Virus record (IMG/VR): IMGVR_UViG_3300044960_000212
Location: 1 to 51,318 of that record
DNA length: 51,318 nucleotides
DNA from: a virus
Reading direction: 5' to 3' (one strand)
Each line of letters opens with the position of its first letter. Within the stretch, counting starts at the first letter, position 1. The notes beneath the pieces are model-generated. The model ran no database searches, was not told the origin of the DNA, and worked only from the letters and a program-made list of their open reading frames with translations. This document shows positions 1 to 51,318 of this stretch, one piece after another. The translations under genes were made by a program, and so were the position numbers.

Positions 1-2
1 TC

Positions 3-314
3 GGTACCAAGGCTGCCGGCGCCAAGGACGCATCGCGCTCGCCGGGCCACCGCTATCTCGCGATCGATCACGTCATTCGATTTGGCGAGCGCGTGCGCCA
101 GTACAGCACCGAGGCAGTGCAGCGTCTCGCGATCGCCATCGTGAGCCCGTGGGACCTGCTCGTGTTCCCGCGCGTGCAGATGACGAAGGCTGAGGAGAAT
201 CGTCGGCTGCGCGCGCTGGTGCTCTCGATGCCGCTCGGTCGCGAGCTGCTTGAGCACGCGCTGAATGCGCCGGAGCCGGTCGTCGGTGTTCTCGACGAGG
301 AGAACCGACGATGA
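3..314 (+). CDS. Hypothetical protein, 5'-truncated by window edge
   Basis: The frame is open from the first bases of the window to TGA at 312-314, so the true start lies upstream. The 103 visible residues are mostly helical, and I recognise no family. An internal GTG at 93 is available but the reading frame continues smoothly upstream of it. It is followed after 50 bp by the methyltransferase gene, and probably belongs to the same rightward early operon. Confidence 0.55.
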   Translation, partial: GTKAAGAKDASRSPGHRYLAIDHVIRFGERVRQYSTEAVQRLAIAIVSPWDLLVFPRVQMTKAEENRRLRALVLSMPLGRELLEHALNAPEPVVGVLDEENRR

Positions 315-364
315 CGCTCCGTCCAAAGCCGAGCTAGCCGAGCGCAAGCAACCGCGCCGGCCTG

Positions 365-1615
365 GTGGCCTTCGCTCGCGTTCGATCCGCGGCGGCGCAC
401 GACAACATGGGTGGCACGAGTACCAACGACGAGGGTCGTAACGCGCATGCGTGTGCGATCTCCGCTCCGGATGGGGGCGCGCTGATCGATGTGTCGATCA
501 GCGGCCACTACGTCGGCGACTGCCGTGAGCTGCTCGATCGGCTACCCGACGGATGCGTGCAGACGTGCGTGACGTCGCCGCCCTACTGGTCGCTGCGGTC
601 GTACTTCCCCGACGATGACCCGCGTGCTGAAAAGCAGATCGGACTCGAAGCTACCCCCGAGGACTACGTGCGAGAGATCGTCGCCGTGTTCTCCAAGGTC
701 CGGCGGGTACTGCGCGACGATGGTACGTGCTGGATCAACCTCGGCGATTGCTACGCGTCGAGCGGACGCGGGGGCGCGCAAGGCAACTCCGGCACGCTCA
801 GCGACCGTTCCATCAAGAGCGCGCGCATCGTGCGTCGAACCGGCTCGGTCGGCAGCCGCTCCACGCTGCAAGGCTCAACGGACGCCCACGAGGAGACGCG
901 GCGCGCACGTGGCTCGCTGAAACCAGCAGGGTTTCACGAGTACGTGCGTCAATACGGAGGCGTCGGCCGCGCGTACATCCCGCCGCCGAGCGGCACGAAG
1001 AACAAGGACCTCCTCGGCCTGCCATGGATGGTTGCGTTCGCGCTGCGAGCGGACGGCTGGTACCTGCGCGCGGACATCATCTGGCACAAGCCGAACCCGC
1101 TGCCGGAGAGCGTCACAGACCGGCCCACCAAGAGCCACGAGTACATCTTCTTGCTCAGCAAGAGCGAGACGTACTTCTACGACGCCGACGCGATCCGTGA
1201 ACCGCTCAAGCCCAAGACGCTGACGACGTTCGGCACCGAGCGCCGATGCTTGGGCAACGATGCGCTCGGGGGTGTCAAGGCCGACAACTGGTCGCGCGAC
1301 GTCCGGTTGCGCCGCGCGAAGACTGACGACGAGGGTAACCCGGTCGGCGCGAACAAGCGATCGGTGTGGACGGTCGGAACGCAGCCGTACGACGGTGCGC
1401 ACTTCGCGACGTTTCCTCCGCGCCTGATCGAGCCGTGCATCCTCGCCGGGTCGCGCGTCGGCGACCTCGTGCTTGATCCGTTTTTCGGCTCCGGCACCGT
1501 CGGGCTCGTCGCCGAGAAACACGGGCGCCGGTGGGTCGGATTCGATCTCGGATACGAGGACCTCGCGAAGGAGCGGACCGCCCAACGCTCACTACCGATC
1601 GGAGGCGGCGCGTGA
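365..1615 (+). CDS. DNA methyltransferase, N4-cytosine/N6-adenine class beta
   Basis: The protein carries the amino-methyltransferase catalytic motif TSPPYW near residue 75 and the SAM-binding motif DPFFGSGTVGL near residue 375. Motif IV before motif I is the permuted order of beta-class enzymes. The SPPY form is frequent in N4-cytosine enzymes but does not settle the target base. The middle third should hold the target-recognition region. The start is uncertain: GTG 365 gives 416 residues and ATG 407 gives 402. Its stop overlaps the primase start (TGATG), showing translational coupling. In a phage it probably protects its own DNA from host restriction; no partner endonuclease is seen next to it. 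Confidence 0.85.
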   Translation: MAFARVRSAAAHDNMGGTSTNDEGRNAHACAISAPDGGALIDVSISGHYVGDCRELLDRLPDGCVQTCVTSPPYWSLRSYFPDDDPRAEKQIGLEATPEDYVREIVAVFSKVRRVLRDDGTCWINLGDCYASSGRGGAQGNSGTLSDRSIKSARIVRRTGSVGSRSTLQGSTDAHEETRRARGSLKPAGFHEYVRQYGGVGRAYIPPPSGTKNKDLLGLPWMVAFALRADGWYLRADIIWHKPNPLPESVTDRPTKSHEYIFLLSKSETYFYDADAIREPLKPKTLTTFGTERRCLGNDALGGVKADNWSRDVRLRRAKTDDEGNPVGANKRSVWTVGTQPYDGAHFATFPPRLIEPCILAGSRVGDLVLDPFFGSGTVGLVAEKHGRRWVGFDLGYEDLAKERTAQRSLPIGGGA

Positions 1616-2643
1616 TGCCGACCATCGACCTCGAAGAGGTCCGCGCCGCGCTCGAGCCGCGCGCCGTGCTCGACTTCTACGGTTGGCGCGTCAAGCGCGA
1701 GGGCGACGAGCTGGTGTCGCGCGCATGCCCGAGCCGCAGCGACCACAGCCGCGATGCGTTCAAGATCCACTCGGTCACCGGTCGGTGGCAGTGCTTCCCG
1801 TGCGGCACCGCCGGTGATTTGCTCGACTTCATCGCCGCGGCGGAGCGCCTCGACACGCGTGACGACTTCCCCGCCGTCGTCGCGAAGGCGGCGGAGATCG
1901 CCGGCATCGGCCCTTCGACGCTATCCGCCGAGGAGAAGCGAGCGAAGCGCGCCGAGTGGATGCAGCGCCGGCGCGAGGCCGAGGCGCGCGAGCGCGAGGA
2001 GCGGCGCGCGCGCGACGCCGCGGCCGTCCCGACAGCGACCGCGCATTGGGACTCGCTCCTGCCCGGTCATCCGCGCGGCCATGCGTACCTCGTCGAGCGC
2101 CATGTCGACGAGATCTGCGAGATCCCCGAGTTCGGCGCGATCATCCGCTTCGACCCGAAACACGGCGGGTCTCCCGCGACTCCGCTCTACGCGCGCGACG
2201 GCCAGATCCGCAACGTCGTCGCGCGCCGCGTGCCCGAGCTCGGCGAGCCGAAGACGCCCGGACTCAAGGACTGCCCGACGGCCGGCACGCTGATCAACGC
2301 CATCTGCCAGATCGAGCCGGGCCGCGACGTCGTGCTCACCGAGGGCGTGATGGACTCGCTCACTGCGCGGCTCGCGTGGCACACCGCGATCGTGCTCGGC
2401 GCGCACGGCGCTGGCAACCTGCCCAAGATCGCCAAGCTCGCGGCGCCGGCGGTCGCGGCGGCAAAGACGCGCCTGCTCGTCGTGCCCCATCGCGATCGGC
2501 GCGGACACGAGACCGCCATGGCAGCATGCGCGATCGCGGTCCAGGCCGGGCTCTCGGTCCGCCGCGGCACGCTCGTGATCGTCAAGCACGGCGCGAAGGA
2601 CCTCAACGACGCGTGGAGGAGCGGATGGAGATCGTGCGCATGA
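1615..2643 (+). CDS. Phage DNA primase, CHC2 zinc finger plus Toprim-like domain
   Basis: This 342-residue protein should synthesise RNA primers at the phage fork. The N-terminus has a zinc ribbon with C38, H44, C60 and C63, the CHC2 arrangement of DnaG-type primases. The C-terminal half has a Toprim-like core with LTEGVMDSL (catalytic Glu region) and a degenerate metal motif reading VVPHRDRRG instead of the usual DxD. The ATG at 1615 was chosen because it overlaps the methyltransferase stop and the zinc domain begins right after it. The last 19 bases overlap the helicase gene. A second copy of its N-terminus lies at 51103-51318 with about five differences in 67 residues. Confidence 0.9.
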   Translation: MPTIDLEEVRAALEPRAVLDFYGWRVKREGDELVSRACPSRSDHSRDAFKIHSVTGRWQCFPCGTAGDLLDFIAAAERLDTRDDFPAVVAKAAEIAGIGPSTLSAEEKRAKRAEWMQRRREAEAREREERRARDAAAVPTATAHWDSLLPGHPRGHAYLVERHVDEICEIPEFGAIIRFDPKHGGSPATPLYARDGQIRNVVARRVPELGEPKTPGLKDCPTAGTLINAICQIEPGRDVVLTEGVMDSLTARLAWHTAIVLGAHGAGNLPKIAKLAAPAVAAAKTRLLVVPHRDRRGHETAMAACAIAVQAGLSVRRGTLVIVKHGAKDLNDAWRSGWRSCA

Positions 2644-3902
2644 CGATCGAGCCGCCCGACGACTTCAGCCCCGAGCGGCTGGAGGCCGACGTCCTCTCGC
2701 TCGAGGACGAGCGGGACCGTCGCGAGCGCGCCAAGACTCCGTGGCGCTCGCTCGCTTCGTTCGTCGACGAGATCGAGGCGCACAAGAACGACCCGTGGAT
2801 CGCGCTGCGGCTCGGCGAGGACGAGATCGTGCGGCTCCGCGTCGGCGCGATGGCCGTGCTCGTCGGCGGACCTGGATCGGGCAAGTCCACGCTCGCCGCG
2901 AACCTGCTCTACCAGCATGCCGCCGAGGTCGGGCCCGCGATCATGCAGAGCATCGAACTGCCCGGTATCGAGTTCACGGCCCGCACGATTGGCATGCGGT
3001 GCGACGAGAGCTGGATCGGGGTGCTCACCGGGCGAGTCCCGCTCGACGAGATGCGACGCGTGACCGCGCTCGAGCGGTTCGCGGTGCTCGAGCGCAAGCT
3101 CGCGACGCTCGGCAACCTGCGCCTGACGATCGAGGCGATGGCCAAGCAGTTCCCCGGCCAGCCGATCCTCGCCGCCGTCGACTACGTGCAGATCCTCGAC
3201 AACGAGCGCAAACGCGGCGACCGCGAGGAGCGGCTCCGCGTCGCAGATGTCGTCGAGGCGCTCGACGATCTGGCGCGATCCCTCGGCGTCGTCGTGATCG
3301 CGCTCTCGCAGATGAGCACCGCCAACGCCAGGGCGGCGCGCAGCGGCGACGCGCTCGGTAACGACGCGGGCGAGCTCGCCGCCGAGACGAGCGCGTTCAA
3401 CCGCTTCGCGACCGTCGCGCTATCCATCGGCAAGAAGTCGGACCCGTGCGAGGACGGGAGCCGCGTCGTCGAGCTGTCGATCGGCAAGTGGCGTATGGGC
3501 GAGGGCGATCGCGTGTTGTTCATGCGCGAGTGGGGCCGCTCCGGGCGCTGGCGCGTCGATGGTCCCGCGAAGACGGCCCAGGAGGTGCGCGACGGCCGCG
3601 AAGCGGAGCAGGCGCTCAAGGCACAGCAGGCGTGCGAGCTCACGATGCTGGCGTTCGCGGACCGCGCGGAGTCGCCGCTGACCCGCGAGCAGCTGATCGA
3701 CGCGTGCGGCGGCATCAAGCTCCGCAAGGCGGGCAAGGTGGCTGCTCTCGCAGCGCTGTCCGCGCGCGGCGAGATCATCGAAGTGAACCGCAGGCAACCG
3801 CGGTCGAAGTACTGGCTCCTGTGGACACCCAAGCGCGCTCTCCAAGCCGGGATGCAGCGTCGCGAGGACGTGTCCGCACTCACGTCGGGAGGTGACGATT
3901 GA
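2625..3902 (+). CDS. Replicative helicase, DnaB/RecA-fold ATPase
   Basis: The 425-residue protein has a RecA-type P-loop GGPGSGKST at residues 81-89, a Walker B strand ending AAVDYVQIL with D186, and a later VIALSQMS strand typical of the DnaB/RadA group. Together with the overlapping primase it forms a primase-helicase pair. The start ATG 2625 has a GGAGGA Shine-Dalgarno six bases upstream and overlaps the primase end by 19 bp; ATG 2640 is an alternative. The C-terminal 110 residues look like a winged-helix segment. Its stop (TGA 3900-3902) overlaps the next start. Confidence 0.88.
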   Translation: MEIVRMTIEPPDDFSPERLEADVLSLEDERDRRERAKTPWRSLASFVDEIEAHKNDPWIALRLGEDEIVRLRVGAMAVLVGGPGSGKSTLAANLLYQHAAEVGPAIMQSIELPGIEFTARTIGMRCDESWIGVLTGRVPLDEMRRVTALERFAVLERKLATLGNLRLTIEAMAKQFPGQPILAAVDYVQILDNERKRGDREERLRVADVVEALDDLARSLGVVVIALSQMSTANARAARSGDALGNDAGELAAETSAFNRFATVALSIGKKSDPCEDGSRVVELSIGKWRMGEGDRVLFMREWGRSGRWRVDGPAKTAQEVRDGREAEQALKAQQACELTMLAFADRAESPLTREQLIDACGGIKLRKAGKVAALAALSARGEIIEVNRRQPRSKYWLLWTPKRALQAGMQRREDVSALTSGGDD

Positions 3903-4204
3903 TGCCGCCCAGAAACGGTGTTCCCGTGGGAACACCCACGGCAATCGCGACGGTGTTCCGGGCCGGGAACACCGTTGGGAACACCGTCGGATCGACGGTT
4001 CCCACGGCGTTCCCATTTTTCGAAGAAAAATGGGGAACCTGCCGGAACGCCGATGGGAACACCGTCGCTCGAAGGGCCACGGTGTTCCCGGAACGCCGTG
4101 CGGGAACACCGTCGTGGCACGTGGAACGGAACCATCAGGACAGGGCGCGCGCGGCCCGGGCCTCAGAGCAGGACCCGATCTGGGCGCGAGGAGGCGGCCG
4201 ATGA
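3902..4204 (+). CDS. Low-complexity ORF encoded by the GGTGTTCCC repeat array
   Basis: A 100-codon frame exactly fills the gap between the two helicases: its ATG overlaps the upstream stop and its TGA overlaps the downstream ATG. The predicted peptide is dominated by GNTV-type repeats, simply the translation of the DNA repeats, with a central FPFFEEKWG from the hairpin. I recognise no domain. It may be translated only to keep ribosomes coupled across the repeat array, or the repeats may be the functional element and the frame incidental. Another overlapping frame is also open through the array. Confidence 0.4.
   Translation: MPPRNGVPVGTPTAIATVFRAGNTVGNTVGSTVPTAFPFFEEKWGTCRNADGNTVARRATVFPERRAGTPSWHVERNHQDRARAARASEQDPIWARGGGR
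3917..4110 (+). repeat. Array of palindromic GGTGTTCCC half-sites; possible origin or regulatory array
   Basis: Within 194 bp the nonamer GGTGTTCCC or its complement occurs seven times exactly: 3917-3925, 3928-3936, 3965-3973, 3977-3985, 4055-4063, 4081-4089 and 4102-4110. Close variants lie at 3952, 4006, 4044 and 4090. Several pair head to head, for example arms at 3917 and 3928 separated by 2 bp. In the centre an AT-rich hairpin has arms 4009-4021 and 4025-4038, with perfect ATTTTTC/GAAAAAT at its tip. Repeats flanking an AT-rich segment between two replication helicases suggest an iteron-type origin. A regulatory array or a selfish repeat is also possible. Confidence 0.75.
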
Positions 4205-5841
4205 CCGCCGCACTTGCAGCGCCGGTTCAGCTCCGACCGTACCAGGTCGAGCAGGTCGCGAGCGTCTGTCGCGAGCTCGAGCGTGTCCGCAGCACGCTCG
4301 TGGTCGCGGCGACCGGCACGGGCAAGACCGTGTCGCTCGCGGAGCTGACCCGCCTCACCGCGAGCCGCGGCGGCCGGACGCTGATCCTCGTGAACCGCGA
4401 CGAGCTCGTCCGTCAGACCGTGCGCAAGTGCGAGGCAGTCGGCCTCTCTCCCGACATCGAGAAGGCCTCGATGCGGGCCTCGACACTTGCGAAGGTCGTG
4501 ATAGCGTCGGTGCAGACGCTCCGTGGCAAGCGTCTCCAGCGCTGGGCGCGCGACCACTTCGCGCTCGTCATCGTCGACGAGTGCCACCACGCCGTCGCGG
4601 CCGGCTACGTCGCGATCCTCGCCCACTTCGACGCAGCCAAGGTGGTCGGCTACACCGCGACGCCGTACCGCACCGACGGGAAAGCTCTCGGCGAGGTGTT
4701 CGAGACCGTGGCGCACCGCTACGAGATCCGCCAGGCGATCCACGACAAGCACCTTGTGCCGATCATCGCGCGCCGGGTCGTGGTGGACGGTGTCGACCTG
4801 TCAGGCGTCAAGGAGCGAGCCGGCGATTTCGCGCAGGACCAGCTCGCTGCGGTCATGGAGTCGGAGCGCGCGCTGCGCGGTCAGGCCGTGCCGCTGCTCG
4901 ATCTGTGCGGCGAACGGCTGACCGTCGCGTATGGCGTCGATGTCGCCCATGCCGAGGCGCTCGCGCGGACGCTCAACGCGCTCCGTCCTGGCATCGCCCG
5001 CGCAGTGTCGGGTCGGACCGACGATGACGAGCGAGAGGCGACGCTCGCCGCGTTCCAGCGCGGCGAGTTCCAGATCCTCTGCAACTGCGATCTGCTCGTC
5101 GAGGGGTGGGACTGCCCCGAGGTGTCGTGCGTCGCGATCTGCCGGCCCACGAAGTCGCTGATCCGGTTCGTGCAGTGCGCCGGTCGCGGTCTGCGTCCCG
5201 CGCCATGGATCGGTAAGCGCGATTGCCTTGTGCTGACGTTTGGCGACGGCAAGACGCCGGGCCTCATCGGGCCGGCCGACTGCCTGGCCGGGCGGGTCAT
5301 CGACGACGACCTGCGCGACGAGATCGACCGCCTTATCGGCAACGCCCAGTTGTCCATCGAGCCGATCATCGCGCAGGCCGAGAACGAGCTCGCGAAGCGC
5401 CGGGACGCGATGCGGCTGCACGCCGTCGTAAAGTGGCACGCCGAGCACGTCGATCCGTTCCTGGGCGCCGAGCCCGGACCCGCGGCGGGCCAGTACGGCT
5501 CTGACCTGTGGCGGCGCGAGCCGGCGTCGAAGGCTCAGATCGCCGCGCTCGAGCGCGAGGGCGTCACGATCTCGAAGCTGCCAGCACTGACACGCGCCGA
5601 GGCGTGGGACCTGCTGTCACGGATCCGCTCGCGCCAGCGCAAGGGGCTCTGCAGCTACAGGGCCGCGCGCAAGCTGCACCAGGCCGGCGTGCGCGACACC
5701 GCAACGCTCACGCACGAGCGCGCGAAGCAGCTGCTCGACAAGCTCCGCGCCGGCGGGTGGCGGCCGAGTGCGATCGCTGGCGAGCCGGAGACGCTGCCCG
5801 AGTACGCCACACCTTCCGGTCGCGCATGGGGTGTCGCGTGA
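4201..5841 (+). CDS. SF2 DNA helicase, DECH box, type III restriction-like
   Basis: This 546-residue protein shows the SF2 motifs in order: Q-like LRPYQ at residues 11-15, Walker A ATGTGKT at 37-43, DECHH at 126-130, TATP at 152-155, and a C-terminal helicase domain with VEGWDCP and QCAGRGLRP (motif VI). The last 150 residues are a helical tail without a recognised domain. It probably remodels DNA during phage replication or recombination. The ATG overlaps the stop of the upstream repeat ORF and the TGA overlaps the GTG of the next gene. No nuclease motif is visible, so it is not itself a restriction subunit. Confidence 0.9.
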   Translation: MTAALAAPVQLRPYQVEQVASVCRELERVRSTLVVAATGTGKTVSLAELTRLTASRGGRTLILVNRDELVRQTVRKCEAVGLSPDIEKASMRASTLAKVVIASVQTLRGKRLQRWARDHFALVIVDECHHAVAAGYVAILAHFDAAKVVGYTATPYRTDGKALGEVFETVAHRYEIRQAIHDKHLVPIIARRVVVDGVDLSGVKERAGDFAQDQLAAVMESERALRGQAVPLLDLCGERLTVAYGVDVAHAEALARTLNALRPGIARAVSGRTDDDEREATLAAFQRGEFQILCNCDLLVEGWDCPEVSCVAICRPTKSLIRFVQCAGRGLRPAPWIGKRDCLVLTFGDGKTPGLIGPADCLAGRVIDDDLRDEIDRLIGNAQLSIEPIIAQAENELAKRRDAMRLHAVVKWHAEHVDPFLGAEPGPAAGQYGSDLWRREPASKAQIAALEREGVTISKLPALTRAEAWDLLSRIRSRQRKGLCSYRAARKLHQAGVRDTATLTHERAKQLLDKLRAGGWRPSAIAGEPETLPEYATPSGRAWGVA

Positions 5842-6350
5842 CGAACGCGTGGAGCACCGCGACCGCGGCAATGACGGCCCCGCGCGCCGAGTCGGTCGAC
5901 TCGGACAGCTGGTGCACGCCACGGTGGCTCACGAAGCTGCTCGGGCACTTCTCGTGCGATCCGTGCAGCAACCCGCGCTCGACGGTCAGAGCCGACACGC
6001 ACTACATGCTCGAGCGCGGCGAGGACGGACTCGCGCGGCGCTGGGGCTACAGCGTGTTCGTCAACGGGCCGTACAGCGATCCGATGCCGTGGTGCCGCCG
6101 GCTCGTGAAGCACGATGGGCCGTGGTGCGCGCTTTGGAAGCTCGATCCGACCACGAAGTGGTTCGCACGGCTCGTCGACGGCACCGGCGCGACGTGGGCT
6201 GCCTTTCGCCAGCGGATCCAGTTCGAACGCCCCGACAAGCCGCCCATCACCGCCAACTTTCCGAGCGTCCTCGTCTACCGGGACTGGACGCCGTGCGCCG
6301 CGCTCGCGGCGTTGCTTTGGACCCCGAACCAGCAAGGAGACAGCAAGTGA
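5838..6350 (+). CDS. Phage Dam-like adenine methyltransferase (DNA N-6-adenine family)
   Basis: The 170-residue protein resembles the short phage Dam family: SDSWCTP near residue 25, FSCDPCSN near 40, FVNGPYSD near 70 as the catalytic-loop equivalent of NPPY, then ALWKLDPTTKW and FPSVLVYR. The Asn-Gly-Pro-Tyr variant replaces the commoner Asn-Pro-Pro-Tyr. GTG 5838 overlaps the helicase stop (GTGA) and is preferred over the in-frame ATG at 5826, which lies inside the helicase gene. It probably modifies phage adenines to avoid restriction, alongside the larger methyltransferase at 365-1615. Confidence 0.78.
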   Translation: MTNAWSTATAAMTAPRAESVDSDSWCTPRWLTKLLGHFSCDPCSNPRSTVRADTHYMLERGEDGLARRWGYSVFVNGPYSDPMPWCRRLVKHDGPWCALWKLDPTTKWFARLVDGTGATWAAFRQRIQFERPDKPPITANFPSVLVYRDWTPCAALAALLWTPNQQGDSK

Positions 6351-6958
6351 TCGACCCGAACCCGAACGACGACGTGGTGCGCCGGAACGTCAAGCGCGAG
6401 CTGGCGTGCAAGCTCACCACGGAGGACGAGCTCCGCATCAGCAAGACCATGGTCGTGAAGAAGCGCGAGCTCCGCGAGCTCGAGGCGGATCTAGCCCGCG
6501 AGAAGAAGAAGCGCCAAGAGCAGATCGACGACCTCGAAGATGAGGTGCGCCGCATGGAGACCGACCTCGACCGCGGCGCCGAGGACCGTACCGTGCCGTG
6601 CAACGAGGTGTTTCGGCGCGCGGAGGATGGCACCGGCTGGATCGTGACGATCCGCCTCGACACGCTCGAGGAAGTCGAGCGCAGGGCGGCGAGCGCGCAC
6701 GAGACGCAGCGGTACCTGCCGCACGTCGACATCGGCCCGAGCAACGGCTCGGTGCTCGACGACGCGCGCGCGCAGCAGCGTGCGGCCGCGCAGCGGAGCA
6801 TGGAGCCGGCGGAGGACGACTTCCCGAGCGACGACGTGCCCGACGAGGAGAGCGAGGCGGGTGCTGCCGACCTCAAGCGCGATGAGGACACGCCCCGGCG
6901 CGAGCCGGCCAAGAAGCCGAAGGCGCGCCGGCCGAAGCCGGGGCAGGGCGCGTCGTGA
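6347..6958 (+). CDS. Hypothetical coiled-coil phage protein
   Basis: The 203-residue protein starts at GTG 6347, which overlaps the previous stop and has AGGAGA at 6334-6339. Residues 25-70 are a charged Lys/Glu heptad region likely to form a coiled coil. A compact middle part contains GTGWIVTIRLDTLEEVE. The C-terminus is acidic, then Lys/Pro/Arg-rich, a pattern often seen in DNA-associated phage proteins. I do not recognise the family. Its position in the replication operon suggests an accessory role in DNA metabolism. Confidence 0.7.
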   Translation: MIDPNPNDDVVRRNVKRELACKLTTEDELRISKTMVVKKRELRELEADLAREKKKRQEQIDDLEDEVRRMETDLDRGAEDRTVPCNEVFRRAEDGTGWIVTIRLDTLEEVERRAASAHETQRYLPHVDIGPSNGSVLDDARAQQRAAAQRSMEPAEDDFPSDDVPDEESEAGAADLKRDEDTPRREPAKKPKARRPKPGQGAS

Positions 6959-7389
6959 AGGGGATGGAAGACCTCTTGATCGCAATCGTCAGATCAAGCG
7001 GACCAATCGATGAAGACGAACTCGTCCGGTGCGCAGAATGGTGCGCGGACGTGGAGTGCTCCCACGTGCTTGTGCAACTGGTCCGAGAAGGCAAGGCGGG
7101 TATGCACTGGCCCGAGGGCGCGCGGGAACCGATGTTCTACCAGCCGGGCGGGCCCATCAGACCCGCGGAAACAGGAGGCGCAGTAACCGTGCGCGAGCTG
7201 CCCGAGGAGTTTGCGGTGCTCGTCCACCGTGCCGAGCGCAACGCGGCGGAGCGCGATGGTGCGCTCGATCTGCTCGCGCAACTCGTCGCGATCGTGCGGC
7301 GCGAAGGCGGGTACATGTTGCCGGAGGACCAGGCGACACTGCGCGCCGCCCGAGCGTTGCTCGCCGAACACGGAAGGGCCGTGCCGTGA
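6955..7389 (+). CDS. Hypothetical protein
   Basis: The 144-residue frame starts at GTG 6955, overlapping the previous stop; an ATG at 6964 is also possible. The first 60 residues look like a small winged-helix fold (two helices, then VLVQLVREGKAGMHW and a GAREPMFYQPG strand). The C-terminal half is helical. No catalytic motif is seen. It sits in an unbroken chain of coupled early genes. Confidence 0.65.
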   Translation: MKGMEDLLIAIVRSSGPIDEDELVRCAEWCADVECSHVLVQLVREGKAGMHWPEGAREPMFYQPGGPIRPAETGGAVTVRELPEEFAVLVHRAERNAAERDGALDLLAQLVAIVRREGGYMLPEDQATLRAARALLAEHGRAVP

Positions 7390-7715
7390 ATCGCTACGAC
7401 CCCGACCGTCGACGGGCGCTGTATCAGCAGCGCAAGGAGCTCGGCCAGTGCTGCGACTGCGGTGCAGGGCTGCAGGAGGACGATGGGCTCCGGTGCGTGG
7501 AGTGCGAGGCGCGGCATCGCGCGTGGGCGCGATCCGACAATGGGCGTGCCGTGCGGGCTCGCACGGCACGAGCGATCCGCGCTCGACGACGCCGAAACGG
7601 ACAATGCGTCGAGTGCCCAGCATTGGCAGCGCCGCACCGTAGCCGCTGCGAGGCGCACTTGGAGGCATCGCGCGAGGCCGCTCGGAAGTGGCGCAATAAG
7701 AAGAGGGCCTCGTGA
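7386..7715 (+). CDS. Small Cys-rich zinc-binding protein
   Basis: This 109-residue basic protein starts at GTG 7386 (GTGA overlap). It has paired cysteines: CCDCGAG near residue 22, CVECEARH near 36 and CVECPAL near 73, followed by a His near the end. This suggests one or two zinc ribbons. A related pattern recurs in the 9334-9933 protein, so the two may be paralogues. Its place directly before the resolvase fits a nucleic-acid-binding role, but the function is unknown. Confidence 0.7.
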   Translation: MNRYDPDRRRALYQQRKELGQCCDCGAGLQEDDGLRCVECEARHRAWARSDNGRAVRARTARAIRARRRRNGQCVECPALAAPHRSRCEAHLEASREAARKWRNKKRAS

Positions 7716-8260
7716 TCCTCGCACTCGATCCGGGTCTGGCCACGTTCGGCTGGGCGATCGTGCAGCCGCACACCGGCCGCGTCGCGGACTGTGGCGTGCT
7801 GCTGTCGAAGCCACAACCGAAGCTGACCAAGGCGGCCGATCGCGTGCGGCGCGCGAACGATCAGGCCCTGCTGCTCCAAGGTCTCGCGCGCAAGCACAGC
7901 GTAGACATGGTCGTCGCCGAGACGATGTCGTTCGCCCCACGCAGCCAGGCCGCCGCCAAGATCGGTATCGGGCTGTCGTGGGGCGTCGCGATCGGCGTCG
8001 CCACGATGCTCGGCGTCGAGCTCCGCGACGTGTCGCCGAAGACCTGGCAGCGCGCGATCGTGCCGGCCGAGGCGGCCGAGAACGATCACGACGCGATCAG
8101 CTACGAGCGCGTGTTCGCTGCGCTGAGCGACTACCTCGACGCGAGGAAGTTCGGACTCGACACGCTCTCCGAAGCGAACCGCACGCACGTGCTTGATGCG
8201 GTCGGGATCGGCGTGTACGCGGCGCTCAGGTTGGTGCCGCCAGCACGGAGGTCAGCATGA
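7712..8260 (+). CDS. RuvC-like Holliday junction resolvase
   Basis: The 182-residue protein has the RuvC/RNase H-fold catalytic pattern: D6 in LALDPGLATFGWA, E70 in VVAETMSF, and a late acidic pair near VLDAVGIGVYA. It would cut four-way junctions and resolve branched replication intermediates before packaging. It starts at GTG 7712, overlapping the upstream stop, and its stop overlaps the next ATG. The length matches bacterial RuvC (about 170-190 residues). Host transfer is not needed to explain it, since phage-borne RuvC homologues are common. Confidence 0.85.
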   Translation: MILALDPGLATFGWAIVQPHTGRVADCGVLLSKPQPKLTKAADRVRRANDQALLLQGLARKHSVDMVVAETMSFAPRSQAAAKIGIGLSWGVAIGVATMLGVELRDVSPKTWQRAIVPAEAAENDHDAISYERVFAALSDYLDARKFGLDTLSEANRTHVLDAVGIGVYAALRLVPPARRSA

Positions 8261-8442
8261 GCTGGGATGTGCAGGTCCAGATCGAGCTCAACACGCGCCT
8301 CGCGGCTGCGTGGGTCGTGGCAGTGCGCTGCGCTGCGCCGCTCATCGGACGCGATCTCGCGACCAAGCTGGCCTGGCGCGGAGCGCTGCGGTTGTCGCGG
8401 TGGCGCGTCGTCGGCGAGCGGCGGTGGAGGTCGTTCCGGTGA
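8257..8442 (+). CDS. Small hypothetical protein
   Basis: A 61-residue frame is coupled on both sides: ATG 8257 overlaps the resolvase stop and its TGA overlaps GTG 8439. It is amphipathic and Arg/Trp-rich at the C-terminus. I see no recognised motif. The double overlap is the main argument that it is translated. Confidence 0.55.
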   Translation: MSWDVQVQIELNTRLAAAWVVAVRCAAPLIGRDLATKLAWRGALRLSRWRVVGERRWRSFR

Positions 8443-9146
8443 CGCTCGCCAAGCGCAAGCCCAGAGAGCAGGACATCGCCGCGGTCGTCGTGGCATGGCT
8501 CGAGGCCCTCGGAGCCGACGTGTACCAGGAGGTCGAGGTACCCGGCGGCGTCGCGGACATCGTTGCGCGCGTCGGCGTAGAGTTGTGGATCGTCGAGGTC
8601 AAGACGTCGCTGTCGCTGTCGCTCGTAGCGCAGGCCATGGAGCGCCGTCGCCTCGCGCATCGCGTCTTTGTCGCTGCACCTCGGTCGCGCACGATGCGTG
8701 AGGTCGAGCCGATCCTCCGCGAGACAGGAATCGGGTTGCTCGTGGTGCGGGTCGGGGACTTCAATGGGCATTGGGAGTACGAGCAACCGGCCGTCGACGA
8801 GATGGTGCGCAGTGCACGGCACAACCGCCGCCCGGTGAAGCTCGCCGCGAAGCTCCAGCCCGAGCACAAGACACACGCGAAGGCCGGAGCGATCAGTGCC
8901 GCCGGGCGGTGGACGCCGTTCCGTCGCACCTGCACGAAGCTCGCTGACGTGGTCCGTCGCTGGCCAGGGCTGACCATCAAGGAGGCGATCGCAAAGGTCG
9001 ATCACCACTACGCGAGCACGAGCAGCGCGGTCAGCTCGATCCCGCACTGGATCGCACAGGGCAAGGTCCCCGGCGTGCGGCTCGAGCGCCGCGGCGGGAC
9101 GCACGGCGCGCTGCTGCTTTACCCCGACGAGGAGCGTGCCGCGTGA
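8439..9146 (+). CDS. PD-(D/E)XK nuclease with C-terminal helical domain
   Basis: The 235-residue protein has a compact nuclease core: an early helix with a conserved-looking Glu, VPGGVADIVAR with D40, then ELWIVEVKTS with E53 and K55, the classic D...ExK arrangement of VRR/restriction-like folds. Residues 140-220 form a separate region with CTKLADVVRRWP and TIKEAIAKVDHHY that may be a winged helix. The start is GTG 8439 (GTGA overlap). Likely roles are branched-DNA processing with the neighbouring resolvase or a homing-type activity. Confidence 0.75.
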   Translation: MTLAKRKPREQDIAAVVVAWLEALGADVYQEVEVPGGVADIVARVGVELWIVEVKTSLSLSLVAQAMERRRLAHRVFVAAPRSRTMREVEPILRETGIGLLVVRVGDFNGHWEYEQPAVDEMVRSARHNRRPVKLAAKLQPEHKTHAKAGAISAAGRWTPFRRTCTKLADVVRRWPGLTIKEAIAKVDHHYASTSSAVSSIPHWIAQGKVPGVRLERRGGTHGALLLYPDEERAA

Positions 9147-9340
9147 CGCTCGCCCGCGCCGCGAAGATCCTGCGCCGCCGCTTGCTGTGGCTCGAGAATC
9201 GCGTCAAGCACCGGCCCGCGGATGCGCCGCCGCTCGCGAGCTCGGACATCAACGACGACGGCGTGATGGCCGAGATCGAGGCGCTGCGGACCATCCTGGC
9301 GCTGCATCCGGCGCCGCCGACCGATGGAGGAGCATGCTGA
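9143..9340 (+). CDS. Small hypothetical protein
   Basis: A 65-residue frame begins with GTG 9143, overlapping the nuclease stop, and overlaps the next ATG by seven bases. It has a basic N-terminal helix (TLARAAKILRRRLLWLENRV) and a second helix. No family is recognised. Confidence 0.6.
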   Translation: MTLARAAKILRRRLLWLENRVKHRPADAPPLASSDINDDGVMAEIEALRTILALHPAPPTDGGAC

Positions 9341-9933
9341 TCATGACCAACAAGCGCGCAGCCCGCATCGCCGACTACCAGGCTCGCAAGGAGTCCGGCC
9401 GGTGCGTGTACCCGGGCTGCCCCGAGCCGGCCAGCGAGGACTCGGTCCGCTGCGTCGCGCACGCGGCCGATCAGCGCGAGCGGACCCGACGATCGCTCCG
9501 CCGCACCCGGCGTGAGCTCGCCGCGGCGGGTCGCTGCGTCGTCTGCAGGCGCAAGAGCGCCACGTACCGCTGCGCTGCGTGTCGCGCGCGCGTGAACGAT
9601 TTGCCGGCGACGACTGCTAACAATCGGGATAACAACCGCGCCGCGATCCCGCAGGTGTGGCGGGTCGACCCGGGCACGAACTGGAACCGATACCGCGGCA
9701 AGGCGAAGCGGGGCAAGCCACCCACGTCGCTGCTCGACGATCAGGACCTCGACTTCGCCATCCAGGAGATCCAGCGCGCGAAAGCCGCCCTCGCCTATGC
9801 GCGGTCCGAGGAGGTGCTCGCTATGCCGAAGATCCAGCGCGACGGCGTGATGGCCGCCGCCCTTGCCCGGCTCGAGCGCGCCGAGCGGTGGCTCGACGAA
9901 GTGCGTGCGCGCCACAAATCGCGGAAAGCGTAG
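9334..9933 (+). CDS. Cys-rich putative zinc-binding phage protein
   Basis: The 199-residue protein starts at ATG 9334 with GGAGG three bases upstream. The first 90 residues hold CVYPGCPEPA, CVAHAADQ, CVVCRRKS and CAACRAR, which could bind two zinc ions, with very basic intervening sequence. The second half is helical and Arg/Lys-rich. It resembles the 7386-7715 protein in cysteine layout. It is the last gene before packaging and may bind DNA. Confidence 0.7.
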   Translation: MLIMTNKRAARIADYQARKESGRCVYPGCPEPASEDSVRCVAHAADQRERTRRSLRRTRRELAAAGRCVVCRRKSATYRCAACRARVNDLPATTANNRDNNRAAIPQVWRVDPGTNWNRYRGKAKRGKPPTSLLDDQDLDFAIQEIQRAKAALAYARSEEVLAMPKIQRDGVMAAALARLERAERWLDEVRARHKSRKA

Positions 9934-9954
9934 CGAGTGCCGCATCTTGGAGCC

Positions 9955-10344
9955 ATGGCCAGCAGCGACACAAGGTTCAAGCCGGGCCAGTCCGGCAATC
10001 CGGGCGGTCGCGAAAAAGGCGCCGAGCGGCGCGCCAAGGAAGCGCTCGAGCGTCGCGAGTACATCGCGCGCGACGGCCAGAAGTACACGGGGCGGGACAT
10101 CCCGCTGCAGGTACTGATCGATATCGCCACGAACGAGAAGGAGAAGGCGCGCGACCGCGCCGCCGCGTCGATCGCGCTGCTCGATCGAACCGAGGGCAAG
10201 CCGAGGCAGGCGGTCGACGTCACCGGCGACGTGCAGCTCAACAGCGTGCCGGCCTCGGCATTGCGCCCGCTGACCGAGGAGCAACTCGCTGCGCTCGCCG
10301 TCGTCGACGAAGGACTCGGCGATGATGGCACCGGACACGCCTGA
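9955..10344 (+). CDS. Putative small terminase subunit, DUF5681-like
   Basis: The 129-residue protein begins at ATG 9955 with GGAG four bases upstream; GTG 9937 would add six residues. Residues 6-18 read TRFKPGQSGNPGG, the DUF5681 signature common next to phage terminases. A basic helix follows, then a helical middle and an acidic tail. It overlaps the large terminase by 23 bp. By position it should recognise the packaging site, although no clear helix-turn-helix is visible. The same FKPGQSGNP motif opens the portal protein at 12399. Confidence 0.65.
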   Translation: MASSDTRFKPGQSGNPGGREKGAERRAKEALERREYIARDGQKYTGRDIPLQVLIDIATNEKEKARDRAAASIALLDRTEGKPRQAVDVTGDVQLNSVPASALRPLTEEQLAALAVVDEGLGDDGTGHA

Positions 10345-11824
10345 GCGGCGCCGCGCCATCGCGTTCGCGGCCCGCGCCGAGCTCGCCCGACGCAAGCTCT
10401 CGGCGTTTGTCCGCTACGCCTGGAAGTCCCTCAACATGGGCGTGCCATTCGAGCCGAACTGGCACATCGACGCGGTGTGCGACCACGTGCAGCGCCAGCT
10501 CGAGGAGTGGGCTGCTGCGCGCGAAACCGGCGCGCCGCAGGTGTGCCGCGACCTGCTGATCAACATCCCGCCCCGGTGCCTCAAGTCGACGCTCGTCTCC
10601 GTCTGCGCGACCGCGTGGGCGCTGATGCGGTGGCCGACGATCAAGATCGGCTGCCTCAGCGTCAACCCGCGCGTGTCGTTCCAGAACGCGCTGGCGACGC
10701 GCGCGCTGATCCAGTCGGACTGGTATCAGCAATCATTCCGTCCGACGTGGCGCATCCGCGACGACCAGTCGAGTGTGAGCAACTTCGGCACGACCGCCGG
10801 CGGAGCGCGAATGGCGCGCGGCTTCGAGTCGAACGTCGTCGGCGAGGGCTTCGATTGGCTGCTCGTCGACGACCCGCACGATCCGCGCGACACCGACGCC
10901 GCGATCCAGAAGGTGATCGATGGCTGGGACGTGGCGGTCAGTTCGCGGCTCACCGATGCGCGCTACTCGATCCGCACCTGCATCATGCAGCTCGTGCGCG
11001 AGCGCGACTTCGGATCGCACGTGCTCGGGCAGGGCTGGGGGCATCTGTGCCTCCCGATGGAGTTCGAGCCGGAGCGCGTCATTGTGTCGCCGTACGGCTG
11101 GCGGGATCCGCGGACCGTCGCGGGCGAGATGCTCCAGCCGAGCCGGTTTCCGCCGGCCGTCCTCGAACAGATCAAGGTCGAGCGCGGTAGCTACGCCTAT
11201 GCGGCGCAGTACCAGCAGCGACCCGCGCCGCTCGCCGGCGGCATCATCCAGCGCGCATGGTTCCGGCGCTTCACGATGGCGGATCTGCCCGAGCGACTCG
11301 ACTGGACCACGATCAGCGTCGACGCCACGTTCGGCTCTGTCGAGGAGACCGCCGATAACGTCGGCCTGCTGGTGGTCGCCGGTGCGGGCCCCAAGCGGTA
11401 CGTGCTGTGCGACGCGAGCCGGCGGATGTCGTTCCTCGATACGATCGCGGCGATCCGCGCGCTGCTCGCGACGTACCCGGACGTCAAGCGCGTGCTCATC
11501 GAGAAGGCAGCGGCCGGCGGGCCGATCACGGAGATGCTGCGCAAGGAGATCAACGAAGGCGCGCTCCGCACCGTCGTCGTCGAGGAGATCAACCCGCGCG
11601 AGCACGGCAAGAAGACGGATCGCGTCGTTGCGTCGTTGCCGCAGCTCGAGGCGGGCATGGTGTACCTGCTCGACGGCGCCCCGTGGATCGACGCGTTCCT
11701 TGGCGAGCACGGGATGTTTCCCAACGGCCAGCACGATGACCGCGTCGATGCGCTGAGCCAGCTCTTGATCCGGTACGCGCCGACGGATGTGCGGCGCCGC
11801 TGGAAGGCGCTGAGCCGGGTGTAA
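10322..11824 (+). CDS. terL: Terminase large subunit
   Basis: This 500-residue packaging motor has an N-terminal ATPase with a deviant Walker A, INIPPRCLKST (residues 81-90), and a Walker B ending DWLLVDDPHD (D183/D184). The C-terminal RNase H-like nuclease includes TISVDATFGS and DNVG near residue 330 and the late HDDRVDALSQ motif near residue 475. It pumps DNA into the prohead and cuts the concatemer. Two adjacent ATGs (10322, 10325) are possible. The length is typical. Confidence 0.93.
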   Translation: MMAPDTPERRRAIAFAARAELARRKLSAFVRYAWKSLNMGVPFEPNWHIDAVCDHVQRQLEEWAAARETGAPQVCRDLLINIPPRCLKSTLVSVCATAWALMRWPTIKIGCLSVNPRVSFQNALATRALIQSDWYQQSFRPTWRIRDDQSSVSNFGTTAGGARMARGFESNVVGEGFDWLLVDDPHDPRDTDAAIQKVIDGWDVAVSSRLTDARYSIRTCIMQLVRERDFGSHVLGQGWGHLCLPMEFEPERVIVSPYGWRDPRTVAGEMLQPSRFPPAVLEQIKVERGSYAYAAQYQQRPAPLAGGIIQRAWFRRFTMADLPERLDWTTISVDATFGSVEETADNVGLLVVAGAGPKRYVLCDASRRMSFLDTIAAIRALLATYPDVKRVLIEKAAAGGPITEMLRKEINEGALRTVVVEEINPREHGKKTDRVVASLPQLEAGMVYLLDGAPWIDAFLGEHGMFPNGQHDDRVDALSQLLIRYAPTDVRRRWKALSRV

Positions 11825-11837
11825 TACCGTCCCGGGC

Positions 11838-12314
11838 ATGCGCAGCCCGATCACGGTCATGGTCCTCCTTGCGATGGCGTGCGGCGGCGAGAAGAAGCCC
11901 AACGAGGCAACGCCCGCGCCGGCACCGAGCGCAGCATCAGCCGACGCTGTTGCGCCGCGCGCCGAGGCGATGTCGAGCCCGATGTGCGATCAGCTCACCG
12001 CCGCCGATCCGAAGGTACAAGCGGCTCGCCGCGCAGCGTGCTGGTACACGTGCGAGGCGTGGCCGGGCTGGCAGCAGCTCAACCGCGGCGCGTGCCCGAA
12101 GAGCGTCGACGAGCTCACCGCGCTCCGACGGCTCCCGAATGCTGTCGATCCGTGGGGGCGGCCGTATCAGATGGCCTGTGGCGATCAGCTGCCTGCCGGC
12201 GCGAAGACGGTGTGCGACGGTCAGCTCGTGCCCGGTCCGGCATTTGCGGTCGTGTCTGTAGGCCCCGATGGCAAGGAGGGCACCGACGACGACGTCCGGT
12301 CGTGGGACCAGTAG
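11838..12314 (+). CDS. Putative lipoprotein with GspG-like C-terminus (moron)
   Basis: The 158-residue protein begins with a short lipoprotein signal, VLLAMAC at residues 9-15, whose +1 Cys is followed by GG and a Pro/Ala-rich linker. The lipobox has Met at -2 and Ala at -3, so it is relaxed. The C-terminal part (DPWGRPYQ, then VVSVGPDGKEGTDDD) matches the calcium-loop end of type II secretion major pseudopilins, preceded by SVDELTAL. There is no pseudopilin N-terminal helix. It sits between terminase and portal with gaps on both sides, typical of an acquired moron, and may act at the envelope of the lysogen or in superinfection exclusion (inference). Confidence 0.7.
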   Translation: MRSPITVMVLLAMACGGEKKPNEATPAPAPSAASADAVAPRAEAMSSPMCDQLTAADPKVQAARRAACWYTCEAWPGWQQLNRGACPKSVDELTALRRLPNAVDPWGRPYQMACGDQLPAGAKTVCDGQLVPGPAFAVVSVGPDGKEGTDDDVRSWDQ

Positions 12315-12318
12315 TTAA

Positions 12319-12381
12319 GCCTGTTCCAGCCTGTTCCCATGCTGTTTTACAGGATGGATTTCGACCGCGCCGGCCTGTTCC
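12319..12381 (+). repeat. Three GCCTGTTCC direct repeats before the portal gene
   Basis: GCCTGTTCC occurs at 12319-12327, 12329-12337 and 12373-12381, with a small palindrome CTGT-TTT-ACAG at 12342-12352 between them. The third copy lies in the spacer of the putative late promoter. The block occupies the only sizeable gap between terminase and portal. It could be an activator site or a packaging (pac/cos) element; I cannot tell which. Confidence 0.5.
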
Positions 12382-12389
12382 GCGACCGT
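12357..12389 (+). promoter_or_regulatory. Putative late promoter, portal gene
   Basis: GATT-TCGACCGC occupies 12357-12368, followed by 15 bp and the -10-like GACCGT at 12384-12389. The portal ATG is 9 nt after the -10, three more than at the five other copies of this motif. The predicted transcript would have a leader of at most a few bases. Confidence 0.6.
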
Positions 12390-12398
12390 GTGGAATAG

Positions 12399-13868
12399 AT
12401 GGCGAACAAGGGCTCGTTCAAGCCGGGGCAAAGCGGCAACCCGAAGGGCCGTCCGCGGAAGCTGGAGCGCCGCGACGGCTGGATCAACGAGGCCTCCGGC
12501 CACGGAACCGCCTACGACCGGCGACTGCTGACGCGGTACGGCGTCGACATCGTCACCGATCTCGAGGCGATTCAGCTGTGGCGGTCGGAGTGGCTCTGCG
12601 CGCGCGTCATCGAGACGCGCCCCCGCGAGGCGTTCCGGCGCGGCTACGAGCTCAAGCTCGACGACAAGGAGATCGCGGAGAAGGTCGTCGCGAAGGCCGA
12701 GGAACTCGGCGTCGACGCCGCGCTGGTGAAGGCCGGGCAGTATCGCCGCGCATATGGCGGCGCCGCGATCTTCCCGGTGCTCGACGGCGCGCTCGGCGAT
12801 CTTTCGGAGCCGCTCGACGAGACCAGGATCGCCGACGTCAAGGCGCTGCACGTCCTCGAGCCGCGGCAGCTGCAGCCGGTCAGCTACTACACGGACCTCT
12901 CGCATCCGAAGTTCGGGCAGCCCGAGATCTGGCGCTTCATGCCGCTTGTCGCGAGCCGCGCGGCTGGTGCATGGGGTCAGCTAATCCACGAGTCGCGGCT
13001 CGTGATCTTTCCGGGAACGCGCGTCTCGGTGCAGACGCAGCCCGGGCAGCGCGAGGGCTGGGGCGACTCGGAACTGTCAAAGCCGTACGCCGCGATCCGC
13101 GACTACGGCCTGTCGTGGGGCAGCGCGACGACGATCCTCCACAACTTCGGACGCGACGTGCTGCAGTTCGACGGCTGGGCCGAACTCGCCGCCCAGGCCG
13201 ACGGCGGCGAAGAGATCATGGCGAAGCGCATGCGCGCGTTCGAGATCGCCAACTCGACGCTGCGGGTCGGCGTGATCGACGCCAAGGACCGGTTCACGCC
13301 GCGCGGAGGTTCGCTCGCCGGGCTCTCGGACGTGCTGATCCAGCAAGCGCAGTACGTCGCGGCGGCGACCGAGCACCCGGTGACGGTGCTGATGGGGATG
13401 TCGCCGGCGGGTCTCAATGCGACCGGCGACATGGACGTGCGCAACTGGTACGCCACGATCGAGAACGACCAGGCGACCGAGTACAAGCCGCGCGTCGAGC
13501 AGATCTACCGTCTCTTGCTGTTGGCGTCGGCCGGGCCAACGCGGGGCAAGGAGCCCAAGGCGTGGTCCGTCGAGTTTCGTCCGCTCCTGACGCCGAGCGA
13601 AAAGGAGCAGGCAGAGACGCGCAAGATCGTCGCCGAGACGGACAAGATCTACTTCGACATCGGTGCGGCGAGCCCCGAGGACATCGCGACGTCGCGGTGG
13701 AAGGGTGACACGTACTCGCCCGAGATGGTGATCGACTGGAAGGCGCGCGAGGAACAGGCGAAGCTCGACGAGGAACGCGCCGCTGATCTCGACGACGCCG
13801 CGCTCGAGGCGATGGGACGCGTGGCCCGGACCGAGGAGCAGCCGACTGAGCGGCCCGAGGTGGCCTGA
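12399..13868 (+). CDS. Portal protein, DUF1073-type
   Basis: This 489-residue protein matches DUF1073-type portals: VIETRPREAFRRGYEL, then YRRAYGGAAIF, ESRLVIFPG, a WGDSELSKPY segment, and LMGMSPAGLNATGDMDVRNWY, which is characteristic of the family. It forms the dodecameric DNA gate at the capsid vertex. An unusual addition is the extreme N-terminus, SFKPGQSGNPKGRP, shared with the putative small terminase. ATG 12399 directly follows a TAG and lacks a strong Shine-Dalgarno, consistent with leaderless initiation from the promoter at 12357-12389. Its stop overlaps the next start. Confidence 0.88.
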   Translation: MANKGSFKPGQSGNPKGRPRKLERRDGWINEASGHGTAYDRRLLTRYGVDIVTDLEAIQLWRSEWLCARVIETRPREAFRRGYELKLDDKEIAEKVVAKAEELGVDAALVKAGQYRRAYGGAAIFPVLDGALGDLSEPLDETRIADVKALHVLEPRQLQPVSYYTDLSHPKFGQPEIWRFMPLVASRAAGAWGQLIHESRLVIFPGTRVSVQTQPGQREGWGDSELSKPYAAIRDYGLSWGSATTILHNFGRDVLQFDGWAELAAQADGGEEIMAKRMRAFEIANSTLRVGVIDAKDRFTPRGGSLAGLSDVLIQQAQYVAAATEHPVTVLMGMSPAGLNATGDMDVRNWYATIENDQATEYKPRVEQIYRLLLLASAGPTRGKEPKAWSVEFRPLLTPSEKEQAETRKIVAETDKIYFDIGAASPEDIATSRWKGDTYSPEMVIDWKAREEQAKLDEERAADLDDAALEAMGRVARTEEQPTERPEVA

Positions 13869-15679
13869 TGCCGGTTCTGGTCACGGGCGGCGCGGCCAAC
13901 ACCGCGGCCGTCATCCAGCAGTACCGTCGCTCCGGGCTCGCGACCCGACGGCGCCGGATGCCGCGGTTCCGGTGGCCGACGCTCATCGAGGTCGAGTACG
14001 CGAAGGCGATCGCGCGGATCGTCGACGTGCGCGACGAGATCGCTCCGCTGCTCGACGAGTTGCCTCGTCTGCTCGAGCGTGCCGCGAGCGCGCGCGGTCA
14101 AGTCCGGCGCGACGAGGGTGAGGCGCGGCGCGCTCGCGACCTCATGGATCGCGCGCGGCGCGCCTTGGACCGGTCGATGAACGTGGTCGAGCTCGAGCGG
14201 CTGGCCGGGCAGATGGGTCAGCGGATCAGCGATCACCATCGCGCCGAGCTGCGCCGGCAGGTCCAGGCCGCGATCGGCGTCGATCTGGTCACGCTCGATC
14301 GCCGCGTGCCGGCGCTGATCGACGACTTCGTCGGCGAGAACGTCACGCTGATCCGCTCGCTCGGGAACAAGACGCTCGACGACGTGAACAAGATCGTGTC
14401 GCGCGCGTTCACCCGCGGCGAGCGGGCCGAGAACGTCGCAGGCGAGATCGCGGAACGGTACGGCATCTCCGAGCGCCACGCGCGTCTCATCGCGCGCGAC
14501 CAGATTGGCACGCTCACCGGCCAGATCACGGCAGCGCGCCACCAGGAGCTCGGGCTGACGCAGTTCACGTGGCGCTCGATGAACGACCAGCGCGTGCGAC
14601 CCGAGCACCGCGAGCTGGACGGCAAAGTGTTCGACTACGATGACCCGCCCGGCGAGGGACTTCCGGGCGAGCCGATCAACTGCCGTTGCTACCAGGAGCC
14701 GATCTTCGACGAGATCGACAAGCTCCTCGGTGACGATGGCCCGTCGACACCACCGGCGCCGTCTCCCGCCGCACCAACACCGCGTCGCCCTCGCCGAGCT
14801 CCAGTTCCGGCCGCGCCGAGGCGATCGCGACCGGCTCCAGTCCCTCCGGCACCGACACCGCCCGCTCCGCTGCCGACTGCCGCAGACCGAACCGTCCATG
14901 CGATGGCCGATGGCGACCTGCCCACGGCGCGCCGCGAGATCGAGACGGACCTGGCCGGGCGCAGCTTCGCGCGGCGGGCCTGGGTGACCGACGCATCGAC
15001 GACCACCGTTGCCAAGCTGCCCCCGAAGGTCCTCGGCGATCACATGCCCGGAAGTGGCAACGTCCGTATCGCCGCCGGGGCCGCGCGCGACGGACAGGCG
15101 TTCGCAAAGGCATGGCGCCGGAATCCGGCAAAGGTGCGCGCTGCGATCGCGGACTTCCAGAAGCATCGCGACGACTTCCTCGCCGGTCGGCGCAGCGATC
15201 CGCCCGACCCGAAGAGCGACGGCGCGAGGCTGATCCGGCAGGCGACGCGCTATGAGGCGCTGGTCCACGAGACACTGCACGGCTACGGCCGCGTGCCGGC
15301 GCTCGGCTTCAAGAACCCGATCCACCTCCGCATCGAGGAGATCACGACCGAGAGTGCGGCGCGCAAGCTCATGCGCGACCAGTTCGGCGTGGATCTTCGC
15401 GGCGCACCTGGTCGCGGACAGGAATACGCCTACGGCTACGAGATGTGGCTGCACCAGACCGCGCGCGGCATCTCCACCGCCACCGGCGTAGACTTCGATC
15501 GCGCGTGGAACGTGATGCTCGAGGCGTCCGAGGACTTCAAGCGGAGCGCCGTCGTGGACCGCGACACCGAGCAGACGTTCGCCGACCTCGTGCACCAGCG
15601 ACTCGGTGGACGCACGACGGCCACACCGCAACAGATCCAGGCCGCGATCAGGGCGTCGTGGTCGGCGCCGATGCCGTAG
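13868..15679 (+). CDS. Head morphogenesis protein (MuF/SPP1 gp7-like) fused to an HExxH domain
   Basis: Residues 1-285 form a phage Mu F/SPP1 gp7-type head protein, ending with the family core ARLIARDQIGTLTGQI, MNDQRVRPEHRELDGKVF and NCRCYQEP. A Pro/Ala-rich linker spans about 290-337. The C-terminal 260 residues carry HETLH at 467-471 (HExxH) followed by E490/E491, the layout of a zinc metallopeptidase. Head proteins of this class are minor capsid components injected or held near the portal in some phages, and fusions to enzymatic domains are known. Target and activity are unknown. ATG 13868 overlaps the portal stop. Confidence 0.85.
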   Translation: MPVLVTGGAANTAAVIQQYRRSGLATRRRRMPRFRWPTLIEVEYAKAIARIVDVRDEIAPLLDELPRLLERAASARGQVRRDEGEARRARDLMDRARRALDRSMNVVELERLAGQMGQRISDHHRAELRRQVQAAIGVDLVTLDRRVPALIDDFVGENVTLIRSLGNKTLDDVNKIVSRAFTRGERAENVAGEIAERYGISERHARLIARDQIGTLTGQITAARHQELGLTQFTWRSMNDQRVRPEHRELDGKVFDYDDPPGEGLPGEPINCRCYQEPIFDEIDKLLGDDGPSTPPAPSPAAPTPRRPRRAPVPAAPRRSRPAPVPPAPTPPAPLPTAADRTVHAMADGDLPTARREIETDLAGRSFARRAWVTDASTTTVAKLPPKVLGDHMPGSGNVRIAAGAARDGQAFAKAWRRNPAKVRAAIADFQKHRDDFLAGRRSDPPDPKSDGARLIRQATRYEALVHETLHGYGRVPALGFKNPIHLRIEEITTESAARKLMRDQFGVDLRGAPGRGQEYAYGYEMWLHQTARGISTATGVDFDRAWNVMLEASEDFKRSAVVDRDTEQTFADLVHQRLGGRTTATPQQIQAAIRASWSAPMP

Positions 15680-15884
15680 CGCGAGGCGGCCGTGGCGTCT
15701 CGCCGCGATCGGCGATGTCCCACGACGCCATGAGCCGCTCGAGCTCGGCGCGGTCGTCGACCATCCACAACATGCTCGCCGCCTCGTCCGCGTCGACCCC
15801 GTACTGCTCGTAGAAGCGCACGAGCGCCGGGATGTCATTGGGCGGAAGTGCGAGGAATGCCGCCTCGCGCGTGGGAGCTGGCAT
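15648..15884 (-). CDS. Opposite-strand small hypothetical protein (moron)
   Basis: A 78-residue frame runs against the head operon, with its 3' end overlapping the head morphogenesis gene by 32 bp. The sequence has helical, acidic segments (FYEQYGVDADEAASMLW, DDRAELERLMASWDIA) and a Thr/Pro tail, and reads like a real folded protein rather than a shadow. A weak TAGACT hexamer lies seven bases upstream of its ATG. Function unknown; an isolated reversed gene among head genes is typical of lysogen-expressed morons. Confidence 0.6.
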   Translation of the reverse strand: MPAPTREAAFLALPPNDIPALVRFYEQYGVDADEAASMLWMVDDRAELERLMASWDIADRGETPRPPRATASAPTTTP

Positions 15885-15922
15885 CGGCGGAAGTCTAGCG
15901 CATCGCGCCAGGCGGTAAGCGG

Positions 15923-15955
15923 CAATTCGACCGCACACGCCGGGCTCCGTAGCGT
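15923..15955 (+). promoter_or_regulatory. Putative late promoter, protease/scaffold gene
   Basis: CAAT-TCGACCGC at 15923-15934, 15 bp spacer, TAGCGT at 15950-15955, then exactly six bases to GTG 15962. Read as a sigma70-type promoter this is -35 TCGACC, a 17-bp spacer and -10 TAGCGT, giving a leaderless mRNA. Confidence 0.65.
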
Positions 15956-15961
15956 TGGGTC

Positions 15962-17335
15962 GTGGCCAAGGCATTCCGTGTCGATCATGGCAGCCTCCGC
16001 AAGCCGTCGCGGACGCCGCAGGGATTTCTCCGCGTCGACGGCTACGCGAGCCGCATCGGCGTGTTCGAGTACCTGAACGAGGACGGATCGATCCGTCGCG
16101 AGCTGCGCCTTCCCGAGGAGGTGTTTCGCGAGGACGCGCTCGCAGGCTTCGAGGGCGCACCGCTCACCGACGGGCATCCGCCGGTCATGGTCACCGCCGA
16201 GAACGTCGCCCAGTACGAAAAGGGCACGGTCACGGCGAGGGCGTGGCGCGACGGAGATTTCGTCGTCACCTCGATCGTCATCAAGGACCCGAAGCTGATC
16301 CGCAAGGTCGAGCGGGGCGACACGGGGTTGTCGGTCGGCTACTCGGTCGACCTCGACGAGACGCCGGGCGTGCATCCGCAGTTCGGCCGGTACGACGCGA
16401 TCCAGCGCAACCTTGTGATCAACCACCTCGCCGCAGCGGTCACGCCCCGCGCCGGCAATGCGGCGCGAATCCGCATGGACGGCGCCGCCGAGCAGCGCGC
16501 CGACGGACTCGCTCGCCTGACCAGCTCGGTCGACGGTCATCAGCACCTAATCGACCTGCAGCACGACTACGGACCCGGCATGAGCGGGCAATCGGGCTGC
16601 ACCTCGTGGGCTGTGGCCGAGGGCGCCGACGTGGGCCACGAGCATCCGTGGGTGCGGGCACCGGACGGCACGATCACGATCGGCGAAGCAGCCGGGCACA
16701 CGCACACGATTCTCGACGAAACCCGCTACGCGGCGCCGCGAGCGGACCAGCAAATCGACCGCGATCGCGCAGTCAAGGAGAGTGGTGCCATGAAGACGCC
16801 CGAAGAACTTCAGGCTCGCATCGACGAGCTCGGCGGCGAGAACAAGACGCTCAAGGCGAGGATCGCCGAGCTCGAGGCGCTGATCGCAACGAACGCGACA
16901 GCCGCCGAGAGCGAGGCGGTCAAGAAGGAGAAGCAGCGCGCCGATGAGGCCGAGGCCAAGGTCAAGCGCTTCGATGAGACCTTCGCCACAGCGGTGCGCG
17001 CGCGCGCCAAGCTCGAGCGCGAGGCCGGCCGGATCATGGGCGCCGAGTTCCGCATGGACGACATGACGGACCGCGCGATCCACGAAGCCGTCGTCAAGCG
17101 CCTCGACGCGAGCACGGACGTCAAGAGCGTCTCCGACGCCGAGCTGCGCGGCCAGTACAACACGCTTGTCGCGCTCGCAGCGAAGAACGTCGAGAGCCAG
17201 CAGCGCGTCGGCGAGATCATGTCGCGGACGCGCGAGACCGAGCGCAAGGACGAGGGCGAGTCGTACGAGGAGTACGAGAAGAACCGGTGGAAGACCACCC
17301 TCAAGAACGGCCGCGACGCGGCGGAAGGGCGATAA
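15962..17335 (+). CDS. Capsid maturation protease fused to scaffold, DUF2213
   Basis: The 457-residue protein has an N-terminal DUF2213 region: GFLRVDGYASRIGVFEY, PLTDGHPPVMV, and GLSVGYSVDL followed by INHLAAAVTPRAG, the His/Ser-containing core of this prohead-protease family. Residues 185-262 form an insert with His-rich GHQHLI and AGHTHTIL. From residue 277 on it is a long charged coiled coil typical of scaffolds. GTG 15962 lies six bases after the -10 of a late promoter. The scaffold part can also start internally at 16790. Confidence 0.82.
   Translation: MAKAFRVDHGSLRKPSRTPQGFLRVDGYASRIGVFEYLNEDGSIRRELRLPEEVFREDALAGFEGAPLTDGHPPVMVTAENVAQYEKGTVTARAWRDGDFVVTSIVIKDPKLIRKVERGDTGLSVGYSVDLDETPGVHPQFGRYDAIQRNLVINHLAAAVTPRAGNAARIRMDGAAEQRADGLARLTSSVDGHQHLIDLQHDYGPGMSGQSGCTSWAVAEGADVGHEHPWVRAPDGTITIGEAAGHTHTILDETRYAAPRADQQIDRDRAVKESGAMKTPEELQARIDELGGENKTLKARIAELEALIATNATAAESEAVKKEKQRADEAEAKVKRFDETFATAVRARAKLEREAGRIMGAEFRMDDMTDRAIHEAVVKRLDASTDVKSVSDAELRGQYNTLVALAAKNVESQQRVGEIMSRTRETERKDEGESYEEYEKNRWKTTLKNGRDAAEGR
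16751..16783 (+). promoter_or_regulatory. Putative internal late promoter for nested scaffold
   Basis: Inside the protease gene, CAAA-TCGACCGC at 16751-16762 is followed by 15 bp, GAGAGT at 16778-16783 and six bases to an in-frame ATG at 16790. The spacing is identical to the intergenic copies, which argues that it is a working promoter and not a coding coincidence. Confidence 0.62.
16790..17335 (+). CDS. Nested in-frame scaffold protein
   Basis: ATG 16790 is codon 277 of the protease-scaffold gene and would give a 181-residue product starting MKTPEELQARIDEL. It is an almost continuous charged coiled coil, as expected for a scaffold assembled in excess over the protease, as with lambda C and Nu3. 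The start has both a copy of the late promoter motif ending six bases upstream and a Shine-Dalgarno AAGGAG at 16775-16780 usable on the long transcript. Both forms end at the same TAA. Confidence 0.65.
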   Translation: MKTPEELQARIDELGGENKTLKARIAELEALIATNATAAESEAVKKEKQRADEAEAKVKRFDETFATAVRARAKLEREAGRIMGAEFRMDDMTDRAIHEAVVKRLDASTDVKSVSDAELRGQYNTLVALAAKNVESQQRVGEIMSRTRETERKDEGESYEEYEKNRWKTTLKNGRDAAEGR

Positions 17336-17338
17336 GCC

Positions 17339-17905
17339 ATGCAGACCGAAGTTCTCAGCGCACCCCTTATCGGCTCGCCCGGCGATATCGCCGACCTCTA
17401 CACGGCGACCGACGGCGACATCAAGACCGCGATCAACGCCGAGGCGGCCAACCCGATCGTGGTCGGCACGATGGTCAAGCGCGGCACGACCGAGCGATCG
17501 ATGCTTCGCATCGCGGCGCAGGCCGACAAGGCGAGCGCGCTCGGCATCGTCACGCGCGGCCATCACCTCTCCGAGAAGGAGATCACAAAGCTCGCCGTGG
17601 GCACGGCCGAGCTCGAGGCGCTCACGCCGGACACCCCGGCGGGCGTCGGCCGCACCGGCGACTACGTGGTCCTGATCGAGGAGGACGTCGACGTCGGCGA
17701 TCCGGTGCGCGTCCGCTGCGTCGCGGGCCCGGGCGAGGTCGCGGGCGCGTTCCTCACGAGCCAGGACGCAACCGACTGCATCCTCCTGCCCTCGGACGCG
17801 TTCTGGTGGGTCAAGGGCGGCGCGGTCGATCCCGACACCGGCTTCGGCGTGGCGGTCCTGCACGTCGAGATGAACCACATCGCCCGCGCCACGAACGACG
17901 TGTAA
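17339..17905 (+). CDS. Capsid cement/decoration-type structural protein
   Basis: The 188-residue protein lies between scaffold and major capsid gene, the usual place for a decoration or Gp24-like cement protein. It is rich in beta-type segments: PIVVGTMVKRGT, ALGIVTRGHHLS, TGDYVVLIEEDVDVGDPVRVR and a GVAVLHVEMNHI C-terminus, matching proteins that precede DUF2184 capsids. It probably binds the capsid surface and stabilises it after expansion. Confidence 0.65.
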   Translation: MQTEVLSAPLIGSPGDIADLYTATDGDIKTAINAEAANPIVVGTMVKRGTTERSMLRIAAQADKASALGIVTRGHHLSEKEITKLAVGTAELEALTPDTPAGVGRTGDYVVLIEEDVDVGDPVRVRCVAGPGEVAGAFLTSQDATDCILLPSDAFWWVKGGAVDPDTGFGVAVLHVEMNHIARATNDV

Positions 17906-17916
17906 GGAGCACGGCC

Positions 17917-18867
17917 ATGAAGCACAAAGTCAACGACCCGCGTCTCGACTCCGCGACGACCGTGTTCCTCGAGCGCGAGCTCACGTCGGTCGATCCGAAG
18001 AAGTACATGGAGCTCTTCGCCGGACTCAAGGCGACGAGCTTCGTACCGCCGATCCAGGGCATCGCACCGTACGATCGCTCCTACGAGTACTCGATGTGGA
18101 GCATCACGGGCGAGGCCGCCACGTACGGCGACAACGCTCGCGATCTGCCGCGCGTCGGTGTCAAGCGGACGCCGTACACGCGCCGCATCACCCCGATCGG
18201 CGCATCCTACGGCTGGACTGTCGACGATATCCGCGCTGCGGCGGCCAAGGGGGTTCCGCTCGACGATGTCACCGTGATCGCGGCGATGTCGACGATCAAG
18301 CGCAAGCTCGACCGGCGGATCGCGCTCGGCGACGCAGAGCTCGGCTACACGGGCCTGCTCAACGATCCGGTCATTCTCGCCAACAATTCGGTGGCGCCCG
18401 TCAATGCATTCGCGACCGCGGCCGACAAGCTCGCGAGCCTGAACAAGCTCGTCGCCGAGACTCGGCTGCGCCTCAAGCAGGCGACCGAGTCGCCCGACGG
18501 CGAGGGCATCCCGGCGTTCGACCAGTTCCAGGTGCTGCTGCCGACGGAGGACTACGCGTTCATCAAGCAGACCCCGGCGAGCGCGAACTATCCGCAGTCC
18601 ATCCTCGATGTCTTCCTCGCGAACAACCGCGAGTGGGTCTCGGGCGTGTCGGAGTGGTCGTATCTCGACGGCATCGATGCAGGCGAGGGCCGCGCGGTGT
18701 GCTACCCGCTCAACCCCGCAGCGCTCGGTCACGCGACCGCGCGCTACTACACCGAGGAGCCGCCGCAGGCCAACGGCCTGAACATCGACGTTCCGTGCCA
18801 CGCGGCGTCGGGCGGCACGGTGATTCGGTACGCGGTGGCGTTCAGCTACATGAAGCTGGGCGCGTAG
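17917..18867 (+). CDS. Major capsid protein, DUF2184 type
   Basis: This 316-residue protein follows a strong TAAGGAG (17903-17909). Features of DUF2184 capsids are visible: FLERELTSVDPKKYMELFAG at the N-terminus, YEYSMWSITGEA, GASYGWTVDDIRAA, NDPVILAN, and a C-terminal VIRYAVAFSYMKLG. It should form the HK97-fold shell. A tRNA-like gene follows directly, before the next structural gene. Confidence 0.85.
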   Translation: MKHKVNDPRLDSATTVFLERELTSVDPKKYMELFAGLKATSFVPPIQGIAPYDRSYEYSMWSITGEAATYGDNARDLPRVGVKRTPYTRRITPIGASYGWTVDDIRAAAAKGVPLDDVTVIAAMSTIKRKLDRRIALGDAELGYTGLLNDPVILANNSVAPVNAFATAADKLASLNKLVAETRLRLKQATESPDGEGIPAFDQFQVLLPTEDYAFIKQTPASANYPQSILDVFLANNREWVSGVSEWSYLDGIDAGEGRAVCYPLNPAALGHATARYYTEEPPQANGLNIDVPCHAASGGTVIRYAVAFSYMKLGA

Positions 18868-18922
18868 CGATCTTCGTACGCCGGACGAGCCGGCCAAGCC
18901 GCAGCGGAGTGCTGCGGCGCCT

Positions 18923-18993
18923 TGCGGGCGAGGGAGACAGCAACCCGGGTGGCTCATACCCACCAGAACCAGGTGCAATTCCTGGGTCCGCGA
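18923..18993 (+). tRNA. tRNA-Met-like gene (anticodon CAT), minimal D-arm
   Basis: The 71 nt fold as a cloverleaf. The acceptor stem TGCGGGC (18923-18929) pairs with GTCCGCG (18986-18992), with two wobble-type pairs. The anticodon arm is GGTGG-CTCATAC-CCACC (18948-18964) with CAT at 18955-18957. The T-arm is CCAGG-TGCAATT-CCTGG (18969-18985), differing from the canonical loop mainly at position 55. The D-arm is short (GGG/CCC, loop of 9) and lacks the usual GG. CCA is not encoded (CGA follows discriminator A). It is embedded between the capsid gene and ATG 18996. It lacks the run of three G:C anticodon-stem pairs of initiators. CAT could also be modified to read Ile AUA. Confidence 0.7.
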
Positions 18994-18995
18994 CG

Positions 18996-19250
18996 ATGGG
19001 TTACCGATACTGGAACGGCACCGAGTGGGTTCGCATCTCTGCGGCCGAGGCGGCTGTGCGCCGCCAGCGCGGCGATCGCGTAATCGAGCGCCCGGATCCG
19101 GTCGAAGCGCCCGTCTCCGCCGCGCCGCATGCGGCAGCGACCCTGCCCGGGTCTTTGGAGTCGGGCGACATCTCGCTCGATGACCTCGACGATGACCAGC
19201 TCGCCGAGCTCGAGAAGCTGACCGCGCCGGGCGCGACCAGCGGGGGCTGA
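18996..19250 (+). CDS. Small acidic hypothetical protein
   Basis: The 84-residue frame starts three bases after the tRNA-like 3' end. It begins with a WNGTEWVRI strand, then a helix, and ends in an acidic helix with DISLDDLDDDQLAELEKL. Such short proteins often occur between capsid and connector genes. ATG 18996 has no clear Shine-Dalgarno because the tRNA T-arm and acceptor occupy that position, so processing of the tRNA would remove its leader. Confidence 0.65.
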   Translation: MGYRYWNGTEWVRISAAEAAVRRQRGDRVIERPDPVEAPVSAAPHAAATLPGSLESGDISLDDLDDDQLAELEKLTAPGATSGG

Positions 19251-19252
19251 TC

Positions 19253-19624
19253 ATGGCCGCGATCACGTGGCCGGACGTCGTCGCGATCGCACCCGAGCTG
19301 GGAACGCTCGGCGCTACGGCGCAGACGATGATTCTCGACCACGTGAACACGGCGCTCAACGTTCGCGTGTTCGGCGGCGAGGAATCGCCGAAGCTGCGGC
19401 TCGCGCGCGTGCTCCTCGCAGCGCATTATGGCACGGTAGCGATGTCAGGCGGCGCAGTGATCGCCGGGCCGGTCACGTCCGAGTCGGCTGGCGGGCTGTC
19501 GCGTAGCTACGCGACCACGTTCGCCACCGACGCGTTCGGTGGGCCATGGGGCAGTACCACGTATGGCCAGAGCTTCGCGGCGCTGCTGCGAACCTCGCGG
19601 ACGCGCCTTCCGGTTGTGTCGTGA
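19253..19624 (+). CDS. Head-tail connector, DUF4054 type
   Basis: The 123-residue protein shows the DUF4054 layout: ITWPDVVAIAPEL, then a helix VNTALNVRVFGG, LRLARVLLAAHYGTVA, and a C-terminus with YGQSFAALLRTSR. It should sit below the portal and adapt the head to the tail. Its stop overlaps GTG 19621. Confidence 0.75.
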   Translation: MAAITWPDVVAIAPELGTLGATAQTMILDHVNTALNVRVFGGEESPKLRLARVLLAAHYGTVAMSGGAVIAGPVTSESAGGLSRSYATTFATDAFGGPWGSTTYGQSFAALLRTSRTRLPVVS

Positions 19625-20085
19625 CCAAGAACGTCGAGATCAACGACAAGGTCTGGCGCGAGCTCGTCCGGCGCATCGACGGCATCGCGGACAAGCATGC
19701 CAAGGTCGGCGTCGTCGGCCAGGCCGCAGATGACGACCACGACGGCCTGACCAACGCCGAGGTAGCCGCGGTCCATGAGTTTGGCACCGAGGACGGCCAC
19801 ATCCCGGAGCGTTCGTTTCTGCGCGCGACGTTCCGCGATCAGCGTGACAAGCTCATCGCGATGCAGGTCAAGGCGTGCAAGGCGATCCTCGCGGGGAAGA
19901 TGGACGCCCGTCGCGCACTCGAGCTGATCGGCGCGTGGGGTGCCGGCGCGGTCAAAACGTACATCACGCGCGGCTCCAATCTCGCGCCGCTCGCCCCGAT
20001 CACGATCAAGCGCAAGGGCTCTAGCCGACCGCTCGTCGACACGGGCCAGCTCGTCAACTCGATTACCTTCGTCGTGGTGGACTGA
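19621..20085 (+). CDS. Phage virion morphogenesis (Mu gpG/HK97 gp10-like) protein
   Basis: This 154-residue protein has hallmarks of tail-completion or neck proteins: KHAKVGVVGQAA, AAVHEFGTEDGHIPERSFLRATF and PLVDTGQLVNSITF at the C-terminus. The GTG start overlaps the connector stop and its TGA overlaps the next ATG. It probably closes the head-tail joint. Confidence 0.75.
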   Translation: MTKNVEINDKVWRELVRRIDGIADKHAKVGVVGQAADDDHDGLTNAEVAAVHEFGTEDGHIPERSFLRATFRDQRDKLIAMQVKACKAILAGKMDARRALELIGAWGAGAVKTYITRGSNLAPLAPITIKRKGSSRPLVDTGQLVNSITFVVVD

Positions 20086-20444
20086 TGGCGCTGCGAGGTG
20101 TCATCTCGTCGCTGCGGACGGGCACGTACACCGTCACCCGCCGAACCGCGGGCGCCTACGTGAATGGCCGATACACGCCGGGCGCCCCGTCGACCGTCGA
20201 GATCGTCGCCTCAATCCAGCCCGTCACCGGCCGCACCTTGCAGGACCTGCCCGAGAGTCAGCGCGGCGAGGAGACCCTCGTCGTCTACACCGAGACGGAG
20301 ATCCGGACGCGCGCACCTGGCATCGAGCCGGATCGCCTCACGCTCGACGGCGAGACGTGGATCTGCATCCGGTCTGAGCGGTGGCAGGGCCTCGGCGGCA
20401 CGCACTGGCGCGCCTATTTTCAGCGCGACCTCGCCGGGCCGTAG
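20085..20444 (+). CDS. Head-tail joining/neck protein
   Basis: A 119-residue beta-rich protein (YTVTRRTAGAYVNGRY, VEIVASIQPVTGRTLQDLPE, WICIRSERWQGLGGTHWRAYF) in the usual slot for a head-tail adaptor. I recognise its general type in myoviruses of this capsid class, but not a specific family. The stop TAG directly precedes the late promoter motif at 20445. Confidence 0.65.
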   Translation: MALRGVISSLRTGTYTVTRRTAGAYVNGRYTPGAPSTVEIVASIQPVTGRTLQDLPESQRGEETLVVYTETEIRTRAPGIEPDRLTLDGETWICIRSERWQGLGGTHWRAYFQRDLAGP

Positions 20445-20477
20445 CAAATCGACCGCCCAAGACGTCGTCGATAGCGT
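20445..20477 (+). promoter_or_regulatory. Putative late promoter, tail genes
   Basis: CAAA-TCGACCGC at 20445-20456, 15 bp, TAGCGT at 20472-20477, six bases, GTG 20484. The 12-mer and hexamer differ from the 15923 copy by only one base, although the spacer between them is unrelated. Confidence 0.66.
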
Positions 20478-20483
20478 CGCAGT

Positions 20484-21056
20484 GTGCCCGCCATCGCCTG
20501 GTCGACGATCGAGGACGCGCTGCACGCGTGGGTGCGGACGGCGTCGGGCCTCGCCGCGGACCACGTGATCTGGGTGGACCAAGGTGGGCCGCGTCCCGAC
20601 GGGACGTACATCGCAATGCGGCTCGCCTCGCTGCGCACAATCGGGGACGAGTGGATCACGACCGAGGACGCGCCCGATCCGCAGCCGGGCGCCGAGCTCC
20701 TGCGCAAGGTGCGCGGGCATCGAGTCGTGACGCTCGGGCTCCAGTGTTTCGCGGACGCGACCACGGCCTCGAAGGTGCTCGCGGACGTGATCGCCGGCAT
20801 CGCGCTCCACGCCGAATCGCTCGACATCGCAGGTATCGGCATCGGTCCGATCAGCGCGATGACGCGCATCGATCAGGGCGGCGCGGGAGGCCTGCTCAAG
20901 TCGCGAGCGGCCGTCGACGTCGACCTGCACCTGAGCTCGGAGGTCAGCGACTTCGTCACGTTCATCGAGCGCGTCCATGTCACCACGACTGCGAAGAACC
21001 CGGCGGGCGACGAGTTCGTGCTTGAGACGTGGATCCCCAACCCGCCGCCCCCCTGA
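20484..21056 (+). CDS. Neck/tail terminator-like protein
   Basis: The 190-residue protein begins WSTIEDALHAWVRTASGLAADHVIW and includes RVVTLGLQCFADATTASKVLADVIAG, similar to phage neck-terminator (gp12-like) proteins that cap the tail tube. It is placed just before the sheath gene. GTG 20484 has no Shine-Dalgarno and lies six bases after the promoter -10, so leaderless translation is likely. Confidence 0.65.
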   Translation: MPAIAWSTIEDALHAWVRTASGLAADHVIWVDQGGPRPDGTYIAMRLASLRTIGDEWITTEDAPDPQPGAELLRKVRGHRVVTLGLQCFADATTASKVLADVIAGIALHAESLDIAGIGIGPISAMTRIDQGGAGGLLKSRAAVDVDLHLSSEVSDFVTFIERVHVTTTAKNPAGDEFVLETWIPNPPPP

Positions 21057-21065
21057 GGAGAAGCC

Positions 21066-22712
21066 ATGTCCCTCGACACGCATGTTCAAGTCACCCTGTC
21101 CGTCAACAACGCGGGCGTCGCACTGGCCGGCTTCGGCCTGATCGGTGTGCTCACGTACAAGAACGTCTTCCCCGAGCGGCGCCGCCTCTACAACCGGCTC
21201 GCCGATGTCATCGCGGACGGATTCGCCGCGGATTCGCCCGAGGCGATCGCCGCCTCTCGCATCTTCGGACAGTCGCCGCACCCGATGCAGCTCATGCTGA
21301 TCCGCGGCGACCTCGCGCCAACGCAGCGCTACCTGGTCGAGGCGATCGACGTCCGCAACTCGTACCCGTACCGCATCGGCGTGATCGGCGAGGGCGTGAC
21401 GGCGACGGAGGTCGAGTACGAATCGGATGCTGCTGCGTCGGTCGCGGAGATCCACAACGGTCTCGTCACCGGGCTAAACGCGGTCGTCGGAAAGAACTTC
21501 ACCGCGGCGTTTGCACCCGCGACCGCGTTGGCCGGGACGTTCACGGCGACGAACGCAACCGAGACGTTCACCAAGAACGCACACGGCTTCCAGACCGGCG
21601 ACGGCCCGTACCAGCTCACTAACGCTGGCGGGGCGCTGCCGACCGGACTCGCGCCGCTCACCGACTACTTCGTTATCCGCGTCGACGCAAACACGTTCCG
21701 GCTCGCCACGTCTCGCGCCAATGCGTTCGCGAACACCTACGTCTTGATCGCGGACGATGGGACCGGTGTGCACACGATTACCCCCAACGCGGCCACGAGC
21801 CCCGCACTGCCGTTCACGGTTACCGGCGACGCCCCTGGCGAGTGGTTCAGCCTCGAGATGCTCGACCGATCGATCCTCTCGGCGTCCCAGGACCACGCCG
21901 ACCCGGGCATCGCGACCGACCTTGCCGCGATCCAGACCGAGGACTCGAGCTGGTATTACTTGCACACGCTGTTCAACAGCGACGCGATGGTGCTCGCCGC
22001 GGCGAACTGGGTCGAGGCGAATGGGAAGATGTACTACCCGGACGTCTCGAACACCGAGTGCGAGAACACCGCGAGCGGCAACTCGGAGATCGGCGACGAT
22101 CTGCTCGCGCTTGAACTGAAGCGCACCGTCCCCGTATACCACAGCCGCCCCGCCGCGATGGCCGGCGCGGCGCTAATGGGCCGGCTCGCGCCGCTCAACC
22201 CCGGCAAGTGGACCGCTGCCTACAAGACGCTGTCTGGCGTGCCGGTGATGACGTTCTCCGCCACGCAGATGGCGAATCTCGACGCGCGCAAGATGACCTA
22301 CTACAAGCGCGAAGCGGGCCGCTCGATCACGTGGGAGGGCAAGGTCGGCAACGCGATGTTCGGCTTCGCGGACGTCACGACCGCGCTCGACTGGTTCCTC
22401 GATCGCCTCCAGAAGCGAATTTTCGGCGTCTTCGTAGCGAAGAACAAGGTGGCCTACACCGACGAGGACATCGCCGAGATCAAAGGCGCCGCGGAGGGCG
22501 TCGTCATCGAGGGCATGAGCGACGCATATACGATCATCGCGCCGGGCACGCCTGGGGATCCGGACGATCCGGTCCCGACCGTCACGTTCCCGCGAGTGCG
22601 CGACATCGATCCGTCGCTCCGCGCGCTGCGCCAACTGCCCGACTGTGCCATCTCGTTCCGCCTGCAGGGCGCTACCCATAGCGTCATCGTCGACGTGACC
22701 GTCTCGTTCTGA
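21066..22712 (+). CDS. Tail sheath protein, DUF3383 type
   Basis: The 548-residue protein is the contractile sheath: N-terminal THVQVTLSVNNAGVALAGFG and C-terminal VPVMTFSATQMANLDARKMTYYKREAG, GKVGNAMFGFADVTTALDWF and a final CAISFRLQGATHSVIVDVTVSF strand, matching DUF3383. Residues 158-242 are an inserted beta domain with AHGFQTGDGPYQLTN and DYFVIRVDANTFRLATS, a module common in phage tail proteins and probably exposed on the sheath surface. ATG 21066 follows GAGGAGA. Confidence 0.85.
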   Translation: MSLDTHVQVTLSVNNAGVALAGFGLIGVLTYKNVFPERRRLYNRLADVIADGFAADSPEAIAASRIFGQSPHPMQLMLIRGDLAPTQRYLVEAIDVRNSYPYRIGVIGEGVTATEVEYESDAAASVAEIHNGLVTGLNAVVGKNFTAAFAPATALAGTFTATNATETFTKNAHGFQTGDGPYQLTNAGGALPTGLAPLTDYFVIRVDANTFRLATSRANAFANTYVLIADDGTGVHTITPNAATSPALPFTVTGDAPGEWFSLEMLDRSILSASQDHADPGIATDLAAIQTEDSSWYYLHTLFNSDAMVLAAANWVEANGKMYYPDVSNTECENTASGNSEIGDDLLALELKRTVPVYHSRPAAMAGAALMGRLAPLNPGKWTAAYKTLSGVPVMTFSATQMANLDARKMTYYKREAGRSITWEGKVGNAMFGFADVTTALDWFLDRLQKRIFGVFVAKNKVAYTDEDIAEIKGAAEGVVIEGMSDAYTIIAPGTPGDPDDPVPTVTFPRVRDIDPSLRALRQLPDCAISFRLQGATHSVIVDVTVSF

Positions 22713-22722
22713 AGGAGCCACG

Positions 22723-23175
22723 ATGCTGCTCAAGTACAACCCGAAGAAGATCACCGGCTCCTTCAAGGGGTCGATCGGAGGACGCGAGTTCTCGGTCCAG
22801 TTCGTCGGCTACATGGACGGCACGTTCCTGGAGGCCGAGTACGACGAGGATCACGTCACGAAGCACGTCGGCGGCGACGGGACCGCGAGCGCCGTGCTCA
22901 ACGCGAATCGCGGCGCAAAGATCACCGCGACGTTCGTCCAGGGCTCGCCGACCAACGAGGAGCTCAGCAAGCTCGTTCCGGACGCGCGCCGGAATTACCT
23001 GCCCGTCGGCACGCTCACGATCGAGGACCTCAACGGCACGACCGCAATCAAGACGGTCGAGGCGTGGATCATGAAGACCGCCAAGGTCGAGTTCGGCAAG
23101 GAGTTGCTCGCCCGTCAGTGGGTGTTCGATACCGGCGAGTGCGAGATCAACGTCGGCGCCGCGGGAGACTTCTGA
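22723..23175 (+). CDS. Tail tube protein, DUF3277 type
   Basis: The 150-residue protein starts YNPKKITGSFKGSIGGREFSVQFVGYMDG and contains HVTKHVGGDGTASAVLNANRGAKITATFVQGSPTNEEL, the DUF3277 pattern of myovirus tail tubes. It forms the inner tube under the sheath. AAGGAG precedes ATG 22723. Its stop overlaps the chaperone start. Confidence 0.83.
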   Translation: MLLKYNPKKITGSFKGSIGGREFSVQFVGYMDGTFLEAEYDEDHVTKHVGGDGTASAVLNANRGAKITATFVQGSPTNEELSKLVPDARRNYLPVGTLTIEDLNGTTAIKTVEAWIMKTAKVEFGKELLARQWVFDTGECEINVGAAGDF

Positions 23176-23663
23176 TGCGCGGTCGTCAACCCGTCGAGCA
23201 GGAGATCCTGGGCCTCAAGTTCACGTCTCAGCCGCTGCCATTCCCGGCCGCGCAGGCGCTGCTTCCCGAGGTGGCGCTGATCGTATCGATCGCGGCGCGC
23301 GAACTCGGCCCGGCGTTCCTCAAGGGCAAGCTCAAGGACGTCGACATCACGGCACTCTTGCCAGGGCTCGTGCCGGTCGTCGAGCACTTTGGCCAGGGCC
23401 GCCTCGAGCGACTCGCTCCGAAGCTGCTTGCCTCGACGACGGTCGTGATGGCCGACCTCAAGGGCGACCTAATCCGCTACGAACTCCTCAAGGAGTCGGA
23501 CCGCAACGCCGTGTTCGAGGAGCGGCCCGACGCGTTCTTGCCCGCACTGTTCTTCGCCGGGAGGGTGACGTTCGAGCGTTTTTTTCCCGCGAGCGCCCTC
23601 CGGACGTTGAGCGAGCGCGCAAAGGGCGCCTCCGTGCAGACCGTCTCCAGCCCGAGCACCTGA
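23175..23663 (+). CDS. Tail assembly chaperone, short (zero-frame) form
   Basis: The 162-residue product of the zero frame fits a lambda-G-like chaperone by position between tube and tape measure. It contains a helical core with LPLPFPAAQALLPEVALIVSIAA and RLAPKLLAST. Translation passes the T7 slippery run at 23579-23585 and ends at TGA 23661-23663. Confidence 0.75.
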   Translation: MRGRQPVEQEILGLKFTSQPLPFPAAQALLPEVALIVSIAARELGPAFLKGKLKDVDITALLPGLVPVVEHFGQGRLERLAPKLLASTTVVMADLKGDLIRYELLKESDRNAVFEERPDAFLPALFFAGRVTFERFFPASALRTLSERAKGASVQTVSSPST

Positions 23664-23803
23664 TCTACCCGAACCCGTACCGGCTCGTGCTGGCCGGCGT
23701 GGCGACGAACCGCGAGATCCTCGAAGACCTGAGCCTCGACGATGTGGACCTGTGGAACCTTCTGCTCGATGAGATGGACGCCACGCGTCCGTCGAAGGAG
23801 TGA
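23175..23803 (+). CDS. Tail assembly chaperone, -1 frameshift fusion (GT-like)
   Basis: At codons cgT TTT TTT (23577-23585) a canonical X-XXY-YYZ slippery heptamer lies in the zero frame. A -1 slip continues through an open frame to TGA 23801-23803, adding 72 residues that include EHLIYPNPYRLVLAGVATN and LEDLSLDDVDLWNLLLDEM. The extension has no start of its own and fills the gap to the tape measure gene, as in the lambda G/GT system. The fused protein would have 209 residues. By analogy, a low frameshift rate sets the G:GT ratio needed to load the tape measure protein. Confidence 0.75.
23579..23585 (+). promoter_or_regulatory. Programmed -1 frameshift slippery site T-TTT-TTT
   Basis: Seven consecutive T residues are in register with the zero frame, so both the P- and A-site tRNA-Phe can re-pair after a one-base slip. 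The sequence after it is strongly GC-rich (CCCGCGAGCGCC) and could form a stimulatory stem. A T7 run is conspicuous in DNA this GC-rich. Confidence 0.75.
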
Positions 23804-23805
23804 CC

Positions 23806-25329
23806 ATGGTCGTCGCTGAGCTCTTCGCGGTCCTCGGCCTGAAGGTCGATGCCTCGAAATGGGAGCGCGGCCAGGCCGCCATCGATCGCATCCAGTCGGG
23901 GCTGGGAAAGGTTGCGAAGTGGGGCGCCGCCGCGGCGGCGGGTCTTGGCGCCGGCGCCATGGTGCTTGGCGACAGTTATACCGAACTCGAGAATCGCATC
24001 CGTCAGGTCAGTTCATCCACCGAGGAGATGAACGATCTGATGGATCGCACCCGCGCGATCGCAAACGCCACCCGCAGCGACTGGAAGTCGACAGGCGAGG
24101 CGTTCGTGCGGCTCAAGAACGCCACGAAGGATATGGGGCTCTCGACGGACCGCGCGCTCGCGCTCGTCGAGACACTCAACATGGCGCTCCAGTCCAGCGG
24201 CGCGTCCGCGAACGAAGCGGCGGCGGGCACGCTCCAGCTGATGCAGGGACTCGCGAGCGGCGCGCTGCAGGGCGACGAGTTCCGGTCGATTGCCGAGCAG
24301 CTGCCCGACCTGATGGACCTGTTCGCGAAGGAGATGGGCGTGTCACGCGGCGAGCTGAAAAAGCTCGGCTCCGAGGGCAAGATCACGTCCAAGGTCGTTG
24401 TCAGCGCGCTCGAGAATGCCAGCGACTCGATCCGCCAGAAGTTCGCCGCCTCGACGGCCACGGCAGCGCAGGGCTGGACGGTCCTGAAGAACAACTTGAC
24501 GCTCGCCGCCGCCGAGTTCGTTCGTTCGACGGGGCTGATGGAGGCGCTGGGCCGCGCGGTGCAGGCGGTCACGAAGTGGGTCGAGTCCCATCGCGAGCAG
24601 ATCCGCGAGTTCGGTGCCGCCGTGGGCGCGGCGTTCGCGATGGCGGCCGATGTCGTCGGGATCGTTGTCGGCTTTCTGCTCGATCATCGCGAGGTGCTCG
24701 AGGCGCTCGCGCTGGTCCTGATCGCACTCGGCACCCAGATGGCGATCGCATGGATCGCTGCGCAGCTGCCGATCCTCGCGACGGTCGCAGCGCTGACCGC
24801 GCTGGCACTGGTCGTCATGGACCTGTGGAAGTCGTTCACGACGGGCAAGGGCGTTGCGGCCGACGTGTGGCGTTGGATCACCGACAAGGCCCGCGGTTTC
24901 TTGAACTTCCTCAAGTCGATTCCAGGCCAGATCTCCGACGCATTCCGCTCGATGGGTGACGCAATCGTCGATGCGGTCGTCGGCGCGTTCGACACCCTGA
25001 TCCAGAAGGCGAAGGATACCGCCTCGGCGATCTGGTCCGAGATCAAAGATATCCCGGTCATCGGTCACATCGTGCGCGGCGCCGAATTCGTGGTCGACAA
25101 GGTCGCAGATTCCGGCGTAATGAGCGCGGCAACGAGCGCGGCGTTCAGCCAGCTGCAGAGCGCGTCCGCGCCGTCTGCCGGCACCACGATGATGGCAAGC
25201 GTGTCGAATACCTTCCAGATCACGCAGCAGCCCGGAGAGTCCGGCGAAGACCTCGCGCGACGCATCGTCGAGCATGACCAGCGAGCTCGCCGCGCGGCCT
25301 TCGATGCGCTGCGGGGCGGTGTGACATGA
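23806..25329 (+). CDS. Tape measure protein
   Basis: The 507-residue protein is long-helical with an N-terminal AELFAVLGLKVDASKWERGQ and the conserved tape-measure core TGEAFVRLKNATKDMGLS, LQGDEFRSIAEQLPDLMD and GELKKLGSEGKITSKVV. Two hydrophobic segments lie around residues 265-285 and 290-345. It sets tail length; about 500 residues implies a short tail. ATG 23806 with AAGGAG five bases upstream is preferred over GTG 23800. Its stop overlaps the next ATG. Confidence 0.88.
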   Translation: MVVAELFAVLGLKVDASKWERGQAAIDRIQSGLGKVAKWGAAAAAGLGAGAMVLGDSYTELENRIRQVSSSTEEMNDLMDRTRAIANATRSDWKSTGEAFVRLKNATKDMGLSTDRALALVETLNMALQSSGASANEAAAGTLQLMQGLASGALQGDEFRSIAEQLPDLMDLFAKEMGVSRGELKKLGSEGKITSKVVVSALENASDSIRQKFAASTATAAQGWTVLKNNLTLAAAEFVRSTGLMEALGRAVQAVTKWVESHREQIREFGAAVGAAFAMAADVVGIVVGFLLDHREVLEALALVLIALGTQMAIAWIAAQLPILATVAALTALALVVMDLWKSFTTGKGVAADVWRWITDKARGFLNFLKSIPGQISDAFRSMGDAIVDAVVGAFDTLIQKAKDTASAIWSEIKDIPVIGHIVRGAEFVVDKVADSGVMSAATSAAFSQLQSASAPSAGTTMMASVSNTFQITQQPGESGEDLARRIVEHDQRARRAAFDALRGGVT

Positions 25330-26306
25330 TCCGAATCGACGGATACCCCATCGATCTCGCGCTGACTGAGGAACATAGCTTCGATTCCGAGGTGACCGAG
25401 TATCCCGTCGAGAACGGCGCGGACATTTCGGACAACATCCGCAACAAGCCACTCGAGATCACGCTGGAGGGCATCGTCTCGGACACGCCGATCGGCGCGA
25501 TCGCCCAGGACGCCACGCGCCAGGCCGGTGCGGGCACGCCGCTACCGTCCCGCGACGCGTACACCCGGATCGTCGCCATCCGCGACGCGCGCGAGCTCGT
25601 CACCATCGAAACGAGCCTCGGCAAGTTCGAACGGATGGCGCTGACACATATCGGCGTGCCGCGCGATCGGTCGACCGGAAAGGCGCTCAAGTTCACGGTG
25701 ACGTTCCGACAGGTCACGCTCGTCACGAATGAGCGCGTGACCGTTCGCGTCGCAGTCCCCAACGCCACGGGCAAAGCGAACGGCGGCAACCGACAACCGA
25801 TGCACGGCATCAACGGCAAGCCCGTTCCCAAGGCGTTCGAGTCGCGGCCGCGCTGGGTGACGAGCTGGGACGCGCGCTCGCGAGCGACCCTGCGCCAAAG
25901 CCTCGGCGAGCCGATCCTCACGACAACACGTCAGCAGCGCCTCACGACGGGCGGCAAGAAGGATCCGTTCACGATCGACGTGATCGACCACTACCCGCTT
26001 CAGGGCGATCAGCAGATCGCCGACGGTTATGTCCAGCGCGCGCCCGACGGCAAGGACTACTATTTCGCTCGCACGGTCGGCATCGACAGATTCGGTCGTC
26101 AATACGGCGTGGGCGGCAGCTCCACACAGATCGAACAGCGCATCGACGGGCACGATGTCGAGTGGGACGACGGCTCCAACGAGTGGAAGGACACGCAGAC
26201 CGGCAAGACGGTCCGCAAGGTCCCGCCCGGCGAGAACCGCTGGAAGGGCGTCCAGTTCCGCCGCCGCCCGAAGGACGGCGAAGATCCACCGTGGAGCACA
26301 GGCTGA
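25326..26306 (+). CDS. Dit-like/DNA-circularisation-type baseplate protein
   Basis: The 326-residue protein begins IRIDGYPIDLALTEEHSFDSEVTEYPVENGADISDNIRNKPLEI in its first 45 residues, typical of the N-terminal beta domain of Dit-like phage baseplate proteins. Residues 130-215 are a linker, and the C-terminal 100 residues are Gly/Asp/Lys-rich with repeated DG turns. It directly follows the tape measure and should form the distal-tail ring joining tube and baseplate. Confidence 0.68.
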   Translation: MIRIDGYPIDLALTEEHSFDSEVTEYPVENGADISDNIRNKPLEITLEGIVSDTPIGAIAQDATRQAGAGTPLPSRDAYTRIVAIRDARELVTIETSLGKFERMALTHIGVPRDRSTGKALKFTVTFRQVTLVTNERVTVRVAVPNATGKANGGNRQPMHGINGKPVPKAFESRPRWVTSWDARSRATLRQSLGEPILTTTRQQRLTTGGKKDPFTIDVIDHYPLQGDQQIADGYVQRAPDGKDYYFARTVGIDRFGRQYGVGGSSTQIEQRIDGHDVEWDDGSNEWKDTQTGKTVRKVPPGENRWKGVQFRRRPKDGEDPPWSTG

Positions 26307-26309
26307 CCC

Positions 26310-26684
26310 ATGGCGCTCACCAATCCTCGATCACCGGTCCTCGAGATGCCGCTCTTGCCGCGACTCGGCGGCAACTACCGCTTCGGAGCAACCATCGAGT
26401 CGACGCCCTACCTGTTCGACGTCCGATGGAACTCGCGCGATGCGGCCTGGTACATGGATGTGCTCGAGGCGAACGAACAGCCGATCGTGCTCGGGATCAA
26501 GCTGGTGCTCGGCGCCTACCTCGGTCGTCGCTCCAACCACCGCCTGTTCAAGCGCGGCGTGTTCATGATGCAGGACACGAGCGGGACTGGCCGCGATGCC
26601 ACGTACGACGACCTTGGCGAGCGCGTCATCCTGGTCTACATGCCCATCGACGAGCTGATCCGCCGGCTCGGGAGCTACTGGTAG
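26310..26684 (+). CDS. Baseplate plug-type protein
   Basis: The 124-residue protein has the form of small myovirus baseplate plug proteins: YRFGATIESTPYLFDVRWNSRDAAWYMDVLEA, a GIKLVLGAYLGRR middle, and DLGERVILVYMPIDELIRRLG at the end. It sits between the Dit-like and hub genes. Its stop TAG overlaps the hub GTG. Confidence 0.65.
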   Translation: MALTNPRSPVLEMPLLPRLGGNYRFGATIESTPYLFDVRWNSRDAAWYMDVLEANEQPIVLGIKLVLGAYLGRRSNHRLFKRGVFMMQDTSGTGRDATYDDLGERVILVYMPIDELIRRLGSYW

Positions 26685-27556
26685 TGGCGCGCCTGTTCCG
26701 CAAGACGTGGAAGGTGGTCATCGCGGCGCAGCCGACGGGCTTCGTCGGCCAGAATCCGCAGTTCTTCGAGACGCTCGGGAATGCCGTCGAGATCGTCGAC
26801 ATGCGCGTGGCCTTCTCGGTAACGAAGAACCTCGGCAAGGAGCCGAACAAGTGCAGCCTGCAGCTGTACAACCTGAACGACCACACGCGCGGGATGCTCG
26901 AGCGTACGCCGGTCAGGATATGGCTCCACGGCGGCTACGATGGCGCCGCGCGCCTGCTGTTCACCGGAGATCTCCGGTTCTCGCACACGCGCATCGACGG
27001 GTCCGATGTTGTCACGTCGGTCGAGGTGCGCGACGGGATGCGTGCCTTCGCGCATGCGCGCATGACCCGCAGCTACAAACCGCCGATCCGTGTGAGTCAG
27101 GTGCTCGGCGATGCCGCCGCCTCCATGGGTTTGACGCTGCCTCCCGAGATCGAGCGCAGCCCCGAGCTGAAGCAAGCGCTCGCGACTGGCATCTCGATGC
27201 ACGGGCCGACGCGCGACATCCTCACGCGGCTACTTGCTCCGTACGGCTACAGCTGGTCGATCCAGGATGGTACCTTGGTCGTGCTCGCCGACGGAAAGCT
27301 CCGGCCTGGCGAGGCGATCCTCGTCAACGAAGCGACCGGGCTCGTCGGCTCACCCGAGCGCAGCGTCCCTGACAAACCAGGCGCGCGGGCGAGCGTGTCG
27401 TTCGAGACGCTGCTCTACCCGGAGATCGCGCCGGGGATGGCCGTGAAGCTCGAGAGCCGCTTCATCAACGGCGTGTTCCGGGTCAAGGAGGTCGGGCACG
27501 AGGGCGACAGCCACGATGGCGAGTGGAAAACCACCGTGAAGGCAGACCCGACATGA
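26684..27556 (+). CDS. Baseplate hub protein (gpD/gp27-like)
   Basis: The 290-residue protein shows hub-type features: NAVEIVDMRVAFSVTKNLGKEPNKCSL, LFTGDLRFSHTRIDGSDVV, GPTRDILTRLLAPYGYSWSIQDG and a C-terminal RFINGVFRVKEVGHEGDSHDGEW, where the HxGDxHxGxW-like end is typical. It should form the trimeric hub that carries the spike. GTG 26684 overlaps the plug gene stop. Confidence 0.78.
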   Translation: MARLFRKTWKVVIAAQPTGFVGQNPQFFETLGNAVEIVDMRVAFSVTKNLGKEPNKCSLQLYNLNDHTRGMLERTPVRIWLHGGYDGAARLLFTGDLRFSHTRIDGSDVVTSVEVRDGMRAFAHARMTRSYKPPIRVSQVLGDAAASMGLTLPPEIERSPELKQALATGISMHGPTRDILTRLLAPYGYSWSIQDGTLVVLADGKLRPGEAILVNEATGLVGSPERSVPDKPGARASVSFETLLYPEIAPGMAVKLESRFINGVFRVKEVGHEGDSHDGEWKTTVKADPT

Positions 27557-28245
27557 CCGAGGAGCCAGAGACCCCCGAATGGGAAGCGATCATCCGCATC
27601 GCGCTGCAGGGCGCGCTGGCCGGAGTCAGGACGACGCTGCCCGGCAAGATTACAGCCTACGACGCGACCAAGCAGATGGCCTCGGTGCAGCCGCTGATCC
27701 GCGAGGCGCGTGTGGACGAGACCGGTGTGGAGCGCTACGAGGATCTGCCGCAGCTCCATAGCGTGCCGGTGATGTTCGTCGGCCCGCCGGTCGGTCGCAT
27801 CACGTGGCCGGTCCGTGTCGGCGATCTGTGCGCGCTGTGGTTCGCAAGCTCGTCCCTCGATCAGTGGATCCTCCGCGGCACGACGAGCACCGTCGATCCG
27901 CGCGACGCTCGGCACCACGACATCAACGACGCGATCGCGATGGTCGGGCTGCACAGCCCCGGCGCGCCGCCGACGCCGGCGCCGACCGACGCGATCGTGC
28001 ACCACGCTGGCGCCGGAGTCGCCATCAAGCTCGGCGGGCCCGACGCGAACCACGCGCTCGCGCTGCAGGGCGTGATCGACCAGCTGAACGCGGCGATTGA
28101 CACGGCGTCAGCGGCCGTAGGCGCGCCCGCGAATGCCTGGGGCATTGCGCTGCGCACCGCGCTGAGCAACCTCGGCTGGCCGGTTCCGCCCAATACCGGG
28201 CCGTGGTCGAGCTCGACCATCTCCACGAAGGTCAAGGCGAAGTAG
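27553..28245 (+). CDS. Baseplate spike protein, Gp138-like OB-fold
   Basis: The 230-residue protein has the Gp138-type membrane-puncturing N-terminus: GVRTTLPGKITAYDATKQMASVQPLIRE, VPVMFVGPPVGRITWPVRVGDLCALWFAS and a HHDINDAIAMVGLHS segment. The C-terminal 60 residues look like a short beta-helix or helical tip. ATG 27553 overlaps the hub stop. It would pierce the outer membrane on contraction. Confidence 0.8.
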   Translation: MTEEPETPEWEAIIRIALQGALAGVRTTLPGKITAYDATKQMASVQPLIREARVDETGVERYEDLPQLHSVPVMFVGPPVGRITWPVRVGDLCALWFASSSLDQWILRGTTSTVDPRDARHHDINDAIAMVGLHSPGAPPTPAPTDAIVHHAGAGVAIKLGGPDANHALALQGVIDQLNAAIDTASAAVGAPANAWGIALRTALSNLGWPVPPNTGPWSSSTISTKVKAK

Positions 28246-28264
28246 CCCCAGTCTCGGTCCCGGC

Positions 28265-28297
28265 TATCTCGACCGTCGCCGTCGCTGCCGGCACGCT
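28265..28297 (+). promoter_or_regulatory. Putative late promoter, baseplate wedge genes
   Basis: TATC-TCGACCGT at 28265-28276, 15 bp, CACGCT at 28292-28297, six bases, GTG 28304. The upstream A-run seen at other copies is replaced by TATC, making this the most divergent member, but the spacing is exact. Confidence 0.5.
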
Positions 28298-28303
28298 GGC
28301 ATC

Positions 28304-28687
28304 GTGCTCGAGTCGGACCCGATCGATCTGCTCTTCGACGCGGACGGCGACCTCGCGATCGGCCCGGACGGCGGGTTTCAGTTCGCGTCGGGACTCGCCG
28401 GCGTGGCGCAGGCGGTGCGCGTCCGTCTGCTCATGTTCCGCGAGGAGTGGTTCCTCAACCTCGACGCCGGCGTGCCCTGGTACCAGGAGATCCTCGGCGA
28501 GAAGGTCGACGATTCGCTCCTGCGCCAGCGGATCATCGAGGCTGTCGCTGCAACACCGGGCGTCGTCGAGATCTTGACGCTCACCATTGCTCGGGACACG
28601 GCGACACGACGCATCGCCATCACGATCGCCGTCCGCACCGTGTTCGGCGACACCGAGCCCGACACACTCACCATCGGAGGCAGCTGA
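28304..28687 (+). CDS. Baseplate wedge protein, gp25/gpW-like
   Basis: The 127-residue protein follows the gp25-like pattern: DLLFDADGDLAIGPDGGFQFASGLAGVAQAVRVRLLMFREEWFLN, then LDAGVPWYQEILGEKVDD and a beta C-terminus. The lysozyme-like wedge protein initiates baseplate assembly with the gpJ-like neighbour. GTG 28304 is the first start in frame and lies six bases after a promoter -10. Confidence 0.78.
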   Translation: MLESDPIDLLFDADGDLAIGPDGGFQFASGLAGVAQAVRVRLLMFREEWFLNLDAGVPWYQEILGEKVDDSLLRQRIIEAVAATPGVVEILTLTIARDTATRRIAITIAVRTVFGDTEPDTLTIGGS

Positions 28688-28688
28688 G

Positions 28689-30029
28689 ATGCCCGATTAC
28701 GGAGTGCTGCCCGAAGGCTTCCGTCCGCAGACGATCGCCGAGGTACGGGAGGAGCTCGAGGAGGAGCTCCGCCAGAAGTTCGGTCGCAGCTTCCCGCTCG
28801 GTGATTACACGTTCGCGGGCCACGTCGTCGGGACCCTCGCCGAGCGTCTCGGCTTGCTGTGGGAAGTCGCGGAGCTGACCTATGCAGCGATGGACCCGGA
28901 CAAGGCGTCCGGCGATGCGCTGCGCGCGCTCGGCCTGCTGACCGGCACGTTCGAGGACGAGCCGAGCGCGTCGGTCGTCGAGGCGGTGCTCACCGGCGAC
29001 GACGCGACCGTGGTGCCGCAGGGCAGCCTGGCAGCCAACAGCGTCGGCCGACGGTTCAGCCTCACCGAGCTGACAACGCTGGTGCAGGCTAATGCATGGG
29101 CGGCATCGACGGCGTACGAGCTCGGCGATCGCGTGACCAACGCGTCGCGCGTCTATCAGTGCATCACGGCCGGAGTGAGCGCTGGCGCCGGCGGGCCGAT
29201 AGACTCGATCGACGACGAGACCGACGGCACCGTGCACTGGCAGTACCTCGGCGAGGGAGAGGCGGTGGCGGACGCCGTGTTCGCATGCGTCGACACGGGC
29301 CCGGTGGAGTGCGTCGCGGGCGATCTCACCAGCATCGAGACGCCCGTCGGCGGCTGGTCGAGCGTGACCAACCTGGTCGACGCCGTGCTCGGCCGCGACG
29401 TGCAGACCGACGAGAGCTTCCGGCTGAAGCGCGAGGCGGAGCTCCACCAGCCCGGCACCGGCCCGTACGAGGCGGTTCGCGCGGCGCTGCTCGCGGTCGA
29501 GGGCGTGACGAGCGTGTCGATCCTGTTCAACGCGAGCGACACGACCGACGTGAACGGACTGCCGCCGCACTCGTTCGAGGCGCTCGTCCGCGGCGGCGAG
29601 GACCAGGACATTCGGCAAGCGATCTGGGCGAACAGTCCGCTCGGCATCGAGACCTACGGGTCGACGAGCGGCACCGTGCTCGACTCCGAGGGACGGCTGC
29701 AAACGATCCGGTTCTCTCGCCCGACCGAGAAGCTCATCCACGCGAAGATCACGCTCCAGAAGAACCCACGCGAGTACGTCGGGGACGAAAGCGTCAAGCT
29801 CGAGGTCGCGACGCGAGGCGACCTGCTCGGGCTCGGGCATGACGTGTTCTCGTCGGCCGTCGCTGCGTGGTCGTTCGTCGGGGGCGTGCTCAACGTGACC
29901 GAGGTGCTCATCTCGGTAGACCCGGTGAATCCGCCGGTGTCCTCGGCCACGCTCGTGATGGGCGTGCGCGACATGCCCCTCTTCGACACGTCTCGCGTGA
30001 CGGTCGTCAGCTCGGACGTGACGCCATGA
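28689..30029 (+). CDS. Baseplate J-like protein with inserted carbohydrate-binding-like module
   Basis: The 446-residue protein begins PDYGVLPEGFRPQTIAEVREELEEELRQKFG, the standard baseplate J start, and later has GPYEAVRAALLAVEGVTSVSILFN and PHSFEALVRGGEDQDIRQAIWANSPLGIETYGS. Residues 137-188 (WAASTAYELGDRV, VYQCITAGVS, HWQYLG) form an insert resembling chitin-binding type 3/CBM5-12 modules. Such an insert could contact surface sugars. It forms the wedge ring of the baseplate. Confidence 0.85.
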   Translation: MPDYGVLPEGFRPQTIAEVREELEEELRQKFGRSFPLGDYTFAGHVVGTLAERLGLLWEVAELTYAAMDPDKASGDALRALGLLTGTFEDEPSASVVEAVLTGDDATVVPQGSLAANSVGRRFSLTELTTLVQANAWAASTAYELGDRVTNASRVYQCITAGVSAGAGGPIDSIDDETDGTVHWQYLGEGEAVADAVFACVDTGPVECVAGDLTSIETPVGGWSSVTNLVDAVLGRDVQTDESFRLKREAELHQPGTGPYEAVRAALLAVEGVTSVSILFNASDTTDVNGLPPHSFEALVRGGEDQDIRQAIWANSPLGIETYGSTSGTVLDSEGRLQTIRFSRPTEKLIHAKITLQKNPREYVGDESVKLEVATRGDLLGLGHDVFSSAVAAWSFVGGVLNVTEVLISVDPVNPPVSSATLVMGVRDMPLFDTSRVTVVSSDVTP

Positions 30030-30067
30030 TGGTTCGCATCTTCACGTTCTTCGACGGAGCGCCCTGA
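30026..30067 (+). CDS. Thirteen-residue mini-ORF bridging two genes
   Basis: ATG 30026 overlaps the gpJ-like stop and the frame (MMVRIFTFFDGAP) ends in a TGA overlapping ATG 30067 of the next gene. It may only carry ribosomes from one gene to the next by termination-reinitiation. It is too short to argue for a functional product. Confidence 0.3.
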   Translation: MMVRIFTFFDGAP

Positions 30068-31188
30068 TGACCGCACCGCAACTCTCCAAGGCTTGGACGA
30101 TCACGCCGAACCTGCGCCGCGCATTCGTGTCGCTCGTCGATACGGCGTCGTGGTGCATGTACCAGAACAAGGTGGCGCTCGTCGCGCGCGGGTGGACGAC
30201 GGTGTACTCGTGCAACGGCGTCGCCGGGCCGGCCGACGCCAACGATCACACCGATCGCATGACGAGCGAGGCTGCATTCGGGGTCCGTTCCGCGGTCGCC
30301 GCTGGCGCGCAGTCGTTTTGGATCGGCGAGAACGCCGATGGCGTGCAGATCATGTTCGCGTACCTCGGTGCAACCGACGACGTGTTCCGCATCTCGTTCT
30401 CTCCGGGCGGCCTGTTCACGCTGGCGTCGCCGACGACACACCTACCAACCGCGAGCGACGAGATGGTCGTGTCGTCGGGCAACTCGATCGTGAACGCGAC
30501 GACGAGCATGGCTCGCGTGATGTCGATTTGGGCGAGCAATGATACGCGTCACTGGTCGTTCATCATATTCCGCAACAACGCATTGCTCAACTACATCGCA
30601 ATCGAGCGCATCAACAACCTTTGTTTCCCCGCGACGATCTTTGGCGACGGGACCAACGAGATCCCGTATGTCGGAGTCCGCAACACGGTGCTCGACAGGA
30701 CCGGCGCGCTCGGCCGAATCCTCGATACGCGATCGAACACCGCATTGGGAGCGGCGGGTTGGGTTGGACAAGCCGCGCGGGTGTTTACCAACGGCGCCTC
30801 GCGGATCAATCAGATCGGCGGTGGCCGGTTGTTCGGTCCGCAGAACAACGGCACCGTAAACGGTGGTGGGCCATTGAGCATCACTACAACATTCACGGCT
30901 AACGTCCCTGCGCTGCAAGGTGGCGTCGGCGGCGGTTCGCCGTTGCTCCCCATCTACTGGTTCGGTGAGCGCGTAGCGAACCTAGACGGGCTGCTCGGCT
31001 ACCCGATCGATTGGTGGCAGATGTACACGAACAGCGAAACCGTGCCGAGTCTCAACGACTTCGTGCCCGGCTACGATCCAGGCGACACGCCCGGGGTGTC
31101 GCCGCTGCGTACCAACTGGCTGATCGCGCTCGGCGCCGCGTGCGTGCGCCCGTGGCGTAACGCGGCTGCATTGTTGGAGACGATCTAA
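30067..31188 (+). CDS. Putative tail-tip/receptor-contact structural protein
   Basis: The 373-residue protein is Gly/Asn/Ser-rich and beta-type, with AFVSLVDTASWCMYQNKVALVARGWTTVYSCNG near the start and FGDGTNEIPYVGVRNTVLDRTGALGRIL in the middle. The DNA here looks less strictly GC-biased than its neighbours, often seen in exposed host-range proteins. It sits among baseplate genes. I do not recognise a family; a host-contact role is inference from position. Confidence 0.6.
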   Translation: MTAPQLSKAWTITPNLRRAFVSLVDTASWCMYQNKVALVARGWTTVYSCNGVAGPADANDHTDRMTSEAAFGVRSAVAAGAQSFWIGENADGVQIMFAYLGATDDVFRISFSPGGLFTLASPTTHLPTASDEMVVSSGNSIVNATTSMARVMSIWASNDTRHWSFIIFRNNALLNYIAIERINNLCFPATIFGDGTNEIPYVGVRNTVLDRTGALGRILDTRSNTALGAAGWVGQAARVFTNGASRINQIGGGRLFGPQNNGTVNGGGPLSITTTFTANVPALQGGVGGGSPLLPIYWFGERVANLDGLLGYPIDWWQMYTNSETVPSLNDFVPGYDPGDTPGVSPLRTNWLIALGAACVRPWRNAAALLETI

Positions 31189-31730
31189 TGGCCGAGCGTG
31201 AGGCAGCAGTCGTTCCGGGGTTCGCGCTCTACGCGGGGCTCACGCCGCACGTGTACCCAGGCGCGCGCATCCCGTTCGATTACCAGCACGGATACCAAGA
31301 CGGGCTCGCTGCCCAGCCGCCGCCCGACTCGACCCCGCCGACGATCGCGATCGTCTCGCCCACGCCCGGCGCCGCACCTGGGACGCCCGGGGGCTTCCCG
31401 CGTTCTCGCGAGCTCGCGGAGCAGACGCCCGTCGTGCTCCGAATCTACGACGTCACCCCGGGGCTCGGGTATGTCTCGCTGAGCGTCGTCGTGCCCACGC
31501 TCGTAGACGGTGTGCTGCGCGACGTCGAGGAGGTCGTGTTCCGTCGTGGGCAGTTCCGCGGCCGGCACATTCGCGGCTCCACGCAGCGGATCGTCATCGA
31601 GACGATCGGCGGCATTCCCACCGAGGTACTCGAGCTCAGCGTGCGCCGCGAAGGCGGCTGGCCGCGCGTCACCAACCTGCGGTTCTTCGCGGACGCCATC
31701 GACGCGTCCGGAAATGTCGAGGGAGCGTGA
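31188..31730 (+). CDS. Putative baseplate/tail structural protein
   Basis: The 180-residue protein has a Pro-rich stretch (residues 44-70) followed by a beta sandwich-like part: TPVVLRIYDVTPGLGYVSLSVVVPTL and RREGGWPRVTNLRFFADAIDASGNVEG. It may be an Ig-like domain. ATG 31188 overlaps the upstream stop TAA and its stop overlaps GTG 31727. Confidence 0.6.
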   Translation: MAEREAAVVPGFALYAGLTPHVYPGARIPFDYQHGYQDGLAAQPPPDSTPPTIAIVSPTPGAAPGTPGGFPRSRELAEQTPVVLRIYDVTPGLGYVSLSVVVPTLVDGVLRDVEEVVFRRGQFRGRHIRGSTQRIVIETIGGIPTEVLELSVRREGGWPRVTNLRFFADAIDASGNVEGA

Positions 31731-32401
31731 GCGAGATCGTCCTCGAGCTGCCGCCGTTCCTCGCCGAGACGCCGCCGGCCGCGCCGCCGGCTCCCGCGGA
31801 GATCGATCACGCGAGCGCCGCAGCCGACCGGCTCATCCAGCAGTTCCGCAAGCCGCGGATGATCGACTTCGTGCGCGCGCTGTGCAAGCCGATGGCGGCG
31901 CTCGAGCGTGCGTTCTTCGACATTCTCTCAGCGCGCGTCATCGCCACGGCCTCCGGCGATGCGCTCCGCCAGCTCGCCAACCTCGTCGGTCAGCCGGTGC
32001 TCGCTGGGCTGAGCGACGTCGATCTGCGACGGTACGTGCGCGCGCGAATCCTCGCGAATCGATCCAGCGGTCTCGGCGAGGATCTGATCGCGATCACCAG
32101 ACTCGTCGTCAACGACGAGAGCACGTCGATCCATGCGTTCACCGCCCGCGGCGGCACAGCGTACATCCGCCTCGAGCACAACCCAACCGACTTCGACATC
32201 GGCACCATCCTGTTCCGCGACTTCCTCGCGCGCGCCGTCGCGGTGGGCGTGAAGATCCAGCTCGAGTGGTGGCCCGCGGAGGAGAGCGAGATGTTCGAGT
32301 TCGAGACGTTCACGCCGGGCGAGGGCGCTGGGCTCGGGTGGGGCAGCACGCTCGACGCGAACGTCGGCGGCGCGATGGCATCGATCATTTCCAACGCTTG
32401 A
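31727..32401 (+). CDS. Tail protein I-like/DUF2612-type baseplate protein
   Basis: The 224-residue protein contains FRKPRMIDFVRALCKPMAALERAFFDILSARVI, then ASGDALRQLANLVGQPVLAGLSDVDLRRYVRARILANRSSG, the arrangement of DUF2612/tail protein I-type baseplate components lying after gpJ. A Pro-rich N-terminus precedes it. It probably attaches fibres to the baseplate periphery. Confidence 0.7.
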   Translation: MSEIVLELPPFLAETPPAAPPAPAEIDHASAAADRLIQQFRKPRMIDFVRALCKPMAALERAFFDILSARVIATASGDALRQLANLVGQPVLAGLSDVDLRRYVRARILANRSSGLGEDLIAITRLVVNDESTSIHAFTARGGTAYIRLEHNPTDFDIGTILFRDFLARAVAVGVKIQLEWWPAEESEMFEFETFTPGEGAGLGWGSTLDANVGGAMASIISNA

Positions 32402-32411
32402 CGAGGACGAC

Positions 32412-33188
32412 ATGCCGAAGCCAACCGAAATCGCCCCGTGGGCAACCAACGCGAACTACCCCAACGACTCCGAGCCCGAGGCGAACACGCCGACGAAAGT
32501 CGAGCCCGACGTCGAGGAGACGATCGGCTGGCGGCCAGGCAAGAAGCCGCCCGCCCAGAAGATGAATTGGTGGCAGAACGTCGTCGGGCAGTGGATTGCC
32601 TATCTCAATGCCGGCGTATGGGAGGACGATCTGCATGTAACCGGCGCGCTCGAGATCGACGGGCCGGCGCTATTCAACAGCACAGCCACGTTCGATACGG
32701 TGGAGGTCGGGAACTACATCGACTCGCCGGACTACTTCTTGTCGGCGCCACGCACGATGCTGATCCCGCCGTCGATGTACATGACGGACAGCGATGGCAC
32801 GAGCCACATCACGTTTTCGTCGACTAGCGCCGATCGTTGGCAGATGGGCAATGGAAACACCAAGACTCTCTGTATCCCTGTGCAGCGAGAGGTGGGTGAT
32901 CGCATCACGGGGTTCACCGTCTACGCATTCAAGCAGAGCGACGCCACGTGCATGCTGAAGGCCGAGCTCGTCCGACGCAACGCTGTCACCGGCGCGCGCA
33001 CGGTGATCGCGACGGCGACGAACAACATCAACAACCCAGGCGCGATCACGCTGACCGCTGTGGGGCTCACCGAAACGTGCTCGACGCCTAACACCTACCT
33101 GGTCGAGGTGACCCAAAACGACGCAACGCCGTCGGGCCCTAACACCATCTTCGCGACGATCGTCACCTACGACCGCCCGTCGCCGTGA
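32412..33188 (+). CDS. Short tail fibre-type protein
   Basis: The 258-residue protein begins with the common fibre attachment pattern: PTKVEPDVEETIGWRPGKKPPAQKMNWWQNVVGQWIAYLN. A beta-repeat stretch (LHVTGALEIDGPALFNSTATFD) and a C-terminal beta domain of about 150 residues follow. It is the last rightward tail gene. The C-terminal domain is a candidate receptor binder. No chaperone gene follows. Confidence 0.7.
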   Translation: MPKPTEIAPWATNANYPNDSEPEANTPTKVEPDVEETIGWRPGKKPPAQKMNWWQNVVGQWIAYLNAGVWEDDLHVTGALEIDGPALFNSTATFDTVEVGNYIDSPDYFLSAPRTMLIPPSMYMTDSDGTSHITFSSTSADRWQMGNGNTKTLCIPVQREVGDRITGFTVYAFKQSDATCMLKAELVRRNAVTGARTVIATATNNINNPGAITLTAVGLTETCSTPNTYLVEVTQNDATPSGPNTIFATIVTYDRPSP

Positions 33189-33194
33189 GGTCGG

Positions 33195-33461
33195 TCAGGG
33201 GTGGGTGGTGACGCATTCTTGCCAGGCCTCCAAGTCCCTCATCCAGGCGTTCCACCGATTGTAGTCGCCTTCGCTCGTGCACACCTGACCGTTGACGATT
33301 GAGACCTGCCAGCCTTGGAATGCTGGCGGTTCACCACAGTCCGCGATGATGGTGGCCCAGATAGGCGGCGGCGTTGCGGCATCTGGGGACGGCGGCGGCG
33401 CGGCGTTGTTCTGGCAGGCGGTGAACAGGAGGGCGGCGGCGATGGCGATCGGTCGGCGCAT
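33195..33461 (-). CDS. Small lipoprotein on the opposite strand
   Basis: The 88-residue protein has a lipoprotein signal (MRRPIAIAAALLFTAC, Cys16), a Pro-rich linker and a short folded part with four further Cys/Trp-rich motifs (IIADCGEPPAFQGW, VCTSEGDYNRWNAWMRDLEAWQECV). It has its own good promoter (33468-33496). Proline-rich small lipoproteins next to lysis genes can be outer-membrane spanins, but reversed orientation with a sigma70-like promoter better suits a lysogen-expressed envelope protein or exclusion factor. Confidence 0.7.
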   Translation of the reverse strand: MRRPIAIAAALLFTACQNNAAPPPSPDAATPPPIWATIIADCGEPPAFQGWQVSIVNGQVCTSEGDYNRWNAWMRDLEAWQECVTTHP

Positions 33462-33467
33462 CCGTGC

Positions 33468-33496
33468 ATTGTCGGATCGCCGAGCCGATGCGGCAA
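33468..33496 (-). promoter_or_regulatory. Sigma70-like leaderless promoter of the opposite-strand lipoprotein
   Basis: On the minus strand TTGCCG (33496-33491), a 17-bp spacer, GACAAT (33473-33468), then six bases to the ATG at 33461. Both hexamers match consensus at four of six positions. It overlaps no rightward coding frame that I accept. Confidence 0.55.
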
Positions 33497-33524
33497 GGGC
33501 GGCCGTTGGGGCGCCGCGGACGCC

Positions 33525-33557
33525 AAAATCGACCGCTCCAAGCCCGAGCGCGACCCT
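33525..33557 (+). promoter_or_regulatory. Putative late promoter, lysis-region genes
   Basis: AAAA-TCGACCGC at 33525-33536, 15 bp, GACCCT at 33552-33557, six bases, GTG 33564. Together with the reversed lipoprotein promoter next to it, it makes a divergent promoter region. Confidence 0.62.
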
Positions 33558-33563
33558 GGTCGC

Positions 33564-33953
33564 GTGACCGATCGCCGACCCGTTGCCACGCCCGCCTCGG
33601 GCGTCTCGCACGAGCAGCTCGCTCGGCAGCTCAACCAACTCGAGCAGCGTCGAGCCGACGACACACGGATCCTGTCCGGACGGTTCGCTGACCTGGAGCG
33701 CGAGGTCCGCAAGCATGGCGACCAGCTCGGCGACTTGCGCGAGCTGACCGCGAGCCAAAGCGCGCAGCTCGAGTTCCTCGTCGCAGCGGAGCGACGACGA
33801 GAGCAGCGCGCCGACGTCGAGCACGAGACCGCGCAACACGCGCTCGTCGAGACGGCCAAGCAACAGACCGCCGCCATGACCACCAAAGGCAAGGTGATCG
33901 CCGGGTTGATCTCGGTGCTGACCGCGCTCGGAACGTACTTCGTCAGCCATTGA
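33564..33953 (+). CDS. Coiled-coil protein with C-terminal membrane anchor
   Basis: The 129-residue protein has a long charged coiled coil (about residues 15-95) and one C-terminal transmembrane segment, KVIAGLISVLTALGTYFVSH. This resembles XhlA-type or accessory lysis proteins that pair with a holin. GTG 33564 is positioned six bases after a late promoter -10, so it heads the late lysis transcript. Confidence 0.68.
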   Translation: MTDRRPVATPASGVSHEQLARQLNQLEQRRADDTRILSGRFADLEREVRKHGDQLGDLRELTASQSAQLEFLVAAERRREQRADVEHETAQHALVETAKQQTAAMTTKGKVIAGLISVLTALGTYFVSH

Positions 33954-33963
33954 GGAGACACCA

Positions 33964-34746
33964 ATGCGTCGCATCGTCCCCGCCCCGATCTTGCTGTGCC
34001 TGTTCGCCGCGCCCGCCTTCGCCCAGGGCGCGCCATCTCCCGACGACGCGGAGGGCCTCCTCGTTGCGGTATATCGCGCAGTCGCCGATGGCGCGTGGTT
34101 CCCTGCCGCCGGTGCCGCGACGCTGCTGATCTTACTCGGCGCGCGCAAGATGCTCCTGCCGCGGTACCCGGCGCTCGGCTCCACGTGGTGGGGCGTCGCG
34201 ATCCTCGCGGCGCTGGCCGGTGCCGGCGCACTCGGTAACGCCTGGCTCGCCGAGGCGCCGCTCGACGCGACGACGCTGATCGGCGCGCTGAAGGTCTTCG
34301 CGACCGCGGTCGTCGCGTACTTCGTCGGCGGCAAGCTGCGCGCGCTGAAGCAGACCGGCGGGGCCGCGCTTCTCGTGCTCGTCGCGATCGGCGGCGCCAC
34401 GCTCGCGACGCAGCCGGCGTGCCCCGGACCGGGACCGGCGCCCGTGATCGCGGATGCTGTGATCGACTGCCTCGGCGACAAACGGCCGCAGATCGATGCG
34501 CTGCTGATCGAGCTGTCGCCGCTGCTCGCGCTGTCCAGCCCGGACTGGAGCGCCGTGTACCAGCGCGCGAAGCAGGCCGGCAAGGAGGTCGGTGGCTGCG
34601 CGCTCGCGGAGCTCGTGCAGCGCTACCTCGGCGGGCGCACCGCCGTACCGGACAGCGAGTCATGGCGCGCGCGCGACACGCTCGAGCGATTCCGCAACGT
34701 CGAGGCGGGCAACGCCACGTTCCGCACCGCATACGGCGACCTCTAG
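33964..34746 (+). CDS. Membrane protein with signal peptide; possible holin-region component
   Basis: The 260-residue protein has a cleavable-type signal (ILLCLFAAPAFAQG), then at least three hydrophobic helices (GAATLLILLGA, WWGVAILAALAGAGALG, VFATAVVAYFVGG), a further LLVLVAIGGATLA segment and a soluble helical C-terminus. ATG 33964 follows GAGGAGA. Position suggests a role in membrane permeabilisation, but it is larger than usual holins. No family is recognised. Confidence 0.62.
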   Translation: MRRIVPAPILLCLFAAPAFAQGAPSPDDAEGLLVAVYRAVADGAWFPAAGAATLLILLGARKMLLPRYPALGSTWWGVAILAALAGAGALGNAWLAEAPLDATTLIGALKVFATAVVAYFVGGKLRALKQTGGAALLVLVAIGGATLATQPACPGPGPAPVIADAVIDCLGDKRPQIDALLIELSPLLALSSPDWSAVYQRAKQAGKEVGGCALAELVQRYLGGRTAVPDSESWRARDTLERFRNVEAGNATFRTAYGDL

Positions 34747-34755
34747 GAGCACGAT

Positions 34756-34904
34756 ATGGAACCGAAGGAGCACATCGAGCAGTTCTTCGCGTACGAGCAT
34801 CTCCCGCCGCATCTTCAAGCGGTGAGCAAGCCGAGCGCACCGTCGCGCTCAGGAAACTGCTCGAGGCGAAGGACGCCGCGGTCAGGGCGCTGATCGCGAA
34901 GTAG
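34756..34904 (+). pseudogene. Disrupted small phage protein, Acb2/Tad1-hairpin-like
   Basis: ATG 34756 encodes EPKEHIEQFFAYEHLPPHLQ, then after AVSK the frame changes and the familiar C-terminus ERTVALRKLLEAKDAAVRAL continues in another frame to TAG 34902-34904. In intact relatives, as I remember them, about 17 residues lie between these parts, so roughly 49 bp appear deleted with a frameshift. The family resembles small helical-hairpin proteins now often annotated Acb2/Tad1, which sequester immune cyclic nucleotides; this assignment is from memory. Loss of the linking region would destroy the fold. Confidence 0.6.
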
Positions 34905-34908
34905 CGCC

Positions 34909-35127
34909 GTGACCGAGCACGAGCACACGTGGGAGCCGATGCCGCTGCACTGCGGCTGGTACTCCTGCGCGTGCGGCGAGCAAGCATATCGGCATCGCGG
35001 CGGTCTCCGCATCGCCCGCCACCGACGCAGCATGCACCTCCCGTCGGTCAGGACACGCACCTCGCGTGATGGCGGTGCAGTCGCTGCGCTTCCAACGCTC
35101 GAACAGACGGAGCGGTGGCTTCGGTGA
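34909..35127 (+). CDS. Small putative zinc-binding protein
   Basis: The 72-residue frame from GTG 34909 has HEHTWEPM, then GWYSCACGEQAYRHRGGL, a possible one-zinc site with Cys-x-Cys and flanking His residues. It is similar in style to the minus-strand protein at 47323-47577 (YRCECGVYGYRHG), so the phage carries two related mini zinc proteins. Its stop overlaps GTG 35124. Confidence 0.55.
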   Translation: MTEHEHTWEPMPLHCGWYSCACGEQAYRHRGGLRIARHRRSMHLPSVRTRTSRDGGAVAALPTLEQTERWLR

Positions 35128-35243
35128 TCCGCCGCGCTCGCCGCCTTGCCTCCGAAGCCGCGCTCGCCGCCGGTGTCGGTTGCATTCTTCTGACGCTCGT
35201 GTGCGCTGGACTGCACGCGATGCTGAAGGGACGCGCCTCGTGA
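35124..35243 (+). CDS. Thirty-nine-residue membrane peptide
   Basis: A short coupled frame (GTG 35124 over the previous stop, TGA 35241-35243 over GTG 35240) has a basic start and one hydrophobic helix, ALAAGVGCILLTLVCAGLHAM. It could be a small lysis helper or membrane peptide. The double GTGA coupling supports translation. Confidence 0.5.
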   Translation: MIRRARRLASEAALAAGVGCILLTLVCAGLHAMLKGRAS

Positions 35244-35989
35244 TCGGCGAGCTTGGCCGCGTACCCTCTCGACGCGATCCGCGTACACTGCGGCTCGCGC
35301 GGTACCTAACCGAGCGCGACTACCCGGCGCCGCCGCCGGCGCGCGACTGGACGATCAGCAACGCGAGCTGGTATCTGAACGACCGGCTCGGGTGCTGCAC
35401 GATCACGGCGCTCGCGCATCTCGCCGAAGTGCACGCCGCGCGACGCGACGAGCGGTGTACGATCACCGATCGCGACGTCGAGCTCGCGTACCGCGCGGTC
35501 AGCGGCTACGACGGCACGCCCGCCACCGATCGCGGCGCGCAGATGATCGATGCGCTCGTGCGCGCCAAGAACGTCGGGATCGGGCCGTGGCGCATCGGCG
35601 CGTTCGTCCGCGTCGACCTGGACGACGTCGTCGAGGTCCGCGCCGCGATCAACCTGTTCGGTGGCATCTATCTCGGTGCGGACCTGCCGCGGCGCATCCG
35701 CACGCAGCGCACCGCGTGGGAGCTGCCGCCGCTCGACCAGCGCACCGACGACGACGCACCGAACAGCCTCGGCGGTCACGCATTCGCGATCACCGGCTTC
35801 GACCGAGCGCACCTGCGCGGCCTGCCCTGGGTGACGCCGACGCGGATCAGCAACGCGTGGATCAACCTGTACGGCGCCGAGGCGTGGGCGGTGATCGCGG
35901 ACAGCTGGGTGCGCGGCGACTCGCAGGCGCCGAATGGCTTCAACCTCGAGCGGCTGCGCGGCGACCTGGCCGCGATCGGAGCGTCGTGA
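35240..35989 (+). CDS. Putative papain-fold (C1-like) cysteine peptidase
   Basis: The 249-residue protein starts GELGRVPSRRDPRTLRLARYL and has a Cys-centred helix LNDRLGCCTITALAHLAEVH near residue 55 and a later GGHAFAITGFD with the presumed catalytic His, followed by ISNAWINLYGAEAWAVI. This Cys...His...Asn layout is that of papain-like peptidases found in phages and actinobacteria with unknown targets. Peptidoglycan peptide cleavage or processing of virion proteins are both possible. Confidence 0.65.
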   Translation: MIGELGRVPSRRDPRTLRLARYLTERDYPAPPPARDWTISNASWYLNDRLGCCTITALAHLAEVHAARRDERCTITDRDVELAYRAVSGYDGTPATDRGAQMIDALVRAKNVGIGPWRIGAFVRVDLDDVVEVRAAINLFGGIYLGADLPRRIRTQRTAWELPPLDQRTDDDAPNSLGGHAFAITGFDRAHLRGLPWVTPTRISNAWINLYGAEAWAVIADSWVRGDSQAPNGFNLERLRGDLAAIGAS

Positions 35990-36306
35990 ACACGCACGCC
36001 GACATCGTTGCGGCCATCGAAGCGGGCGGCGGGCGCATTGCCGCCTCGTTCGAGCTGGACGAGCACGGGCGCTCGATCGGCGGCGACAGCCATGACGTCC
36101 GTGGCCACCGCTGTTCGGTATGCGGCCGGCGCGGCCACAATGCACGACGCTGCCAGGGCGAGGGCCTGCCGCCGCGGGCCTCCTCACGGCGGAAACCAAC
36201 GCCGAGCGACGCTGCCGCGACGCCCTGCCCGAAGTGCGGCGAGCTCGGCCACGATGCGCGCCGGCACAACGGCGGCGGCACGCGCTACCCGGAGCCGGAG
36301 CGATGA
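35986..36306 (+). CDS. Tandem zinc-knuckle protein
   Basis: The 106-residue protein has a retroviral-type zinc knuckle CSVCGRRGHNARRC (C-x2-C-x4-H-x4-C) near residue 45 and a second, CPKCGELGHDARRH (CCHH variant), near residue 83, joined by a basic Ser/Pro linker. Such knuckles bind single-stranded nucleic acid. Location between a peptidase and the putative endolysin is unexpected. Its start and stop both overlap neighbouring genes. Confidence 0.68.
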   Translation: MNTHADIVAAIEAGGGRIAASFELDEHGRSIGGDSHDVRGHRCSVCGRRGHNARRCQGEGLPPRASSRRKPTPSDAAATPCPKCGELGHDARRHNGGGTRYPEPER

Positions 36307-36974
36307 GCCGCGGTCTCGTCGTGCCGCTCACGCCCGATCAGGTCGTCACACGCGCGCTTTACCTGGCGGGCGAACGGACGATCTTCGATCTCGACGAGCA
36401 CGTCCTCGTGCGCACCGACACGCCCGAGCTGTGCCCGGTGATCTACTACCGCCTCAATGGCAAGCATGACGGACTGCCGGCGTACAACGGCGGCAGGGAC
36501 CCGCGCGCGACGGATCCGGCCGATCGTTGGACCAAGCCCGGCAAGACGTTTGTCAACGTGACGTGCGACTGCATGGGCGGCGCGGCATGGTGTGGCGGCT
36601 TCGATCGGTACCAGCCGAAGCGGATGCCGGCGTCGATCGGCTACGGCGGTTGGTACAACACCGACTCGATGCTGCTCGACGCGCGCGGCCCGGCGCGGTG
36701 CTTCGTCGACGTGGGCAGGCCCGAGCTCGGGACAATGATCACATGCGCGAGCGGCACGCGTGGCCACGCCGTCGGTCACGTCGGGACGGTCGTCGGTTAC
36801 CAGCTCGCCGAGTGGGACCCGTCGGCGCGCGAATGCTGGGACGCGATCGAGGTCGTCGACGTCGCCGCGCGGCGGGATGCGCGCGGCAACCAGGCGCGTG
36901 CGAACATGCGCACGACCGGGCGGGGCTGGTTCGGGACCGGCGCGGGCTTCCTGCGCTCGATCATGACGCCATGA
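36303..36974 (+). CDS. Candidate endolysin, CHAP/NlpC-like cysteine hydrolase
   Basis: The 223-residue protein shows FVNVTCDCMGGAAWCGGFDRY near residue 85, with a catalytic-type Cys, and TRGHAVGHVGTVVGY near residue 160, the His motif of NlpC/P60- and CHAP-type amidases or peptidases. Length and place before a small two-helix membrane protein fit a cell-wall endolysin. No signal peptide is visible, so release would need a holin. Several Cys residues could allow an alternative catalytic site. Confidence 0.65.
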   Translation: MSRGLVVPLTPDQVVTRALYLAGERTIFDLDEHVLVRTDTPELCPVIYYRLNGKHDGLPAYNGGRDPRATDPADRWTKPGKTFVNVTCDCMGGAAWCGGFDRYQPKRMPASIGYGGWYNTDSMLLDARGPARCFVDVGRPELGTMITCASGTRGHAVGHVGTVVGYQLAEWDPSARECWDAIEVVDVAARRDARGNQARANMRTTGRGWFGTGAGFLRSIMTP

Positions 36975-37126
36975 CCCGCCTCATCCTACTCGGCGCCGCA
37001 GCGCTCGCCGTCGAGGTCGGCCTCGCGCTCGTCTGGCCGTGGCTGTTGTGGTACTACGCAGCGGCCGTCGTGATCGGCGTCGCCGGCGCCGTGCGGCTGT
37101 GGTGGTGGATGCACACGTGGCGGTGA
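36971..37126 (+). CDS. Small two-helix membrane protein, candidate holin
   Basis: The 51-residue protein is almost all hydrophobic (LILLGAAALAVEVGLALVW, then WLLWYYAAAVVIGVAGAV) with a short basic tail. Directly after the putative endolysin and coupled by overlap, it is the best holin candidate in the window. Its stop abuts the reversed gene ending at 37127. Confidence 0.6.
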   Translation: MTRLILLGAAALAVEVGLALVWPWLLWYYAAAVVIGVAGAVRLWWWMHTWR

Positions 37127-37243
37127 TCAGCCCGCGCTACACCGCGAGCGGATCCACTCGCTGAGCGTCTTGCCCTCGCGCTCGGCCGCCTGCTCCCAGG
37201 CCCGACGAGGAATTGGCGTTTTCAGAACGCGGCTTACGCCCAT
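37127..37243 (-). CDS. Small ribbon-helix-helix-like protein
   Basis: A 38-residue frame (from ATG at 37243) contains SRVLKTPIPRRAWEQAAER and EGKTLSEWIRSR, the strand-helix-helix pattern of Arc/CopG-type DNA-binding proteins or small antitoxins. Upstream in-frame codons would extend it but look less protein-like. It diverges from hicB and could control the shared intergenic region. Confidence 0.45.
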   Translation of the reverse strand: MGVSRVLKTPIPRRAWEQAAEREGKTLSEWIRSRCSAG

Positions 37244-37280
37244 TCGTGCAGTGCGCGCACGATGTGCGCGGCTAACCGAG

Positions 37281-37336
37281 CTTTGCCAAAGTGTCAAGCG
37301 CTTTCTCGTGCGCGCAACCACCACCATGCTTATACT
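37281..37336 (+). promoter_or_regulatory. Putative hicBA promoter and palindromic operators
   Basis: TATACT at 37331-37336 lies six bases before ATG 37343, giving a probable leaderless hicBA transcript; no good -35 is visible at normal spacing. Two small palindromes upstream, CTTTGCCAAAG (37281-37291) and AAGCGCTT (37296-37303), are candidate operators for HicB autoregulation or for the divergent RHH-like protein. Confidence 0.45.
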
Positions 37337-37342
37337 GGAACT

Positions 37343-37771
37343 ATGAACGGGCCCATGGATTTCCGCCTCTTCACCTGCTGGGTGATGCTCGAGCGGTCCG
37401 TCGACGACGACGGATGGGTCGGCCACTGCCTCGAGTTTGACATCGTCTCCCAGGGTGATACCGCAGCGCACGCGCTGGATATGATCAAGGAAGCGACGGC
37501 GCTCTGTCTGCTCGACGACCTCAACGATGGCGTCGAGCCGGAGAGCGTTCGGAACCGGGCTCCCAAGGAGTATTGGGAGTCGCTCTTCCAGATGATGAAG
37601 ACGGGCGAGCGCGTTCCACTGAGCGAGATTACGAGCGGTACGCGCGAGGTTCGCAAGTTTGCGATGCAGATCGTCCTGCCGTTCGTGCGTGCTCACAACG
37701 TCGAGCTGGCCGATGCGCCCCCGCCGATGCGCGAGGTGTTCTCAGCGTCGCCCCAACAAATTGCCTGCTGA
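37343..37771 (+). CDS. hicB: HicB-like antitoxin
   Basis: The 142-residue protein has the HicB partial RNase H fold: FTCWVMLERSVDDDGWVGHCLEFDIVSQGDTAAHALDMIKEA near residues 8-50, followed by a helical C-terminal half. The adjacent downstream gene encodes the HicA partner 10 bp away. HicB normally neutralises HicA and represses the operon. Antitoxin before toxin is the less usual order. A TATACT hexamer sits six bases before the ATG. Confidence 0.82.
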   Translation: MNGPMDFRLFTCWVMLERSVDDDGWVGHCLEFDIVSQGDTAAHALDMIKEATALCLLDDLNDGVEPESVRNRAPKEYWESLFQMMKTGERVPLSEITSGTREVRKFAMQIVLPFVRAHNVELADAPPPMREVFSASPQQIAC

Positions 37772-37780
37772 GGCCGCCGG

Positions 37781-38014
37781 GTGGGTGGCGGGCATTCCTG
37801 GCGCCTCTCCGAGGTGATCGCGGTCCTGAAGCAGTTCGGGATCAGCTGCGAGGAACCAAAGAGCGGGTCGCACTGGAAGTGCACGAAGCCCGGTTGCCGG
37901 CCGTACACAATTCCGGCCCACAACGGCCTGAAGACGATGATCAAGTTCCCGTACGTGATGGCGGTGTGTCGTCACTTCGGCTTGGACAAGTCGATCTTCC
38001 GGTCCAACAACTGA
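37781..38014 (+). CDS. hicA: HicA-like mRNA interferase toxin
   Basis: The 77-residue protein has the HicA dsRBD-like fold: RLSEVIAVLKQFGISCEEP, GSHWKCTKPGCRPYTIPAHNGLKTM with the catalytic His in GSH. It would cleave mRNA when freed from HicB. The start is GTG 37781. In a prophage such a pair can stabilise the element or block other phages. The gene ends just before the inverted repeats next to the integrase. Confidence 0.83.
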   Translation: MGGGHSWRLSEVIAVLKQFGISCEEPKSGSHWKCTKPGCRPYTIPAHNGLKTMIKFPYVMAVCRHFGLDKSIFRSNN

Positions 38015-38016
38015 CG

Positions 38017-38054
38017 GCCTGCACCAGGCGGCCGCCGGTGGTGCAGGCGCCTGC
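38017..38054. other. Inverted repeats between hicA and integrase; terminator or att site candidate
   Basis: GCCTGCACCA (38017-38026) pairs with TGGTGCAGGC (38039-38048), giving a perfect 10-bp stem with a 12-bp GC-rich loop. The perfect palindrome GCAGGCGCCTGC (38043-38054) overlaps its right arm. It lies between convergent genes, so it could be a bidirectional terminator, though no T-run follows. Serine integrases use attachment sites of about 40-50 bp next to their own gene, and this is the natural place for one. Confidence 0.45.
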
Positions 38055-38067
38055 ACGGCACCCGGCG

Positions 38068-39636
38068 TTACGCAACTAGGCGAATTGTGATGGGCTTGCG
38101 CGTGATCGTTCCGTGTTGCGTCCTGTAACCAGCTGATACCACGGAGACAGGTGTCGCGCCCCCCGCCCCTTGCGGCTCGTCGATCTCCAGATCGATCTCG
38201 ACGGCCCCGCCGACGAACACTGCCGCTCCCCGTCGCACGAGGGCCGTGACGACGCGCCGGCGGTCCTTGGTCTGCGCGGTAGCCGCGAGGGAGCGCAGGG
38301 CCGCGAGCCACTCGTCCACGCTGCCCACGGGCTCGTCATGCGCGCCGGCGGCCCGCCGCGCAGTCTCGAGCTGCGCGCTGATCGCGGCGCGGTCGCGGGC
38401 CGCGGCCGCGAGCTCGTGGTCGAGCACGGCCTCGGTGATCAGGCCACGGCGGAAGCGGGCGGTGAGTGCGGTGGTTGCCCGCTCGATCTGCTCGAGCCGG
38501 GCCTCGTAGCGCCGGACGTCGGCCTGCCAGTCGCGCCGGTTCGCCGCCCGCTCGGCGGCCCGCCGCTCGACCGCCGCGGCGAGCTCGGGGCTCGCGAGCG
38601 CGCGCGACACGATCGTCCACACCCGCGCGTCGACCTCATCGGCCGGCAGGATTGCGGACGTGCAGCGACCGGCGTAGCGGCGGTCGAGCTTGCGTGCCCG
38701 GCACACGTAGGCCGCGCGCGTCTTGGCGCGGTGGTTCGCACTGCGGATCGCGATCGGCTCGCCGCAGTGCCCGCACACGCCGAGGCCCTGCAGCAGGTAG
38801 ACGTGCTGGACGCGGACCAGGCCGCGCTTGCCGTGCTCGATCAGCGCTTCCTGCGCGAGCTGCCAGGTCGCCTCGTCCACGATCGCCGGCACGCGGATCA
38901 CCGCGCGGCTCGCCTTGTCCGGCGACCATTCGCCCACGGGGTAGCGCTGACGGACGATTCGCCAGACGAAGTGGCGCGTCCACTGCGACGAGCGAGGACG
39001 CGGCACGCCGCGATCGTGCAGGTCGATCGCGATCGACTGGCAGCTCTCGCCGGCGATCACGCGCCGGTAGATCTCGGCGACGATCGGACCGCGCACCGAA
39101 TCAATCGACCATTGCCCGCTCGCGCGGTCGTACGCGAGCCCATACGGCGTCGGTCCGGCTGGCTTGCGCCCCTCGGCAATCGCGCGCGCCTTGCCTCGTT
39201 TGATCGCCTCGGTGCGCTTGCGATTCTCTTCGGCCGCGACGATCGCATGCAGCGTCACGTAGAGCTCGCCGAGCATCGTGCGGAGGTCGAGCTCGCCGCC
39301 GGTCGGCGTCACGATGCGAATCCCTGCCGCCTGAAAAGGGCCGAGGATCTCGGCGCGCTCGCGCATGTCCTCCGTGCGCGTGAGCCGGTTGATGTCGACG
39401 ACGGCTAGGATATCGAAGCGTCCGGCCGTCGCATCGCGCACGAGCCGAGCGAAGCCGTCGCGTCGCTCGAGCTGCCCGGTCTTGGCCGAGCGGCCATCGT
39501 CGATGTACTCGCCGACGACCTCCCATCCCTCGCGCTTTGCAAATGGTCGCAGCACGTACAGCTGCGACTCGATCGTGTGCGCGTCGCGCTGCGCAGAGGA
39601 GGACACGCGGGCATAGATGGCGGCGCGGAGGGTCAT
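38068..39636 (-). CDS. int: Large serine recombinase (phage integrase)
   Basis: The 522-residue protein has the serine resolvase catalytic domain, IYARVSSSAQRD with S12 as nucleophile, YIDDGRSAKTGQLERRDGF and DINRLTRTEDM. A recombinase domain follows around PTPYGLAYD and TRHFVWRIV, then a zinc ribbon (GVCGHCGEP, later two Cys), a coiled coil around residues 370-440 and a C-terminal tail. This is the standard large-serine-integrase architecture for attP x attB integration. It makes the phage temperate. It is the last gene of the leftward transcript. Confidence 0.93.
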   Translation of the reverse strand: MTLRAAIYARVSSSAQRDAHTIESQLYVLRPFAKREGWEVVGEYIDDGRSAKTGQLERRDGFARLVRDATAGRFDILAVVDINRLTRTEDMRERAEILGPFQAAGIRIVTPTGGELDLRTMLGELYVTLHAIVAAEENRKRTEAIKRGKARAIAEGRKPAGPTPYGLAYDRASGQWSIDSVRGPIVAEIYRRVIAGESCQSIAIDLHDRGVPRPRSSQWTRHFVWRIVRQRYPVGEWSPDKASRAVIRVPAIVDEATWQLAQEALIEHGKRGLVRVQHVYLLQGLGVCGHCGEPIAIRSANHRAKTRAAYVCRARKLDRRYAGRCTSAILPADEVDARVWTIVSRALASPELAAAVERRAAERAANRRDWQADVRRYEARLEQIERATTALTARFRRGLITEAVLDHELAAAARDRAAISAQLETARRAAGAHDEPVGSVDEWLAALRSLAATAQTKDRRRVVTALVRRGAAVFVGGAVEIDLEIDEPQGAGGATPVSVVSAGYRTQHGTITRKPITIRLVA

Positions 39637-39642
39637 GATCGG

Positions 39643-39822
39643 TCAGCCTTGTCCGGAGTGGCGCCGCGCCTCAAGCAGATCGACGAGTAAGTCGACGAGT
39701 TGCTCGTACCGCGACGGCGATGGGGGGACGTAGTGCGCATGGACCTGCATCGCGGGTCGCTTGGCGTTGATACGCGCGATGCGAGCGCGGCGGGATGCGA
39801 GGTCTGGGCGCGTCGTCTTCAT
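39643..39822 (-). CDS. Small hypothetical protein upstream of integrase
   Basis: A 59-residue frame starting at the ATG complementary to 39820-39822, basic N-terminal half (DLASRRARIARINAKRP) and a C-terminal helix YEQLVDLLVDLLEARRH. It lies seven bases before the integrase. It could be a recombination directionality factor by size and position, but has no recognised motif. Confidence 0.5.
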   Translation of the reverse strand: MKTTRPDLASRRARIARINAKRPAMQVHAHYVPPSPSRYEQLVDLLVDLLEARRHSGQG

Positions 39823-39950
39823 CCGGCCCTCCGACGTCGAACGATCCGTGCCCTCGGCAGCGTGTCGCGCATGCCGTGGATCACGTCGTGCGCGTGCAGC
39901 ACGAGGGCTGCTGAGACGAGGGCGGCATAGAGCGCGATCACGAGCGTCAT
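39819..39950 (-). CDS. Forty-three-residue membrane-like peptide
   Basis: A short frame starting at 39950 has a hydrophobic N-terminal helix (TLVIALYAALVSAALVLHA) and a basic tail. Both ends are coupled: its ATG overlaps the stop of the ASCH gene and its TGA overlaps the next ATG. Function unknown. Confidence 0.45.
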   Translation of the reverse strand: MTLVIALYAALVSAALVLHAHDVIHGMRDTLPRARIVRRRRAG

Positions 39951-40405
39951 GCTCTCCCGCTCTGCGCATGCACCGCATGCTCGACGTCATCGGGCAGCGT
40001 CCAGAAGCCAAGCGCGCCCTTGACGTCTGCGATCGGATCGATCCGCTGCACGTCGCGAAGCAGAAAGCCGACCGGCCCGGACCACCACCTCAGCTGATCA
40101 TCTGGCACATCTCGCACGAACTCGGTCGAGCACGCCAGCGTCGCCATGCCGATGATCGCCGCGCGCGGGAAGTCGGCGGGGTGCGCGTACGGCCACAGCT
40201 CGCGCTCGAGCGGATCGGAGCCGCCCGGAGCGAGCATGCGGAAGGCGTCCATGTCGAGCTTCTTCGAGGCGTGGATCGCGAATCGCTGGCCGATCATCGA
40301 CAATGGTGGGTGCCACGTACGGTTCTCGACGCGTTTCGTGCCTGCGGCGAGCGGCCCGCCGACGATCAGTGACGCCCACGGCTGCATGATCGATAGAGCC
40401 TTCAC
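39947..40405 (-). CDS. ASCH/PUA-like domain protein
   Basis: The 152-residue protein starts at GTG 40405 with KALSIMQPWASLIVGG, TKRVENRTWHPPL and QRFAIHASKKLD, the ASCH domain signature. A later AAIIGMATLACST strand belongs to the same beta-barrel. ASCH proteins bind RNA or modified nucleosides, and some hydrolyse acylcytidines. It is coupled to both neighbours in the leftward operon. Confidence 0.78.
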   Translation of the reverse strand: MKALSIMQPWASLIVGGPLAAGTKRVENRTWHPPLSMIGQRFAIHASKKLDMDAFRMLAPGGSDPLERELWPYAHPADFPRAAIIGMATLACSTEFVRDVPDDQLRWWSGPVGFLLRDVQRIDPIADVKGALGFWTLPDDVEHAVHAQSGRA

Positions 40406-40629
40406 GGCGCCCACCCTTCCCGCAGCCGCTGCGCTGCTTCGGCCCACAGCTCACGCCAGTCGAGACCGGCGCAATCGGCGGCGAGGCAGCACGCGGTAAA
40501 CGCCTCGTCGGCGAGGTTGCCAGCCTCGGGCAGGAACTCGGCGTCGCGCACCAGCGCATCGAGCGTCGAGATGCCGTCGCTGTTCGCGGCATACTCGCAG
40601 AGTCGGATTGCTTGCTCGCGGATCGTCAT
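40402..40629 (-). CDS. Small hypothetical helical protein
   Basis: The 75-residue frame begins TIREQAIRLCEYAANSDGI and continues STLDALVRDAEFLPEAGNLADEAFTACCLA; it is acidic and helical. It overlaps the ASCH gene start by four bases. A longer reading to 40812 exists but its extra part is the frame-shadow of the methyltransferase remnant. Confidence 0.6.
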   Translation of the reverse strand: MTIREQAIRLCEYAANSDGISTLDALVRDAEFLPEAGNLADEAFTACCLAADCAGLDWRELWAEAAQRLREGWAP

Positions 40630-40812
40630 GCTGCACTCCTCAGCTCGGATCGCTCGATCGGCGCCAGCGCGGCGCGTACCAGCGCCTCGGCGACATCGGG
40701 GCACACGCTGTTCCCAACGAGCCGAACCTGCTCGGTCTTGGTCAACGGCTTTCCGCGCGGGCCACCTCGGCGTGGCGAACGCAGCGAGTTGTTCGTCGGT
40801 GAAATCAGCCAC
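40626..40812 (-). pseudogene. C-terminal remnant of a cytosine-C5 methyltransferase
   Basis: In one minus frame the sequence RGKPLTKTEQVRLVGNSVCPDVAEAL matches the very end (GNSV motif X region) of C5-cytosine methyltransferases. A plausible start, GTG at 40812 giving ADFTDEQLAAFATP, is in a different frame, so a small indel near 40770 seems to separate them. The catalytic PC motif and SAM site are absent. It looks like a decayed fragment between two intact genes. It could instead be a short frame-intact gene beginning elsewhere. Confidence 0.5.
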
Positions 40813-42199
40813 GACGCACCTCCGGGAACGCGGCGTGCTGCTGACCGTCGAGATACGGTAGCTCGATCACGCCGTGGTGCTTGCGGCGCGAGCCGGGACC
40901 GCACGTCACGAGCGATGCGCCGCTGAACATGCCGCGCTCGTGATCGGTCGCTTGCTTGAGCCAGAACGACACACCCGCAGCCGCGCACTGGTCACGCAGC
41001 GAGCGCAGCCACTCGACCGAGCACGGGCGCGCGCCGGGGCCGGACTCGCAGCCCGCGATACACCAGTGCAGCAAGCGGTGCCGCGGCGTCAGTGGTCCGC
41101 CATCAAACAACCGCAAGTCGACCTTACCCAGCAGCGGCTCGCACGACAGGAACCGCACCGCCGCCGGCGTGCGCAACAGCTCTGGGATGCGCTCGTCCGC
41201 GGCGGCTTGGGCCTCGACAGAAACCCCCAACCACACGTTGGGCAGCGGCCAGGGCAGGTCAGGCTCGGCCCAGACACTACCGCTCTCGATCATGCTGACG
41301 AGCGACCGCGACACGTTGAACGCGTCCGCGATCGTCTGCTGCGTCTCGCCGGCAGCGCGGCGAGCGCGGATGTCAGCGACCTGCTCGGGCGTCAGCTTCG
41401 CTGGACCACCGCGCGAACCGTGGCGGACCTTCTCTTGCTGGTTCTCCGATCGCGTGCCCCAGCGCAGGTTCGCCGCTCGGTTATCGAGCTTGTTGCCATT
41501 GCGGTGGCATGCTTCCTCGTCCTCGCACGGCTTGCCATTGAACGCGAGCAACACGAGGCGATGCACGAACTGCGTCGTCGGGTGCCCGTACTTGTAGATC
41601 GTCACCGTGTAGCGGCCGATCTGCTCGTGCTCGTTCAGATACTGCTGAATCGTCTTGGACTCGGCATTGCGAATGCGGCCGTGACTCGACGCCTGGTACC
41701 CGCTGAATCCGGGGATGTCGCGCCAGGTTTCCTCGGGCTTGTGATCGCGCTCGACGAGCGCCGCGTCTTTCGCCTTCGCGATCCAGTGGCGGACCTCTGG
41801 ATGCGTCAGAAACTCGCGCATGCGTGCGGGGCGCTTAGTGAGGCACTGGAACGTGTGCTGCGGCGCTGCAGCCATCACGCCGAACACCGCCGCAATCTGC
41901 TCGTTCGTCAGCGACTCGTGGAACAGGTCGGACATCGAGTTGACGAAGATGCGGCGCGGCTTTTTCCAGCGCAGGGGCAGCGCCAGCGCCTTCGGATCGA
42001 GCCGGACCTCACCGGTCCAGCGCGCCTCGCCGCCGGCCGTCACGCGCACGAGCCCGTCGTACGGCGTCGGCTTTCCCTGCCCCATGCGCACGATGCGCGC
42101 GGCCTGGACCTCGGCATAGCAGTGGCGACAGCCCTCGCTGACGCGCGAGCAGCCGCGCACGGGGTTCCACGTCTCGTCGGTCCAGCTGATGCCCGTCAC
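40805..42199 (-). CDS. DUF5131 (phage Gp37/Gp68) protein with inserted NUMOD4-HNH-HTH module
   Basis: Residues 1-149 and 313-464 form a DUF5131/Gp37-Gp68 protein: ISWTDETWNPVRGCSRVSEGCRHCYAE with C17, C24 and C27, FVNSMSDLFHE, TFQCLTKRPARM, then WPLPNVWLGVSVE, FLSCEPLLGKVDL and IAGCESG. Between them about 160 residues (roughly 41264-41752) carry NUMOD4 (ETWRDIPGFSGYQASSHGRIRN), HNH (FVHRLVLLAFNGKP, CHRNGNKLDNRAANLRWGT) and a helix-turn-helix (LTPEQVADIRARRAAGETQQTIA). The reading frame is intact. No intein splice motifs are evident, so the module is probably retained in the protein. Confidence 0.8.
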   Translation of the reverse strand: MTGISWTDETWNPVRGCSRVSEGCRHCYAEVQAARIVRMGQGKPTPYDGLVRVTAGGEARWTGEVRLDPKALALPLRWKKPRRIFVNSMSDLFHESLTNEQIAAVFGVMAAAPQHTFQCLTKRPARMREFLTHPEVRHWIAKAKDAALVERDHKPEETWRDIPGFSGYQASSHGRIRNAESKTIQQYLNEHEQIGRYTVTIYKYGHPTTQFVHRLVLLAFNGKPCEDEEACHRNGNKLDNRAANLRWGTRSENQQEKVRHGSRGGPAKLTPEQVADIRARRAAGETQQTIADAFNVSRSLVSMIESGSVWAEPDLPWPLPNVWLGVSVEAQAAADERIPELLRTPAAVRFLSCEPLLGKVDLRLFDGGPLTPRHRLLHWCIAGCESGPGARPCSVEWLRSLRDQCAAAGVSFWLKQATDHERGMFSGASLVTCGPGSRRKHHGVIELPYLDGQQHAAFPEVRRG

Positions 42200-42549
42200 A
42201 GCGCACCTCGGGCGAGCGCACGCATCGAATGCTCATCGAGCGTGTAGTCCTCGGCGATGCAAACGAGCAGCGCGCGCAGTTCGTCACGCTCTTGCTCGGC
42301 GCGCACGCGATATGACAAGAGCGGCCGATACTTCAGAATCGCCGAGCGCTCGTCGAGGATGCGCCGCTCGATTGAGGTGCGCTCATCGGACGGGTGCAGC
42401 GCAATCGCCGCGTCCATCAACAGCTCGTACGTCCGCGTCAGTCGTCCCGAGCACTCGATGAACTCTGGATCATCTACAAGACGAGACAGCAGGTGGCGCA
42501 CGAGGGCGTTGCAGGCCTCGCGCGCAGGGTCGACAGTGCGATCAGCCAC
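42196..42549 (-). CDS. Hypothetical helical protein
   Basis: The 117-residue protein starts at GTG 42549 and is helical and charged, with ACNALVRHLLSRLVDDPEF and ERRILDERSAILKYRPLLSYRVRAEQERDELR. It overlaps its neighbours at both ends. No family is recognised; it belongs to the leftward operon. Confidence 0.6.
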   Translation of the reverse strand: MADRTVDPAREACNALVRHLLSRLVDDPEFIECSGRLTRTYELLMDAAIALHPSDERTSIERRILDERSAILKYRPLLSYRVRAEQERDELRALLVCIAEDYTLDEHSMRALARGAL

Positions 42550-42958
42550 CGACCACCTCCTGCAGCACGAACGGGCGCCAGCTGCGGATGTGGCCGACGA
42601 TCAGTGCCGCGATCTGGTCCACCTCGCTCGGTGCGTGCTTGTCCAGTTCGACCAGCGCGAGGAACGCCTGGCGCAGGTGCTCGACGATCGCGACGCCCGC
42701 GGGCGAACGCACGCCGCTCGCTCCGACCTGCGGCAACCCGTAGCCGAGCTTGAGCAGCATCGTCGCGAGGTCGGCGCGGAGCTCGACGATCTGCGCCGGC
42801 ACGATCGGCAACGCGGCATCGTGCCGGCCCTCGAAGACGTGGAGCCAAGCGCCCGGCTCCCTTTCGCGGAGCGACAACTCGTAGCCGTGCTCCGGCGAGA
42901 CGGTCTCGCGGCGGATCGTGAACGGCGCGTCCGGCGCCGGCGCGGTGTTTGTCGACAT
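42542..42958 (-). CDS. Hypothetical protein
   Basis: The 138-residue protein (ATG at 42958) contains FTIRRETVSPEHGYELSLREREPGAWLHVFEG and a helical middle. The start lies a few bases after a CACCACGGAG Shine-Dalgarno embedded in the end of the upstream exonuclease gene. No known domain is seen. Confidence 0.62.
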   Translation of the reverse strand: MSTNTAPAPDAPFTIRRETVSPEHGYELSLREREPGAWLHVFEGRHDAALPIVPAQIVELRADLATMLLKLGYGLPQVGASGVRSPAGVAIVEHLRQAFLALVELDKHAPSEVDQIAALIVGHIRSWRPFVLQEVVGG

Positions 42959-42960
42959 GG

Positions 42961-43767
42961 TCAGGCTGCCTCCGTGGTGGTGGGGCGCGGATATCGGTCG
43001 GCGATCCACGCCACGAGTTGGTCGCCGCGCAGCTGAAGCGCGGCGCGGCACACGTCCTTGACGTGCGGTGGGAAGTCCTTATCGAGGACCCACCGCAGGA
43101 AGCCCGGGTCCGCGCGATCGAGCCGGACGCCGCGGTACTTGCCGAACGCGATCACAGCGCCGGTGTCATCCCACTGCAGGTGATGAGACGGGCCGATCCA
43201 CTTCTCGCGACCAGCGAACGGGGTCGCGATCGCAGCGAGTTCGGACCAGGGCTTCCCGCTCAGCCCGAACGCATCGAGGATCGCGCCGAGCACGCGCGCC
43301 GTCGCGGCGACGTCCGCGCTGGCCTGGTGCGCGTCGGCGAGCGGCGCTCCGCAGAACTTCTCGTGCGCGGCGGCGAGAGTGCGCGGCTCGACGTGATGCC
43401 AGAGCCGGAGCACGTCGATGACATGCTTGCCGGCGAGGTCGAGCGGCGACAGACCGGCGCGCGCGAGCTCGGCCTGCACCATGTCGAGGTCGAACGCGAC
43501 GTTGTAGCCGACGATGACATCCGCCGTGTCGAGCAGCGGGAGGAAGTGCGGCGCGACTTCGACGAACGCGGGGCACGTCGCGAGATCCTCGGCCGAGATG
43601 CCGTGGACGGCCTGCGCCTCGGGATGGACCGGCACGGTCGGCTTGATCCGCCAGACGCGCGCCTCGTCGAGCTCGCCGAGACCGAGGCGGATGCACAGCT
43701 CGATGACCTGGTCGCGCGCCCGGTCCTTGCCGGTCGTCTCGACGTCGAGGACGACGATCGCGGTCAC
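42961..43767 (-). CDS. DnaQ-like 3'-5' exonuclease with C-terminal DUF3820-like domain
   Basis: The 268-residue protein has DEDDh exonuclease motifs: VVLDVETTG with D8 and E10, IVGYNVAFDLDM, and a late DAHQASADV with His and Asp. The C-terminal 90 residues (GAVIAFGKYRGVRLDRADPGFLRWVLDKDFP) resemble the DUF3820-type module often attached to phage exonucleases. It may proofread or trim DNA ends during replication and recombination. GTG 43767 is the start, overlapping its neighbour. Confidence 0.85.
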   Translation of the reverse strand: MTAIVVLDVETTGKDRARDQVIELCIRLGLGELDEARVWRIKPTVPVHPEAQAVHGISAEDLATCPAFVEVAPHFLPLLDTADVIVGYNVAFDLDMVQAELARAGLSPLDLAGKHVIDVLRLWHHVEPRTLAAAHEKFCGAPLADAHQASADVAATARVLGAILDAFGLSGKPWSELAAIATPFAGREKWIGPSHHLQWDDTGAVIAFGKYRGVRLDRADPGFLRWVLDKDFPPHVKDVCRAALQLRGDQLVAWIADRYPRPTTTEAA

Positions 43768-44189
43768 GATGCCACCCCCGAGCTGCGCGCGAACATCGCG
43801 GCGTGGTCGATCAGGAACGCGAGGGCCGCATCGTCGCTCTCAAACTCGGCGCCGAGCGATGCGAAAATCGACTGCATGGTGTCGCCAGAACACACGATGC
43901 CCTTGCCGGCACGGATCGCGTAGCCGAGCTCGAGCCAGGCGCCCCGGGTCGGTTGGTCGATGGCCGGCACGAGCAGCCACACGACATCGGCGAGTTGGAT
44001 CTCGGCGAGGCAGTTCAGCGACCAACGCTGTCGATCGCTTCGGACGGCTCCGCGCGGGTTCGCGTGCCCGACGTTGCGCACCGACACGGGCCATGTTGAG
44101 ACAACGAATAGTCCGGCGGCATGAGCGCGCGCGGCGCACCGATCGACGCGCTCGAGTTCGGCGGACGAACCGGCGATGTAGACCTTCAT
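43764..44189 (-). CDS. Nucleoside 2-deoxyribosyltransferase-like protein
   Basis: The 141-residue protein begins KVYIAGSSAELERVDRCAARAHAAG and has VVSTWPVSVRN, CLAEIQLADVVWLLVP and TRGAWLELGYAIRAGKGI, the Rossmann-like pattern of nucleoside deoxyribosyltransferases and related DUF4406 proteins. It may salvage or remove nucleosides. Phages often carry such genes among DNA-metabolism enzymes. Whether the catalytic Glu is intact cannot be judged without alignment; E in LELGY is the candidate. Confidence 0.75.
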   Translation of the reverse strand: MKVYIAGSSAELERVDRCAARAHAAGLFVVSTWPVSVRNVGHANPRGAVRSDRQRWSLNCLAEIQLADVVWLLVPAIDQPTRGAWLELGYAIRAGKGIVCSGDTMQSIFASLGAEFESDDAALAFLIDHAAMFARSSGVAS

Positions 44190-45520
44190 GCCGCCTCCGA
44201 CTTGTCGGCGACAACCTTCCCGTCCTGGATGACGATGACACCCGGGTCGCTCGTCCCAACCCGCTCGAGCCACACGCGCTTGCCGGCCGCCGCAGCCTGC
44301 TCCGCGATCAGCGCCAGATGGTCCTCGTCGAGCAGCGCCGCGTCGCGGATCCACACGTCGTCGAGTCCCGGGCTCGCCGCGATCGCCAGCGCCAGCGCGA
44401 CACGGAACCGCTCGGCGCCGCTGGCCTGCGCGAGCGGGACGCCGTTGAGCGTCACGCCATCGCCGTCGACGCCGAGGCCCTCGACGGGCAGCTTCGCGGC
44501 GGCGAGGATCTCTGCCTTGCGCTCGTCGATGACGGCGATCGCCTTGGTGATGTTGTCGCGCTCGGTCTTGAGCTGCTCGACGGTCGCGAGGGCCTCCGCG
44601 CGGCGCTGCATGTGTGCCTGCTGCGCGTACACCGTGCGGTTGTGCTGGTCGGCGCGCGCGATGTCCGCGTCAATGCGAGCGCGCTGCGGTGCGAGCTCGG
44701 CAAGCCGCTTGTCGGCCGCGGCGAGCTTGTCCTTGGCGTCGACGACCGCGCTCTCCCGCGTCGCTACCGCGTCCTGCTTCGCCGGCAGCTGCGCGCGCAG
44801 CTGGGCGAGCTCGGCCTCGAGCTTGGCGATCCGCTGTTTCGTCGCCTCGAGATCGGCACGGTCGACCGTGGCCAGCGTCTCCGCCTGGGCGAGCGCCGAC
44901 GCGAGCCGATCGCGCTCGCGCTCCTCCGCGGTGATGGTCGACTTGGCAAGGGTCAGCTCTGCGACATCGATCGGCGCGCCGACCTCGACCGGCGGCAGGC
45001 GCGCGAGTTCGCCTTCCGCCTTGGCCAGGTCCCGCCCGACCTCGGTGCGCTTCGCGAACGCGCGCTCGCGCTTAGAATCGAGCTGGGCGATGCGGTCGGC
45101 CTCGCCGATCACGCGCATCAGCTGCGCGCGCTGCTCCTTGGGCGGCAGCGACAAGAACTGGAGCGGGTCGAGAAACCGCGCGCCAATGAGCTTGTCGAGC
45201 ACGGCCTGTGGCGACTTGACCGCGCCGAGCCGGTCGCGGACCTCGAGCACCGACTCGCCGTCGGGCTGGATGACGCGGCGGACGGTCAGCTCGCCGCCGT
45301 CGAGCTCGACGCGGATCTCCGCCTCGTCAGCGCCGTGGCGAACCGGATCGGCGGGCAGCGTCTTCTTGCCGCCGAACGCCGCGGTCAGCGCGTCGAGCGT
45401 GCTGCTCTTGCCCTGGCGGTTCTTGCCGCCGAGCAGGATGACGGTGCGGTCCGCTGACGGCATGATCTTCACGTCCTCGATCCGCTTGAAGTTGGTGATG
45501 TGGGCTGCGGTGATGCGCAT
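44186..45520 (-). CDS. SbcC/RecF-like coiled-coil ATPase
   Basis: The 444-residue protein starts RITAAHITNFKRIEDVKI, has Walker A GGKNRQGKSST (residues 31-41), a long coiled coil from about 150 to 330, and a C-terminal half with SGAERFRVALALAIA (ABC signature-like) and a DDVWIRDAALLDED Walker B/D-loop region. It is a short SMC-family ATPase probably working with the nearby nucleases in end processing. ATG 45520 follows a CACGGAG sequence inside the previous gene end. Confidence 0.85.
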   Translation of the reverse strand: MRITAAHITNFKRIEDVKIMPSADRTVILLGGKNRQGKSSTLDALTAAFGGKKTLPADPVRHGADEAEIRVELDGGELTVRRVIQPDGESVLEVRDRLGAVKSPQAVLDKLIGARFLDPLQFLSLPPKEQRAQLMRVIGEADRIAQLDSKRERAFAKRTEVGRDLAKAEGELARLPPVEVGAPIDVAELTLAKSTITAEERERDRLASALAQAETLATVDRADLEATKQRIAKLEAELAQLRAQLPAKQDAVATRESAVVDAKDKLAAADKRLAELAPQRARIDADIARADQHNRTVYAQQAHMQRRAEALATVEQLKTERDNITKAIAVIDERKAEILAAAKLPVEGLGVDGDGVTLNGVPLAQASGAERFRVALALAIAASPGLDDVWIRDAALLDEDHLALIAEQAAAAGKRVWLERVGTSDPGVIVIQDGKVVADKSEAA

Positions 45521-45522
45521 GG

Positions 45523-45774
45523 CTAGACGGTCTCCGTGGTGCGGCGCGCCGCGCCGGACTCGACGAGGCGCGCGGTGTTGATGAGCGAATCGGCGACGGC
45601 GCGGAGCAACTCCGCAGCGTCGGCGCGCGTGTGACGGTTCGTCGCGACGACGTGCATCGCGGTCGACAGCAGCGCCATCGCGTCGACGGTGTCGCCGCGT
45701 GCGCCGATCAGTGCCGTGCGGCCGAGGCGCGCAACGAGGTCGAGAACTTCCCGATCGTTAAGGTCGACGCTCAT
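45523..45774 (-). CDS. Small hypothetical protein
   Basis: The 83-residue frame (ATG at 45774) is helical: DLNDREVLDLVARLGRTALIG and ADAAELLRAVADSLINTARLV. It lies between the nuclease and the ATPase genes; its ATG overlaps the stop of the RecE-like gene. Its last codons, ending TTETV, contain the Shine-Dalgarno of the ATPase gene. Confidence 0.62.
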   Translation of the reverse strand: MSVDLNDREVLDLVARLGRTALIGARGDTVDAMALLSTAMHVVATNRHTRADAAELLRAVADSLINTARLVESGAARRTTETV

Positions 45775-46772
45775 GCCCACGCCTCGCTGTCCTCGTCCTC
45801 GAGCTCGTCGAGGTCGATCGCTGCGTCCGGATCGCCCTCGCTCGGCACCGAGAAGGTCGCGATCGCGTCGGTGTATGCCGGCCAGTGATTGCTCGCCTCG
45901 CACGTCAGGAGGCGCTCCATCCACAGGCGGCACAGCTTCTCGCCCTGGAGCCGCGCGTTGTCGTCGATGCGCAGCACCGTGATCGCGTAGGGCCGCTTCG
46001 ACTCGACCGCGACGACGTATAGATCGTCCGGAGCGCGGCCGGTCAGGTGCTGCACGGCCAGGCCGTAGAATGCGAGCTGCGCGTTGTAGCCGCGATACAT
46101 CGCGTCGCGAGAGAACTTCGACGGCTCGGCGCACTGCGTGGTCTTGAGGTCGGCGACGACCGCCCCGCCCCGCCGTGCGTCCGGACGGCTCGTGCAGCGC
46201 CGGCCGAGCCACTCCCACTCGATCGTTTCCTCGAGCGTCGTGCCCTCGAACAGCAGCGGCGCGGCGATCGGGTGGCGACGGATCGCGTTGGCGATGCCCG
46301 AAGCGACATCCCACTCACGCGCGTTGAGGATCTCCGCCCCGGCCGCCTCGTGCTCGGCCCGGAACGCCTCCCATGCCCGGCCCTGGCGCGTCTTGCCTGT
46401 CCACTTCACGACGGGCAGGCCGAGCACCATCGCGTGAGCGCCGCGCCCGAGCCGCATCGCGAGCGTGTCGTCGCGGTCAAGCTGGACCGCGTCGAGGTAG
46501 TGCAGCGGCGAGCGGGCGATGTGCTTGAGGTTCGAGAAGCGGACCGGGATCGATCGCGGATCGATGAACGCGCGCTCGGCCTCGTTTTTTTCGATCTGGT
46601 CGACGAGCTCCGCGCTCAGCCGCTCGACCAGGTTGGTCTCCGCGGGCCGAAGCGCCTTGCCGATGGCCTGTTTCTTCGCCCGCTCCTTGGGTGCCGGGAA
46701 TTCGACGATCTGACCGTTGCCGCCGACGACCGCGCCGAGCAGCGCGTCGATGTCCGAGTCGTCGTTACGCAT
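45771..46772 (-). CDS. RecE/exonuclease VIII-like PD-(D/E)XK nuclease
   Basis: The 333-residue protein has SNLKHIARSPLHYLDAV, LAMRLGRGAHAMVLG, RPDARRGGAVVADLKTT with the metal-binding D and DLK, and FSRDAMYRGYNAQLAFYGLAV, the layout of RecE/exonuclease VIII and YqaJ-like phage nucleases. It should resect double-strand ends for phage recombination. No separate RecT-type annealing protein is obvious; the next gene upstream may serve that need. Confidence 0.82.
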   Translation of the reverse strand: MRNDDSDIDALLGAVVGGNGQIVEFPAPKERAKKQAIGKALRPAETNLVERLSAELVDQIEKNEAERAFIDPRSIPVRFSNLKHIARSPLHYLDAVQLDRDDTLAMRLGRGAHAMVLGLPVVKWTGKTRQGRAWEAFRAEHEAAGAEILNAREWDVASGIANAIRRHPIAAPLLFEGTTLEETIEWEWLGRRCTSRPDARRGGAVVADLKTTQCAEPSKFSRDAMYRGYNAQLAFYGLAVQHLTGRAPDDLYVVAVESKRPYAITVLRIDDNARLQGEKLCRLWMERLLTCEASNHWPAYTDAIATFSVPSEGDPDAAIDLDELEDEDSEAWA

Positions 46773-47262
46773 CGGCGCCTCCCACCTCGGCGCCGGTCGG
46801 GATGTCGTCGTCCGGATCGCGCGGATGGATCACCGGCGATGCGGTCTCGCTCGCCGCTGCAGCATCGGCACCGCTCGGGGCGGGAGTCGCGTCGCGCATC
46901 TTGCCGTTGCGACCCGCGTTGTCCTTGGGCGGGTACGGGCGGATGCGGATGCACTCCTTCGTCTCGCCGCCGAACTGTGTCGTCGTCGGGAACAGCGTGA
47001 TGCGCAGGCCCTTCCACTTGTCGACGTCGGGCGAGCCGGCGAGCTGCTCGATCGTCTTGCAGTTCGTCGCGTTCAGCGCGAGCCGCTTGTCGAGCTTCCG
47101 TCCGCTGCTCGATGCGATCGTGGCGATCGGCTTCTTGTTCTTCTTCGTGCCGTTGTTCAGCTCGCCGCCAGTAACCTCGACGATCGTGACGGTGACGTCG
47201 CGGCCGTCGAGGTCCCATGCCCCGAGCAGCTCCTTGTCCAGGAACTTTTTCCAATGAGCCAT
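46765..47262 (-). CDS. Putative DNA-binding/recombination accessory protein
   Basis: The 165-residue protein begins AHWKKFLDKELLGAWDLDGRDVTVTIVEV, then ALNATNCKTIEQLAG, VDKWKGLRITLFPTTTQFGG and IRIRPYPP. An OB-like beta barrel with an acidic disordered tail is plausible, and single-stranded DNA binding would fit its place upstream of the RecE-like gene. This is inference; the family is known to me only as a conserved phage protein. A CACCACGGAG lies 8 bases before the ATG. Confidence 0.6.
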   Translation of the reverse strand: MAHWKKFLDKELLGAWDLDGRDVTVTIVEVTGGELNNGTKKNKKPIATIASSSGRKLDKRLALNATNCKTIEQLAGSPDVDKWKGLRITLFPTTTQFGGETKECIRIRPYPPKDNAGRNGKMRDATPAPSGADAAAASETASPVIHPRDPDDDIPTGAEVGGADA

Positions 47263-47322
47263 TGCAGATCTCCGTGGTGATTCGGTTGAGAGCGACTTGC
47301 GCGCCAGTGGCGCTGCGCTCGG

Positions 47323-47577
47323 TTACGCGGAGCGTCGGATTTCCGGCGCATGCGATTCGGTGGCGTGCTGCGCGTGCGCCGCGCAGCGGTTGTGGTTGCG
47401 CTCGCCGTCGGCGACGACAGCCTCAGCGCCGCAACGCGTGGTCGCGTCGAGCTTGAAGCTGCACGTCATCGGCACGAGCCGCTTGCCGTGGCGATAGCCG
47501 TAGACGCCGCACTCACAGCGGTAGCGGCGCTTGAGCGCATCGACGAGCTCGAAGGTGTGGCGATGCGCGTCGGTCAT
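47323..47577 (-). CDS. Cys-rich putative zinc-binding protein
   Basis: The 84-residue protein has RYRCECGVYGYRHGKR, MTCSFKLDATTRCGAEAV and HNRCAAHAQHA, enough Cys and His for two zinc ions. The first motif resembles that of the 34909-35127 protein. Its start overlaps the preceding gene's stop. Confidence 0.6.
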   Translation of the reverse strand: MTDAHRHTFELVDALKRRYRCECGVYGYRHGKRLVPMTCSFKLDATTRCGAEAVVADGERNHNRCAAHAQHATESHAPEIRRSA

Positions 47578-47846
47578 CGCGTGCTCCGTTTCACGGTGAA
47601 CGCTTCCTCGCCGAATTGCCGGGTGAGGAGCCCCGTGAAGATCTGGGCGATGGTCTTGCCGACCGGCGTCGCCGCGTCGATGACGCAGGCGCGCTTCTTC
47701 TCGTCGAGGCAGAAGGCGGCATCGAGCCGGACCTGGGTCCGGCCGTGCACCCCCTCGGCGGAGAAGACGGCGAGGAAGAGGGAGTCGCGGACCTCGGTCA
47801 GCGAGGTCTTCGCGTCGAAGGTGTAGCGGTAGACGTCGCGGCTCAT
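47574..47846 (-). CDS. Conserved-looking hypothetical phage protein
   Basis: The 90-residue protein is a compact alpha-beta unit: SRDVYRYTFDAKTSLTEVRDSLFLAVFSAEGVHG, then LDAAFCLDEKKRACVID and IAQIFTGLLTRQFGEEAFTV. ATG 47846 is preferred over 47858 because GGAGG lies five bases before it. I have seen such proteins in phages but know no function. Confidence 0.65.
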   Translation of the reverse strand: MSRDVYRYTFDAKTSLTEVRDSLFLAVFSAEGVHGRTQVRLDAAFCLDEKKRACVIDAATPVGKTIAQIFTGLLTRQFGEEAFTVKRSTR

Positions 47847-47862
47847 CCGGGCCTCCATGGGC

Positions 47863-48096
47863 TCAGCGCTTACCTACCGGGGGCTCCGGAAAAGTGTCGG
47901 GACCGCCCAAGTAGGCGCGGACGTCGGCCGCGATCGGGCGGCATAGCGTTGAGCCGCACGTGCAGTTGCGCATCTCTAGCGAGGCGTCGCGGCCGTGGTC
48001 GTCGACGTCGGGCTGGATGCCGACGTAGACCAATGCCGACCAACTTGCCTCGTCGAGCTTGATCGCCTCATGGTCGACCTTCGCGTCACACATCAT
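47863..48096 (-). CDS. Small hypothetical protein
   Basis: The 77-residue protein contains RNCTCGSTLCRPI, a possible zinc loop, and a mostly polar sequence. Two consecutive ATGs (48096, 48093) are available. It overlaps the stop of the membrane gene upstream. Confidence 0.58.
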   Translation of the reverse strand: MMCDAKVDHEAIKLDEASWSALVYVGIQPDVDDHGRDASLEMRNCTCGSTLCRPIAADVRAYLGGPDTFPEPPVGKR

Positions 48097-48257
48097 GACG
48101 CACGCCTCCGGTTGATGGTCAGCCGACGCACGCGCTCACGACGCCACTGACGACGCTGCCACCGCGTCGGGCGGTGTCCGGTCGGCCAACGATCTGCGGC
48201 GCGGATCGCGAGGATCGCGAGGATCGCGAGCACCGCGATGAATGCGGTGGCGCTCAC
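48093..48257 (-). CDS. Small membrane protein with basic tail
   Basis: The 54-residue frame (GTG at 48257) has one hydrophobic helix, ATAFIAVLAILAILAIRAA, followed by a very basic C-terminus. The repeated ATCGCGAGG unit in its DNA (three tandem copies near 48206-48232) generates the AILAILAI stretch and may vary in copy number. Confidence 0.52.
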   Translation of the reverse strand: MSATAFIAVLAILAILAIRAADRWPTGHRPTRWQRRQWRRERVRRLTINRRRAS

Positions 48258-48523
48258 GCGGCACGCTCCTTCTCGTCGGGCTTCGAGCGGTGGACGCAGA
48301 TCCGTACGCGGTCGGTTTCGACTGACACCGTGGAGACCCACATTCCGCGCCACGACTCCATCGGGTGGTCGTCCTCCACCACACGCGTGCGGTCATCGAC
48401 CGCGAATCCACGCTCCGATGCCCACGCTCGCAGCTCGCGCTCCGCGGTCGGCACCTGGCGTGCGTAGAGCGTCAGATCTACGCCGAGCTCGAGCGCCCCG
48501 TCGAACAATTCACGGAGCGTCAT
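48254..48523 (-). CDS. Small hypothetical protein
   Basis: The 89-residue protein (ATG at 48523, with GCAGGAGGTGG upstream) contains TLRELFDGALELGVDLTLYARQ and SWRGMWVSTVSVETDRVRICVH. It is an alpha-beta protein with no known motif. Confidence 0.6.
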   Translation of the reverse strand: MTLRELFDGALELGVDLTLYARQVPTAERELRAWASERGFAVDDRTRVVEDDHPMESWRGMWVSTVSVETDRVRICVHRSKPDEKERAA

Positions 48524-48525
48524 GG

Positions 48526-48756
48526 CTACGCCACCTCCTGCGCGATCGACGGCGCGGCGAACTGGCGCTCCGTGTACGCCAGACGCGCGGCCATCAGGCT
48601 CGGCCGCACCGGCGCGCGGCGTGCGTTGTCGAGCGCCCACGACCGGCCCGAGCGGTTGCCGAGCACGTGGTGCGCTCGGGCGAGGCCGAGCCAGTAGGAG
48701 CGGTCGGTGACGATGGAACAGCTGGGAGGGACGGTCGTCGTGGTCGCTGCGAGCAT
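48526..48756 (-). CDS. First gene of the leftward early operon, hypothetical
   Basis: The 76-residue protein has a helix DRSYWLGLARAHHVLGNRS and no recognised domain. Its ATG at 48756 is six bases after the -10 of the operator-containing promoter, so it is probably translated from a leaderless mRNA. It opens the operon that runs to the integrase. Confidence 0.6.
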   Translation of the reverse strand: MLAATTTTVPPSCSIVTDRSYWLGLARAHHVLGNRSGRSWALDNARRAPVRPSLMAARLAYTERQFAAPSIAQEVA

Positions 48757-48762
48757 GCCACC

Positions 48763-48802
48763 ACCTTACTAAGCGCCGCTTAGCGTGTCAAGCAGCGCTT
48801 AG
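48763..48802 (-). promoter_or_regulatory. Leftward early promoter with CTAAG-N5-CTTAG operators
   Basis: On the minus strand a perfect -35 TTGACA (48791-48786), 17 bp, and TAAGGT (48768-48763) lie six bases before the ATG at 48756. The perfect operator CTAAGCGCCGCTTAG (48769-48783) fills the spacer. A second, imperfect copy (TCAAG-N5-CTTAG, 48788-48802) overlaps the -35. A repressor bound here would block RNA polymerase. The related site at 49750 controls the divergent rightward promoter. Confidence 0.68.
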
Positions 48803-48975
48803 TAAGAATCGACATGCGATCCATGTCTCCGTCGAGAAAGCCGGCGCATGCGCATCCTTTCGAGGAGACGGATGGCCAGAATCAGGGTCTCGGGATCGTC
48901 ACCGATCAGCTCGAGCACTCGTCCGGCGGTCATCGTTCCGGCCCGTTTCGGTGCCGGCATTTTCTTCATTTTCAC
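48799..48975 (-). CDS. Small basic hypothetical protein in the control region
   Basis: A 58-residue frame starting at GTG 48975 (AAGGGAG seven bases upstream) contains TAGRVLELIGDDPETLILAIRLLERM and an Arg-rich tail. ATG 48969 and TTG 48981 are alternatives. Its stop codon lies within the distal operator of the leftward promoter, so it reads into that promoter. It could be a small regulator. Confidence 0.55.
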   Translation of the reverse strand: MKMKKMPAPKRAGTMTAGRVLELIGDDPETLILAIRLLERMRMRRLSRRRHGSHVDSY

Positions 48976-49196
48976 GGCCAATCTCCCTTGCGGTATCGAC
49001 GCTGTCTACGCCGCGTTGGAGACGACGATATACCCGCAGGGTCTGATCGAAAGTTCAGGGCGCAACGGTATCGCACACGATCGCCTAGCGGTTGCTCGAC
49101 GGACAATGGCAATTACCCCACGGCCAACGCAGCGCGGCAAGATCGACGCCGGCTGCACGCTCGAGATGTGCCGTGCGAGAACGCTCGCTTCGCGCG
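48976..49196. other. Non-coding stretch inside the immunity region
   Basis: I accept no gene here. Rightward open frames crossing it look like shadows. On the minus strand TATATC (49032-49027) about 50 bp before GTG 48975 is a weak -10 candidate without a convincing -35. The stretch is less GC-rich than its surroundings. Confidence 0.4.
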
Positions 49197-49700
49197 CTAT
49201 CCGCGCGCGCGAGAAGCCGCTCCCGAAGCGTCGCCATCGCCCGCGCGAGATCCGTCCATGCCGCCCTCGTCATTGGCCGGCCCCAATGCAGCGAGCAGCA
49301 CGTTGCGCTCGCGCGGCGTTGCCCTGGCCCACGCGCGTTTGAATCGTTCGACGAGCTGCTGCATTTCGTCGTCGGGATCGCACACTGGTGGCGGATCGAT
49401 CCCGAGTGCCTTGTTGATGGCGGGCAAGAGAACAGAGCTCGATGGCGGCGGCACCTCGTCCTCGGGTCCGAGCAATTGAGAAAGCGTCGCCGTTGAGATC
49501 GTCTCGAGCTTGCCGATCTCCAGCAATTCGTGGCGGGCACGACGTTTCATCTCGTCCACGAGCCACTGGAGAGCTCCGGCCCCGCGGCCGCGTTCCGCAT
49601 CGGCTCGCCGACGGATCTCCTTCCATACCCACTGCTTGTACGCAGTTGAGGCCGGATATTTCAGCGCTGCACTATCCGGCGACGTTGGGCGCTTGGCCAT
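49197..49700 (-). CDS. Putative phage repressor/transcription regulator
   Basis: The 167-residue protein (ATG at 49700) has a helical N-terminal domain, then GKLETISTATLSQLLGPEDEV and SSVLLPAINKALGIDPP, a Cro/CI-like helix-turn-helix with the second helix STATLSQLLG. A helical C-terminal segment could dimerise; no LexA-type peptidase is visible. It diverges from the Xre-like gene across an operator-bearing 73-bp gap, as a phage repressor would. Confidence 0.6.
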   Translation of the reverse strand: MAKRPTSPDSAALKYPASTAYKQWVWKEIRRRADAERGRGAGALQWLVDEMKRRARHELLEIGKLETISTATLSQLLGPEDEVPPPSSSVLLPAINKALGIDPPPVCDPDDEMQQLVERFKRAWARATPRERNVLLAALGPANDEGGMDGSRAGDGDASGAASRARG

Positions 49701-49737
49701 CGTGGCAGACGCTGTCACGTTCCATGCTGAGCTGCGG

Positions 49738-49767
49738 TTGACGCCATTTCTAAGTTGTGCTTAGTAA
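49738..49767 (+). promoter_or_regulatory. Rightward regulator promoter with operator
   Basis: TTGACG (49738-49743), 18 bp and TAGTAA (49762-49767) are followed by six bases and GTG 49774. The operator CTAAGTTGTGCTTAG (49750-49764) overlaps the spacer and -10, with the same CTAAG-N5-CTTAG form and spacing as the leftward promoter site. Confidence 0.6.
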
Positions 49768-49773
49768 TGGAGG

Positions 49774-50031
49774 GTGAAGCCTGAAATCACACTTGGCGAA
49801 CGCATCGCGAGATGGCGCGAGTGGCGCGGGCTGAGCCAGGTCGAGCTCGCCGCGAGGGTGCGCGAGCACGATGGACGGTGCTCGCCGTCTGCGCTCGCGC
49901 AGTGGGAGCTCGATCAGACCGCGCCGACGCAGCGCAACGAGCAGGCCCTGTGTGACGCCTTGGAGATCACGCGCGCTCAGTTCTGGGGGCGCATCCCAGC
50001 CAAGAAGCGGCAAGAGGCCAAGGCGTCGTGA
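49774..50031 (+). CDS. XRE-family helix-turn-helix regulator
   Basis: The 85-residue protein is a single XRE domain: TLGERIARWREWRGLSQVELAARVREHDG, then SPSALAQWELDQTAPTQRNEQALCDALEI. By size and position it is Cro-like or an autoregulating repressor. GTG 49774 is taken as start because it is the first in frame and six bases after the -10. Its promoter carries the shared operator, so it is probably under repressor control. Confidence 0.8.
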   Translation: MKPEITLGERIARWREWRGLSQVELAARVREHDGRCSPSALAQWELDQTAPTQRNEQALCDALEITRAQFWGRIPAKKRQEAKAS

Positions 50032-50252
50032 CGTCATCCGTCTCGACCTCCTCGCTTGTCGATCGCGGCGGCGACATAGCCCGCCGACAAGCGGTACGCA
50101 ACGGCGACGAGCGTCCTGGTGGTGCCAAGAAAGATTCGCATCGGGGGATCGTCTCGCGGGGTGTCTCCGAAAACAGCCTAGGCGCTGCCGCGGCTGCTCG
50201 CATTGCGAACGCCTGTGAACACTGTCCGCGCGCGTGCTCGGAGGCCGCATAA
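50028..50252 (+). CDS. Small hypothetical protein with Cys-rich C-terminus
   Basis: The 74-residue frame begins at GTG 50028, overlapping the XRE stop, and ends EHCPRACSEAA. The C-terminal Cys residues may bind metal. It abuts the next gene without a gap. No family is recognised. Confidence 0.5.
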   Translation: MTSSVSTSSLVDRGGDIARRQAVRNGDERPGGAKKDSHRGIVSRGVSENSLGAAAAARIANACEHCPRACSEAA

Positions 50253-50630
50253 ATGCGCCAGTTATCGCTACCTTGCGACGACGCGGCCGGGTGGCCGGCG
50301 CTGCTTCATGCGCTCGATGACGCGGTTACGTACCTCGGGCTCAAGGAGGTGTGCTACCGCCTCGACGTCGCCAAGAGCACCATCTGCGACGCGCTGCACG
50401 ACCGCAACGATCGGCGCTGGGCGCACGAGTGGACCTGCGTGGTGCTCGAGATGCTCGCCGAGCGTCGCAGCGAGATATGTCGCGAGCTCGCGCGCGCCAT
50501 CCTCGCGCCGCAGGCAGCGCTCGCCGGCGGCATGGCTGTCGTCGACGACGACGGCCCGACGGACGAAGAGATTGCCGCAGCCGAGCGCGTGCTCGAGGCG
50601 GCGAAGAAGCGGAAGGCGAGGCGCAGGTGA
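50253..50630 (+). CDS. Putative CII-like HTH regulator
   Basis: The 125-residue protein has YLGLKEVCYRLDVAKSTICDAL, a probable helix-turn-helix, followed by WTCVVLEMLAERRSEICRELA and a basic tail. By place (after the Cro-like gene and before the primase) it may be a CII-type activator or replication regulator. It is a possible candidate for the factor recognising the late promoters, but there is no direct evidence. Confidence 0.6.
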   Translation: MRQLSLPCDDAAGWPALLHALDDAVTYLGLKEVCYRLDVAKSTICDALHDRNDRRWAHEWTCVVLEMLAERRSEICRELARAILAPQAALAGGMAVVDDDGPTDEEIAAAERVLEAAKKRKARRR

Positions 50631-50767
50631 GCATCCAACCCGGCCCCACCATGATCCCGTGCCGTCGCTGCAAAGCGCGGATCCGCACCATGTTCGCGTC
50701 AACGACGCCAAGCGCCATGGAAAACGCAACCGCTCTCCAGGGAGAGCGCATCGCTTCGGAGATTTAG
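50627..50767 (+). CDS. Small Cys-containing peptide
   Basis: A 46-residue frame from GTG 50627 (overlapping the previous stop) contains MIPCRRCKARIRTMF, a CxxC of the kind starting a zinc ribbon; only one pair is present, so metal binding would need a dimer. Its stop abuts GTG 50768. Confidence 0.45.
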   Translation: MSIQPGPTMIPCRRCKARIRTMFASTTPSAMENATALQGERIASEI

Positions 50768-51106
50768 GTGGTCGATTCAGCACATCATGGCGACGACGAG
50801 ACAAGGCGCGATGCGCTCGCGCGTTCGCTATGCGCGCGGATCTGCCGCGCCGACCGCACCGAGGACGAGTTGCGCGTCGTCGACGTCCTCCTCGAAGGCA
50901 TCGAGCGCGGCTTCGCCGAGCACGGCGGCTTGCGGCTTGACATCGAAACACGCGACTTCACGGACGAGCTTGACCAAGAGCTCTGCGATGGCCTGTTCTA
51001 TATCTGCGCTCGCGCTGCCAAGCGACGCGCCGAACGGCTCGAGCGCCTGCGCTGCGACGCCGCCGACGAGATCGAAGCGGCGCAGGGGCTCAGGAGGTCG
51101 CGGTGA
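50768..51106 (+). CDS. Hypothetical acidic helical protein
   Basis: The 112-residue protein from GTG 50768 is helical and charged, with TEDELRVVDVLLEGIERGFAEHG and LDQELCDGLFYICARAAKRRAERL. Its TGA overlaps the primase GTG. Function unknown; it may be a replication accessory. Confidence 0.6.
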   Translation: MVDSAHHGDDETRRDALARSLCARICRADRTEDELRVVDVLLEGIERGFAEHGGLRLDIETRDFTDELDQELCDGLFYICARAAKRRAERLERLRCDAADEIEAAQGLRRSR

Positions 51107-51318
51107 CCTCGGCCACGCCCCGCATCGATCTCGACGAGGTCCGGGCCGCGCTCGCACCGCGCGGCGTGCTCGACTTCTATGGCTGGCGCGTCAAACGCGA
51201 AGGCGACGAACTCGTGTCTCGCGCGTGCCCGAGCCGCAGCGACCACAGCCGCGACGCCTTCAAGATCCACAGCGTCACCGGCCGCTGGCAGTGCTTCCCG
51301 TGCGGCACGAGCGGCGAC
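51103..51318 (+). CDS. Second DNA primase, 3'-truncated by window edge
   Basis: GTG 51103 begins a protein whose 72 visible residues carry the CHC2 zinc finger (ACPSRSDHSRDAFKIHSV and QCFPCGTSGD). It matches the 1615-2643 primase at about 62 of 67 aligned residues, while the DNA differs at many third positions. The gene is therefore a diverged copy and not the same locus met twice. It starts an early replication module after the immunity region. Confidence 0.85.
   Translation, partial: MTSATPRIDLDEVRAALAPRGVLDFYGWRVKREGDELVSRACPSRSDHSRDAFKIHSVTGRWQCFPCGTSGD

Follow-up and report, generated by a model that had tools for sequence, protein, structure and literature searches.

Six copies of one DNA element, (A/T)nTCGACCG(C/T)-N15-nAnnnT, each standing ahead of a gene start, were found in the window, the whole stretch of 51,318 bases (68% GC) analysed here as IMG/VR record IMGVR_UViG_3300044960_000212, whose sequence is that of a myophage. 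The best explanation, to which we give a probability of roughly 0.72, is that the six sites would form a class of co-regulated promoters for virion genes, at which a protein supplied by the phage reads the -35 element and the host RNA polymerase holoenzyme transcribes. According to this model, the holoenzyme would contact a degenerate -10 hexamer through the key bases of sigma70, A2 and T6, and the element (A)(A/T)nTCGACC(G/A), recognised by the phage protein, would replace the usual -35 contact. Transcription would start about 7 nt past the -10, at the start codon or a few bases from it, so that most of the resulting mRNAs would be leaderless.

All six copies described by the sequence-only reading are present and precede genes (Table 1); its coordinates lie 4 nt upstream of ours because they included the A/T-rich bases. 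The reported distance from the first T of TCGACC to the start codon, 35 nt in five copies and 38 nt at the portal gene, was likewise recovered, and the two hexamers are separated by 17 bp at all six sites. Gene starts were taken from a home-made codon-usage caller that is blind to the motif, and this caller placed starts at 12399, 15962, 20484, 28304 and 33564. As for the genes served, the earlier assignments hold for the portal (phrog_146), the head maturation protease (phrog_530), the nested scaffold, whose site and start both sit within the protease ORF, the neck/tail gene and the baseplate wedge gene (phrog_120); a lysis function for the gene at 33564 is not supported, this gene having no informative family match.

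Table 1. Genes, regions and predicted promoters of the window (offset, distance in nt from the first T of the -35 hexamer to the start codon).
Feature	Position	Strand	-35	-10	Start codon (offset)	Remarks
Replication genes	0.4-9.9 kb
Zfp	9334..9933	+				basic, zinc-finger-like CxxC protein; candidate activator
DUF5681 / terminase-small-subunit-like gene	9955..10344	+				PF18932
Head and tail genes	9.9-33 kb	+
P1 promoter (portal)	12358..12401	+	TCGACCGC 12361-12368	GACCGT 12384-12389	ATG 12399 (38)	predicted leader about 3 nt
P2 promoter (protease-scaffold gene)	15924..15964	+	15927	TAGCGT 15950-15955	GTG 15962 (35)
P3 promoter (nested scaffold)	16752..16792	+	16755	GAGAGT 16778-16783	ATG 16790 (35)	AAGGAG 16775-16780
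P4 promoter (190-aa neck/tail-completion-like gene)	20446..20486	+	20449	TAGCGT 20472-20477	GTG 20484 (35)
P5 promoter (baseplate wedge gp25-like)	28266..28306	+	28269	CACGCT 28292-28297	GTG 28304 (35)
P6 promoter (129-aa gene)	33526..33566	+	33529	GACCCT 33552-33557	GTG 33564 (35)
Early region		leftward				with serine recombinase
Early promoter	48754..48791	-	TTGACA	TAAGGT	ATG 48756 (35)	TTGACA-17-TAAGGT-6-ATG; early control region

The bare hexamer carries no evidence, since TCGACC is abundant (104 copies in the window on both strands and 674 over the eight phages described below). A simple test for hexamers 35 nt ahead of each RTG codon, in which TCGACC did not stand out in the window, was set aside as too noisy in GC-rich DNA, and gene calls and long motifs were used instead. 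The motif WNTCGACCGY-N15-nAnnnT has six matches in the window, all ahead of genes, against 0.17 in dinucleotide shuffles, far above chance; when N6-RTG is added, five matches are left against 0.00 in shuffles. A weight matrix trained exclusively on other phages ranks the sites at 33529, 28269, 20449, 12361 and 15927 among the eight best matches in the window, with the top score, 28.1 bits, at P6. Over the eight phages, 46 copies of TCGACC lie 30-42 nt before a called gene start, a selection made with no requirement for a -10. A at +24 and T at +28, the key bases of the -10, accompany 40 of these 46 copies and 38 of the 628 others, and the offset is exactly 35 in 29 of the 40. The number of gene-proximal copies with a -10 is zero in three control phages (G033, MW202816 and Mx4). 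The case for the motif rests on the long motif, on real gene starts and on this comparison between phages.

The eight phages that carry the series are the window phage and G1, G2, G3, G5, G6 (G083), G7 and G8, all of them metagenomic contigs and several fragmentary. G1 (IMGVR 3300048839_001250) and G2 (3300046791_000336) were found with the capsid as query, their major capsid proteins being 64% and 78% identical to that of the window. A scan of IMG/VR with AAATCGACCR-N16-SACNNT-N6-RTG returned 33 stretches; when whole contigs were recounted, 28 records had a single site, against six in G3 (3300044704_000032) and five in its near-copy 3300049435_000076, and the reversed pattern used as a control gave zero in all 30 records recounted. 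Further scans with DNA patterns yielded G5 (3300010403_000347), where a site stands exactly 35 nt ahead of the start of the protease homologue. A lone pattern match, as in about 75 IMG/VR contigs, was taken as chance. G3 and G5 were thus found by DNA pattern alone, and G6, G7 and G8 by homology to the protein Zfp alone (see below). G3 has merely distant structural homologues in common with the other motif phages, and G5, G7 and G8 are close relatives. Scans of 84,980 genomes with the capsid and portal proteins returned no relatives that could indicate a host; a GspG-like moron in the window hints at a didermal one.

The series is kept at orthologous genes. Sites precede the portal, protease and nested scaffold genes at offsets 34, 35 and 35 in G1 and 35, 35 and 35 in G2, and the protease site occupies the equivalent place, at offset 35, in G5, G6, G7 and G8 as well. 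At the nested-scaffold site, which is also coding, the residues encoded in the window phage, G1 and G2 differ (IDRDRAVKESGAM, LDRSDAPPEHGDM and IDQSNRPTETFRM), so that conservation here is of the DNA motif and not of the protein. The scaffold homologue of G6, called as a separate gene at 16767, is preceded by a site of its own at 16732, offset 35.

The consensus of 31 sites compiled from the window phage, G1, G2 and G3 reads A(A/T)(A/C)TCGACC(G/A)C-N15-(G/C)A(C/G)(C/G)NT. Since part of this set was chosen with -10 letters in the pattern, the unbiased figure for the -10 is the 40 of 46 given above. The spacing is 17 in all 31 sites; the C at position 2 of the -35, the flanking AA and the following G/A are conserved, and the first base of the -10 is G or C, not T, in 29 of the 31. 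Overall, the sites have the sigma70 layout of two hexamers about 17 bp apart together with A2 and T6 of the -10, and they do not combine a TTGACA-like -35 with a TAnnnT -10. Exactly this combination is found at the early promoter of the window (48791, minus strand). Similar early promoters occur in G2 and G7, and those of the window phage and G7 use TTGACA. As the early promoter is also leaderless, leaderless initiation is not special to the late class; judging from these promoters, what is peculiar to that class is its -35 and its degenerate -10, within a sigma70 layout that is kept. What the sequence itself establishes is the motif with its fixed 17-bp spacing and start geometry, the presence of the series in eight phages, and the leaderless TTGACA/TAnnnT early promoter.

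Leaderless starts of the motif genes are supported by the near-absence of Shine-Dalgarno sequences, which were detected at 1 of the 40 motif genes, compared with 220 of the 495 remaining genes of the eight phages (Fisher P 1e-8). In five of the six window sites, the end of the -10 is 5-8 nt from the start and no Shine-Dalgarno is present. The exception is the nested scaffold start at 16790, whose AAGGAG overlaps the -10; this sequence would be missing from an mRNA begun at the ATG and would be usable on read-through mRNA. The proposal that the class is leaderless thus stands for most copies, with some leadered genes of the relatives falling outside it and a usable Shine-Dalgarno at the scaffold copy. 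Similarly, the term 'late', which we infer from the genes served, fits the virion genes of the window, whereas one site in G1 heads a gene of the replication region, so that the promoter class is not purely late. Given these sites of the relatives, neither 'late' nor 'leaderless' applies to every copy.

The sites are predicted to be transcribed by the host polymerase, and a phage factor is probably needed as well. We searched for such a reader among known regulators. Sigma70 region 2 (PF04542) is absent from nine phages, with control genomes positive, and the sole Sigma70_r4-like match in the window (41282-41401) corresponds to the HTH of an insertion of NUMOD4/HNH type within a DUF5131 gene and was rejected as a phage sigma factor. 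The Ogr/Delta family (PF04606) had no match above the cut-off in the nine phages, while the E. coli control was found. Single-subunit phage RNA polymerase (PF00940) was not matched in the nine phages, a result to be read with the equal silence of the control genomes. A DNA methyltransferase (407-1615), considered because TCGA lies inside the motif, is common to the window phage, G1 and G2 only and was discarded.

Clustering of all called proteins singled out two families, Zfp and the adjacent DUF5681 protein; no others were shared by the seven informative motif phages while missing from every control. Zfp has zinc-finger-like CxxC motifs and a conserved W..YRGK..RG segment. Wherever the contig of a motif phage extends over the terminase region (the window phage, G1, G2, G5, G6, G7 and G8), Zfp or a homologue is present; G3 has the promoters, on a contig that does not extend to the region where Zfp would be. 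Both families are absent from G033, MW202816 and Mx4. IMG/VR, when queried solely with a profile built from four Zfp proteins, yielded the three new phages G6, G7 and G8. Their main strands carry 8, 7 and 7 motif matches and their opposite strands 0, 1 and 0, and the reversed pattern matches 0-1 times; these counts include a few likely chance matches. Zfp thus correctly predicted the series in three new phages, a prediction that could have failed, and this ties the protein to the series. In G6, the Zfp gene region has a site immediately ahead of it, at 2487, an arrangement compatible with autoregulation. However, Zfp belongs to the packaging module, and its co-occurrence with the series may therefore reflect common descent; moreover, because G5, G7 and G8 are close relatives, the lineages number five at most. 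Zfp was placed in no informative family by PHROGs, Pfam or NCBIfam and in no recognised DNA-binding family, had no match in 50,697 phage records and returned nothing in a PDB sequence search. Its structure model is weak (pTM 0.36) and too poor for fold matching, and no fold match was obtained. A weak GcrA match in one homologue does not fall within the conserved zinc region and probably reflects composition. Zfp is a candidate for the factor that reads the TCGACC promoters, an assignment we make tentatively. Slightly more speculative is the broader idea that Zfp may found a new family of phage transcription factors, which would take the place of the contact between sigma region 4 and the -35 and steer the host holoenzyme towards AAATCGACCR promoters; in this group of uncultured phages, the leaderless virion mRNAs would then make up a single dispersed regulon.

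Alternatively, an alternative sigma factor or an activator belonging to the host could read the sites and the phages would exploit it, with no factor of their own. The promoter type indeed outlasts replacement of the tail module, as the tail genes of G2 are of the G3 type rather than that of the window phage and G1 and the same promoter is found in all, and the G1 site in the replication region also points this way. We nevertheless consider a host reader unlikely: the only family that tracks the series beside DUF5681 is the phage-encoded Zfp, with its successful prediction in three new phages, and these phages have early promoters of sigma70 type, while the late -10 keeps just the sigma70 key bases. 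Less probable still is a reading as ordinary sigma70 promoters of the host, in which TCGACC would be a weak variant of the -35 TTGACA and the repetition would reflect convergence on a strong site. The 17-bp spacing, the presence of A2 and T6 and the geometry shared with the early promoters would agree with this. Drift, however, would be expected to keep the -10, and it is the -10 that lacks its first T in 29 of 31 sites while the C at position 2 and the bases flanking the -35 are conserved; in addition, TTGACA itself is in use at the early promoters of the window phage and G7.

The exact distance of 35 nt between most copies and the start codon could also indicate a signal for translation or RNA processing, a reading we regard as very improbable. 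Where the start is displaced (offsets 32, 34, 36 and 38), the -10 holds at +23 from the T. The position of the -10 is also unchanged at sites with offsets of 53-77, where a leader of about 17-41 nt carries a Shine-Dalgarno (G1 20256, before the sheath gene, and 45222; G3 3497 and 9171; G2 15871), and divergent sites in G1 and G2 serve genes on opposite strands. The -10 stays with the -35 when the start moves, which argues for a promoter and not a translation signal. This rigid spacing, the -10 at 40 of 46 copies and the recurrence in seven other phages uphold the original interpretation of the element as -35, 17 bp, -10, 6 nt and start. Finally, an artefact of chance or codon usage in GC-rich coding DNA, suggested by the frequency of TCGACC and the weak offset test in the window taken alone, has practically no probability left and is already refuted at the sequence level by the comparison between phages, together with the shuffles, the conservation at orthologous genes, the out-of-sample matrix matches and the empty controls.

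The co-regulated promoter class proposed here recalls several known systems. At T4 middle promoters, a phage element, the MotA box, replaces the sigma70 -35 through sigma appropriation by AsiA and the -10 is kept (PMC7403470). A phage element in place of the -35 is also what we propose, by anatomy only; in contrast to T4, our element occupies the -35 position itself and is paired with a degenerate -10, structural genes with leaderless starts are served, and neither MotA nor AsiA was present among the window proteins scanned. The P2/186 phages use several scattered late promoters with one motif, activated by the small Cys-rich zinc-finger protein Ogr/B (PMC3931495). Scattered late promoters with a shared motif and a small Cys-rich zinc-type protein as candidate regulator are found here too, but TGT-N12-ACA does not occur within 60 nt upstream of the six window sites, no Ogr_Delta member exceeded the cut-off, and Zfp is without the CX2CX22CX4C spacing of Ogr. 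Leaderless genes of actinobacteria and Deinococcus-Thermus have a -10 ending about 6 nt before the start and no Shine-Dalgarno (PMC3898074, PMC3160421, PMC12340547). Our sites share both features; those promoters, however, are host promoters with TAnnnT, whereas the present ones would form a phage regulon with a -35-like element and a -10 whose first base is not T. Thermus phage P23-45 has extended -10 middle/late promoters, and its gp39 displaces sigma region 4 (PMC7403470). Redirection of host RNA polymerase by the phage is proposed here as well, although the most conserved part of our sites is the -35-like element. A literature search, with most subscription journals outside its scope, returned no description of the TCGACC element.

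These results define by sequence a regulon common to at least eight uncultured phages, from which gene starts, operons and relatives can be found from DNA alone; indeed, two motif phages came to light in IMG/VR through a blind search by pattern. Zfp offers a concrete candidate for what may be a new kind of late-gene switch. Finally, a late regulon that is mostly leaderless suggests that translation of the virion proteins depends on leaderless initiation, a situation rarely seen phage-wide.

Back-to-back copies of the element, the late-promoter motif TCGACC placed 17 bp before the -10, occur in G1 and G2 (IMGVR 3300048839_001250 and 3300046791_000336), two relatives carrying the series; in G1 the copies overlap, as CGGTCGAAATCGACCG. 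These pairs are predicted to drive divergent genes. The leftward genes are placed among the + strand head genes, and no homologues of them were found in the window.

A DNA methyltransferase is common to three motif phages, and methylation could conceivably affect the promoter element, since TCGA is contained within it. The series is absent from G033, a related control phage, which may use a different switch. Its contig contains a segment with a strong resemblance to Sigma70 region 4 (E 1.7e-11).

Features discussed, with their coordinates
Feature	Genome	Position
DNA methyltransferase	window	407-1615
DNA methyltransferase	G1	4258-5100
DNA methyltransferase	G2	46716-47666
Element pair	G1	12023 (-) / 12026 (+)
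Element pair	G2	8071 (-) / 8084 (+)
Sigma70 region 4-like segment	G033	42049-42135
CxxC-rich protein	window	7386-7715
Lipoprotein-like gene	window	11838-12314
DUF5131 gene	window	40805-42199 (-)
Early control region	window	48740-49790
HTH gene	window	49774-50031
Primase-like end	window	51103-51318

Another basic, CxxC-rich protein of the window has a layout like the N-terminal half of Zfp, the zinc-finger-like candidate activator. Between terminase and portal lies a small lipoprotein-like gene, perhaps a moron of host origin, whose C-terminus weakly matches GspG (type II secretion pseudopilin). The DUF5131 gene carries an in-frame NUMOD4/HNH endonuclease insertion, including an HTH which scores as Sigma70_r4; because the interrupted frame contains no stop codons, the insertion could be intein-like or a tolerated homing-endonuclease insertion. 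The final 216 bases of the window are similar to the beginning of the primase gene at 1615, and may be either a diverged second copy or imperfectly overlapping contig ends.

In the early control region, repeated CTTAGTAA / TTACTAAG elements overlap an early TTGACA promoter; together with the adjoining HTH gene, they likely constitute a repressor-operator switch.
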